64,000 nt of DNA, from assembly GCA_002224055.1 (NCBI GenBank), contig AZLU01000004.1, positions 511,405 to 575,404 on the forward strand, in the 5' to 3' direction. Below the pieces are notes generated by a model that worked only from the letters and a program-made list of their open reading frames with translations, ran no database searches and was not told the DNA's origin. A program made the position numbers and the translations under genes. This DNA comes from Pezizomycotina sp. ARF18. Lineage: Eukaryota > Ascomycota. Shown piece by piece: positions 1 through 64,000 of the stretch (within the stretch, counting starts at the first letter, position 1; each line of letters opens with the position of its first letter).

Positions 1-3000
1 GAAATATCTGAGCAAGACTGCCGCAGCGAGCGCAATGGACACTTATAATATGTCGGCTTGAGGAATTTTAGCCACTCTCGGTAAAGATACAGTAATCAGC
101 ATCGACTACGCTTGTATTAGCTGCTCAACTAGTTTACCTTTTTTTCCCCTAGTTCAACTGTGATGCTACTGTATCGATACCGTCTTCGTTGGCTTTATTC
201 GGTTTTTTCTTTATTTTACAGACTTCTCAATCGCTGGGTTGCCGGAAGCCGCCACCCCTAAAGTTATACGATACCACCGTCTTCGTCTAATTTCTAGATT
301 TCTTTCATGAGTTACAGGTAGTTTGGTAGTTGCCTAGGTTTGATATCCAAAAAAGGTAGCCCACCTGATACCTCTGATTTTTTGGGTTTATTTCCTTTCA
401 AGTTTGTAGCCGTTTTTATGTATTTTGCTCTGCTGCTACTGGGAGGGGTCTTTAAAATTTCAATCTAGAGAGCTCCCGGAGTGTTCGAACACTATCTTTG
501 GTCCATAGAAACGGTATTTTACTCAGAAAGTATATCATTCACATTAAGAGGAACATGGAAAGCGATCCATAAAACAACCGCGCTATGACGGTATTTGAAT
601 CATAGAACAAATCAGGCATCGCTACTTCTATTGCGGATTTTCTAGTTCGTTCACTTTTAGCTTGTTATGTGTGGGTTGATTGCAAGGCTCTCTACACTAC
701 CGCTTCACTGTTTCAACTACTCTATAATATTGTCCGTTGAAAGTTTCAAGTGTTTCTACGAAAAAACGGCCACGGCAGTATCTATAGCCGTCACTTGAGG
801 ACTATGCCAATCGAACTGAGGTTTGTATGTATTGAAATTCTTAGGTAGGAAGGCTATACCGCAACGTTCGTACGTGTCCGTTAGAATATTAGAATATGAT
901 TTACGTCATTATAACGCGTTATCGGATTGGATCGGCGTGTTGCAGAATTGTATGGAGTTACGGTAGTGGGACTTGGGGTCGCGTCTGAGAATCGAGGTCC
1001 ACAATTACCACCGATATATTAGTCCCGAACGCTCATAAATCTAGTATCCTGCTTTGGGGTTATTAGACTGCAATTGAGTATCTGCAGAATCTTGGAACTT
1101 TCCAGAAAGAATGCACTGGAATTAGATATCCGCTCCCCCCCCTCTTCCCCCCAATAACAGTCGCCTCTTCTTCCACTTTCCTTCGAGGTGTTTATATCTT
1201 CGATGGAAGATAGATTTAACTTATGTATTGATAATCATTGGTTTAGGAAAAAAGCTAGTATGAGAAGATCTATGCGGCGGTGTGCGCTTGGCCTAGTTTT
1301 ACTATCATTGCGGCTACTGACTCTGGCGTCTAGTGATGAGATATAGACCGGTTAAGGTATTTCTTCCTCCATCGTGTGTTTCTTTGTGGCGTCTCACGTC
1401 GAACTTATGAGATTTACGGTCATCATCCTGCTGGTTCTACGTACTCAAAAAGAAATCCGCTATATCACTCACCGTACTTCGTACCTGAAATTTCTTTATG
1501 CCAAGTGTTCAGCTCTTCTCGGAGAATGCGGCAAAATAGTCGATATAGATATTGCGCGGAACCTGTTCTTTACCTCTTCACAGATGTAATTGTATCATAC
1601 TGTTGCCTAGGGTACTCAGGTGACATGTTGTTTCTTCGGCCGCTTCAAAAGGACTAATATCATGGGGAGTGTATGCAACTATACGCGATGGCTACTTTTG
1701 CGGCTATGGCATAAGTCTCGGCTTCTAGCTCTCGCTTTGGAGTTGAAGGGTACAATATGAATGGCCATTGTGACACTCTGGAGTAATTAAACGTTTATAT
1801 GAGAGTGGGTAACGGGTTGTAGCCTCAAGCCAGTCGACGTAAATAGGATAGACTATATTGAGGATAGCTAATCGTATGGGAATATCCAGCAGAGTTCGAC
1901 CCTCTGTGATTTGAATACGGCTTTTCTATGTTAGCGTGATCGTTCCAGCGTATTTATACTGTTTTCGATCTATCGCGCGGACTACGGCACCGTGCCCTCA
2001 ATGTTTGAATTTACGCAGCATGCGGGGGAATTGCGCATCTGCTATCGCTAAGCCCTCCTCGGTCTTTTTCTCCTCTTCGATCACCATGCTCTAAGAGAAT
2101 CCCTTGGCACCAAGAAAGCTCTATTTACTATGAACTTGAGTCTCACGATGAATATCAGTCTACAAGCTACAACGCGTTTCGGAATTATACAGCAAGCTGC
2201 AAGCGATCTTTCAACCAACAAGATTCGTGTATAAAGGAACGCGATCGCGAAACGCCTGATGAGCGAAGCTACCGGGGCCTTACGTTCCCATCGTCGTTGC
2301 TTTGGTATCTCTCTTGCGCCTGCGCACGTTTCTATCGGGTTTTCCGCGTCAGGCTTGCAGGGTTAACGGTATTCGAAACTGGGTTACAAGGGAAGGAGAC
2401 TAGCGATATTCCGTATTTAACTGTTTATGAAGCAACCTGGATGATCATAGTGGGCACCTAGTAATACTGTATCAGTTTTTGGTGAGGTATTGTATTATCA
2501 ACCTCAAGCTGAATAGCAGTTACAGAAGAATATCATGTACCTGGGTAAGCTGCAAGTCTGATATTCTAATTCCCCGCTTAATAAAATTCGTGTAGTTTAA
2601 TAATGAACCGTTGTAACGCCAAAGCTCTTTATGATAATATGCTACTCAAAGCTATAGATCTATAAAATTATAATTATCCATGATCGATTGCTACTATATG
2701 CTAATGCTACGGATTGAAATGATGGATTTAATAATATCGATACGTTGATACGAGCATTTGGTATTGGTTGTTTGAGTGAGGTTGTCTCAGAATATCGGAA
2801 AAATACGGAGGTTCGAAAATAAATCAATAATAGGAAAAATCCTGCCCGAACAAAAAAAAGAGGGAAAATACCAGTATACTGATAATACTCAACCAGGCTT
2901 TCCTGATTTCATCCCTTGCAGGACAGCACCTGAGATCACCGTCACCCCATCGAACATTGTCACAATATCGTTGTTATTCATATCGCATCCTATGGAGAAT

Positions 3001-3780
3001 AGGCCAGCTTGGCTCGGACAGATCGATCGAAGATATTTGCCTCAAGCACCATGCAGCAGGCCTAAATTTCAAGGAAACGTAGGACAAACAAAACAGTGTA
3101 TTCCTTGTTTCGTCGAGCGTATGCCAGCTCGGCTCAGAACTCATGAAACTATCACTCGTTGCGTTGCAGCGTAGTTTCATAAAAATCTAGAGAAGACAGC
3201 AAAGCACTTTTGAAGACGATGATGAATCACTACCATCAATTGAAAAACAATCAAGTAAACCCCTGTATTTATTCATACTTATTCAACTTGGGTGTCCTGT
3301 GTCTTCCTCATGATCTAGAATACTCCACACACGGACAGTTCACCTTCTCAACAATGGATCCCTGACGGAAGTCACGTTACTGTAAAACAGATTCCTATAC
3401 GAGGAGTTCTACCTTTTTTAAGACCCTAAGACTTATTGTTGACCGTTTTCAGCTTTGATCTTGACATAGTCCCCTGTTCCAGCTGCGCTATACTGCACTT
3501 TTTCTCTAGGGGGACCGTGACCATTTTGGTGCTGTCATTGGCTTATCATCATGCATGATAAGGCGAGGTAGACCCTGCGCAAGATAACAGTGGCAGAGTC
3601 ACTTCCTTCATCTTGCCCTACTTTTTATTAGTAGCTTTTTTTTAATATCTCAGAGACCCTCCAAGATCCCTTCGGTCAAGATCTCAAGGCAAAGTCGGAA
3701 ATGGAAAGGCAGTTTTTTATTACGTGTAAGGATTTCCTTATCACTTCCATACTATTGGGTAGCTATAATACGCTCCTGCC
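1..3780. other. Gene-poor stretch, no supported gene
   Basis: No recognisable protein, RNA gene or repeat is visible. The longest open stretch on the plus strand (2776-3174, about 132 codons) lacks a good ATG context, has no family resemblance and no splice signals around it. Composition is mixed and moderately AT-rich. A T-rich 3' part leads into the poly(T) run at 3817-3842. Confidence 0.5.
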
Positions 3781-3816
3781 TTGATTTTGCTACTCTTTGG
3801 GGTAAAAACCGGGAAA

Positions 3817-5814
3817 TTTTTTTTTTTTTTTTTTTTTTTTTTAATTATTTTTGCTCTTGCTAACGAAAATACATCCATCCCAGCTATTCCTTTTTCTATC
3901 TTTTCTCAACCTTATCATGCACATCATTCACTTACATCCGACTTCCCAGTTCCACACACTACTCCCTCGTTTCTTATCTCCACTCACACGCTTCCTCATA
4001 CTTAAACAAGACACCCGTTTTCGCATTTCTGATTTGCTGATAGGTCTTCCCTCAGCTGGGCGTTTTTTTTTTTTTTTATCGCCTTCCCTTGATTCCTTCC
4101 CCCGGGGGGTGATTCCCTCGGTCGCTCACTTTTCGTTCTCGCGCTAGTCCCCTTCCTTGCCTTTCGAGCTCCCCTGCAGCTGCTGCAAGATAGCGCAGCT
4201 GCCCTTCACTTACTCGCTCGGCGGAGCAGGGAAGAGAAGTCTCCCGGCATCTCCCTCTATCTCTACCTCCCTCAGGCCGTCGTTGTTCTTATTGCCTGGT
4301 CCTAACATCGGATGCACACGAGCCAGCAACTACCGGTCGTCGACATCGTCAGCAAAACAGACGCCGTCCTACCGTCAAACGTTAACCAGCTGTACAGTTT
4401 TCAAGCAAGGAAAAAGAACCAAAACCGCGGTCAGACGAGTATAACAGCAAAGCAGCATACAGATACCCTCATTCCTCCCCCAACCGCCCAGCAGCCTTCG
4501 AAAAAGCAATGCGTGGGGACCTCGGGTGGATCGGAGAGGCAGGGTGTTGAGGTGTGTGGGCACTTGGTGGGCAGGGGGAACTTGGAAGCAATCCGAGACG
4601 GAGAGATAACAGCAGAGGGACTACGACACCACCCTACGCCTTTCCCCAGAGCCTGGTTGCAGCCAGTGAACGAGGACGATAAGGGTCTAGCTATTATTAC
4701 CATTACCTAAAAAGTTGGTTTTCCCTTTGGTTTTAAAATTAAAGTGAGTACCGTCACAGCCAAAAGGGGGCGATAGGTACCTATTTCCATTTCGGATCTG
4801 CCCTATTTTCGTTCTAACGGGGTCATTCTTTTATTTTACTTTCTTCTACTTAACAGGCACCATATTTCTTTCTTCCTCCTTTTCTTCATTTCCTTTCCTC
4901 TCACGATCCTCTTTCTTTCGGTCGTATTTTGCTTCGTCCGATCTCAGCTCTGCTCACTCTCTTGTTGTTTTTTGTTTCTCTTCTGCGCAAGGCACTTTTT
5001 ATCGGGATTCCCATTACCACTGCCGAAATTCGACTTGAGCCTCTCTCCCATTACCGTTCTTTGTCTAGTTCCGGCCTGTTCCGTCGTTGCACACAAGGCC
5101 ATCAGTGACCACGCTTGCGGCTACCCATCTCGAAGTCTTTGCTGGGTCAGATATAGTACGATTTGACCCCACGCGACAGTTTTTTGTTTCTGATTATATT
5201 TGGAAAAAACGAAAACGCCTGCGTCACTTCTCGTTCGGGCTGCACAAGTCAAGGGAGTAAAGAGATAAGAAGAAAAAGAGTCAGTTATGAAGCAGCACTG
5301 CCCTATATTCTTTGAGTAACTCTAGAAAAAAAAAATGAAATGAAAAAGAGCGCCTGCAAATAGGCAAGAGCGAGGTATACAAAAACACTCAGCTGCAGCA
5401 GGCAGAAGCTAAGAAATAGTATTAATACAGGACGCCGTGCTACGCTTTTTTAAATTATCGTCGTCTGCCTTAACTCAATCCTCCTTCTGAATCATTCGAA
5501 AGGAAATCCTGAAGAGTTTATTATTACCAACAAGCTTATAGACTTCGCCTCCGCTGAGTCCTTTTTTTGCTGTTATTTTCGTCATCCTAATCGGTCAGTT
5601 CCCACGGCAGTGTCAGACTTTTGCAAGAAGCGACTCACGAGACCCAATCGCGATAGAGCACCACTCACAGATCGCATCTGCATCACGGTTTCATTTCGCG
5701 GACACGAAAATAAACGACAACAAATAAATAAATAAACAAACAAAGCTCAAACAACAAATACAATCAGTCTATCACCATAGCAAGGCAGCAGTCAACAAGG
5801 GTCTATTTAAAAAC
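3817..5814 (+). promoter_or_regulatory. Pyrimidine-rich upstream region and 5' leader of the PQ-loop gene
   Basis: The plus strand opens with a run of 26 T (3817-3842) and is then strongly C/T-rich to about 5100, as is usual for fungal promoters and leaders. The last 150 bases (5660-5814) turn A-rich, with repeated AAATAAA and AACAAA motifs, and run up to a canonical GTGAGT donor at 5815. This fits a transcribed, unstructured leader exon spliced to the coding exon at 6509. An ATG-initiated open frame at 4312-4710 (132 codons) lies here; it has low-complexity content and no recognisable domain, so I treat it as chance or an upstream ORF. Confidence 0.4.
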
Positions 5815-6508
5815 GTGAGTGATTCCCTTTCCATGCTTTCAGTATATTATCATATTTTCATTGTATCATTAGAAAAGTTTCTTATTTAAAAAAAAATTTA
5901 TATTTGTATAGTATTTATTTGTCTATTATCTGTATTTTATTGTATCCTTCCTTTTATTTCTTAATTCTTCATAATGACTTCATTTTACGATATATTTGAT
6001 GACGAACGGTTATTACCTTTCCTAGAATCTTTAATAACTAATGGCTAATGTCTAATGTCTATCATGAAAACAAAAAGTTCCTTCAATTCGATACCCTTCC
6101 GCTTTTACGTTTTTATACCCGCTTATAGAACGTCCTTCATCGATTCTATAGAACTTCTAGGCAGTTTTGCTTTGTAGACTTTTATAGACATTCTGTTGTG
6201 TTCCTGTTCTTCGGCGCGAGCCCTACTCCAAAAATTACCGTCAAAACGGCGACAGTTATTGAGCTTCGGCTAGTTCGATCGCCTATCTTGGAGCCGTACG
6301 GTTAGACAAAAAAAAAAAAAAAAGTGAAGACAAAACGGCCGGACCCTGTTCAAGCGAAAGCAAATAGATTCGACGTGTTTGCGTTTTGTAACGGCTCTTG
6401 TTCAATAGACCTTGTTTTTTCAACGATTGCTTGTTACGACTTTTTAAATTTCGATACCCTTTCGTCCTAGTTTGTTTGCATAGAGTATTTTGTTTCATTT
6501 CGGTTCAG
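5815..6508 (+). other. 5' UTR intron of the PQ-loop gene
   Basis: The donor is GTGAGT at 5815 and the acceptor is a CAG ending at 6508 after a T-rich tract. The start codon ATG follows after a single base, so splicing delivers the AUG almost at the exon edge. The intron is 694 nt, much longer than the 56-125 nt coding introns of the other genes here, as is common for leader introns in fungi. The donor and acceptor are seen in the sequence; that they are joined is inference. Confidence 0.45.
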
Positions 6509-6509
6509 C

Positions 6510-7744
6510 ATGGATTCATCAGTATCATTACTATCAAACGGCACACTGCCTTCCCTCCAATCCCTTCTCTCCTTACTGTCAACCTCAAAACGCCTTCCTC
6601 CTCTTCGTCTCCTCGCATTCCACGCCTGCATCCCTTCAACCGTTCATCTCGGGCTTCTTCTCCATCGGCTCGTGGCTCTTCGCCCAACTACCAGATCATC
6701 ACGAACTACCGCCTCAAGTCCACCGCTGGCTTATCGTTCCTTTTCCTGCTAAACTGGTGCTTCGGTGATTCCCTGAACTTCACCGGAGCGGTACTCCTCG
6801 ACCAGATGACCTTCCAGAAGGTCGTCGCGGCGTACTACGTCCTCGTCGACGTCGTGCTCGTCGGGCAGTTTATATACTACTCGCTCCCTCGGCGGCACAG
6901 TCGTACGAACCGGTTGATAGCAGCAGAACGATCATGGTAAGGCGGGCGTCCAGCGTAGCATCCCGAAAACGGTCTCGTTGAAGAAGAAGGGAATAAGTTA
7001 CTGCTTACCCTTTCGTTGCTTTTTACCCGTTCCGCAGCGCTACCGATTGCTAGTGTCATCATTGCGGTCCAGTGGCTCGCATGATCACTGCGTCTCCGGA
7101 TGTTGCGATTGCCGCCGGCGGGTTGGATGAAGACTCGCAGGTCCGGCTCGGTAGGTTCGTAGCGTGGATGTCGACGGCGCTGTACCTCTCCTCCCGCGCG
7201 CCGCAGCTGTACCTCAACTACACCCGCAAATCCGTCGATGGGTTGTCTCCTTTACTCTTTGCCGCCGCGTTCTCCGGAACTTCTTCTACAGCACGTCGCT
7301 GCTACTGAACCCCATGGCGTGGAGAGACAGTGAACCCTTCGGCTCGGGGGTGGGTCGGAGAAAAGGGTAACGATCGGTTGAAGTGGTGGAGGATAGCCTG
7401 CCGTTCATGCTCGGCGCCGCGGGCGTCCTAGGTATGGACGGCTGCGTCGGGTTGCAGTTCTGGCTGTGGGTAAGAACTCGCAGCAGGACGAAGAAGAAGT
7501 TGTCATCGAAGTTCCGGAGGATTACGACGTCGAAGTCCGCGGATGTAAGCACGACGACGCCGGTAATAAACAACGGGCGTGGACTAGGTTCGCGGGTCTC
7601 AATATTACACGTCCGGGACCGCACGATAAGGAGAAGGACGAGAAGGAGTGCTTGTTCGGCGGTAGTTCCGCTAGTACGCCGAGGAATACGGTTACAGAAA
7701 CGACGGGTTTGTTGGTGCCGGGGGGTAGGTTAGGGGTTAGGTGA
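6510..7744 (+). CDS. PQ-loop vacuolar amino-acid transporter (Ypq/Rtc2 type), frameshifted
   Basis: Seven-helix PQ-loop family protein. Yeast Ypq1-3 and Rtc2, like animal PQLC2, move cationic amino acids across the vacuolar or lysosomal membrane; the role here follows from that family. The first repeat reads GSWLFAQLP, then QIITNYRLKSTAGLSF, followed by NWCFGDSLNFTGA and AAYYVLVDVVLVGQFIYY. The second repeat reads ALYLSSRAPQLYLNYTRKS with VDGLSPLLF, then NFFYSTSLLLNP and LPFMLGAAGVLGMDG. A hydrophilic acidic tail ends at 7744. The start ATG lies one base after the leader intron. A coding intron probably spans 6937-7037 (GTAAGG to CCGCAG). Breaks: a shift near 6588, two bases missing inside the first PQ motif near 6692, and single G losses near 7350, 7385 and 7470. 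Each break restores family sequence in another frame, so the gene is probably whole in the organism. Confidence 0.85.
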
Positions 7745-8640
7745 TATCGATGGGATACGGTGTACGTAGTACCTCTAGCGCGGGTGCGCTGCTGGAGGCG
7801 GAGTTCGGGAAGGGTTGCAAGGGGAAGGGCGTTGGGAGTCCTTGAGATTTTTTTTTTTTTTTTTTGATGAGTTCGCTTTTCTGGCATTGTCATGATTGTG
7901 GTTTTATGGCATTTGTTTCCTTTGACACTTCGTTTCTGAAGTTTTTCTTCCGTCTTCATTTTGGATAGACTTCTTCGTTCTTCTTTCCCTTTTTATCGCG
8001 TTGTATTGCATTATTACATGTACTACGCAATGATACCCCTGCACGTCATGCTGGCGGCTTTTTTTGTTTTTCTTTTTTTCCATGTCTCTTTCGGTTCATG
8101 TCACGACATGCCTGTTCTCATTCTGCTTCTTGCATACATATATTTACAATTCTTTTGATACTTAGTAATCTTAATGAGAAATCTGTATGATGGTGAAAAC
8201 CACTTGATGAAGCGAAGGAAATAGTGACCTATCTTTGCGGGCATGTGTTCTAGGCAAAAGTGAAAGTATATTCGCCGTTGTAAAATAATACAGCTTGCCC
8301 TAGTTTTTTCTTTTCTTTTTTTTCTTTCTTTTTTAAGAATATTTAACTTGAAAATTCTAATTCCCTCTCTTATTAATTTGCTGCGAAAAGCATTATTTTT
8401 CAACTCTCGGCTTCTATCCATCTACGACATCAAGCAAACAACGGCCACGACAGCAGCTCGTAACCACAACCTTCTAAGCTCTATAAGTAGTCAAAAAAAC
8501 CATCACCCTTCAAGCTAGAGTAAAGTTCACCCAGCGGATATATCAATCTACCAAAAAAAAAAAAAAAAGGCTTACTTGATATTAGAAACCTAGCGGTAGT
8601 AGTCGTGCTAGTATTATATATTCAGATGATCAAGGTTTAT
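7745..8640. other. 3' flank of PQ-loop gene, T-rich, no gene seen
   Basis: A T run at about 7849-7866 and further T-rich segments follow the stop codon, consistent with a 3' UTR and terminator region. An A-rich tract lies at 8552-8568. The open frames at 7961-8158 (+) and 8101-8421 (-) overlap and consist mainly of F/L or K runs produced by the base skew. Confidence 0.4.
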
Positions 8641-11600
8641 TAAATATTTGGAGAGCGAAGAGGACTATAAACAAGTAGAAACGGTTTACAACCAACAGGA
8701 GGAAGTTTTGGGATATTTATCCTTCATCGCTCGACAGACATACTTTTCGCGAGAAGAGTTGTTGGTGATAAATTCTCTACCAGCGAGTTTATGTGATAAA
8801 AGGAAAAGAACCGGAAGCTTGTTATACTACGAATCAATAATATTGAACTTCGCAACTCCAGACTCGACAACGATATCTACGCGGAAAATGTTCCGAGCTC
8901 CCATGACATCAATTGTGATTAAACCCGCAGGTGTGTCCTTAGGCTTATAAACACCACGTAAACGTGTGTTTGAATTGCTGCTGGGATCATACAACAAGTA
9001 GAAATGGTTCGTGAGCAAGAAGACGATACGATATCAATGATCCTCGGCGGTGCGGATATACTTGTCCCAACGTATCTCGCACTATGGTATACACCCACGC
9101 TTGCGTTCTTGCGCAATAAAAGACAAAAAAAAGGGTTCCATCGCTTATGATAGCATCCGAGATCACGCTTCTGGTTTCGTAAAAGACATCAGGATTAGTA
9201 CCTGGGATGCTCTCGACTCGCCATACGGACGTGAAAGTTAGTACGTTGCGAATCCGCGATAAGGACTTTGAAAGATGCGCCATGGGATATCGATACCCTC
9301 AGCGCGGCTTGTATATTATTTTATCTGAACACAACTGGTTGATATACTCTCTGTTAGCTTTTGAGGCGATAAAAAAGAATGGAACCGATGCTACGATATA
9401 ATAAGGACGGCTAATACGTACTCGACATACTCTCTACTTTGTAGCCGCCTTGGGCAAAGATATAGTCTATAATTGTAGCACGACAGACCTCACCTAGGAT
9501 GATGATACTGCACATCTATCAAAACTTGCGACTTTAGGCAATGACGCAGCCACCGATATGCACACCGAAAATCTTTTTCGATGTTCATAGTAACACCCGC
9601 AGAATCTCTTCAAGACATAAAAAAGTCAGTCTAACATTCTCTCGGATTGTCCGCGGTATATGATAGCAATGAAGTTTATGGTGTAATCTGGATACTCAAT
9701 TCTGGGTAGACGCTTGGTAGATATCACGCAGAAAGTCTAGTACCGGCGGGATATAGAGTAGAGTAGGATGTAACACCCAAATATTGGGTATACGGTGGAA
9801 TTGAGAATTGATGCGACAGCTATCCTAAAGGTGAACCATTCCTGTCGAGTGGATACGATTTGACAGCCTTGGTCACGAGGGATATTCAACATGGATGAAG
9901 AAGTGCAACCATAGGTATCAACCTTTCGAAGCATAGTAGCAGCCTCTCAAGTGGGGTATACCATACGCATCCTGTCATCATGGTTAAACTCGACAGGTTG
10001 AGACAACAGGGTTTGCAACACGGAGAACCGTCAGAATGATCGTCTGGAAGGGCGCCGCGCCCATCGCTGTCTTCAAGCGATTACGGACTACGATGCATGT
10101 TTTGAAATAAAAGTTGTAATATTTGTATCATCGGCTGTGACAGAATCTAACATATGGTTTGGTTTGGTTTAGAACGATCTTTTAAGTCCATTCTCTTTCA
10201 AAAGAACGGCTATTACGTTGCGGAAGAAAGGAAATTTCATTTAATCTAACCCGAAGGGTGCAATCCGTTAAAGGGATAATAGTATGACCTCGCTTACTCC
10301 TGAAGAACGTGCTAAATTTATAGCTACGTACGGGGATGAGTTTTGTCGATAAACCTTTACTTTTGATTATGATATCGTTTATATTATTGCTAAGTCTAAA
10401 AGAATGATCATCTAGATGTGATGCCGCAGCAGAAAATTTCGATATCGAGGCCACCTAAAGGGGATAATAATGGATAAAAATCCCTTATGATACGCTAAAC
10501 CTCAGCAATGACACCGATTTCATAGGAATATTAGCCATGGAGCTTAACGTTACGATTCGCCAAGTAATTGATTAGGTCTCGATCTACGGGATATCTACAG
10601 AAGATAGCTCTCGCCGGAATTAGTAATAACAGACACCATCAATGTCCATGTCGTAGATTTTGGCGGCAAGACATATGTCGTTAGAAAATCATGCAAGACC
10701 ACTTTGTAACGATTAACTGGTGGATCTTATGGCCAAGAGACTATTAGAGGTGCCTGGTACTCCTTCCGGCTACTTTATAGTAGAAATATCCCATCGGGAC
10801 ACAATAATGAGACTGGTGTTGAGGGAGAAGTTTGGTAATCCTTAGACAATCAGTAACCGCCAACTCCTGCTGATAATCACAATCTCAATAACCCGAATGA
10901 CCATATGTGTTCGGGAGTTCTTGTACTTAATAGCCCAACATAGAACTTCAGGTGCAGTTAAACAAAGTCTGGAAGACGGAGGAGCAAATATTAATATTGC
11001 AGCAGTGAAATGTAATGCAGATATTCTCAGATATATCGTAATTAGGGTACGAATATTAAGGGAAGACGTTTTTTATGTTTGTTTTCTGTTGCAGAAAGAG
11101 ATAGATTGAACTTATCAAAAGCAGTTTTGGTTAGACAGCCGGATAAATGGTGCAGACCGTTTCGCTTCCCTGTACTCATGGAAGAAGTGATTGAATGCTT
11201 TTACGTAGTACGTGAGAACTCCGATAGCAAAGCAAACGACGGTAACTGCAAATTAACGTACTAGAGGCTATATTTTCGAAGGCTGCGTATAGAGTGGCAA
11301 ATTATCTTACAAGAAATGAAACAACCACCTCGATGTCGATAAATCTTTTTCCTCTTTTATAACAAAAAAGAAAAGAAAAAAAAGCGAATGTAAGATGGAC
11401 AGACGCTTCGGATAACGAATTTATTGGGAATGACTCCATCGAGTACGGCCTATAGTAGCATTTTCAGATCGTAGCATGCGGTCGAACTGCTAGTTCGATG
11501 AAAGTTTCGAGCCTTTATGGAAGAAGTCCAAGGGGATATTAAGGCTAACAACTATACGCTAGGCTGATGAGCAATGTCTCGGCTTTTGAAAACGATCTTG

Positions 11601-11760
11601 CCATGTTTGGCATATGCGTATGGTTGACGTTGTTCCTCTGCCATTCAGATCGATACAAAAATGCCTGAGTACTGACTGGATTGGATCTCACAAAGGACCG
11701 TTGAGACTGGTAAACGATAAAATAATTACTGAATAAGAACCGAAACAATCAAAATTGAAA
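8641..11760. other. Unassigned stretch with protein-like fragments
   Basis: No family is recognised, but several fragments look more protein-like than chance. On the minus strand, 9283-8987 opens with a real ATG (98 codons) and can continue in another frame to 8827 with a stretch reading VYKPKDTPAGLITIDVMGAR. Minus 10454-10182 is open for 90 codons. On the plus strand, 10897-11264 shows an ATG-led frame, a good acceptor (T-rich tract plus CAG at about 11094) and a second open piece ending at 11264. Given the indel pattern elsewhere in the window, these may be exons of broken-looking genes; none is firm. Confidence 0.25.
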
Positions 11761-12024
11761 CTACCATGGTCTTAAAGAAATGTTTCTGTAGTACCAGGGC
11801 CACTAATATATGACATAGCATGGCAGGAATTTAGGATCTACAAAGTAACTATGGGTCGTCGAGCGTTCCTGCATATAGCTATAGGCTAGAATAGGAATTT
11901 CGTGTAGTCTAAGATTGCGTACATCAAACTAAAGTATACAATGTTCATCCCCGTTTTGTGTATTTCTATCATTGAATCAAAAATAGAGTAATGAAATTGT
12001 CGTTGAATAATATAGGAATTTATA

Positions 12025-13554
12025 TTAGTTGCAAAACCTACAAGTGTATACTACAAAAAATAAGAACGTGATGACCAAGTTAATATCAATCAAAACCATG
12101 CCCACGCTTATGTAAGCGCCGCCGTGGCCAACAGTTCCCCACCACTTAAGGGTTTTAGGCTGATCATCGCTTTCAGCCATGTAAAATTCTTGCCAGAAAG
12201 ACGCGATCGCCAGGTGTACCAGTATGAAGTAGGGAATGAGAAGAAGGAACCCATAAACGTCAAAACACATCCTTCAGCTCCAGGACTACAAATGCAATCA
12301 GAGCTATGAGCATCAACATAAGAGCCAGGATGAGCATGGATGCCGATGCTTTGAAATCTTGAGTCGAGTTCTTGGGTTCTTGTAACCTGATTCTGTATAG
12401 TGTAGCGGGAATTTTAGTATGGGGTTGAAGAACCTTTATAACTATTTAAAGAAAAAACCCTTCTTTGAAAATTACCTAGGTATTATTGGACTAGTGCAGG
12501 AGTGGAGGGGAAAGGATAGTTACTTCTAACACACTGGCAGGGTTACTACAGGTGGATCGAGGTACTTTACAAAGGCGTGGGCGCAGTAAGTATAGTTGGT
12601 GTCTACGTAGCAGATTCCAGAGTAGCCCCAAACGTAGCGAGATTGCCTGATATTCGATGACCTGTTTCGTGTATTGTGTATTGATGAGTGAATCATGTCA
12701 TATTTGATCTCGTAAAATTTTGGAATTAGAAGTTTAGCTTGGGAAGCGTGGACTACTTACGATGACACGGAATTCTCGATGACTGCGAGAGGAAAGTATC
12801 TCGTGCGATAACTGTAGCCCCCACGAGAACTATGAGGGAGATAATGATGTCACTAGACGAACAAGAATGAAATCGTTAGTATACCCTTGCTCGAAAATAT
12901 CAATCCCTTTGCTTGTTGATCTCTATCAATGCAACGGTAAGAAAAAGTGATTCTATCGTACTAATGTTATACACCTTCCAACAATGACCACACGAGGAGA
13001 CCGAGATTCCCTGGCAGGAGGCGTTACGATTGGCTTGGATTGCCATGCTGGTCCCGAAGTGCCATATGTCCGTCTGTATCCGTGATCGGAGGTGACTGTC
13101 TCGTAGTTTCTTTGTGTGAAAGTTGGTCGGGTGTACTTAGGTAGCCGCAATGGCGGATCGCTGTCCGAGGTAGATACTTCTTCAACGGCTGTCGTGGTTG
13201 GTTTCACAACGCGAACAGGCTGTGGGACTGGTATCGCGATTGGATTATCCGGTGGTAGTGTTCTTATAGGTGCGACTTCGTTGCAGTGGTGTCTGGACGC
13301 GGAAGGTCTAATTCCTTGTCGCGGCCGGTCGGTAGTTGCCCCGGCTTTTGGTTCTCTTTGCCGTTAGTTAGGTCTGGTTGTGGAAGCGACGATATCGTGG
13401 AATGTACTGCTTTCTCGTCCTCGAGCTCGATAATATCATCGATGCGAGGAAGATTCGGGATTGTTTCTATAAAGTCCGCTTCTTCCGTTGGCGATGATCG
13501 TGCCGGCCTGCCGCCATCCCCGCGACGAGAAACTGGCTTCCGTTGCGGGATCAT
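12025..13554 (-). CDS. Four-helix membrane protein, SUR7/claudin-like topology (tetraspan 2)
   Basis: The N-terminal part (ATG at 13554) is a hydrophilic, Pro/Ser/Glu-rich cytoplasmic tail of roughly 190 residues. An intron at 12974-12853 (donor GTGTAT, branch TACTAAC, acceptor TAG) splits the first membrane helix: VVIVG on one side and SDIIISLIVLVGATVIA on the other join into one continuous hydrophobic segment. A second intron is 12760-12662 (GTAAGT to CAG). The external loop reads RYVWGYSGICYVDTN followed by YTYC, a W-G-x-x-G-x-C pattern of the SUR7/claudin kind. Helices 2-4 follow: MLILALMLMLIALIAFVVLE, then VYGFLLLIPYFILVHLAIA, then SVGMVLIDINLVITFLFFVVY, with stop at 12025. At least three one-base shifts interrupt the frame. 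SUR7/PalI-like is a topology-based guess; eisosome or cell-cortex function is not shown. Confidence 0.45.
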
Positions 13555-14380
13555 GGCTGTTTGTTGGTTTCAGTATCTTGGAAATCTTCGTTACTCTGAG
13601 ATTTATATCGAAGGACAACCGTCGTCACGCACGCGTAGAGGAACACGTCTACGAGAATGGAACCATGATCTAGTATAATAATCATGCTGCGAAGCGGACC
13701 GATAAATCAAAGAAATTATCACATATATTGTATCTGCGATATATCCGCCAAGATTTACCACTTACCAAGGTTTTATCTACCAAAAAAAAAAAAAAAAAAA
13801 AAAAAAAGAAATAACGTCCACGGAAATTGTCATTCATTCCCCAGAGTGAAGCGTCTGGACCCGTAGTCGTCCTACTCATACAGCTTCCGTATCAGCCCGC
13901 ATCGACGACCAGTATCCACCCTTAAATTAGGAGCCATCGAGTAAAAATCCGACGATAGCCAAAGCAATCTTTAACGAGCGATTCCAATTGAGAATTGCAC
14001 TTTCATCTTGGCAAGCCATTTTGTTTCCTGCTGTGTAATTGTGCAATTTTTCTCCAATAGAAAAAGCCAATAATTTCAGTAGAAAGATCAAAGAAGTTGG
14101 TGTCATGCATGCCGGATGCTGTCTCAGCGCGAGTACTTCCAGAAATGGACTGGACACAGGCCCCCGCACCACCAGACGGCGCTGCAGGAATCTCGGCAAT
14201 TTCTTGTGTGACCATGAATGTATTGAAGTACCGAGATGTACCGCACGTACCAGTCAGCAGATTGGTGTTGACGCAAAGCGACGAGATTAGGAGAAAAATT
14301 AAAGCCAAATAAAATTGGAGCGACTTGAGTATCTTTGGTAGGCTTGAATCAGTTAATAGCGGTCTTCTTAAGAGGAGCAT
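13551..14380 (-). CDS. Four-helix-type membrane protein, upstream paralogue (tetraspan 1)
   Basis: The ATG at 14380 begins a short basic leader and a first helix, LQFYLALIFLLISSLCV, followed by an external-type region with NLLTGTCGTSRYFNTFMV. A continuation in another frame carries the NYT glycosylation sequon and a hydrophobic ALAIVGFLLD. The last helix reads GSILVDVFLYACVTTVVLRY; its pattern matches the last helix of the downstream gene (GMVLIDINLVITFLFFVVY), suggesting a tandem paralogue. It ends with a short hydrophilic tail and TGA at 13553-13551, overlapping the ATG of the next gene as ATGA. Because one-base deletions are everywhere in this window, the two may instead be halves of a single protein. 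Helices 2-3 are poorly resolved; a long T run on the coding strand (about 13781-13806) may lie in an intron. Confidence 0.4.
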
Positions 14381-15141
14381 GATGCGGAACGCAATTGATG
14401 AACTAGTGTGTCAAAACATCTAACTATATAGGTATTCATATTAACATACAGATCAGTGATCAACATCTCTAACCAGAAGTTTATAAGGCTGCTGGTCTGG
14501 TGGGTCGCAAAGTTGGATTTGTCGCATTCCTACATATGCTACATAGGCCAAAGGAGATAATTTGCCGAGTGGAGTAAATAACAACAAAGGAAATGTAAAG
14601 GTTTTCTACTAGTTGTTCAAGGGAATCCAGCAGTAATCTCACCAGATTCCCTGAGGAATGCCTATACAGAAGCAGATTCATTATTGACGAAAATTGAAAG
14701 GTTGAATGTAGGGATGGCCATGATAGAAACAGTTGAATGTGAATAGAAACGAATAGAATAAAGGGTAATACGATTTGCTAAAACCGCTATTTATGTAATT
14801 CGGTACGATAATTCTTCAGGATTGAAGAACGCCATAAGAGTCTACACACAGTTTGAAAAGAATCCCTCTTCTTTCAACCATATTATTACTAGTAACAGCC
14901 CTTGATGTAAATCATTATTTGGTGTTCTTAATTTAAAGCTCGAACACCTCTGTAAACACAATAACTCCTTAATCTCCAAAGTCAACGCAGCGCGGTGGCT
15001 GTTACGCTGCCCTTTTCCCCTTATCTTCGCAGTATTGTACTGCGCCTCGTTTCTCTATCGACATATTTCACCGTTAGCGATCCAGTAGTGACTCAATATA
15101 AAATTCGTAAAATATTCAAATACCTTTTGACCTAACTCCTA

Positions 15142-15404
15142 TCATTCTAGACTCAGGTTACTGTGTATGGTTTTGATTATTCTCGTGATATGCTGGTGCC
15201 GGGGAATCGAGTGTGTGTGGTGATAGGAAACCTGGCGTGAAGCCAAAACAACCACGACTGGATCGGGTGCCTTTTCTGCTGGCTGCTGCTGGACATAGCG
15301 CGCATTCACAGGCTCGGCTTGTTGTTCGTCGTGGAACTCTTCGCCATCCCGAAGAGGCAGCAGAGAAACCAGCCGATGAGACCGCAAGAAACTGGATCGC
15401 ACAT
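15142..15404 (-). CDS. Small protein with Cys-rich N-terminal helix, unknown
   Basis: The ATG at 15404 starts MCDPVSCGLIGWFLCCLFGM, a short hydrophobic helix with clustered cysteines, the type of segment that anchors small lipidated membrane proteins. After one apparent frame change it continues hydrophilic (Gln/Pro/His-rich) to a stop at 15142, for about 85 residues. All three minus frames are fairly open in this GC-richer patch, which weakens the call. No family is recognised. Another minus-strand ORF, 15711-15523 (62 codons, real ATG), sits just upstream and may be an exon of the same or a neighbouring gene. Confidence 0.3.
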
Positions 15405-16411
15405 GTTCGAATTTGTCTATCTAGTAGAAAGATTTATTGACAATCTTCAGAGGTATCTTAGGAAATTTTGAAGAATGGATATGTCTGATGGAATGTCTGA
15501 TGGTAAGATGAAGATTCCGTGCTTAAGAAATTTTGGACGGCAGGTAATAACACGATGGAGGATCTCTCGAAAGTGCGATTTGCGAATATTGTCCCTCATC
15601 AACCGACTCGCAAGTGTTTAGGGAGACGTGCGTTATATTATAAACATCAATTAGTTTTCCTAATACGTTCTGGCTCTCATTATCGAGATTTTCTGGGAGA
15701 AAGGTCTGCATCTATATTCGCAGACTTTCGAGTAAATTCTAGAAGAAGCACACCAATGTCACTTCCAACTCCGATTACCGCCAAGATCCTCTTCGAATTC
15801 ATATGCATCCTAATCTTGAAGATATTGGGTCGTTCTTTATTATAGATACTTCAAGAAGGATATTATTATTAAGTCGCTGTAGTTGACAAAATGTACACAA
15901 ATTGAGTTGAGTATCTCAAGATTCCAAATTTACACTGTATGGAGCTGCAATTAGGGATGGATGTGGTGGCAATGTATGATATCAGAGAGCAACGGCAGGT
16001 TCCAGTCCTTCATGGTCTTTCAGAAGATAAAGAAAAGAGATAAGGCAAAGAAACCGCCAATAAGCCTACACCGGTTCTAGCCAATGGAGTCCACAGGCTT
16101 CTGAGAGGACTTGATTTAGAAGCTATATTTCGAAACTCTCTAATTTAACATAATATTCTGTACGGATAGTTCCTGGTTTGGCTTTCCGAGTAGTGATAAG
16201 TATATCACATTGTAACTTGGTAAAACAATGAAGTTGAATAGAGTAGAGTAACCGGCGCCCACAAATTGGAAGTTAAAAACAAAATATGGCAAATACACAA
16301 TGTTAGAATATCTGGGCCCTCATTAGAACTAATTAGAAACTATTGGAAGATCGGGAACATGTGTTCATAAGTGTAAAAAGCAAGCCAAGAATCCTCGAAA
16401 GTCAAAGAGAT

Positions 16412-18510
16412 TTAATTATATTCAATCGTCGTAGATCCTAAGCTCTCTCCATCAAACACCAAGCTTCCCTCCATCGTTGCACCGTTTATAGTGAGCTCGA
16501 TGCAGAAAACGGCAATATAGAAAATCTCAGAACCCAGTCCGCCAACGCGTGCCTTTTTAAACTTGGACATGGGTACTTTGCTTAAGTCTGCATACACCGT
16601 TGCCAGGTTGAGCACATCTTCGTCCATGTAGCGCGAGGGTGCCCTGTCTGTATCTGCATACGCCAGTCTCGCACCGAAGATCATGGGCTCGTTCGCTCTA
16701 AATGTTCTGCAACAGTCCACCTTGGCGACCTTCGGTTTGCCTTGGGCCAGTAGCTCGCCCTGAAGTTTTCACGTTAGTCATATTTTATTAATTTTCTGAC
16801 GTAGTGAGAAAATCATACCTTTGTGAAAAGCCACTCCATTTGACCTTTGGCTCGCTTTTCGTGGGTGAGGTCATCGATGTAGCCGTCTCTCTCTTCGTGA
16901 ACACGTGGATCGAAGAGGACTGAAATGGGTGTTCCGTAGTGCCGGCGGCACCGGCGGGAGGCTACTAAACCTGCGGTGTCCTTTTCGAGACCTCGGCTAC
17001 GGCACCCTGACAAACCGCGGACCAGCTATTCCAGAGGTGAATACGAATCCATGTATTTCATGAATCTAAAGGGAAAATACGTACGCTTTCTGTAACTTTC
17101 TAACTTCGATTCCCTTCTTTTTGGCCCATTCTGTGACTTTCTCGAGGACGTAACCCGATGATCCGAGACCTCCGACGAGGAATATCGCTCGAACCTTGTG
17201 TCTATTCTTTTTCATTTCCTCTTCCTGTCCCGCAAGGAGCTCGATTATCGCCTTTATGGTAGGCTCGAATAATTCTTCCCAGTGTTCCTTACGCAAGATA
17301 AGTTCTCCGTCTTCGATTCCCATATCCTCGTCCTCCACGAGGTGGCGTAGAGAGGAAGGCAGTCGGACAGTGAATTCATCGCATTCGGAGTTAAACTGAC
17401 GTTTGCCTTTTTCGAACTGATCCATCATCTTGCTACCGGGAGATAGGTCACGGGCAGCGATCTTCGAGAAATTCTGCTCGCCCAGACGTTTCTTGAGATG
17501 TTCGACGAAGCGTGCATCGATGAACGTGGACCCGCATTTACCGCCTATAAGAGCCGAAATGATTTTTAGCGAAGTAACCATTCCTGATTTTGGGAATACT
17601 AGATATAATAAACGTACCAGTACCGACGGCGGCTTCAGACACCTGGAATGTCGGCTTGATTTGGTTGATGACGTAGGATATAAGATCCACGGTGCCACCG
17701 CCGGCGTCGCAGACAATGAACCCGTCACCGATGTTAATATCCCAATGAGACAAGCCCTCGTTGAGCGTCTTAAGGTTATAGATAGCGGCAGCTTCAGGCT
17801 CAGTGATGATAGAAATGGTATCCTTCGAGCCAGAATCCCAGCCGGCTTTCGTAGCGGCTTGGAATGTAAGGTCGCGGGCTTTGTCTGACCAAACAGCGGG
17901 TACGGTCACCACAATGTCACGCCCAGTGGTAGCGACTACTTGGGCCCCGTAGTGATCTTTGATAATAGACATGGCGTGTTCACGGACAGCTATTGTTACA
18001 CAAAATATTAGCACGATGAATACAACGGATAATAGAGTACGTTTCACCTTACCTCGCAAATAGTCCGTGACAACATCGACAGGCTTCTTCCCGTTGGGCA
18101 ACGGCGCAAAATCAAGGCCTCCACTGTCATCGTTCTCAAGCGCGCTTATCAAAGCTCGAGCATCCTGTAATATAAGCGCCTGGAAGATTTTTTCCATATC
18201 CTCCTTTGGAGTGCTCTTGTCAAGTTGCATTTTGGTAAATTTTTGCCTGGGAGCGCCGGGTTTAATCTGATATCCCAGCGAACTAAAGTCCCTCCCGCAT
18301 CGTTGTACTCAGCCTGCGAAGGGACCTTTTCGGCGGTTTGAGTCCCAAACCGGGCCAGTCCAGGATGACGTGAATGTCGGACATCTTCGACTTTGTGGTA
18401 TCACAAAAAGCGACACCGGTGAAAGTCGTGCCATAGTCCAAGCCGATTACGATGCGGTTTTCCTTCATCTCAGTGTGCTGCTGTAGCTGCTTCGACGAAG
18501 AAGTAGGCAT
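16412..18510 (-). CDS. Divergent Hsp70-family ATPase (fungal HSPA12-like type)
   Basis: Hsp70-like ATPase of the diverged type that is expanded in filamentous ascomycetes. Visible nucleotide-binding motifs are phosphate-1 VIGLDYGTTFTGVAF, the connecting VTVPAVW..KARDLTFQAATKAGW, ITEPEAAAIY, phosphate-2 VCDAGGGTVDLISY and the adenosine motif FLVGGLGSSGYVLE. The classical substrate-binding domain and EEVD tail are absent; a short beta-rich C-terminal part ends in STTIEYN. I place introns at 18052-17990, 17617-17545, 17084-17026 and 16818-16760 (59-73 nt; the last has branch ACTAAC). Single missing bases near 18330, 18273 and 16995 break the frame, and family sequence resumes each time. The start could also be the in-frame ATG at 18540 or the later one just before KENRIVIGLDYG; 18510 is a middle choice. 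Client and role are unknown. Confidence 0.85.
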
Positions 18511-18540
18511 AGATAAAAGCCGTATGTTAACAGCAAACAA

Positions 18541-19967
18541 GCCTTTTCTACCTCTCTATGAGGGTTTGCAGAAGAGCGATAGATTTCGTCAACAAGATTT
18601 ACAATCTAAAATAAGCAGAGAATTTTCTGAAGTCTCAGGTCGGTTTATTGAAAATATAACAGGCTAGAAACACTTTAATGGGCTAGCACGTAATGAGAAG
18701 GCTACGGGAATACTGATGAAATCTCAGAAGGGAGGGTAAATGTTTCCTGTCGAATTCATGATCACGCTGACTCTGCTTCCAAGCCTGGGAAGAAGTCTGT
18801 GCGGCCGATGCATCGAATCCTTTCTTCCGATATGCAATAATTTCTGAAAAAAAAAAAAAGCCTATGGAAATATTCTCTAATCATCCCGTACGGGCCCGTG
18901 TTTCAATAAAGTGTTCAGAAAATGATCCGTCATCCTTTGGCTACTGCAATACAGGCCAATCTTGCTTTTCTGCCCAAGAAAACAGAAACCCTGGAAGTCC
19001 AGAATTATATTGAGCCCCGCATATACTTTATCACCCCACTTTTTCCAGCCGTACGAAGATTAGGAAGTACCTTAAGGTACACCTATGAAGCTATAATGAA
19101 AGAAAACTATTACTATTCGAGGACTGATTAGTATTCAAGTATGTTGCACAAAGAATATTGTTGGAGCGCTTAACGAAGCGATTGACAAGCCGATGTCTAA
19201 GACAGGACGATGTCTCAGACAGGAAATGTGTGTTGCAGAGACAGTGGTGGATGCAGATAAAAGTCTGGGCATACATCGCATCGTCGCTTTCGCGGAGGAC
19301 AACGTTCGCGATGGGTCGCTTGACCCGTGAGCCAAGTTGTTGGAACGCATAGTCTCGTCAAGCTCGAGATAGGTGGGTTTTGGAATTACTATTACTAATA
19401 GAAAATGATCGACCTTTGAGGCAAAAGTGGGGTTTAGTTTTGTCTATATATCAGGTTTTATAGTCCATCATTGTTCGATAATTACAAAATAGCGGCTGAG
19501 GGTTGAGCGTGCATATATCCCAGTGGCACGACGGTGCTTTTCCTGTTGACTTGGGTATTTTCGCCATTCATATGAGGTCCAGGCGTTCGGTCATTCTCGT
19601 ATGTGCAGCAAATAGATAGATCGCCTGATAATGAGGCTGCGCCTACGAATCAGTCAATTGCTTGTGCGTTGATTGGGCGGGATATCTTGTGAATTGAGAC
19701 TAGGTTTCTTCTATCGATTAACTTGGGGAAATCTCTCAAACAATTTTAAATTTTACCAATGCTTTGAGATTCGGCTGCCATTTTAAGAGAATTTTCTACG
19801 ATCTTAGTTGAAAACACATTCCCAATTTTTCAGGCTTTAGTAAGACTTCATATACACTAGGCTCGGACACATACGGAAATTTCCCACTCATACTGATATT
19901 AGAACTTCTTTTACCACCAAAGCTTTACTCCAGTTCTCTCGCTAGGCTCAGGTCGTATCTTCTCCTT
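18541..19967. other. Intergenic region between divergent genes, no gene seen
   Basis: Lies between the 5' end of the minus-strand Hsp70 gene and the plus-strand coiled-coil gene, so it should hold both promoters. An A run occurs at 18847-18859. Short open frames at 18922-19131 (+) and 19091-19350 (-) have no recognisable content. Confidence 0.4.
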
Positions 19968-21670
19968 ATGCCAGAATTTTTGACCCTTTTCCAGAACGCA
20001 CCCCAGATCGCCGCTTCCTTTGTGACGGGTAGCGTTATGGGAACTAACGAGAGGGAATCCACTTTACTCGCCGCCACGAAGCATGCAGAATGGTCGTGAC
20101 CCAGACGTAATCGAAGACGAAGGCGCAGATGAAGATGTTGCCGGTGGAAGCAACACGGAAGTCGCTGCGAATGAGACTTCCGACATTGTTATGGAGGAAA
20201 CGAATAACCTTAGCGATGGAAATCAAGACGAGGAAGATGAAGATGATGGTACGAAATTTCATCTCTTTTGGGTCTAATGTTTTGTTTCCAGATTATGTTA
20301 AATGTGTGCTAATCTACCGCGTTAAAAGCAGGAGGCGCGTCTCTAGCGTATGCAGAAGCTGATGCGCAGAGGCAAGAACAAGAGCATAATGATGAGCGAC
20401 CAGCGCACGAAGAAGACGCGGAAGTAAACCCCCGCCAGCGTACAGTCGAGAACCCCCGGAAGCCGATCGGGTATCATTAAATATCCGGCTACGAAATAAT
20501 ACCGCCCAGAATACCATTAGGGAACAAAGCCGCCAGCGATCTGATCGTTCTCATTCTGGATACACACAATCCAGCAGGGCCGGCATTCACCCCCTCGAAG
20601 TCAACTACCGCGAACAGATCCGCACCCTCAAGAAAGAAAACGCGGAACTGTATCAAATGAAAGAAGACTTGCAGATACAATACTCCACTCTGAAGCGAGA
20701 CTTTCACATATGTACACGCAGGACGATCTAAATCAGTGGATTACTGCGTATAATTCCTATAAAATATCATACGAGGAATCGAAAGCAAATTTAGAGAAAG
20801 AGAAACGATCTTCTGCAAAGGCAAAGCAGGAATTAAAGCGTGCAATGACGGAAGCAAATTTACTCAGGGGCCAACACTTAGCTGGCGTGGAGAATAGACC
20901 GAGGATAGCGATGAGACCATTATGCCGATTGTGGAAACGGCAATCTCGTCTCTTGTCGACAAGCTTGCGAGGTCATCTAAAGGTTGCCATAAAGTCAAGG
21001 ATACGGAGCTAATCGAAGGAATGCTTAGGTTAGCACTTGTTGGGGAAGGCGTTACGGCGCAAGCATTATTGTAACAAAGCGCAAAGGAAGCTCGTTCGGA
21101 GCATAGTGTGGAACGAGCTTGTACGTAATATATTCTCGAAGCCTTTCTTTTGGCTTCCGGACGTCAAAGACGACGGAGATCAGGGTCCGCTATCCGGAAT
21201 AGGGAAGTATACGAAGCGCTAAGAAGTAAGTTTTCACCATGCTCAACTCTCAACTTTTCATCCGTGCAGAACTAATACCGTCGCAGAATCTTCAGGGAAG
21301 TCTGCAGCTGCATGGCGCAGTGATACAATTCACCGTCTCTCCGGCTGTGGAGTCAATATGTCTGAGCATATAAGCCGTTCTGTTCAAAGTTTTGCGCTGA
21401 ACTTCGAGCAAAACTTCAGGAATTGAACGTTGGCATCGCCGCGGGCGACATACTCGAGAAGATCGTAGAAAAGTCCGCGAGCTGTCTATTACTTTAAGCA
21501 AGGATCTGGCAACTTACGACTTTGCTACCATTCCAGTTGATTCGGAGGACTCTGGGAAGCTCCCGAGCTGGGTGTTAACCAGACCTGGTTTTATCAAGTG
21601 GGGTAACTCCCGCGGAGACATGCATGACAACCTTGCTGTCCTGTTGGAGGCCGAGCTCGAGGAGCTTTGA
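19968..21670 (+). CDS. Coiled-coil protein of unknown function, frameshifted
   Basis: The ATG at 19968 (MPEFLTLFQNAPQIAASF) appears to read through a frame change into an acidic segment starting NGRDPDVIEDEGADEDVAGG; an alternative start is the ATG at 20083. Intron 1 is 20249-20331 (GTACGA to CAG, branch CTAAT) and intron 2 is 21226-21286 (GTAAGT to CAG). After an Arg/Glu-rich linker comes a coiled coil (REQIRTLKKENAELYQMKED, later EESKANLEKEKRSS), then a folded C-terminal half with FSKPFFWLPDVKDD, GKVYEALRS, AAAWRSDTIHRL and a terminal SWVLTRPGFIKWGNSRGD. I recall proteins of this layout (coiled coil, W-R-S-x-T motif, terminal K-x-G-x-S-R-G) as uncharacterised ascomycete families, but cannot name one. 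At least five one-base shifts occur. The acidic head and coiled coil suggest a scaffold; that is inference. Confidence 0.6.
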
Positions 21671-22669
21671 GTAATACTATTTTATCTCGTGAGATATTAT
21701 TTAAATATAGAAATTTTACGTTCAATTGTGTAATTACACAGCATTTTAGTATTTGAATGTGAAAAGAAAAAACGCATGTAATTTTTTCCGGGAAATGAGT
21801 ACTACCTACTACTCTGAAAGTTAGCAATAATCATTTAACCATCTCCAACAGAGTCGCAGCCGCTATCAACACCATAGGTGTTTTTGTGAACTAAATTCTT
21901 AAGGATTTTATCAGTCCGTATATAGATAGCTAGGTACTCACTTAAGTAATTGCACCTTATATCAACTCTTTAGCAGACACTCATGACATTAGTCTGGAGA
22001 CCTTGTGAAGGTCCGCGGACTCATTTTCACCACACCGGAGCAAAAAATTATCAATTTCTTCTGACGACTTCCAATTATATATATATTTAATTTAGCAATT
22101 AAGCATCTCGGGCTCTTCTACAGTCAACAGACCGATCCGATTGATACGATTGAACAAAGTTCCCTATACTAGGCGTTGTGTCCATAGCTACTAGAGATTT
22201 TTTAAATAACCAATACTTCTGATAATCGTTTATATATATATACGGAATAGCTCAAGCTCCATCCCCTTATGTAAAGCTTGAATTAGCAGCTGGCGATGGT
22301 ACTCGCCTAACGTAGAAGTCGAATCATGCATTTATTCCGGAGCAATATATATATATCGTTCTTGTGCTCTTTTTGTCGTGGAAGTAGCGTAAATCATTTT
22401 CTTGATTTCTCACCAGTATTCTCTGGGTAGCTAATATTCAAGCAACGGTGCCCAACGGCTGCTACTCAATATAACATCTATATAAACAAAATGCTAATTT
22501 CTTTCAAATAAAATATATGTCGTCGTTTCTCTCCCTCAATCATCTAGAAGAAAGTGAAATCGTGAGTTATTGTCCTCATTTTATATTCGTCCCTCATTGT
22601 TCATATATCCTATTCGGCGACCTAAGGCAAGAAAGAAAAAAAAAAGGTTCACACTTGAAGTGAGATACC
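21671..22669. other. AT-rich spacer, no gene seen
   Basis: Contains several short TA repeats (near 22078, 22232, 22347) and no coherent open frame. It separates the coiled-coil gene from the next GC-rich coding island. Confidence 0.4.
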
Positions 22670-23272
22670 ATGGACCCTAGCAGAGGCAGAGGTACCCAGG
22701 ACGGCGTAGACCCTACCACCGTTACTATTCCACTACCGTTCCGGCAGCTATCACCCGCAGCACCATATCCACCCATACCGCAAACCGCATACAGCACCTT
22801 CACGGGCAACATCGCGCGGCCACTCTGACAATCATCACCACCATCGCGGAGGGCATGGAGGGCCGCGCGGGCGCGGGTACAGGCCTTGGCGTGAACAACA
22901 ACAAGGAATTAATGGGAGAGTTCGTTGTGGGGACCTCGAGGCTGAATAGAACATTATCGATAATATTAGGTGGTGTTTTGCAACCCCTATACCTAATAGG
23001 AGCGTCTTGGTGGCCGGTTCCAACTCGGATGGTCCAGAGCCTGGCTTGTCGGTTTAGTCCCTCTCACGTTGACAGTCATGGTCGCAGAGAATGGCGACCC
23101 CCTGCTCATGCTCTCGGATAGCCGCCGGGTCCCGTTGAGGCCGGGTGAGTCCGCCTTGATCGGCTCCATGCGCACAACATATGAGTATCCGCTCTCGTTC
23201 GCCTCCGCCGCGGACGTACCGGTCACCACCACAGCCTCCGCCAGCACGACGCCACGGCGCCAATGGGGGTGA
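22670..23272 (+). CDS. GC-rich frameshifted gene of unknown function
   Basis: The ATG at 22670 opens MDPSRGRGTQDGVDPTTVTI, a Pro-rich N-terminus. Frame changes then connect to a segment with GMEGRAGAGTGLGVNNNKEL and to a C-terminal part reading TVMVAENGDPLLMLSDSRR, then PLRPGESALIG, to a stop at 23272. In that last frame the third codon positions are clearly richer in G/C than the region as a whole, which favours the plus strand although the minus strand is also open (23247-22993). No family is recognised. The island is much more GC-rich than its AT-rich flanks. A TAA microsatellite begins 29 bases after the stop. Confidence 0.35.
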
Positions 23273-23300
23273 GCTACGTCACCGCTCCTGGCACGCGGCG

Positions 23301-23333
<33 letters not shown>

Positions 23334-23334
23334 T
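23301..23334. repeat. ATA/TAA trinucleotide microsatellite
   Basis: About eleven consecutive ATA units followed by a short AT run, directly downstream of the GC-rich gene. Simple sequence; length is likely to vary between strains. Confidence 0.9.
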
Positions 23335-24038
23335 ATATTAAATATTTTTTGCACTCTCGTTCCTCACTAAATTTCCCACAGGGCTAAAATAAATATTGTT
23401 TCATGAAACAAGTTGTTCCTAGAAGTAACTTAAATGTCATTTAACAAATGCTCGAGGAAATAATATGCATTTAAGTATAAGTATTTCTCTTCCTTCAATT
23501 CGTACATACGTGCACATTTTTTTTTTTTTTTTTTTTTTAGGGTTTCCGTGTGAGTGAGTGCTTTGTCACTATGATAATCTTAATACCTGGCCCAGATACT
23601 TTAGGGAGGAAGACACTTAAGTATTCTTATTAAAGTTGACTTCCTTTATTTTAAACATTTCTCTTTCCTCCCTAAATCGATTCGTAGCACATCGCCACCA
23701 TCAGAATCGAATTATTATCATTTGATTAGCCTTGGCCTAGTCGCCTGCGATAAATACTTAAAGTAAAACACTGGGCTGTATATCATATATATTAAGTATT
23801 TACTTTACAACCGCAAAAAAGGTATTACATTGGAAAATGTGCCCTTCTCCGCCGCCAGAGATCCTCTTAATTGTAAGGACCCCCTCCTTTTTATCTCGCT
23901 CTCCCTTTCTCTCTGCTTTTTCCAAGCTTCTACAAATCATCACTTTCTTTGAGTCTCGTCTCTCACCATTCACGCAATGAGTCTCGTATATATATATATA
24001 TTTACACGAAAAGAACTAGATCTTCAAGTCCATCACCG

Positions 24039-25015
24039 ATGCAGAAACTCTTCGAAACGTTAGCATTTCATGCTCGCTTGGGCGAGATGGCGTCAGGAGC
24101 TCCCACCCGGAGCTTTTTGGCAGATTGCGACTCTATGGCAACCGCCGCCATGCCGCTGACCGTGTCATGCTCATGGAGGAACTCGGGCTCGCATGGTACG
24201 TGCGGTCATTGGTCGTGTGTACATCGTCGTACTACGTCCCTTTACTCCGCTGATGCGATACCGAGACGGCTACGGCTACGGCTGTTCTCGTAGAGGGGAG
24301 GGGGTGTTTTACCAAGTCGTGGACGACTTGTACGGTGGCGATGTTTGGAAAGGGCTAAGTAATGCAGAAGTGATAGAGGGAAGGAGGCCGCTAAAAATGG
24401 AAACACGATGACAGAGGTAAAAAAAAAAAAGTCCAATTTTTTTATCTCCGCATTGTCTGCAAGCTACGATTTTATTATAAAATTATATATTTTTCAGAGG
24501 AAAGGGGAGCTCAAGCACTTTTTTTTGAGTCCACGGCAAAGTGTTATATATAGAATGCTGACGTGATTTCCATCTTTCTGCCTCCCCAAATAGCTCCAGT
24601 AATAATGGACAATTGTTGCCCGCTCACGGTGGCTCACGACCGCGAGCGAAAATTCGAAGCCCTCCTCTACTTCGTCTTCCGCGCGCTCGCGGAGGCCAAC
24701 CGCGGCGAACGACCTACGCCAATAAGCTGCAACTTCTTGCGGATGAAAGCGACGAGCAGCTGCTGGGAAACTCCGCGGTTCCCTAGCCACGAGAGCATAG
24801 CGCCAAAGATCTGCGCCTTGATGCTCAGCGCAGCCGTCACGAGGGCAGTGCACAACGGCCTACCGGACGCAGTGACCGCGCGGCGGTGGGCGTGTTTGGA
24901 CGTTAGCCTCGTCGCGTACGATGAAAGATACGTCAGCGAGGAGATACTTTTGGGAGGGAGTCTGGCAGGTATTCGCCGAACTAACTTGGGAGTTGCAATA
25001 CCTGTACGTGCGTGA
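24039..25015 (+). CDS. Two-part gene of unknown function, frameshifted
   Basis: The first part (ATG 24039) reads MQKLFETLAFHARLGEMASG, and in shifted frames RHAADRVMLMEELGLAWYVR and GVFYQVVDDLYGGDVWKGLS. An AT-rich interval of about 60-90 nt with a T-rich acceptor (TTTTTCAG near 24497) looks like an intron. The second part carries ERKFEALLYFVFRALAEANR, then YANKLQLLADESDEQLLGNS in another frame, and near the end YFWEGVWQVFAELTWELQYL. The helical, Leu/Val/Arg-rich texture and an 'AWYVRSL' segment resemble the LRR-like part of fungal F-box or DUF7730-type proteins, but no defining motif is present, so this is a guess. Codons are GC-rich compared with the flanks. At least four shifts interrupt it. 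Confidence 0.35.
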
Positions 25016-27929
25016 GCGTGGGGTAGCGATATAAAATCAACGTATAAGATTAGTGTAAAGAAATATAAGCTTTATCATGGAATTATTTGTGAAATGTTAA
25101 AAAAAGACATATATTAAACAAGGAATATTGTTCTGGTTTGTTATTCATTGTATTCATATGTATTAGTCTGGGGACCCTGCGAAGTACTATATATGGATGT
25201 ATTCTTATGTAATTTACGTTTTTATTTCCCATACCTATATGTAAAAATACCTCTTAGGATGGGATACTACTTAGTTGACTAGAAAGAAAGAAATATCCTT
25301 ATACGAATATACTTGAGGGTATGAGGGGCGAAATGCAGGGTTACTCCCCCACTCACAGGACAATCACGTAAAGATCAAGAGTTGAAAAGCCATAAGGGGA
25401 TATCTGAAAAAAAGAAACAAAAAAGAAAAAAGTGGAAAATAAAATAAATAGTAAAAACAGGCAGGCGGCAGTATCAGCTCCCTATTAATAATATTCATAC
25501 TCAATAAGTCAGCTGCGTAGGTAGTGCTATATATTTCTTTTCTAAAGAAGATACTACAAAGGCTAGATAAATTCCCAAGTAATCTAGAGAAGGGTGATAC
25601 TTTTCAATAACAAACGATAGTTAAACACAATCTCTTATTACCCCAGATTAGTTTCCTGAATTTGCACGAAAAGTTAAGGATTACAGCAACGACGCTTTGT
25701 ATAGCTAGACAGATAGGAACGTTACAGTACACCCGACGCGGCACGCCCCTTCTCCGATACATTCACCGGCTGGGCAGAACTCAGAAGCGTAAAGATTTTC
25801 ATTCAGGAACTCCTTAAAATATAATGGTATCTCGTTTGTTTGCAAGATGAAGCCATATTGAACCGAGCATTGACAGTTCGAGTTCGTAGAGCCTGGCAAA
25901 CATAATCTCCCATCTATGCCAGGAGTCAGTCGAGAAGTAAAATCATTAGTTCGCATATTGGAAATGTGATTTGCAAGATCCGCCCCTTACTCGAGCCGCT
26001 GATAAGGTAATTATCGTGAGTCTTCGTCCAGTCGTCGAATACCTTTTCGTCGGCGACGTTTATCTCAAACGTTAGAACTCTGTATTGGCCGCAGCCAATC
26101 TCATAAACTTAATAACGCGCACTTCTATCACGACCACCGTATAAAAAATCCCCGAGAGAGAAAACGGGGGGAAAGGTGCACGGCGTATACGTGATCCCAC
26201 ATATGCCCACGAAATACACTAACAAACATATCCAACTGGGGTTCATACCCGCGCTCTCAACGTACTTGCAAGGCTGACTAGAACAGGATAGCTTAGAGGC
26301 TTAGAAGCATTTCCAGTTGGCGTATACAATAATTACGAAAGGACCTTTGTCTTTCCATGAAGAAAGCTGACACAGAATTTATACCAAATCCATACGGCAC
26401 TGGATGCCCTGTGTGCTTTGATCGGCTAGAAAAGAGAAAAAAAAACGATCGAGGGACATGATACTTCCATGCTCGCCAGGACGTTAGCGTTCATACCACG
26501 CAATATTTTCATTACATTGCTTTATGACAAAAAAGACGCCGTCGAGGTAGAATCTCACGGCGGAACCGCATACCGGATATTTAGGGTAACTATTAATGCC
26601 GAGCGTGGAGCTAGAAGGCATAGGAAACACATAGACACTCAAAGCGGATCAGACTAGAAATTAAATCTGTCTTGTATAAACCAATATGACGTTAGATGCA
26701 GCTTTAAATTATAGCATTCCCATGCCAAAGACCGAGAGGAGCGGCATACTTCGACGCCTACGACCCGAACGAAGACCTCCACCACGGCATATTTGATGAA
26801 CATCTGCTTAAAAATTGGAAGGGATCAAGATCAGCTCTGAGGGAGAGAGTGTAAACAGGAAGAATACGTCGACGGTTTCGAACGTACCATGGATAAACAG
26901 AATAAGAAAAACTATCTCGAAGTGCGTACCGAAGATTAAACGAAAACCGCATACTTCTATCTGGAGGGAAGGCGGGGTTATGGTATGAAGAACCTTCACC
27001 CCTACGATAGAGAAGAAAGTAAAGGATTTTATCCTACTTAAATGCTCATCAAGATCCTCACATACACGAGTAGTGCGGTCTGCAATGAAGAGAGAACCTT
27101 CGAAACCGAACTACGGATACATTAATTAGTAAGAATATAACCCGTTTCTTCTCATAAATGAAGAAACTCCCACGGATGAAGCATTATCCTTATACCGCCT
27201 GCAAGAACAAAAACACCAACTTCACACACCTTTATAAACCTAAAGCCAACGAACAACTTTTATCGAGAGTGGCATCGTGCGACATAGGCGGAGACAAATT
27301 GAATGGGATACCGGACATAAGCACCGTAACAACCTGGCTCCACGGTTCCTAAATACCCCTTCCGTCGTGAACATATTATGATCCTTGGAAGTCAGGAAGC
27401 GATACTACCATCCTAAAGGAAAGGGAACCTCACAAAACAAGAACCATGCAACCCACAATGACTTAGGACTTTGTCTTCCACTCATAGCGCCACAAACCAA
27501 AAGATTTAGCCATATGACTACGTACTCTATAAGCTTCAAAACAAGCGGCTTTCAGCATTAAAACCAGTAATCATCCCTCGAGGAGCCAATCCACACTATT
27601 ATAGGATCAAGGAGAAGTCCAGAATGAACTGCAGAATTATGATAACATTACTTCTCCCGATTCTTCAAGCCGGCACAGAAACAAGGATACGATGATCAGG
27701 GGAAGTACTGAACTGATACTTTCATTCTCCCCATACCACTCACGAAACAAAGCACTTGCTTGTCTGCGTTGACAAATTTCCTAAAAAAGAAGCGCCAAAT
27801 TAAATCATCAACAACTTTTACTAAACCTTCCGGACCCGACGTCATATTCCAAGAAAAGGTAGACGCCATAACTCCATAAACGCTTGAGCAACCCCTCTCT
27901 TCCTGCTGTTTCAAGTTGCCGCAGCAGGG

Positions 27930-28640
27930 AAGGAGACGATACTTTCATCCCAAAACGAAAAATACACATATCAGGAACATACAGACCAACTACAATTGTA
28001 ACGCCGGCGCTTTCTTCCATACGTCCACAAAAACAAAAAAGCCTACCCAATTGTCCACTTTGCATAAAACGCCAAAACTCAACCGTTTCTTATTATAGAG
28101 CCACCTGTAAATCCTCTACCATTAGGATACAGCCTCATATTTCTCTAGAAAATAGATGTACTATATATAGCCTTAAACGGGATACAATTCTTCTCCCATA
28201 TACGCAAATACAGATTTGATTTTGTCCGCACTCTTAAATGTTTCTCCGTCCACTAGGGCAATTATGGAAAAAACACTATCATAGATAGATCGGGGAATTA
28301 GCCAAGGAAACCAGAATACTACTAAAATGGGAGCCCGCAATATTATAATCATTTCAACAACACATCTCCCAGATATTCCAAAGCTCTAAACCACACGCGA
28401 TACGATTCGCCTTAAGGGAGTACTTAACCGATTACTTTTATCCCGAACCATCATGTAGCAACACCATACGACCTCACTTTGAAATCAGGACTGAAATCAG
28501 GAATTCCATCTTACCCTTTCATAACACCCACAAAAACAAAACACGGATTTCGAACCTCCCCCCCCCCCCATAAACACCCAAAGTAAGCGTTTCTTAGTAT
28601 AAAACGACTAGCAGTTCTCTACAGGGGATATTCCAGAACC
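27930..28640. repeat. Diverged tandem repeat, period about 495 bp
   Basis: Segments near 28013-28070 and 28508-28560 share TTTC-x-x-ATA, then CCACAAAAACAAAA. Segments near 28081-28131 and 28590-28640 share a CGTTTCTTA-x-TATA block followed by a CTCTAC block. The spacing between corresponding blocks is about 495-510 bases. The identity is low, so the array is old. Confidence 0.35.
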
Positions 28641-28999
28641 ATAAGTAGTCTTAGAAACGAAATCTACAATGATATAAAAACACTTTAACAAACCCCGTCC
28701 TCATTCTTCGATCGCGCAACGAGGATGGAGTACGGCGATCAGAGTAGATGCTGAACCGATACTCTTTTTTTTCTGAAACAGAAAGATCGTGCATCAAAGC
28801 GTACGGTTTCCTTCCCGTAAAACCAACTCATAGACTTCTCCCAATCGGTGATATTAGGCAAGACTGTCTATGGAAAGCTTGAAAGCTGCTACGACATGAA
28901 CGCCTTAATGACCTCTCACGCTTCTTCATTCATCTCCCGAAGCAAGCATGCGATGCTCACGGCAAGCCGATAATTTCATCATATAGTCTTATTTCTATC

Positions 29000-30290
29000 A
29001 GAAGAGGGGAGAAAATTTCAAGCCGCTAAAGCAAGTATATCGAGAAATGAAGAATACATCGATGCATACGCAGGAGATCAAGAATCCTTTCTGAACCCGT
29101 CCGAGAAAAAGACAGTGCATACTTCGACGAAACGGAGCCATAAGTAATGCAAGAGAGTAAATCACCAAGAGTCACGCATATTAGCCCACCATAAAAAGAC
29201 AGAAGGAAAGTGAAGGATGCCAACGTTATAGTACCCTCCGTAATAAAAAACGAGGAAAGCTGCAGATACCAACAACGTGCTCCGCTAGTGTAACTAAATT
29301 ACTGCAATGTTGGTTAAACTGCGGTTAGTTAAAAAAAGCAGTCAACGCGCCTCGCGCTGCTTTATACTTTTCGGCTTTGACAAAGTCAGACCCCTGTCAT
29401 AAGTCACTCCACGGAAAAACAGCAACGTCAAATTATATAACGCATGTAGAAAGAAAAGAGAAAAAAAGACACGTATTGTAACCTGAGTTACAGGAAGACG
29501 GGTCGGAGGATGATGATATTAAAGTAATTAAATGTCACCTAAACACCGTTATAGACCCGATGCATACTTCTAACTTCAGCAACAGTAGAGCTTTACGGCG
29601 CCGCTTGGATAATTACGATCACGCAAAGGCCAAAGAAATAACCACAACGTATGTGAGAAGAAGAAAAATTAAATACATAATCGTCCTCGCTCCATAGTAC
29701 ACTCTGTAACAAAGGCGAAGACAACGGATATCAAGAACACACTTCGAACCCGTGCCGCTATAACTACGTTTACTAAAATAAAAGTCGAAGCTTCAAGGAC
29801 AATTACGGGCTGCTTAAAAAAACGCCTGGACATCATCCCAGACGAAGTCTTTCGTATAGAGGAAAGCTAAAACCGACGACGGCAGTGGGCATAATTACTA
29901 CTAAAATAACGAGTTAAAAAGAGACGCCATACTGGATGTCGAAAAGAAGAAAGTAAGAAGCACGTATGTAACCATGTTGCAGGAAAACGGGCTGACGAGG
30001 GATAATCACAAACCTAAACGTCGTTCAACACCCGGCTACATAGGTAAATTTCAGCAACAGTTAAGCTTTACGAGGGCGTTGGCATACTTACGATCGCGTA
30101 AAGGCCAAAGAATGCAATTCATAAATGTGTGTAAGAAGAAAAGAAAGGAAAAGTAAAGAAATATAGTCGTCCTTGCTTCATACTACGCTCCGCGATAAAA
30201 TAAAAAAAGGGCTGCGGATATCGAGAACGCATCCAGTGCCGTTGATACTAAGCCACTAGTACGAGAGTGCAGCGTAGTGGCGATAGCTAA
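29000..30290. repeat. Diverged tandem repeat, about 470-485 bp unit, two to three copies
   Basis: Copy A (about 29475-29800) and copy B (about 29955-30280) share, in the same order: CACGTAT-x-GTAACC, ACAGGAA/GCAGGAAAACGGG, TTCAGCAACAGT, AGCTTTACG, TACGATC-x-CG, AAAGGCCAAAGAA, GTGTGTAAGAAGAA-like, ATA-x-TCGTCCT, GGATATC-x-AGAAC. A weaker third copy ends near 29240-29290 with AGCTGCAGATACCAACAACG. Spacing of the shared blocks is about 467 and 485 bases. No open frame is conserved between copies, so it looks like a satellite or decayed repeat rather than a gene family. Confidence 0.6.
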
Positions 30291-30632
30291 AACACCTACG
30301 AACGATTCCAATCTCAGCCCATACTCTCTACCCGCAAACCCGGACCGTTTCGTGCGCAAGGTATAGATAGCTACAATCACGTCAAGAATCAAGAATTGAA
30401 AAACCCATAAAAGGATGTTAGAAGAATAGTAAAAGGCATGTATCGCAATATATACTTTAAAAAAAGAAACTAATCAGCTTTCGATATACAATTTTCTCTC
30501 TCCCTCCCACTTCTCCCCCATCCCTTCCTTTCGTTCCTTCATGGAGAGCGAGAAAGACAACTTATGTATATAGTAATAGCAATTGCAAAAAAGCGTATTT
30601 AATTCTAAGAAAAAAAAAACAAAAAGACATCT

Positions 30633-30687
30633 GATATCCTCCCTTTTTTTTCCTCCCTTTTTTTTCCTCCCTTTTTTTCCTTTTTTT
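30633..30687. repeat. Short CCTCCC-T(8) tandem repeat
   Basis: The unit CCTCCC followed by about eight T occurs three times in a row, plus a partial copy, on the plus strand just beyond the 3' end of SEY1. On the SEY1 coding strand this is a purine tract (A runs with GGGAGG). It may lie in or near the 3' UTR; no function is shown. Confidence 0.8.
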
Positions 30688-30823
30688 ATTCTTTTCGTTT
30701 AATTTTTTTACTTCGTCGTTCTCGTGCCGTCATCATATAATTGTAAAAATGAACCTCCGGTGCGTTTGACAATTTTTTCCCTCGCCAAAGAAAATGATTT
30801 TCTGTGTACAATTTTATTTAATT

Positions 30824-33567
30824 TTATCTACTCGTCATCCTCGAAGGCGTCGCGCTGGGTCCTACCGTCCGGTCGAGGTTCCTCATGCGGATGTTTTCGC
30901 CGGAAGCGCGGCGGCCGGTGGAGCTGCTGGACACGAGGGGCGACATGGCCATCGGGGCGGGCTTGATTTCGAGGAAGTCGCGAAGTTTGCCCTGTAGAGT
31001 AATATCATCAGTTAGCTATTGTATCCCTTAAAATACAGTATTGTAAAAACCCCAGAAAAAAGAGAGATAAAAAAAAGGTCTTGGTTGAGCGAGGAGAAAA
31101 GATAATAAAAACGTACCTTTCCAACCTCCATAACCTGCATCCCCGTGGCCTGTCCCACGCTCATCATCGGACCCCAAAGGTTAAGCGTCCACGTGATGTA
31201 CGCGCCCGCACCCGCGATCAAGAGCATCATGAAGTACAGCGGGTTCATGATGACGGCCCACATCTCGTTCCAACCCAATACGAGCAGCAATACGTAGAAC
31301 CAGAAGGGTACCTGAGATACGGAAGAAATGGTACCCCTCTTCGCGTCCACGAACGCCTGGTCCGCTTGCCGCTGAAACGCTTCGGTTAAGCTCGCCGTCC
31401 GACCGGGAGTAAGGATGACCATAGTCTTGCTGGAGTTCGGCGAGCGGGTATCCTCTTCTTCGTCAGAGTCGTTGCCTTCCTCATTGTGGTCGATCGTGGT
31501 AGCCGCGCCAGCGCCACCAGTGGTGTTGGTGGGGCTTCGGGAGGCGCGGGGCCAATGAATTCGGAGAGCTTGGGTTCGGTGCCACTTTCGAGCTTGAAGA
31601 AGGCGAGGCGGGGATGAGCTGCTGTACGGCTTCTTTGGCCTTCTTAAAGCCCCCTCGATGTCGTCGGCCGCACGCCAGACGCGGGGCACGCCGGCATCGT
31701 CGTACCGGAAGGATTTGTCGAACATGGCCATGAGGCGCGTAAGCACGGCAGGCTCTCGGGTTTCTTCGTCGAGAACCTCACGGAGCACTCTCCACGCACG
31801 CTTCTTGAGGGAGTATACGGCACGGGCGTCTTCCTCTTTGGTCGAGTTGAGCGCCGACGATTTAGACAGGAAAGTATCGATCTGCGAGGAGACGGAGCTC
31901 GTCCACAATTCCCAGATCCGCTGGTATAGCGTTGGAGATATGGTCTTGAATTGGAACGGAACCCCTTCGTCGTCACTAGCGAGCTTGTTCTTGAGTGACC
32001 GTTCCATGCGGTTCAGCAACCTGACCATCTCCTCGCCTCTCAGTCTCGTTGCGACATCGTTGAGGTCTTTCTCAACAGCTGCCTTCTCTTCCTCGTACTT
32101 GAAGACGCCCTTCATGGAGCAGCTCTCAGCCTCCTCGTTGAAGGCGGTCAAACTTCCCCTCGAGTTGACTCGACGAGCGTCGCGAAGTCTACGCCGCCAC
32201 GCTTGATGCCCTTGATGATCGTCTCGGAGAAGATCGAAGTGGCCCGCCTGTGTGCGGCCGCGAGCTGGGCATTGAAGAGCACCGCAGGCGAGAAAGCAAC
32301 TTCTTCTCAAGCTCCTCGAGCTTCCGGCCGTAAACTCCCTTATGGTACCTGCTAGCCTGCTCCTTGAATTGCGTCATCGCGTCCGTCCGGGCTTTTTCCA
32401 TGGCCTCGCCGAGTCCAGGAAGCACCTGCTTGTTCGATAGCTTCTCCTCGAACGGCACGATGATCGAGTCGAACCCTTCAACGCAAACGACGGATATCTC
32501 GTCGCATCTGTACTGCGCGAGGAGCTCCTGCTGGGTGGGCAGGTCGAGGTCCTTGTTTTCGGTGATCATGCGCCAGATGTTTGCGGCGTAGTGGGGCAAA
32601 CCATCTGCGGGGATGCGGCGGTGGTAAGCGGGCAAAAACACCGCTGAGTCTTTCCCTTGGCATTGCCATTGGGGCTTGTGCTCGCCGACGTGGCATCCCT
32701 GAACCGCAGCCGCAGCTTTTTCGTCTCCGCGACGAATTATCGGGCTGGAGAATCTTGTGCGGTAGGGCAGTGAACGCGAAATCGAAGAAATCGTTGATGC
32801 GGGAGTTTTCCAAACCAGGGGGCTTCGAGAGGCCGTGCCAGATGTTATTCAGGTCGGCCATCAGCGTATTAGACAGATTCTCGAGCGGGGTGTGGCCGAT
32901 GTGGTCCCTGATGACGAAGAAGAGCAGGGACCGGTGCGCCGTGCTCTGGTCTTCTGGAAGAGCTGCAGGTTGACCTCGAACACCGTCTTGAGGAGGCCCA
33001 TGTTGGCTCCTTGGTAAAGACCCACCTGGTGCTCCCATATGTTCACAATGAGCACTTCCGTTGCGAGCGCGAACAGCGCCGATTTTCGCTCAAAGTCTTG
33101 GTCTTCACCGCGCTCTCTGCCGTCGGTTCCCTCGACGTCGCAAACGAGGATGCTGTCGGACATGGTGACCCTATCGGAGGAGCCGTCGGCGGTACCTGTT
33201 ATGTGGTCCGGGTCGGTGGCTTTCGACATCCATATACCCTTCGTCGTCTGCTGCCGCCTGGTCTCGTCCATGACGGGGAAGGAGGTATTGAAGAGGTGAT
33301 TGAGGAGCGTCGATTTACCCGTCGACTGCGAGCCGAAAACGGAGATGAGGTGGTAGGAGAAGCCGGCATTTAGGAGGTTCACATCCTGGAGGTATTCCGG
33401 GAGTGCCGTTCTGAGGGTAGCCGGTCAGCAACACCGTAGAATGAAGCAGGGGGACCTGATACCTACGTGAATTCCTTGTTCTCGTCGATGATCTGGAGCC
33501 CGTGGCCCAATTCCCCTTCATCGGGGTTGTACTTGCCGTTGCCATTAATGCCGTTGGCGTGAACCAT
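30824..33567 (-). CDS. SEY1: Sey1, atlastin-like dynamin GTPase for ER membrane fusion
   Basis: Fungal orthologue of atlastin/RHD3 that fuses ER tubules by GTP-driven dimerisation. Motifs in order: P-loop GSQSTGKST, switch [38 protein letters not shown] motif [15 protein letters not shown], then the helical middle domain ([41 protein letters not shown]). Two adjacent membrane helices follow ([40 protein letters not shown]) and a short cytosolic tail. Intron 1 is 33466-33411 (56 nt, GTAGGT, branch CTGAC, CAG). Intron 2 is 31116-30992 (125 nt, GTACGT, branch CTAAC, CAG); its last exon encodes [16 protein letters not shown] to the stop at 30824. At least eight one-base losses interrupt the frame (near 32951, 32736, 32650, 32283, 32158, 31645, 31610 and between 31500 and 31560), and each time normal Sey1 sequence resumes. 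Probably a whole gene behind consensus errors. Confidence 0.95.
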
Positions 33568-34972
33568 GGTGATGGATCTGGTAAGTCTTGGCCCGCCTGA
33601 TAATCCAGATATGAGATTGCTAAGCGCCGAACGGTTCGAATCAGCGTGCCTTGAAACTTTACCGAGCGGTTCGATTGATATGCAATGTCGTATGAAGCCT
33701 TCGACGGCTAAAGGTTGATGAAAAGCCTCTAAACTCAAAAGTGAAGAAACAAACGGGAGCTTCAACCAGCTTTTATGGAGGGGAGTTTGCTAATAAGTGG
33801 GGACAAATACGGATCGGTCGATGGATGCTGAGTTGTAGATAGCTGCAAGTAATAGACAACCTGGTAAGTATGGAGAAAGGATTGAGATAGAAAGAAGAAG
33901 AAGAAGAAGTGTAGTGTGAGATTATCTTTTATTTCGCAAGGATGGGATTAAAAAAAAAAAAAAAAAAAAAGCTCTGAGTTGTTCTTTTCCTTCCTTGCCT
34001 GCGTAGTATGTAGTAACAGCGTTATCCCGCACTTTTTCTTTTATTTTGCATGCATGAAATGCTGCACAACACGAATACAGTACAGCAAGCAGGAAGCAAA
34101 GAAAATAAACGAATAATATTGATTTACTGCTATATAAAATTAGATTGATAGAAGCAGTATAAGTCCTTTCAATCTACAAGTCCAAGTATCACGAGAATTC
34201 CTATGACGAAGTGCTTCTTGTCCTTCTTTTATTGAATGAGAAATCGTCATATGGTTTCGCCTTTGGCTACTAGTACAAGTTGCTTTACCTCAATAAAAAA
34301 AAATGTGATGAAAGGGGAGCTTTTTTGGAGACATGTGGCAGCAACTGACGAATCGGGATTCCTCAGCCCATCGCCGAGGGTAAAGGTCACGTGGTAAATG
34401 TACCTTCCCCGCAATTTTTGTGTGCGGAGCTACAACCTTGCAACTCAACAAATTTTTTGCGACCTCCGAGATCATATGAAGGAGGATCAATGGCTCATTT
34501 ACGAGCCGCTAATGTTGGATTTCAGCTAGGTACGGCTTGCAACTCCGTCTACTTTGTGATATTTTACGTCTCAGGAAGTGATTTGTCCGTGATCTTCAGG
34601 GATCTGTTCCTGATCAGTTGTTAATATTTGCATCACCGAAGGGTGCTGTGAACTATCGGGATGCCGAAATTATTGATCAGTCGGATTGACTTTCGGCCCG
34701 ATCGGGTGTTGCTCGGCGAACCGAACCGGGAACGACCGGCTTCTATCCGAGTAAACACCAATTCGCGAACATCACGAAAAACACTCACCTCGACTTCACG
34801 AAAAAACACCTAATCAACCATTTTGAATAATAAAATAATGTGTTAAAGGAAATTTTCACGAGTGAGCAAAATTCAGGAGAATGATTTTTGGAGCATGAAG
34901 GGTGATATGCCCAGTGATAATCGTGATCCACGGTCCAGTTGAGATTGCACAGAAGAATGTAAAGCCGACGTC

Positions 34973-35011
<39 letters not shown>

Positions 35012-35493
35012 CTGTTGGCTTTCAATTCCCTCCTGATTAGATTTTATTTAGATTGTATATTTATTTTAATTCCAACTGATTCTTATCTTCAAAATAAAAA
35101 TCAAATACTGGAAACAACCTCCCCTGCAGCTTCACCGGGCATCATCTTCATTTCACCTTCTCACCTCCATCACTGAAGATCTTCACTCGCAGATTTATGA
35201 ATGAAAATTCCCTCATCGAACAATGTGCCTCAAGAAGTCAAACGAACTTCAACACGGACAGCCTGTAGCGGCTACTTTCATCTAGTTTTCCCGTCCTCGA
35301 AGGACTTTCATTTTCACCATTGCCGTGGCTACTACTTTATTAACCAACCTTACTTCATCTTCAGTATCAGCTTACCCAGGGCAGCAGTTTAAAACGTAGG
35401 TGACCTTGAAGAGGGATCGAATCCTGAACTGGACTACTTCTGATCCTTAACCGTGGTGTGTACATCTTCCTCTCGATTTCGTCCCGCACTAAC
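33568..35493. other. Intergenic region between divergent genes, with long poly(T)
   Basis: Holds the SEY1 promoter side (minus) and the leader of the next plus-strand gene. An A run lies at about 33951-33970, a GAA repeat at about 33895-33910 and a run of 38 T at 34974-35011. The GC-rich patch 34660-34760 carries short inverted words (CCGATC/GATCGG, CGGTTCG-like) but no stable element I can name. An open frame with ATG at 35201 (63 codons) may be an upstream exon of the next gene; a GTAGGT donor follows it at about 35396. Confidence 0.4.
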
Positions 35494-37617
35494 ATGTCCT
35501 TCCTGGAGTACAAACATCTACAGCATGCAATGCTCTACGAGGTATGTGAGTTGATACAGGATAGAACACTGGGAAGACATCCTGGGAGATTACAAAGTAT
35601 ATTTTGACATCTTCTCTTCAAAGAGAATTTCAATCTCTAAGCAAAAGCAATTTTTCCACGGTCGATGTTCACATCGGTATCTCGGAGTTTCTAATCATTC
35701 GCTACCAGCCACTGACCAGTATTTCTGCGAGGGACAGTCCTTCCAGACTGATGTCCCTGTCGTATCCACCAGGAGTAGGCTTGAACAGACCATCTTGACA
35801 GAAAAAACCCAAGTTCGCTCTACGCAGTTCGACGCAATCGCCTCTTCGGCCACCGTTAAGGAGAATTATGGTGTGAAGAGCTTTTTCGACAAGGTATTAA
35901 CCTCCACTGATGTATAAAATATTCAGTGGCAAGAAGATAGGCTAACATATGTGCGAAACTCCAGCAAAACTAATCCCTCCTCTCCTTTCAAAAGTAACCC
36001 GTTCAATGCGATCCCGACCCAGCCATAGCTTCAAACGTATGCGAAGAACCTTGCTCTTGCATCTGTATCGTGGCTAGGCAGGTCAATCAGCGCGTACACG
36101 GACAATTGAACCGAGCGAAGAGAGACAATGGTCAAAATCCACAGGTATAGACTGGGGGCTGAAGCCAGAGGCCAGGAGCCTGATCAGAGTTAAGCCATGT
36201 GGTATAAGTACGTGCGTTCTCGAGCGCAATATTTGGAATCCGTGGTTGTAATATCTTTCTTCTAATTGGATCTTCTGTTTTGGTTTTTAGTGGACAGGCC
36301 TTCGAACATCGACGTACCAATGCACGGTCCCCCCCCCACGGAACTCGCAAAAGCTAAACAAATGACCAAAAGTTGGCCGATGCATTCAAAACCAGATATA
36401 CTGTGGAGAAATTTTTTGAGATAAACTGAAATTTCCACGGTATCTGCCGCTAACATGGATACCGCAAAGCATAAAACAGCAAATAGAAACAGAAATATCG
36501 AAAATTCTTATCACACAAAGGATCCATCGTTAGCGCCTACCAGTGGCGACGTTTCCCGCAGATTAACGCTTGAAACTAATTTGAGCGATTTAACTTCGAA
36601 TAGGCTTACATCCAAGGCTGAAACGACGGTGTCGTCTCAGTGCGAACTGGCTTACGTTTGACCAAAGTTACCAATTGAATATATAGCTTGGGAAGTTTCG
36701 AGGAATGTGTCTCCAGATTACGTAGTTTGCTCAGACCATCTTTGTTTGAAAGGCGGTTAGAGTTCTTGCTTGGCTTTTTTAGCCCTCAAAGCTCAAGTGT
36801 AGACGACAGATTTGCTGACTTTGAAATAAAGCCGAAAGGGTAGGATCGTGAGTACGCTATCCATCAGCTTTCTGACAATATTCCGCGAAGTTAAAGGGAT
36901 CATTTTCTGATAAACTTATTCACAAACCTTCATACCTAATCCTGTTTAATTGGTATCTTTGATCAATACAACGGATGCTTGGAATGGAGGTGGCCCATGC
37001 AGATCTTCGAGAATCTTCTTCTTGGGGCAACTCATAAGGAAGAATTTTCCAAAGTGCATGGAGGCGGGGTTTAAATGCTTTCAGAAAATTCACAGCCTAT
37101 GTGTCTCCTAGTAGCCAGAATGCTTCATCATCAAAAGCGAACTACCCGCAGATAACGTCTCTGGCGCATGGCCACGCTAACACCGCGAAGCTAGGTAAGT
37201 ACTTGATACAGAGTGTTTATGATTTTTACCCCTCTTCAGCATGTGTACAAAAGCGAAACAGGACACGATTATTTCAAATACCGCCTTGCAGAAGATACGG
37301 AGAGAAACGAGTAAGTGATGAATCACCTTCTTTCCTATTGCCTTCCGTTTAATTTTTTTTATTTTTGTTTTTAAAAAGATAGTGTTTTCCCTTGTTCGCC
37401 TATGGACAGCTTTTTGCAAACATGCCGATGGAATTTCCCGTCTCAAGCCCCTCGTGGCTGAGGTATCTTTAGCTAATGATTTTAGTCGTCCAGGAAGAAT
37501 AAGCTCCGCCGCTCGATATTGCATATGTCTGCGGATTCGATGACGTTTCGACGGCCAGCGTCGCAGTTCCTCTCGAGACTGCCAAATCCGGACCACACTT
37601 ACATCTATGCTCCCTGA
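35494..37617 (+). CDS. Multi-exon gene of unknown function, frameshifted
   Basis: Supported by splice signals and coherent protein pieces rather than homology. The ATG at 35494 reads MSFLEYKHLQHAMLYE up to a GTATGT donor at 35542; the next exon opens at about 35624. Later pieces are TQFDAIASSATVKENYGVKS and LALASVSWLGRSISAY, then, from an ATG at 36455, DTAKHKTANRNRN followed by RRLTLETNLSDLTSNRL. Further on come RRLEFLLGFFSPQSSSVDDR and SSQNASSSKANYPQITSLAH. Two clean introns lie at 37195-37239 (GTAAGT to CAG, only 45 nt) and 37311-37378 (GTAAGT to AAG, 68 nt). They flank an exon reading HVYKSETGHDYFKYRLAEDT. The final exon has VRLWTAFCKHADGISRLKPL and, in another frame, RRPASQFLSRLPNPDHTYIY, then TGA. 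Many shifts occur. No domain is recognised; it may be more than one gene. Confidence 0.45.
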
Positions 37618-39005
37618 CAAATCTATATCGCGAACAAACTATTGCAGCAATGCCATGCTTCGCTTTTCACGGAACTTCCCCAAGAATGCAGGCAAGCTCT
37701 TAGTGTCACTATCTGCGCCGCGCAAATAAGTTTTATTCGACATCTCTACTCTTATTTTGAAGTTGTTCATCTAATTCCCCTGCCTTTACAAGTAAAATGA
37801 AGTTTGAATATATTCTGAGAAAACGTTCGAGTTCATGTCTTTTCTTTTTCTTTTTTCTGATTCCTCTGATGCTCGCAAAATCACTTCTCTAGCTTCAGCA
37901 AAAGCGGTTTAGCCTGGTAGGAAAATGGGTTGACAAGCATGCTGCATATGCACGTTTGAAGCGCATACAAGCCATAGCAAGCTTCGCAGATCTTCCTTTT
38001 CCCCGTCACCTCGTGGGAGCCAATTGCAGCTGCGCTGGTTCGAAGCTAATATCGTCGGAAATTTCGGGAGCACTAAGGACGAGCTCTTACCAACATCTAT
38101 CACGGAACCGCCTCCAGAGGTCATATGCTTGGCATTTCAACTTGACGTCTAAGCTGAGTTGTTCCTTTTTTTTTTTTTTTTTTTTTTTTTAAACTAGCCT
38201 GAAAAAAGGCATTTTCCGACATGATTTACCTATACCCCTAACAGACTAATGTGCATCTACGTCTTGGGAGCTTTTAAGTATAACAGCAGTGGGGAGAGGG
38301 GTCGCGACGTCAAGTTCGCACTTGTGCTAAAGAGCTGCAGAGCTCTACCTCAGCAGGATTATTTCCGTGCAGCGTAAAGGTGCATCGCGAATTGCATCGC
38401 GAAAACAGCAAAGCTACCGGTATACCTACCCCACGATGGGAAAGTACGCAACAATCCTGGAGTTCATCCTTCTGAAGGGTTTCTAGTTTTACGGTGGCGA
38501 AATAATCTAGACTAAAATACACGGGAACTCGTCTAGCCTTGCATCTGAATATCCCGGCCTCGGACAAATTTCATTGTGAATTATCCTAGAAACCTGTGTA
38601 AGTTGATGACCTCTTGTGTTTTAGCAAACCTCGAGAGAAATGTCTTTTTATTTTTGATTACGCTTTCCAACCAGGGAAAAAGGAGAATTTTCTAACTGGT
38701 CATATGCTTTATTTACTCCACACTTTTTATCCTTGCAAAAGGCGGGATAGCGCCGTGTTTTATTTCAGATGCGGTAGCTGATGATATCTCCATTTACCCG
38801 TTCCAGGGTGAATCGTGCGATTGAAGCTTCTTCACAAGCCAAAAAAAAAAAAATTTAGAAATTAATTTTCTTAACATGGAAAATAGGATCTTGTCGATAC
38901 ATTTTTGTTTCGCTAGATCCACGGTAAGTCCTCAGGCCCACAACAAGAATTTTTAGTTATATTTTTTATAGATTTCATAAAATAAATAACATCTAACTGT
39001 TTCAG
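37618..39005. other. Spacer with possible exons, unresolved
   Basis: Both strands carry a 70-80-codon open frame at 37909-38192, neither with recognisable content. Minus 38567-38310 is open for 85 codons. A T run lies at 38167-38190 and an A run at 38840-38851. A plus-strand acceptor at 39005 leads into the better-supported exon that follows. Confidence 0.3.
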
Positions 39006-39253
39006 CGACAGCTGCGGAAGATAACCATTGCAGAATGCATTTCCGATACATTTTTCAGCCACAAAACCCAGTATTCTGGAAGACCCTCAAAATAATTAAG
39101 GGGCTTTATGATCGATAGAAGAAATTACAACAGATTCGCAGACGTCATGGAGCCTATGAAATCCGGGGGATCGTTGAGCTCTCACGACATCCGTTTTATT
39201 TTTATGCCGAGGCAAAACTTATGTTATTTTTTCGGATCCCACCTGAAAGAAAG
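39006..39253 (+). CDS. Internal exon of an unknown plus-strand gene
   Basis: This stretch is bounded by a TTTCAG acceptor at 39005 and a GTAAGT donor at 39254. In between it reads RQLRKITIAECISDTFFSHK, then, after one stop that looks like a frame slip, FMIDRRNYNRFADVMEPMKS and IRFIFMPRQNLCYFFGSHLK. The combination of tight splice sites and coherent sequence makes it a likely exon. Further candidate exons downstream are about 39650-39728 (ending at a GTGAGA donor, with DVTGVTAKLCTTIQCIEWCE), 39830-39950 and 40070-40343. It may belong to the gene ending at 37617 or to a separate gene. No family is recognised. Confidence 0.35.
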
Positions 39254-40343
39254 GTAAGTAGAGCAGCGTTATCTGCAGGAAGCGAGAGGATTATCCCTTT
39301 CAACATTGTTGGAAAATATAAATAGTCATAATAAGAACATTAGTAGACTCTTTTCATTTTCGAAACGAGTGGCATTCCGATCCTCCCTGTATTGTTCATA
39401 TATCCGAGAAGGAAAAATTCGTAACCGCTTTTTCATTTGATTTCTCTTCGGAACAATTTGGCATGCTGACATTTGTACCTCGATTTGAGTAGAGAGCCAA
39501 ACAAAAAAGTCCCTTCCAGGTATTCGTCTGGGCGAGCAATGCGGCTCGTAAATCCTCAAAGAAGAAATTAAAATTTGAAAGAACAATTGATATACTAGGC
39601 TATTTTATAGCATCTATTTATATCCGGGAAGGACATCAATGAGGCTAATATGGATGTGACGGGAGTGACGGCAAAATTATGCACGACCATACAGTGCATC
39701 GAATGGTGTGAATTGGCGATATCGGTGAGATATTCGGTAAAAAAAAAACGAATCCAATTATTTCTACTATTTTCGTGCTTCCGCTAAGCGAATGATGTGC
39801 TTTTTCCTGATAGGCAAATAATATTAATAGCGACGTTTATTTAGATTCCCACCGGCCAGCACACCGAGAAATCTTGCCACATCTTTTTGCGCCTATCTTC
39901 TTCTTTTGGGCCCGCTCCGCTCGAAAGTCCCGATAACGCTATCAAGAACGGCAAGTGTTCGTACCACTTTTGTCTTCCGGATAAACGTTTTGTCTAACAT
40001 TTTTTGAGGGATATAAATTTTTTTCTTTCTTTCTTTTTTCCTAAGATCTATTTTAGAAAAAATGTTTCTTTAACTTGGGACGTGTTTACGGCTGACTCGG
40101 AGTCGTTTTTTGCTAGCGGATCTGCCGTTGCAATTGATGACTGACGATGGCTCGCATGCTAAACGAGACAATTCTTCTAGAAGGAATCTTCTTTTTATCT
40201 CACGAAAGGACAGGTCATTACGTGCCATTTTAGCATCGTGCTTTATGCGCAAAGGCCCGCGTGCGTGGCTCAAATGGAAAGTTCGAGTTCGAGGATGGAT
40301 GATATTCCATCGTTATCACCTTTTTCACCTGCATATTGTGTGA

Positions 40344-41331
40344 TAGACAAAAAGATTTCCGTACTCGCTATCAAGAATGTCTCTGCCTTTCCTTATCTCG
40401 AGGAAGTTTGATTTTCATCTGCATGTCCATTGTGGGCTTTTGAGATGCCCGTTTCCTCCATTGCAGGATGCACGAGCTTGACGTGCAGCCTGCCAGCCTG
40501 CACTCTCGGAGTCTTTCAATGTTTGCATCCGCTTTTTCTTTTATCTTGATTTGAATTCTGTTTTTCCTTTCCTTCTCTTTTTTTTTTTTTTTTTTGCCCT
40601 CTTGAATATCTCTTGGTAACCTAACTTGAGACTAGCATCCCGAAAGACACGCAACCACTTGAGGGAACATTTTTTTGGGGAAAAGTTTCGACTTTCGCTT
40701 TTTCGAGTGAAGGCTCCCAAAGACCAATTCTGCAGTCTTCTTTGCTAAGAGCTCAGCAAACAGAAATAAAGGACACAGTATATGCAAACGAAAGGGAATC
40801 GTTTTCTTTGTTTCACTTCGTTTCTTCTTCATGATGTTTATCGACAGTTTTTGTTCAATGCGCTCCTCTTATTAGGAAACGAAATGAAATGGGGAGGGAC
40901 TGAGTTGGATTTCGATAGAGAGACCTAGAGCAGCTCAACGAACCCCGTAGAGTATTCCTCCTTTCTTTAATTTTCGAAGGCTAACTGTTATAGGAAAAGA
41001 ACATCTGGTTTTCAAGCCACTTGAAAGGCACCTCTGCATGGGGGTTTCCTTCTTATTTCTTCCCTTTTTGTGGGTTGCTTTTATCTATCGTTGAATTCAT
41101 GGTGGTCTTTTTTCTTTTCTTTGCCTTCTGTTTTTTTTTTTTTTTTTTTTTTTTTTTGGCGCCATCAATGTACCTAGAAGAATGTTCCTTGACCATTCCC
41201 TGCAGACAGGCACCCCGAACCTTCTTCCGCCCCCCCTTCCCACTTTTGATCTCCTCTCTCCACTATTTCCCTTTTTCCATTTTTTATCTTTTTTTACCCC
41301 CTCATTATATCTAGCCCTTAGATCTTAAAGA

Positions 41332-41362
<31 letters not shown>

Positions 41363-43506
41363 GTAAGGAATTGTTTTTAATGGTTCGCTTTTTCTTTACT
41401 GCTAACGTGAGTATTGTGGTATATTTCAAAAATCTGCTCCAGGGTTTTCAACGTTTTTTGTACTTTCTTTGTTTGTTGACGTTTTACGTGTCTCGCAGCT
41501 CTATTAAATCCCCGTGGAGTGTAACCGTGAGCTTGAGAGCCATGCGACTAGAGCTTATTTTGAGTTCTTTTGGTCCGTGAGGCAGAGTCTTCTTTGCGGG
41601 ATACGCTGACGACTCGATATTCTAGAAAGAAAGAAGGCACCTCCTTCGAGTTCTTCTTTCGGGCCTCACTGCCGGTTGTTATCCTTACGTTACGTATACA
41701 TGAATAAAAAGAAAGAAACTGACAAGCTACTTAGTCAATTGAGCTCTTTTTTTTAAAAAAAAAGGAATACAGTATAACTGGAACTTTTTTTATTTTTTTT
41801 ATAACCAGATAAACCCTACGCAGATATACATGTTTCGAAAAGGGGAAAGAAAAGCAATCAATATATAGAAAAGAAGAAATGAAAATCTTTTCGCTACAAT
41901 ACCACCCATACAAAGCTATACTGGGATGAATGTACATACATACAACAATATAACACGTTAACAGAGCTGAGGCAAATACCTGTGATCCTCCGCGTATAAG
42001 ACGGGTATACTGTGCGTATATATAAGCACCATTAAATATATATTCCCTCTCATACTTACTACATACATGGGCGTTTTCTTTCTCCTCTTCGCCTCATCTT
42101 TCCGAATTCCATTTTTCAGAAGATAAGAACCAGCTGCTTTGAATTTTTTTGATTTGGTTTTTTTTTTTTTTTTTTTTTTTTTTTCAATTTAAATAATTTG
42201 GGTTGTATAGAAATAAAATATTTTCGCAGTCTCTTTTTACTGCCACCAATCTAACTGGTTCTAATCACCATCTCTTTCCTCTTTTTTTCCATCTTTTCCC
42301 TCTCCCTCTCCAGAACTATTTTATCCACCTCCTCGATATATACGGACGACTACCCACCCAGAGGTCCTCCTCCCCTTCCCTTCTGTTCTTTTCTATTTTG
42401 TTTTATCCCATTTTTTAGTAGTATATTCTGTTTTCAGTATCCGTACTCTCTTTTTCCTTTTCTCTTGTTTATCCTTTTTCAATATATATTTATTACCTTA
42501 TCATAGCGGCTTTTTAGGCCGGTTTTCATTCGTTAATTTTCTTTTGGTAAGCGGTATACTTTTTCTCTCTCTACGCAATTCTTCTCCTTTGTGTTTTCGT
42601 AATTTTTTTTTTTTTTTTTTTTTTTTTACATTCCTCCGCCTCCTACAAAAAAGCAGCACAGGACCCTTCTTCGCCTTTTCCCCGTTACTGCTATTTCTTT
42701 ACTTTACTTTTTTTTTATCTCCACCCAATCCCTACACGTTTTTATCTCTTTATTTCTCTGCTGCATTTTTTTCTTTTGCCTGTGACCATCATCATACAGC
42801 ATACGGCGTACAGCATAAAGGACCAGGGAAACTTACACTTTTTTATAATTATTTCTTCGATTTTTTCAGAACCCCTTCATTTCGTTGTCTTTTTTCTAAT
42901 ATATCTGGACCCTTTTTTTTCGGACGTGGCATCATCCCTTTGGAACAGATAACCCCCCCCTCTTCTTTGCAGCAATATAAAAAAGAAAAAGGAAAAGAAA
43001 CAGGAAAAACCTATATACCTCGTTTAGAATTAGATCACCCTGTTCTGAAGCGAAGGAATTCTGCAAGATACACGAAAGAAACCCTTTTTTTTTTTTTTTT
43101 TTTTTCGACGGGAAGGAAGGAGTTCGACATCAAGGACGCAGCACGCCATCTAGGAGGAAGATAAGAGAATATAATACATACTAAAGAATTTGGGAGCATT
43201 TAAAAAAGGAGACGGAGTGTGTACATGATTTTGTGGTGGCAGACTGGTTAGATTTTGACATATAAAGGATATTCCTTTCGTTTTTATTCGTTTCTTCTTG
43301 TTTGAGGGGCTCTTCAACTTTTCTTTTCTTCCTATTACTTCCGCCACAGCACAAGGAACGAACGCCTTTAATCCTTTTCTCCGCGGTAATCATCGAGTTA
43401 AAACAGCCACGGACGAAGAATAGAAATCTAAGAGGAGGGACTCGAAGAAACAAGAGTTAGAGAAAGGACACCCTTTCGACGAAGAGAGAGAGAGAGAGAG
43501 AGGACG
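40344..43506 (+). promoter_or_regulatory. T/C-rich upstream region and leader of the MGA2/SPT23 gene
   Basis: The plus strand is extremely pyrimidine-rich, with T runs at about 40580-40597, 41131-41157, 42160-42184, 42603-42627 and 43085-43105, and an A-rich tract at 41329-41362. Open frames here (for example 42544-43164, 206 codons) are Phe/Leu-rich products of this skew. A GA microsatellite (about ten GA units, 43485-43501) ends five bases before the start ATG at 43507, so it lies in the 5' leader. T/C-rich promoters and leaders are common for highly regulated fungal genes. Confidence 0.4.
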
Positions 43507-46500
43507 ATGAAGAAGGAATCTAACGTCCAGGTCGACAGCGGATACCTAATCAACGGATCGGAGGAGCTCGAAGGGGACGGCATTGAGTTTTTCGGTGGGA
43601 ATTCGTATGGCGGCCCGACATTGAACGGCGTAGACTCTTCCGCTGCGGCGATTTCGTCTTCGGTCACCAGATAAGTAACTTTGGCGTGCAGCCGTCGATA
43701 TATCGCGATCAGAATCAAGGTTGGTAGTTGGTTTCTTTCTTTTTATATTTCTAAAGTTGCTGTCCCGCTACAATACTTCCTATTTAAGAGAGGGTGAGGA
43801 GGGTTGCAAATTTCTTATTATTTTATTTATTTATTTTTTTTTTTTTTCTTGTTGTATAGGTAGCTGCTTGCTTACTTCAGCCGCTCCGTTTCCTTTATTT
43901 TATTTTATTTTTTTTTTTTTTTAAATTATCCGGAAACCACGCACACACCCCACCGTCGTAAATTGCGCTTTTTATTTTATTTCCATCTCATTTTAATCTC
44001 CCCTTGGCTAATAAAACGAAAATCTGTTCTTTTCTTCTTCTCCCGATGACTTGAATTACTATCTACAGTATTTTCACCATCACCTCCAGAATCACAGGGA
44101 CCGTCACCGAAATCCTTCAACTCGTCACCGAAATCGGCGACGTCGATGTCCCCCGATAACGTCTCCCTGTCGCCGAGCGGTAACCCGAAGATGGGCACCG
44201 TCCACCCTCAATTGTCCGACAATGACCTCGACTTTTCGATGCTCGACGAGCAAGGGAACATCAGCGGTGCGAGCGGCCTGGACATGTTCTCCGCGGGGGA
44301 CCTTAGCATGGACGCCGACGGGATGAACGAGCTTTCGGCGAACCAGTACTTTGACTTTGAGAGCGCCGCTAGCTCTCCCCTGGCATGGCGATGGGGGGTA
44401 ACACAGCACCTCAGCCCAATAATGTTCCTAGATCGTTCGCACCGTCGACTTCGCAGTCTGCCGTAGCAGCACCCGTTTTTGCCCCCAGGGTGCCGTATAC
44501 TGCTTTACCCACGAGCAACGGCTTGATCGATGACGTTTTGAACGGCGGCGAGCAGAAGCCCGAGGTTACTTCGAGAGCATCGCCGAGGATGGTTGCGAAT
44601 AGCAGGAAGAGGAGGAGCGAGATACCGCCGGATTACTCACCGATTTCACCGACGGGTGGGATGGCGATGCTGAATTTTGACACGGGGGCACATCCTTCGC
44701 CGACGAGCTCGCATGCTTCCGTTAGCATGAATGGTGGCTCGCGGCGGGGCTCGAAGCGGACGCCTACCCCGCCTAGCTCCGGTGAAGAAGATGGTATCAC
44801 GATGAGGCCGACGAGTACGATGTTCAATTCCTCCGCGAAGCAGGCGTGGAGTCCAAATTCGTTTGCCATAGCCCTTCGCCGCTCGCGCAGGCTATTTCGC
44901 TAGGATACGGTGCATCGAATATCGGAAGCTCGCAGGACCACTACTCGCTACGCCTCCGCGTGACCAGGGACCCGAAGGCGACCGGATAACGAAAAGTCCC
45001 GCGTGGAGACGCAGATACGCATTAACCTAAATTTAAAACCTCTCCCCGCGGTGTTACGAAGATCCACCTCCCTTCGCACACCATCTCGAAGGCGAAGCTG
45101 CTGTGCAAACCCCCGCACCAGAAATCGCCCGATACGCTCGAATTGTATACCAGCTCGTGTGCGCTAGTGCTGTCGATAACAACCCCGAATTCATGGCTCG
45201 TGCGTTGAAGCGTGCGTGTGATGATCCGTTGCAGGAACAGGCGTTTGGAATACACGAGGGTAATTCGATGTTGGGTCCGACGACGGGCCAGGCTGATGCG
45301 AAGACTGTCGATTCGCGGGATAATAAGGATTTGGGTATTGTGACGGACGAGGATAAGCCGCTGAATGGTGGCGAAGTACGAATATGTTCTGGCTGTATTG
45401 TTCGCGAACGCAAGAGGGCGGCTAGGAAGAAGATAAAGCGGGCGGAGGAGGAAGAATTGGTCGCAGCAGGAGGGTGGAGGATCGTCGTGTTCAACATTAA
45501 CGAGGTTATCGACTGGTCCGTACCTGATGGTCTGAAGAAGGCAATGGGCGGTGAGGATTCCGGCCAACTCCTGATAGACGATAGCAACCGCGAGGAAGGT
45601 GCGGAGGTTTGGTTGCCCATGAGAATAGCCTGCTACTGCCGCCACCAGAACGAGAAGATCGGGTTTAGGATAATTTTCACGCTGAAGGATTATCAGGACA
45701 ACCTAGTCGCCCAGAGCATAACTCCGCCGATTTTGATTACTGACGACCACAAGACACCGTACCGCTTAGTGGCAATACGACTGCTACGCAAACCGCCACA
45801 TCGTCTACGACACCCCTTTCGACACACCAAGCGTTTTGATCGGAGCTTCTCCCCTCCGATGGCGCAAAACGCCGTTCCGGTTTTAGTACAGCGAATGGCC
45901 ACCTTCTTATTCCGCATCCGATACGAACTTGCTCGGCTTGACGCAACCCCAGAATATGGCGTTCAGGCACCCGAATATGCAGATGCAACCGCCGCAGTCG
46001 CAGTTACCGGTGCACCACGTCCTCATTCGAGACACCGTCTGTTTCTGCTCAAGGCAGGCGGCAGCACAGCAACAGGCGGCAGCATCGATGATGAACGGGC
46101 CTTCGGCGAAGAAGAGGAAGGTAATGCCGCTGGAAAGGTACGGAACGAGCTTACAATGACCAGATTGGACGATGCTTCGCCTCCGGCCACTCATTCTGCA
46201 CTCCCGTTCTTTCCCGGGAACCGCTTCGTTCAATTTCCCACCGTCGTTCGGTCCAAACGGTGCTGCATTCCCCGGAAGCAACCCCTCGACACCAATTAAA
46301 TGAGGCCAATGGTTTTGGCTACCACTCTCGCAGTCAAAGTATGGAAGACCTACAAGCATTACACAACATGTTCTCCCAGGCGTCGTCGGCGCGCGGTTCG
46401 CGTGCTCCCAGTCCGGCTGCGCAGCAGAACGCTTTGGTTTTCGCGCAGGCAGCACAGACGCAAGCTAGGCAGACGCAGTTTAGTCCAGCGCAGTTCCAGA

Positions 46501-48477
46501 ATCAGATGATGAGCACGTACAGCAGCAAGGATGGTGCCGTTTGATATCACGCGAATCGTTCCGACGGAAGGTCCGTGCCGCGGTGGTATCGAAGTTACCG
46601 TTCTCGGTTCTGGATTCACGAGGAGTCACGATGTTGTTTTTGGCGATACAGTTGCGCCGAAGACGAGTTCTGGAGCGATACTACCATGGTGTGTCTTTTG
46701 CCTCCGGCGGCCGCGGGCGGTATTGTTCAAGTTGTTCTCCGAAATGCGGCGCAACCTCAATTGCAGCTCCCCGGTCGCGGAAAACCGTTCTTGTACGCCG
46801 ATGACACCGAACAAAAAATGCTTGCCCTGGCGCTACAAGTCATTAACGCGAAGTGGTCTGGTAAGGTTGAGCCACCGAAGATATCGCGATGCGGTTACTC
46901 AGCGGCGATGATAAGAGTGGAGGTTCCATGGCGCCTTCTTCTGGATCCGGTGGTTCTGGACAACAAAGTAGGACATATGCGCAGCAGTACCTCAGCAACG
47001 ACCCCGTTCCGGCGCTCGAATCGCAGCTCCTTAAAGCTTTGGACGTCATCGACATGGACGACAGCTCCTATCCGGCCAAGTGGAACCTTAGGAACAAGCA
47101 AGGGCAGACGATGCTGCACCTCGCTTGCTGTCTTGGCATGTCGAGGTTCACGGGCTGCTCTGCTGGCCCGCGTGCTAACCCTGACATTGTTGATAAGGGT
47201 GGCTACACCCCGATGCACTTTGCAGCTCTACATAACCACGCCGACCTCGTCAGACGGTTAATACTTAACCGTGCCGATCCGAGGGCACTGTGTCTTCTGG
47301 ACAAACGCCTGCAGATCTTGCCACGCACGGTGACGTCATACAAAAGCTCACCCGTGGTAAACGTAGCCGAAGAGGTAGTGCCGCTTCGGTGGCTTCTGCG
47401 CTGGCAAGTTTGGTGGTCGCGCGAGTAGGTCTGGAAGCTTGTCGACTAGGCCGTGGGATGCGGATGACAATGATGACGAAGCCGACGACGATGATGAGCC
47501 TGATAGTGACGCTGAGGAGCTGTGGTTACGACCGAAGAGGCCGCCGATGGCTACGCTCCGCGAAGCTCCAGCAAGACGCACCTCCGCATGATCCCCCGAT
47601 TGCATCGATCACTTGGCGTCGCTCGGGTCGTCGTCTGCGCCTGCGCTTCCGTTGGAGTCTGAAGAGTCTGACGAACCGACGAAGGCGGCCGTGCTCCGTG
47701 CCGCTTGGTTAAATGGCTGGAATTTCCCTAATATTAACTGGAACCTCCCCAACATCCCCGGAATACCTAGCCCAGCGGCTTATCACATCTTCCCGAACCC
47801 CGTCGCCGCGTTTGAATGCGATGATGAACCAGAACGGCGAAGGCGAGCCGAAGGAGACGGATTACAGGTGGTGGGATCTTTCTCTAATCTGCGCCTCCTC
47901 CCGCGGCGTCGAATTCTCCGGCTGTGCCGCCGCCGGCGTATGAGGATATTTATCCCGGGAAAGGTGCTGTTGTTAATCCTGGAGCTGTGTTTGATCCGGA
48001 TGTCAAGAACGAGGAGGTACGGCTGGGAAGCGTCGACGTCGATTGAGGCTGATATTGAAGGTTGGAGTTGGAGGGATCGGAGCGGAGTAGTTCGTCGGCG
48101 AGCACGCGGAAATCTAGCATTGCTGTTCCGTCGTCGGGTCGGATTCGGAGGGGAACAAGACGGCGGCGCAGAGGGTTCATGAGGCGAAGATGCAGCGGAT
48201 TGAGAATGATCGGAAGCTGTTTTTCTTTGGGTATGTTGAAAACTCCTTTCTCTTTTAGTTACAAGTACATATTGTTAGTTGGATAACAGGCTAACGGATT
48301 TGTGTGTTTGTTAGTTACCGCTGCTCTTAATAATCCTCTTGCCCTGTCGAACAGCTGGGAACGCAGGCTTTCTTCGCCGTGAAGACTACGTACGTCGTCG
48401 TCCGGGAACGCATGGCTGCTGCTGCTGAAGAGGCTAGGGCTGCTAGGAGGCTTGCGGGGTTGAATGTTGCTGTTTGA
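43507..48477 (+). CDS. MGA2: Mga2/Spt23-like membrane-tethered transcription factor (IPT/TIG + ankyrin)
   Basis: Yeast Spt23 and Mga2 are ER-anchored precursors that the ubiquitin-proteasome system releases to switch on fatty-acid desaturase (OLE1) and hypoxic genes; this is the expected role. Order seen: an acidic Ser/Pro-rich N-terminus (MKKESNVQVDSGYLINGSEE), then the conserved N-terminal domain (VETQIRINLNLKPLP, NGGEVRICSGCIVRERKRAA, MRIACYCRHQNEKIGFRIIF, ITDDHKT). Next are a Gln-rich linker with a basic AKKRKV patch, an IPT/TIG domain (RIVPTEGPCRGGIEVTVLGS..FWSDTTMVCLLPP), ankyrin repeats (NKQGQTMLHLACCLG, GGYTPMHFAALHNHADLVRR) and a C-terminal hydrophobic anchor (about FFFWLPLLLIILLAL). 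Introns are 43720-44068 (349 nt) and 48231-48314 (84 nt, branch CTAAC). Ten or more one-base shifts occur; the one at 46660-46664 is AAGGAC read as AAGAC. The anchor exon is hard to place exactly because of shifts. Confidence 0.9.
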
Positions 48478-49482
48478 AGGTTTCTTTATTTTATTATTAT
48501 TTTTTTTTAATGGGTTTTGCTGGGTTACATTTATGTTGGCGAAAAAGCTTGTTGGAGATGTTGACGTTCGAGCTTTTTACTTTTTACTTTTTACTTTTTT
48601 TTCTCTTGCTATTTAACTTTTACTTTCTCTTTGCATCGCTTGCTCTTCTTTTTCCACATGGTCACGATCGATTACGGGTTTGTGGGGATACGGGAGATAT
48701 TCTTATAAGATAATAATGCTTGCTTTCATTTTTCGTTATTGGATGAAATATGGTTTCTTTTGGCGTAGTGTTAATTTACATGTAATGTTTTTTTTTGGAT
48801 TTCTTGTAATACCTCTTCCATTCATCCTACTTATATCTATCTATTTCTACATCCTTTCACCTACTCACTAAAATATTATCCCTCCCCTCCTTTCCTTTCT
48901 TCCGTCATTGTTTATATATCCTTACTAAAAATCTCACCGTTGCTTTAGATAAAAAATAATCTTATACTATCATTTCCGATCTGTTTTTTCACTTTCATTT
49001 TCATATCATGTATGGTAATTTCTCTATTTCTTCCTTCTTTGTATGCGTTATTGGTTTTAAAATGGTTCTTTATCTTTAACACGTATAAATAGTTTAATAA
49101 TGAATCAAAAAATTTTTATATGTTTTAAACGGAGTACTCAAAGAATGGTTTTATCGCTCTTATATCGTACATTAACAGGCGGGGTTATGGCTGTTATATC
49201 CGTACATTTGACAGGGTGGAGATTATGGCTCTTTATCGTACATAGCAGGATGGTTTTTTTTATGGGTGTTCTGCTCTTGGAGATTTAGGAAAGAAGGGGT
49301 TTTTGATTATCTTGCGTGTTTGGAGTTGAGTTTGACGTGGTTGTAGTATTGATGGTGGTGATGGGGGTGGTGGATTGTGGTTTTACGGGAGCGTGGTTTT
49401 AGGGGATTGAGCGGAGTATGATTTTCGTAGAAACTGGGGAGGGAGCCATTGGTTGAACCCCTCGGCGGTTTTCTTACGGCGT

Positions 49483-50375
49483 AGAAGCATTTGTATGACT
49501 TTTCTTCAGCGGTTGTTCTGTCCGGATAAAAAAAATATGGCATCTAGTAACTTTTTTTTTTTTTTTTTTTTTTTTGGGGGGGGGGGGGGGTTTATAATGA
49601 AGGTATATAGTCCTTGCTGGAGCGGATTGAAGGGATTGGTAAGTGTCTATGTCGTGACCACATTTGATTTACGTTTCGGGGGACTGGCGGGGAGCTATGT
49701 TTCCTAATCTATTAGCTAATAACTATCGACCTTTCGCACCGCGAGTTTCTATATGCGTTTCCGGCGTTTTTTTTTTTTTTTTTCTGGTTGGGATGAGTGT
49801 ATCGGCTGTGCTTCCGGCCGTCGAGAGGTGTTTCGAAGCGCTTATGACAATGATCGCGTCTGTCCTAAGTTTTACTTTAGACTGCTTGGGGTATGTTTTT
49901 GTCTAAAGTGTAAGGCGAGATGGCGCGTATTCTTCTTCATCCTGCGACAAAGAAAAGGAATACTACGTAATTTCCATCTTGCGGGTTGTAGGAACACCAT
50001 TACCATACATCATGTATATGCCTATTGTACATAAATAGGGGAGCTTTCCCCCCATCATCTCCATCAATCAACCAAGGATCAATCCCTCTTCACGGTGTTC
50101 CAACACGGGTCTGGTTTTCGCTTGATATGATTGATTGTTTATCCTTGGGATGAGAACTGATAAATTGTGGTTTTTGTTTTTCTTTTTTTTTTTTGAAGAA
50201 TACCATCGAGTTATGGTTCCTAGGCAGTTTCCCTGCGTAGTTAAAAGCATTTATGTGACTTTTTTCGTTGAAGATTTCTGTTCAGGGTCAAAAAGTATTG
50301 CATCCAGTAACTTTTTCCGGGCAATCGTATAATCCCTGCTAGCGCGGATTTGAAACGGATAGGTGAGTAGTTTAC
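49483..50375. repeat. Diverged direct repeat, spacing about 760 bp
   Basis: The block at about 49483-49650 and the block at about 50245-50370 share, in order: AAGCATTT, TGACTTTT, CTGTCCGG/CTGTTCAGG, GCATC-x-AGTAACTTTTT, TATAAT, TCC-TGCT-GCG-GGATT, GG-T-AGGTGAG/GGTAAGTG. A third, weaker match in shuffled order lies at about 52390-52545 (GGAGCTATGTTTTCTAAT, CTATCCTTGCTG, CTGTTCGGGAGG, GAATCCAGGA). This looks like an old dispersed or tandem repeat family. Confidence 0.5.
49552..49590. repeat. Homopolymer junction T(24)G(15)
   Basis: A run of 24 T is followed directly by 15 G. It lies inside the first copy of the diverged repeat, where the second copy has only TTTTT-CCGGG, so the tract is an expansion of a short T/G junction. 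Runs of G this long are rare and could form a G-quadruplex, or reflect assembly noise. Confidence 0.9.
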
Positions 50376-53300
50376 CTGGGCGAACGTATTCATTTTTTCG
50401 GTTCAAAAACCGGCGGGGGGCTATGAGGTTACCGAAGCGGGAAGTAATCTGTTCCTTCTCTTTCACATAAGTTGAGAGTGATGGAAACTGTGGCATACGG
50501 CCGTATTTATTGCTTCTCCTTTGTTGGACAGTGGTTGGACTTTTGGACAGTTGGTAAAGCGGACGCGCTAAGTGCTTTTTATATTACTCTTAATAGCGTG
50601 TTCATCGTGGTCCTTGCCTTTATTTCAGTTTCGTAGCGTAGTATCGTCGGTGTCGGCGTTGTAGATATGAATTATGACTTGCTTCGATGTATGCTGTCAA
50701 TATCCTTTTTTTTTGGTGTATGTGTAGTTCTCGACGGGAAGATCTTCCACTCATTTCGCTACTCACGATTTCTTCATCCTTCTTATTAATTGCTATATCT
50801 CGGGATTTTTCACTGGAACTACGAATATACGATGCCTATGATTCGAACGCACCCCCACCCCAACCCCCGTCTTCGATTTATCGCTTTAAGGGACGAACTG
50901 CGCCGTCATCCCTCACTATGACTTGTTTTTCCAAACCTCGGACTTTCACTACTTCTTTTCTCATACATGGTTCGTTGTGTTGGATGAATCTTGTGGTTCT
51001 GGCTTCGAAGTAGCGGTGATAATTATGGCACCATGGGGAACGGAGTTTTAATAGCGTGAAGTTAGAAAGACCAGCCGGAACTGTTCATTTATACTCTCGT
51101 GTTCGTATTGAGGAGAGTTATCGGGGTTTAATTCTTGTGTTTTGTAGAGCCTTGCCGACGGTTATTATGTTATTACCGGCGACTTCTAGTGCTTACTCGT
51201 GGAATTATGCTTCTTGCTTGGTCAGGTTTCTGCTACGATGGGCTATGAAGGTAGCCGTTTCCTGTTTTTTATGGCCAGCCATGAGGTTCGTCGAAGTCGT
51301 GATGTGTATGTGTGTCGGTGCGTGTGTAAAGAGTTTATAGCGCCGACTCTTTCAAGGGTTCTGGGGGGTGTATTCTAGGGCTGACGGACTTGAGGGGGTT
51401 TGGAGGTCGCAATTGGGTCTTATATACATTGCGTAGAGTATGTTGTCTCTAGTCTTGAAGATGTTGTACTGGTTTATTCATGACTTCGATTTGAGGCAGA
51501 TGCAAGGTATCTCTTCTTCATGCCCCGTCTCTACATTTTCTTTGATTCCATATCGGATCTTGGTAATAACTCTGTTCCTGAGCTTGAATGACGCCCCTGG
51601 GCTTACTATGGAGCTGTGTAACGTTAAAGTAGCAAGCTATCCTGTATGGTATAGTTCTTTTTGCTGAATAAGATACCGAGGAGACTCGGAGTGAGAGGTT
51701 AAGTGTTTTATATGAAGTGGGCTCCAACACCACTTCCTATGAACCTATGCGAAAATTTGCATTGCCCGAAGCAATTCTATGGCATAGACGCAGCTGGAGC
51801 TACGCCGCTATGTAGCTTGCTGATCATGTTACACCTACATCTTACCCCCCGAGCGACTCCTGCTTGCCTTTACTTTTCTTTTCCCTCCGCTCATAGTATT
51901 TTATGCGACGTCGTCATCACCGAGGCAACGTTTTGGTTTCGGTTAAGTAGAAATATACCGCGGTCATTTTCTACCTCCTTTTCCTTTCTAATTTTTACGT
52001 ATGGAAATGGTTCCCCGCTTTTTCTTTGCGGGCGTAGGGTTATTTAGGGATGGTCTTTTTTAGTTTTGGTGGCCCTTGAAGTGGTGCTTTATCTTTGCAC
52101 AGTGGTTTAGGAATGAGTAAAGTAAAAAAAAAAATTATATTACGTTTCTGTATCCTTGCTCTTAGGTTTGACATATACGTCCGTGTAAGAAAATACTCTA
52201 TATCTTTTCATCCTATAACAAGATAAAATACCTAATTTCTTTTTTACTTTTCTAATAGTATTACTTTTCGTTTGATATGATTGTAGTTAATTGAGGAAAA
52301 GGGACTGATAAATCGTTCTTTTTTTTTTTTTTATGTTGGATAGTGTATGTTTTAGAGCTTGATTGAAGTATGTTTTGAAAACAAAAACTGACGAGGAGCT
52401 ATGTTTTCTAATAGAGGTTCTTGTACTATCCTTGCTGCGATTCAAGGGGCTTTGTGTACCTTTGGCTCAGCGGACTTTCTGTTCGGGAGGAAATATCATG
52501 TGAATCCAGGATTTTTCGGGACGATATATTTGCTCACGGCAACCCGTTTAAGAATTGAGGAGAAGCGTTGGTAACGGGCCTATGGCGCGAACATCTGCCT
52601 CCTGGGTTTTACTTTTAGAATATACAGCATCGATGTTACCAGCTTTGATATGCATTATATGCTTCATACGCAGCTACACTTGGATTGGATTTTTCTATAA
52701 AAGTGGTCGAGCCGTTCTTTCGCTTTGTGGATGATACGACAGTTGCGCGTAGTCTCTTTGTCGAGCTATCGTGTGTAACGACTTGCTGTTTTTTTTTTTT
52801 TTAGTTGATTAAAAAGTATGCAGGGCTCCGAGTACCGAAATGGCTGCGGGGTATGCCTCCTGCCTTTACATCTCTCGACGAAATTTGGATAATCTTTGAA
52901 AGTGCCCATATGCCTCGGGTGAGGTACGTTACTTATCCTTTTCTCGTGTTGTCAACGTAAATATGCAGGAATGAGGAAAGAGGGGAGTGGGGGGCACGGG
53001 GGAGGCCAATGTATCCAGTACTTTAGGTGGATTATGCTCGGACCGGTAATTTACTATCACGGAAGAACTATGGAGAAATACTTTTCGAGCGGCTTTCTTC
53101 GCTTGTGTCGAGGTCAAATGAAAGCGATAATGCTGCATGAGCATGTTTGCGTGTTCGTAAATAGCATATCGCCCGCTACGGAAAAGGCCTCAAGTGCTCT
53201 GGATAGTATCTGCTGCTACTGAGGGATCAGGAGCGCTGGGGTCACGATTTGCTTTTATATGGCGGATGACGTAACATTGGTAAAGTATGTTATCTCTGGT

Positions 53301-53969
53301 GATCGGTAAAGGACGTTTACTGGATTTATGGCGTACGATGTTCCGGGGTTTAGAAAGATATAGGTTACCTCTTGTAGACGTCGACTTTATAAGTTTCTGA
53401 TAAGAATAACCTACGTGATTATCCCTCCTTAGGGAACTTAAATAGTCTCCTGAGCTCTACCATTGCGAGCAGTGGCAGAATTTTGTGTTGAATGGTAGAC
53501 CCTTTAAGAATTTTCTTTTTGCTGCATAAGATATGAGGCGTGTTGGTGCTTTGATATTTTGATTTTATCAGCTTCTGCCTGTCCCGAGTTACCGATCTCT
53601 TTGCGTTTGTTTTCCCTTATCTTTCTTGTTCCCCTGCTCATAACTGTTTATATAACGTCTCATAAATGAAACATTCCCCTTCGATAAGGTAAAACCTACA
53701 ATAAAATCTCTGTCCTTAGTACGTCCTACTGGCAGATATGTTAAGCTTGAGCCTCTTTCCCCCTTGTATATGGTGGGTTTAACGGCTACAAAGAGGTCTT
53801 TCATCTTCATGTAGAGATAGATAGTAATGAGTAAAAAAAGAATCTCCGGTGTTTTCTCGCAGCGTTTTCGGACATTTGTAAAAAAATATTCAGAGTCTTA
53901 CTATACTTTTTTTAGATACGAATAGACTTTTTATCCGTCGGCTTGCTTTTTTTTGTAATTTGAGACTTA

Positions 53970-54022
53970 GTTATCGGAGGGTTGTGGGGAGAGACCTGGT
54001 TATCGGAGGGTTGTGGGGAGGA
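53970..54022. repeat. 29-bp tandem duplication
   Basis: The word GTTATCGGAGGGTTGTGGGG occurs twice with 29-base spacing, exact over about 22 bases. The near identity points to a recent duplication in an otherwise decayed stretch. Confidence 0.85.
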
Positions 54023-55238
54023 AAACCGGGTATTAGAATATTTTTAAGGGAGCTTGGGAGTTGACGTTATGCACGGGATAGCAATTTGGATGAGGAGAAT
54101 TTGTAGCGCGTACGTGCTTGGGCTATCGATATTATCGCTTAACCTCCAGTTTTGCCATTAATACCGATAAGAATGTTGCAGATTGTAACTATATGAATTC
54201 TGGGTGGTAGATTGCCGATGTTCTTCGGGTCTTTTCAAGTGCGGGTTTGGATTTGGTAAAGGAGATCATAATTTATAATCTATCGCGCTCTTCATAAAAT
54301 CGTGCTATCATAGGTAATCTGGTGGTTGATATAGGTGTTAGTTAAGACTCGGTATTTGTGTGGGTGTGGGTGTATGGATGCGCGTGGCTTGTATGTTGTA
54401 TGCTGCCGCTATTGAATTCACTGGTCATGATTCCGTGCTATAGGAAGCCTGGGTCCGCTGGGACTCATGAGAGTCAAAGTGTCTTTGAGCCTTCAAATGA
54501 TGATCAAAATATGGACATCGGGCCGCCATTTTTCAAGGATACTAATTCGATTAAATCAAATTGCCTATGAGCTCGATAGGTTCCCTGGTTATAAATGTGA
54601 CTTAAAACCCTTATTCAACCCTTACCTCTTTAAGAGGCTTTTTTTTATATATATAATTTTGATCGGAAACGATATAAATGCGGAGTAAAGCCTCTCAGTG
54701 TTTCGCTATGGATCGTATTCTCGCGTTGAGTTGGAATGTCAGTATCACGAACGCAGTCACAGGATACCAAGATAGGATGGAATTATGTAAATAATACCTA
54801 TGCACCCTATCGTGAAATTTACTTAGAAGGCTATCGAGAGCTGGCTCCGACCCTAGGATGCTAATTACTCTTTGCTCTACCTCGAGTAACCTATAAGTCT
54901 CTTGTGAGCCAGACGATAATACTATGTTATGGACAACTCGTCCGACATTGAGATGCTGTATTATTCCCTTTTCCGGTTACGCTTTCAATATAAGTAGAAC
55001 GACGTTTGAGGGAGCATCATATATCCTCAAAGCCTGCCAAAGGCTTAGAATAATAAAGCGATAATGCCTAGATGAGTATGAGCTAGCCCTCTAGTCAGAT
55101 ACCTTGAGAACTCCTTTTCTGCTATTTTGGGGGAAAGTAGATTCATCCTATCTTGGCCAGGGAGTTCCTTAGATATTATGGAATAGATGAAGTCGGGAAT
55201 TCAATAAATTATGGTTGGCGGTATAGGACTGTTGGCTT

Positions 55239-55720
55239 ACGCGTTAAATATCCGGAGTAGTATCCTGGAAATAGTCGGGCGACTGACTTGTAGGGAAACT
55301 AATAATTCTGGAAGTATGGTGCGAGATCTAGACGGGACATGCCGGTATTGCGTAACTGGGGAAAAGTAAGGGAGAAAGAAAGTAAGGAAGAGGTGGCATA
55401 ACGCGGTTGAATATCTGTAGTAGTGTCCTGGAAACCTGCGGGCGACCGACTTGTAGAGGAATCAATAATTCCGGACGTCTGAGACGAGATCTGGAGTGGA
55501 TATACCGATATTGCGTAACCGGGGGAAAGGGGCGGGGAGACGGGAATGAGAAAGAGGACGTGTAGCTATTTATAACAAAATGAGGGTCTTGGTTAGCCTA
55601 GTAGAATTGAACCTAATAGTTTTTACCTACGGTAGGTGGTAAACGTACCTTGAATAACGATACCGGCGTATAGGAATTGTGAGAGAGGGGAAAGGAATGG
55701 CGAAAGAGCAAGTCAACGAT
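55239..55720. repeat. Tandem repeat, about 162 bp unit, two clear copies plus a degenerate third
   Basis: Copy 1 (55239-55400) and copy 2 (55401-55563) share AATATC-x-GTAGTAG/GAGTAGTA, TCCTGGAAA, GGGCGAC-GACTTGTAG, AATAATTC-GGA, GAGATCT, TATTGCGTAAC-GGGGAAA and an A/G-rich end (GAGAAAGA). A third, shorter copy up to about 55720 keeps CGATACCGGCGTATAGG and the purine-rich end GGGGAAAGGAATGGCGAAAGA. No conserved open frame; satellite-like. Confidence 0.75.
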
Positions 55721-58700
55721 ATTCCTCGTAACGGTTAGCCCGCCTTTTATTCTAGATTTGCCTAAGCAAACTCTGCGGTAAATGGGCAGAATGAATAACC
55801 ACTGCGTATCGAAGTTTCGTCGCTGGGCTGCCTAAGAGACAGATGGTCTCGCTATTTCTAATGGGTATGGACATGTATCCCTTGGTTAGTTTAGCCGTAT
55901 GCCTTTTTATCATCCTGGATAAAAACCGGACGTGTCTGTTTTAAAACTCAGCTCATTTTAGATACTTACGTATGGGCAGTTCGGAAGTGTTTATTTCTTA
56001 CGACATCTTCCATAATACTAGGATGAAGGTATACCGCGAGAGGTATAAGTGCTTTAGTTGGGCATGCGCTATAATGAACACCGTTTTGTGCTCCTTTAAG
56101 TCCCTCAATCGATGACTGATGGAAAGACTTGTATAATTAGTAACCGAGGTAAGCGTAGTTAGGGTTATGGGGTGCTACCTGTGGCCTGGAGATGGCAAGG
56201 TGGCTTGCTCAAGACAACGAAAGTTATCATTCTTCTGAAAAGGGTTCTAAAGGAAGAATAAATTAGATATATATCTCTGAGATCGATCTCTCAAACGTCA
56301 AACCATAGGATAAAGATACCCGCCTTACCCTAACCATGAATAGATATAAGTTATATACGTAGGACATATGCTGCGAAATTTCCCTGCAATAAAGGAATAT
56401 GTCCTTGGATATTGTTACATCGTGGATGTAATCATTAATCCGCTTCCTGATAGTGTCATTAAGTTCGACTGAATGAAAGCGGCGAGGTGTGTTAGAGCAC
56501 TGAGAAGATGTGAGAGGTCGGATGTGCATCGATTGATGTGTGTAGATGTCCTTAGAGATGGACGAGGGAATGGGACCCCTTATATACTCTGCTCTGACAA
56601 AGTGCGTTGATAGATGTGCGTGATTATAATAGCATGGCGTGAACTGAACTTTACGGGACCCTCGTAAATGATTTCGCTTCTCGGGGAGGAAGGCTGGATC
56701 CAGGATACGAAACTAAAATAGAGGGACGTACAAGCATCATATACTACCACTGTAGAATTTTGCAGTGCGGGAGATATGCGTGGTAGTTACCGTAATAATT
56801 GGCAATATAGTAAGGAGAGCATGGAGCATGATGCTTTTACAGGTGGGAGATTTAGATGGATTGGTGGTTAGCCCGAAGGCCATCCTTCCTTGGATATGGA
56901 GGTATTAATGTTAGAGTACGGCGATTGTGCCTACGTTTTATAAAACGACTATTATTATCCTTGAATATTTATGAGACTTGATAACATCTTCTGGATTGTA
57001 GGTTGATCTACGATTTATGGCGGTCAATATAACTGGAGGAAGCCTTGGGATCGGACTTAAAGTTATGAAGTCGCTTATCTTCGTCTTTATTTATTTATAT
57101 ATTTCGCCTACAGATAGTTAGTGTCAGAGCGGATCGGACGCGTCATCTTTTATACTTTTTGTTTTGAAATAAGACGGTTGAGATGGACGATAAGCGGTCT
57201 CGTCGATGGTAATCTGGATGTGAATTCTTCGTATCAATTTTTTAAATTTGGGATCCTTAATCAACCTAAACAGATCCCTTACGAACTTGGTGATTTTCAA
57301 ATGTGTTATAAACTTACTGATTATTTTTGTACTTCTCTCCCATGAACTACCAGTTACCCTCAAGCTATACCGGTAAAGAGATTACACCTTATACTGCTAT
57401 AAAGGTTCACGATTTTTCTTAAATGATTGGTTTCATAATAGCTAATATCTTGCTCGAAACTGCTTGAAAAATTAAAGGTGGAAAGGATAAGGGTTTTTTA
57501 TTAACGATTTGTTTTTTTGGCAGCTAGGTGCTGTGGGCACTCTCTGCATGCTTGGCACACTAGTAATTTAAGAATTATTTCTTGACGCTGGAATGAATCG
57601 GAGGTAACTATAGATAAGCGATTGTAGAATATTGTAGAAGAGATATCCGTCTAGCGCTATTTCTTATAAGTCTAATCTTTGTTCTAAAGGACAGTGACAG
57701 AGATAAATCACTACGACTTGATCATTGATTGCACGTAAAAAGTAAATACATGCTTGACAGGAATAAGGACCTGATAGCCTCCTCTATTCGTAAAGGCTAT
57801 TCTATGAGCGGTGGAGCGTTTTATTATTGTTCGGCACGGAAATACAATATAATTCAGCCGATATAAATTAAGCCTTTGAGGTCCTTCCTAGCCAAATCAC
57901 TTAAAGCAACAAACATCGAATACCGCCGATTTATTCGTTCAGATGAGGCTGGATGTTTATATATAAAGAAGTTTCGAACTCTGTAGAAGGATCATCGCCG
58001 AAGAAGACGAGGATCGCAGTCACAGCATATTTATTAGGGCCCATTCCTGAAACAAGGAGGTATCTTCCGCTATTCTCAACCCATTCCAGGAAATAATTAT
58101 GCGTTTTTTGTGAGCAGAGCTGTGAACTCGCTCGCCCGGTAAAGCGTTACGTCGTGGTAGCCGCCAGTTATGACCGTAGTCGAATTGCAAAGTGCGTATT
58201 TCGATATTTAAGGGATTCCTCGACGCCGTTAATTTAGTTCCGAGGTATTGCAATATACGGCTCTCCTATTTCCCTCCAGTTTATCCTCCACGCGCCTAGG
58301 AAATGGAACGCCAAGTAGAAGATTGCCGACAGAAACAAGAAAAACCCACACACTGAAAAGAGGAGCGAAGAAGACGGTAAAAGAGGAAAATAAAGTATTA
58401 TGAGTATACAGTCTGTGCTTCGTGGCGTCTCTCCGTCTCTCTCTCGTGCCCCTGGGACTTGTTTTTGTGGTCGCCTGTCGCTTGTTTAGGTTTGATCTGT
58501 CATCTCGATACCTTCGTTAAGTTTCTTCGCCATGTTGGATTCCGGTGAATATCAATCCGCGTCGTTGAAAGCTATTGGAAAAGCAGAGCCAGATGTGAAG
58601 AATAGATACTGCGGAAATCGGATGGCTAGTAAGAGAGCAGAGGGACAGTTAGTTGATCTTATATAGTTTCACATTCTTCGTTGAGCGAGGTTGTTGATGG

Positions 58701-59767
58701 TGACTTCGGGTTTCAGCCTTGTTCTTGTTCCATGTATGCGGGGGATTACTATTTTTTATCTCTTATCCGCTTCGATCTTGGCGCGCACGGGAACACCTGT
58801 TGGCTGGCCTCGGCGATTTCCGCTTGAGTCTGAGAGAATTAGCAACGAGTCTAGCTTGCGCGGCGGAGAAAAACATTGGTGGGCCACAAACTTGAAGAGA
58901 GAGAAGATTGGAAATTATTACGTTTGCGGTTTTTATAACGCCGAATCTCTGATATATCGATAGATAATTTTTTATTTATAAATTATATACTGTTATAATA
59001 GAGGAACTTCGATGTTAAGAATGACATGTAATGATATTTTTCAAATATTTTATAGCGGAAATGTACTCTACCTGATTATAATTGAAGCCAAAAAAAAAAA
59101 AAAAATAAAATAATAAATAAAAAATAAATAAAAAAAATAAAGATAAAAATAATTTACTCAAATAAACGAAACCCTATTCAAAGGATTCTCTATAGCTTTA
59201 ATGGTTTGCTCTTGTAGCCAAAAGAGAAGAATAGTTTAAGTATAATTGCTTTTTGCTGTTTGCGCTTCCCCGAGACCGGGACAACGAGTGTCACCGCACT
59301 ACTCTTAAATCACGGAATAATCGAATTCATCGAAATAAATCTCTCGTTGCAAGTTATAGGTGTATTACTTATATATCCCGCGCGATATACTTTAGTTAAA
59401 AATCATTCTTGTTGCCAGTTAACAAAAGGAAATTAAGAAAGAAAGCTTTCGTACTCGAAAATATGGACCAGAGAATAATAGATTAAAAAAGGAGAAAATA
59501 AAGGCCGTTAGAAGTGATTCCCGATACCTATGAACAAAAGTGAACAAAACGCGCGTAGTCGTTCAACAGCAAGCGTCATAGCGCTAACTATGTATCTAAA
59601 CTTAGGGAGGGAAAGATCACTAGGATAAAGTATTTCCGCCCATGGTTTTGAAGATGTCTGGTTATTACTGCCGTTCTACTGCACGCCGACAGCGAAGCTC
59701 CTTTTAATCCAAGATACCTGACGTTTGATACTACACCCGAATTTATCATACCTAGAACTCGAAATAA

Positions 59768-60248
59768 TCATGAATTGAATGTTTCTGATTCTTCCTCCAT
59801 CTCCGGCACGAGCTCATTCTCCATGAGATCCAGGTCATTTTGCGCCACTCAAGGAGCTCTCAACAACACGGTTCGGTCCGTCGAACGAAGCCTCTTCGCA
59901 GAAGCGCGAAATCATGAATTGTCGCTCGAGCTCAAAGGTAGCGGTGATTTTGCTCAATACTATAAAAAAGAAAAAAAAAAGAGAGAGAGAGAGAGAAAAT
60001 ATAAAAAAGGAGAATATGCAGAAATTAGTGCGGTATTGGGATAAAGCTTTAGATAGTCATATAAAAGTCTTACCAGAGCTTTCCACGTATCATCTAGTTC
60101 AGTTGGTATAGTGCTTCCCGAGGCGGAGGAATTGATAAAGGTGTGTGGGCTTGCGGTACCGCTATCGATGCTTTCTTTGGATGGCCTGGGAAGTATTGGC
60201 TTCATCTTCTGGAGCATGACCTACAATATGTTGCTCTTTGGTGTCCAT
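59768..60248 (-). CDS. Small intron-containing gene of unknown function
   Basis: The ATG at 60248 reads MDTKEQHIVGHAPEDEANTS and, after a one-base shift, SIDSGTASPHTFINSSASGS and then TIPTELDDTWKAL. A GTAAGA donor at 60073 and a strong T-rich acceptor (ending TATAG at 59960) delimit a 114-nt intron containing a CT microsatellite. The second exon reads LSKITATFELERQFMISRF, then RVVESSLSGAK and, in a shifted frame, DLDLMENELVPEMEEESETF to a TGA at 59768. This gives about 150 residues, with an acidic, helical C-terminus. The texture (small, helical, acidic end) resembles subunits of kinetochore, BLOC or Mediator complexes, but nothing specific is recognised. Confidence 0.45.
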
Positions 60249-61565
60249 GCTGTTGTTGATGAATGCTTTTGATGATGATTGAAATGTAAACGCGGTTGGA
60301 ACTTCGGTCCTCTTTTTCCTAAAATTGAAATGGTAAAAGCTAGTTTAGATATTTTTTTCAAATTAAGAAACGAGATTGGAGGTTATAGATAAAGGAAGAC
60401 GAGGGCATCGTACCAAGTATATAGAAAGTAGTATAGTCGTGGGATAATAGTCTTAGTGTTCACTGCTGAAAGGTTGAAGCCTTGGTAAATGTTAGGATTA
60501 TAGGTAAAGTGAATATGAAATAAAGGTTTTCTCATAAATACAAAAGAAATAAATATAAACAAATATAGAAAATCAAATAGTAAGACGAGGTTGTGGCTAG
60601 TAGAATCTATAGAGTCTTCAGCAAGAGATTAAGAGGAAATCTGCTCTACTATATGTTGTACAAGACTAAAAAGGATGATATTTAAAGGTCCTTAAAATAT
60701 ATATATATTTAAATAAATAAAAAAAGGTAATCTGAAATGAGGCGCCAAGGTCTTCTCAGAATATTGAAGGAGCTTATGAGGGATTATATAGATTTATAAA
60801 TCTACTTGAATTGAGTCGATATCCTCTCGAAGTGAGTGAATAGGCCCTCGCCTGGTAGTGGAACTTCTACGGAACTTTCAGTCTGTTTCACTCGAACTTT
60901 CTTCTATTGGACAAAATCTGGGTATTTTCGCCTAAATTGCGTGGTGTTCCTTCCCTATTTGGAAGGGTATCGTTGGGTTTTTGTCCAAATGACGCTACGT
61001 CGTAGGGTGGGTCCCAGACTACTTTCTGTTTAAATTCCTCCAGGTGCCGGGGGTTTTTTTTACTGAGTGACTGCAGAATAGAATCATAAAAAAAATATCA
61101 ATGAAAATTTTTTGTTACATTTAACCTCTACTTTATCCGCATATGGGTTTTGATACAGTAAGAAACAAGAATGAACTTTTGGTGGAGCCTTCCATTGATG
61201 ACCACAAAGTCACAAAGATCGCAACCAATAAGGAAGTAGAGGGATATCAATACAAAAGCTGGAGTTCTTAGGATCCAGATACTATATACATTCTGAAGCC
61301 TTATTCAACGTTGTTCCTTTCTTTACTCTTCCATCCGCTCTTGTTCCCTTTCTTTTTACTCTTCCATCCGCTCATTCCCGAGAATATGGATAAGTTTTTG
61401 TATCATCTTTAGAAAGCTTTGCAAGATCCTGCACCAATCAAAGGCATCTACTCCCCTTATAGAAAGACAAAAAAAGCAAAAAAAAAAAAAACCAGCTTGT
61501 GCTAAAAACGCCGTTGGATTGTTAACTATTTCTCGCTAACAAAAATAGAAATACTGTATAAATCG
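60249..61565. other. Intergenic stretch, no gene seen
   Basis: AT-rich, with a TATA-rich run near 60698-60720, an A-rich tract near 61476-61490 and the short direct repeat listed next. An open frame at 60836-61033 has no recognisable content. Confidence 0.35.
61311..61374. repeat. Direct duplication of a 30-32 bp pyrimidine motif
   Basis: TGTTCC-CTTTCTTT-ACTCTTCCATCCGCTC occurs twice side by side, differing only by small length changes in the C and T runs. It lies about 200 bases upstream of the next gene and could be promoter sequence. Confidence 0.8.
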
Positions 61566-61995
61566 GTGTTTTGTCGCTCAGATATAATAACCCTTGCTCA
61601 CATATCAACCCGGTCCATTATCTCTCTCTGTGTGTCCGGCTTAGCCATTGCCCGGACTCATGAGCCACGATTCGACCTTATGGAGTCCGTAATTCGGATT
61701 CCAAAGTACTGCGCTGAATGCAAGTCCCAATTCGACACGGATAGCCCAAGATGTCCTTTTGTTCCAATCGCTGCCGCTCTCGACGCCATTACAATCAGAA
61801 AAAAGGTCTCTAAAGAGCTGTCAACAATGCATACGATTCGCTCACAGTCCTAAATCCTCATGAAATCGTCATTAAGGATTTACGTCAATCATTCCAGACA
61901 TACCAACTGCGGCGTTGAAGGGATACCGGCTGCGAAAACTGGATCCGTCATTGCGCTTTAAAATTTATATGCCACCCCGCCGCCGCACGCGTTAA
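61566..61995 (+). CDS. Small CxxC-containing protein of unknown function
   Basis: A long open frame without a firm start carries RTHEPRFDLMESVIRIPKYC followed at once by AECKSQFDTDSPRCPF, giving a C-x2-C-x10-C spacing that could be part of a metal site. It continues AITIRKKVSKELST. After two one-base shifts it reads LNPHEIVIKDLRQSFQTYQL and KGYRLRKLDPSLRFKIYMPP with a basic RRRTR end and TAA at 61995. The continuous texture across shifts mirrors what the certain genes show. The earliest real ATG in frame is at about 61679; an upstream exon is possible because a CAG precedes 61580. No family is recognised. Confidence 0.35.
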
Positions 61996-62470
61996 GGATG
62001 TTTAGCGCTTATGGTGTAGTATCGGGTTACGAAGGCAACGCTCGCCGGTCTACGCGTTCTTCTTTTCAGACTGATCCATCCAGCCTTCAGATATACCTTC
62101 GCGACTGTTGCTGCTCAGGCTTCATTGTCAGCAAAAGACGGCTTTATGGCGATTTAAATTGGCGTGGAGTATAAACTGTGAGCTTTATAAGGTTCATGGC
62201 GTGGTTCGGTGAGGTTGAATTTTGAGGAGTTTGTTTATAACGAGTGTGCTGTTGATGGATGCGAATCTGTGAGCTTTCTGGCACCGATATGTCAGAGACA
62301 TCTGGAGGAAGGTGAATGGTAATCTACAATCTATTCTCCTGGGAGCCGGGATAGGATTATTCGCTTCGCGGTCTTTTGCTGCTGGCGAGGTTTTAGGGTG
62401 GGTTACAAGTTCTAAAAGCCCCCAAAAAGAAAAAAAAAAAAAAAAATTTTTTTTTTACACACCAAAATGA

Positions 62471-63020
62471 AGAAGGACTAACACACAAATAAGCGAATAT
62501 ACCGGCCGGGTATACAATGTTGAAGAATTCAAGAATAAATCAAACCTTAGACGCCGGGCCGACGACTACACTTTTGCAAAACGGCGTGATAATCAAAAAG
62601 ATATGCAAGAGGTCGTGATTCCTTCGGAGTCTAGGCATTCTTTCCTGCGGTATATCAACACGATCAACCTCCACGATGAGCTACAGGCGCAGAATTTGTC
62701 GTTTAATACCGGTTACATTCTAAAAGACGATAAGATATATCCGTGACAACTAGATATGTGTAGCCGGTGAAGATTCCTAGCGGAGTACAGAAGAGCACCG
62801 CTGTAAAGGTTCCGTGGTATATCCTGGGAACGGAAAAGAATTGGAGCGACTTGACAGAATATTCAAAATATGCTTGCTTCATCACACATGCTGAGGATGC
62901 TTCGCGCTGTTATGCTCACGGCGTTTTATCCCCTAGGAAATTAGTAAATTTGAATGGATTGTTGAGTGGGACTTCTGTCTGCGAATTTTGGAATGTGCGG
63001 TATCTTTTTTTTTTTTTAAG
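62471..63020 (+). CDS. Possible coding region, two protein-like frames
   Basis: Frame one (62471-62746, 91 codons without stop) reads GRVYNVEEFKNKSNLRRRAD and EVVIPSESRHSFLRYINTIN, with IYP before its stop. Frame two (62767-63020) starts KIPSGVQKSTAVKVPWYILG and contains WSDLTEYSKYACFITHAEDA, ending at a T run. The change of frame close to the first stop is what a single-base loss would produce. There is no ATG at the start, so an upstream exon would be needed. An A(17)T(10) junction lies just before it (about 62431-62456). No family is recognised; chance cannot be excluded. Confidence 0.25.
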
Positions 63021-63503
63021 ATGAGCTATGCATTGAAGAGTCGAAGTGAAAACGCCGAATTGATCGCGTAGATGAGTTAGACAGGAGATATGATACGTTC
63101 ATGTTGAACTGTGAGAACAATCGCGTTGAAGCTGCAAGTCAATACCCGCGCAGACGCCGATCCGCCCAAGTATAGGCTGATTGATAGCAAGGTGGTAGGT
63201 AGACCCGACATATAGCGTGAGTTTAGCGATGGCTGTGATCCACCAGAAAAAAAGGAGAGCGTTGTACGTGGACTGCCTTTTCGGGGGTGATCGGATTTAC
63301 CCGCGATAAGGTCACTGCTGTCCTGTTTGCTTGTCGAAGCTTTCGGGACAGGCGTTCCGTAACAATATAGAAACTCTTTTTTCAGAGATCTTACCAACCG
63401 TGAGTCCAAGCAAGCTCCATTCTGACAGCAGGGTTAGTTTAGTTTTTTTTTTTTTTTACAGCTTTAAAAACGCTTTTTGTGGGTTAAAACAGAACCCTCC
63501 ACA

Positions 63504-64000
63504 TGAGTGAGACAAGAATTGAATTATCGGCGTTATCATTTACACTGTTGAACAAAATCAAGTAAGCGGATGATGGCCACGCATTTCTCGTCTCTGTTCT
63601 TAATATTCATGCAGGCATGCCTTCTTCCTTTGCGTGATTTATCAGTCTCAAGTTGGGTTGCTAAAGTTTCCTCAATCAGCGAAACAGCGTCTTCCGGTAA
63701 GGCTTACCAAGAATCGCTGAAGCAACTTGTACCTACTTGCGGGTGGTTTCTTCTCGCATGCAAATTTCTCATTGCGTTATACCTCAGGAAACTAAAAGCC
63801 AAGGGGCAGTTGAGAAAAGGCTAAAGTTATTAGAATAATTAAGGCAGTATTCAATATCCCCGGTCCGAGAATTGAGACAGCCATCTCGCCCCAACCTGCT
63901 TTACAAGAATGTCTGCTTGACCTGCAGGTGAACGATTTCGTCTCGTGAAAACTGCAAGTATACGTGCTCTTGCACGAAAGATTATGTCTTCAATCCCCCG
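63504..64000 (+). CDS. 5' part of an unknown gene, runs off the window
   Basis: The ATG at 63504 reads MSETRIELSALSFTLLNKIK; after a shift it continues with LRDLSVSSWVAKVSSISETA, KAYQESLKQLVPTCGWFLLA and CKFLIALYLRKLKAKGQL. After another shift it reads EKAKVIRIIKAVFNIPGPRI, ETAISPQPALQECLLDLQVN, to about 63945. The N-terminus is helical, and one segment around GWFLLACKFLIALYL could be a membrane helix or a buried core helix. A T run and CAG (about 63444-63461) precede the start and may be a leader-intron acceptor. Partial at the window end; no family recognised. Confidence 0.4.

Follow-up and report, generated by a model that had tools for sequence, protein, structure and literature searches.

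The 64,000-nucleotide stretch analysed here (the window; bases 511405-575404 of contig C4 in the 46.36 Mb, 408-contig assembly GCA_002224055.1 of Pezizomycotina sp. ARF18) contains conserved genes whose reading frame changes repeatedly, and it raises the question whether these genes are broken in the fungus or only in its assembled sequence. The missing bases are almost certainly an ordinary artefact of the consensus and not a feature of the living organism, and random, deletion-biased consensus error of an unpolished or poorly covered long-read assembly is very probably the best explanation of the losses. The genes of the window that bear on the question are the following.

6392..7305 (ends approximate), plus strand: PQ-loop gene, one frame of which matches part of the repeat only
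16412..18555, minus strand: divergent Hsp70-like gene that contains introns and, against a weak reference, shows two single-base losses
About 30968-33525, minus strand: SEY1 (atlastin/RHD3-type GTPase) gene, placed by frameshift- and intron-aware alignment
44050..48179 (ends approximate), plus strand: MGA2/SPT23-like gene, with DNA-binding domain, TIG domain and ankyrin repeats spread over different frames

The SEY1 gene was aligned with a protein-to-DNA aligner written for the task, which handles both frameshifts and introns. Against an ascomycete SEY1 the alignment covers 757 codons with eight one-base losses, two introns, no gains and no in-frame stops (nine losses when introns are forbidden with the same reference), in agreement with the original prediction of at least eight frame changes in this gene. 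The use of this reference is supported by 55% identity over the 757 codons. One of the introns lies close to the 5' end and another perhaps close to the 3' end. The Candida albicans Sey1 chain, for which a structure has been solved, gave ordered matches to successive open frames (residues 39-189, 193-261, 278-391, and 445-600), the frame changing each time. Aligned in pieces, this more distant protein (about 36% identity) yielded one loss and one gain when introns were allowed and two of each when they were not; such a gain may be a pair of losses resolved by the closer reference. A search of the assembly for a duplicate of the SEY1 region found the SEY1 locus alone.

The remaining genes of the window are more divergent or less completely matched. 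The Hsp70-like protein reaches 19.2 bits for PF00012, below the cut-off of 20.6, and its alignment to Escherichia coli DnaK (336 codons, 31% identity) contains two losses and two introns, so that the frame changes proposed for this gene were found but their number, given as three, was not. In the MGA2-like gene the DNA-binding and TIG domains share one frame and the ankyrin repeats occupy another. The PQ-loop match (6395-6937) falls outside the interval 16412..48477 to which the original prediction had been assigned. A search for Rfam RNA genes returned no match in the window, nor in 14 and 18 further loci.

The spectrum of frame changes was determined on six nuclear genes aligned to references 34-68% identical: SEY1, four Hsp70 genes (on contigs C49, C70, C3, and C208) and the gene for F1-ATPase beta (C404); the window Hsp70-like gene, with its two losses in 336 codons, is counted apart. 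Over 3,421 codons the six genes show 58 one-base losses, three two-base losses, one gain and no stops, a density of 5.7 one-base losses per kb. The Hsp70 genes contribute 40 one-base losses, two two-base losses and the gain, and F1-ATPase beta (68% identical to E. coli AtpD) contributes 10 one-base losses, one two-base loss and no gains. Intact E. coli dnaK and hscA (about 43% identity), aligned to each other in both directions as a control, gave no shifts at any of four shift penalties. When the penalty was raised from 12 to 26 on the five genes other than SEY1, one-base losses fell from 57 to 32 and gains stayed between 0 and 2 throughout. The rate of loss varies among loci (five genes, p = 0.02). 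Frameshift-aware protein alignment, the check proposed along with the original prediction, thus resolves the shifts into almost exclusively single-base losses, and the accompanying observation that no substitution-type stops occur holds over all 3,421 codons.

The same spectrum bears on whether the genes are nuclear pseudogenes in real decay, for example under relaxed selection or repeat-induced point mutation (RIP). As read, the frames are indeed broken. Decaying genes, however, accumulate substitutions and stops, and RIP leaves C-to-T changes, whereas these genes show nearly only losses and not a single stop, and conserved sequence resumes directly after each shift. F1-ATPase beta is an essential gene; only one locus for it was found, and that locus is broken. 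Real decay is therefore a highly improbable account of these genes.

The extent of the phenomenon was examined by two surveys that depend less on alignment. In a coordinate survey of Hsp70, CCT, and SdhA genes on ten contigs, 12 of 12 genes counted change frame at least once where an intron would not fit; 30 of the 52 junctions are shifted in this way, 15 can be explained by an intron and seven are unchanged. Among the 30 intron-free shifted junctions 23 are loss-like and seven gain-like, and the latter may be two-base or double losses. The counts leave out nine of 38 Hsp70 rows (C3, C44, and C10), three of 33 CCT rows (those on C70 and one overlapping row on C20), one of six SdhA rows (C303) and two further match tables entirely. 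The CCT genes enter by coordinates only, as their comparison with GroEL produced no alignment above the score limit used. A reference-free coding model was run over both strands of the window and of 20 slices. In 11 of the 42 passes it met strong coding signal, 7.8 kb in all, with 17 loss-like and four gain-like switches; in simulated intact genes the same model gave five loss-like and two gain-like switches in 72.7 kb called coding. Comparison with 140 E. coli open frames of at least 200 aa from six stretches matched Hsp70 loci only, with no match in the window or in 20 random slices. The claim that unrelated conserved genes are all broken alike thus extends well beyond the window, to all 12 counted genes of three families on ten contigs and to F1-ATPase beta on another.

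The placement of the shifts was analysed in the five aligned genes other than SEY1 and the window Hsp70-like gene. The intervals between losses (n=48) have a coefficient of variation of 1.01, as in an exponential, Poisson-like process. Nothing but the shifts themselves speaks for programmed ribosomal frameshifting of nuclear genes, which is opposed by this random spacing and by the sites: the most widely shared hexamer occurs at no more than 4 of 50 shift sites (the background maximum averages 4.07 and reaches 7), and a stop stands at the shift in 2 of 50 cases, no excess over the 4.1% of the background. Of the explanations weighed here it is the least probable, and close to negligible.

The identity and run context of the missing bases bear on the kind of error. 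The original prediction was that mostly one G is lost from a G run on the coding strand. Among the 58 losses in the six genes, A is inferred as the missing base in.25, C in.31, G in.28, and T in.17 of cases, and simulated uniform loss predicts.25,.31,.24, and.20, respectively. Simulated loss of G only predicts.30-.39 for G and loss from G runs.34-.45, and simulated loss of G and C only fails on A; the power of such base inference is modest, as pure G loss would shift G only to about.35. Since loss confined to G or to G runs would raise G above the observed share, both models are excluded within that modest power, and the statement about G runs fails across the six genes in favor of a near-uniform missing base.

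A related possibility is systematic homopolymer under-calling of the nanopore type, in which runs of G or C on either strand come out one base short. It is favored by an enrichment of runs of three among the inferred loss sites (.152 vs..102, with a uniform 95% range of.075-.136), by the scarcity of GG pairs around 53 losses relative to background codons (.19 vs..35), as expected if a pair had lost one G, and by the near absence of G runs of 7-12 (one seen vs. 25 of length 6, small counts obtained without a control genome). On the other hand, roughly half of the inferred losses fall at single bases, and no model restricted to G, to G and C, to G runs or to runs of any base reproduces every observed value; uniform loss also fails on two of them, T (.165, range.176-.237) and runs of three, but by less. 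Over 259,684 bases, again without a control genome, G and C run-length counts drop evenly with ratios of.20-.24 up to length 5, no depletion of G and C runs up to length 5 or 6 being seen, and A and T runs as long as 38 (T38) stand unbroken. The losses may favor G or runs to some degree, because T falls slightly under and runs of three slightly over the uniform range and GG pairs are depleted around losses. Systematic under-calling is unlikely and accounts for the data less well than stochastic, coverage-limited loss; as it is a sub-kind of the same artefact, its odds overlap with those of the preferred explanation. The poly-T tract at window positions 34974-35011 and other poly-T and poly-A tracts of the window run without interruption for up to 38 bases, which would be unexpected if homopolymers had been collapsed.

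The mitochondrial contig (C50, 231,088 bases) provides a comparison within the same assembly; five of its loci (L009-L013) were examined, with alignment references taken from the contig itself. Open frames of 505 and 311 codons hold complete LAGLIDADG domains and align to each other shift-free over 294 codons. The alignment of a third copy (497 codons) has two gains, one stop and no loss, a 45-codon alignment contains no losses, and a fourth frame, matched weakly (216 codons at 30% identity), has two. The sum is two losses in 1,052 codons, compared with about 18 expected at the nuclear rate, and none in the 791 well-aligned codons; natural decay also affects intron-encoded frames such as those of the LAGLIDADG type. 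Because sequencing depth is normally far greater for mitochondrial than for nuclear DNA, the far lower density of losses suggests an effect of read depth, although cleaner mitochondrial DNA alone would also fit a biological process confined to the nucleus.

Several further features of this contig were recorded. Matches to cox1 are scattered over more than 70 kb, together with many LAGLIDADG intron frames. Two diverged copies of cox1 exon 1 with its LAGLIDADG intron frame lie at L010:1420-2938 and L013:1432-2946 (near C50 positions 136069 and 91811); one is open (505 codons), and relative to it the other carries two gains and a stop. In a tRNA search in which 63 of 1,606 candidates were scored, 33 of the 54 matches listed are on C50, and the search is uninformative on nuclear tRNAs. 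Large fungal mitochondrial genomes of the order of C50 have already been published, according to excerpts of the literature.

One nuclear-only process that could leave such a pattern is insertional RNA editing, by which RNA would regain bases truly missing from nuclear DNA, through a system that leaves the mitochondrion largely untouched. In its favor, almost every change is an absent base, and such changes are common in nuclear genes but scarce in the mitochondrial loci examined. Against it, the spacing of the losses is exponential and the missing base near-random, whereas editing would be expected to insert specific bases. To our knowledge no insertional RNA editing system of this kind exists in fungi, and we consider that editing is a very improbable source of the losses.

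Consensus error thus remains the preferred explanation, and its course may be outlined as follows. The nuclear consensus lacks roughly 5-7 bases per kb in aligned genes, the absent bases being single, randomly scattered and nearly independent of base identity, and each such loss in coding DNA shifts the frame, so that genes appear cut into pieces. A deletion-biased consensus built from too few error-prone reads and never polished with accurate reads is the likely origin, and high-copy mitochondrial DNA would have supplied enough reads for a much cleaner consensus. What is observed is that bases are lost across contigs, at random intervals and at a much lower density in the mitochondrial loci examined; from this we infer long reads, low depth, the platform and a lack of polishing. 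The original attribution to systematic long-read consensus error is accordingly upheld as regards consensus error, the losses being genome-wide, single and random, striking an essential gene and being much rarer in the mitochondrial loci examined, but not as regards its systematic nature, given the near-random base and run context. Watson and Warr (2019), as cited in PMC9985148 and PMC12007338, reportedly drew attention to gene-fragmenting indel errors in unpolished long-read assemblies.

Two other observations concern the assembly itself. Young repeats, considered as a clock of indels and substitutions in 20 slices and the window, comprise two short local pairs of at least 120 bp only, one of which shows two mismatches and four gap openings in 142 bp, too little for a clock. 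The AT-rich slices L028 and L040 contain masked stretches of 1,699 and 2,617 N. In practical terms, gene predictions, domain counts, and pseudogene and absence calls made on this assembly cannot be relied on before it has been polished, and other findings from the same genome that are based on frame, stop or single-base evidence deserve discounting.

Among known systems, the mitochondria of Physarum resemble the present case in that their DNA lacks single bases that the reading frame needs (PMC3285571 and PMC5192504, in part). As far as those excerpts go, editing there is mitochondrial and mostly of C, the commonest insertion (PMC3285571), whereas here the losses are nuclear and exponentially spaced, the base is near-random and the mitochondrion is much cleaner. 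The closer likeness is to unpolished long-read assemblies: portions of two reports (PMC9985148; PMC12007338) describe indel errors that break genes in uncorrected assemblies, and in the main test assembly of the latter most of these are false deletions; the single-base changes found here are likewise almost all losses, which run throughout genes and break frames while protein similarity continues. The density differs, the peak figure in the available part of PMC12007338 being 187 indels per 100 kb compared with about 5-7 per kb in the aligned genes of this fungus. The context differs as well, since some of the error profiles described there are dominated by homopolymers, unlike the present losses, which are not clearly concentrated in them.
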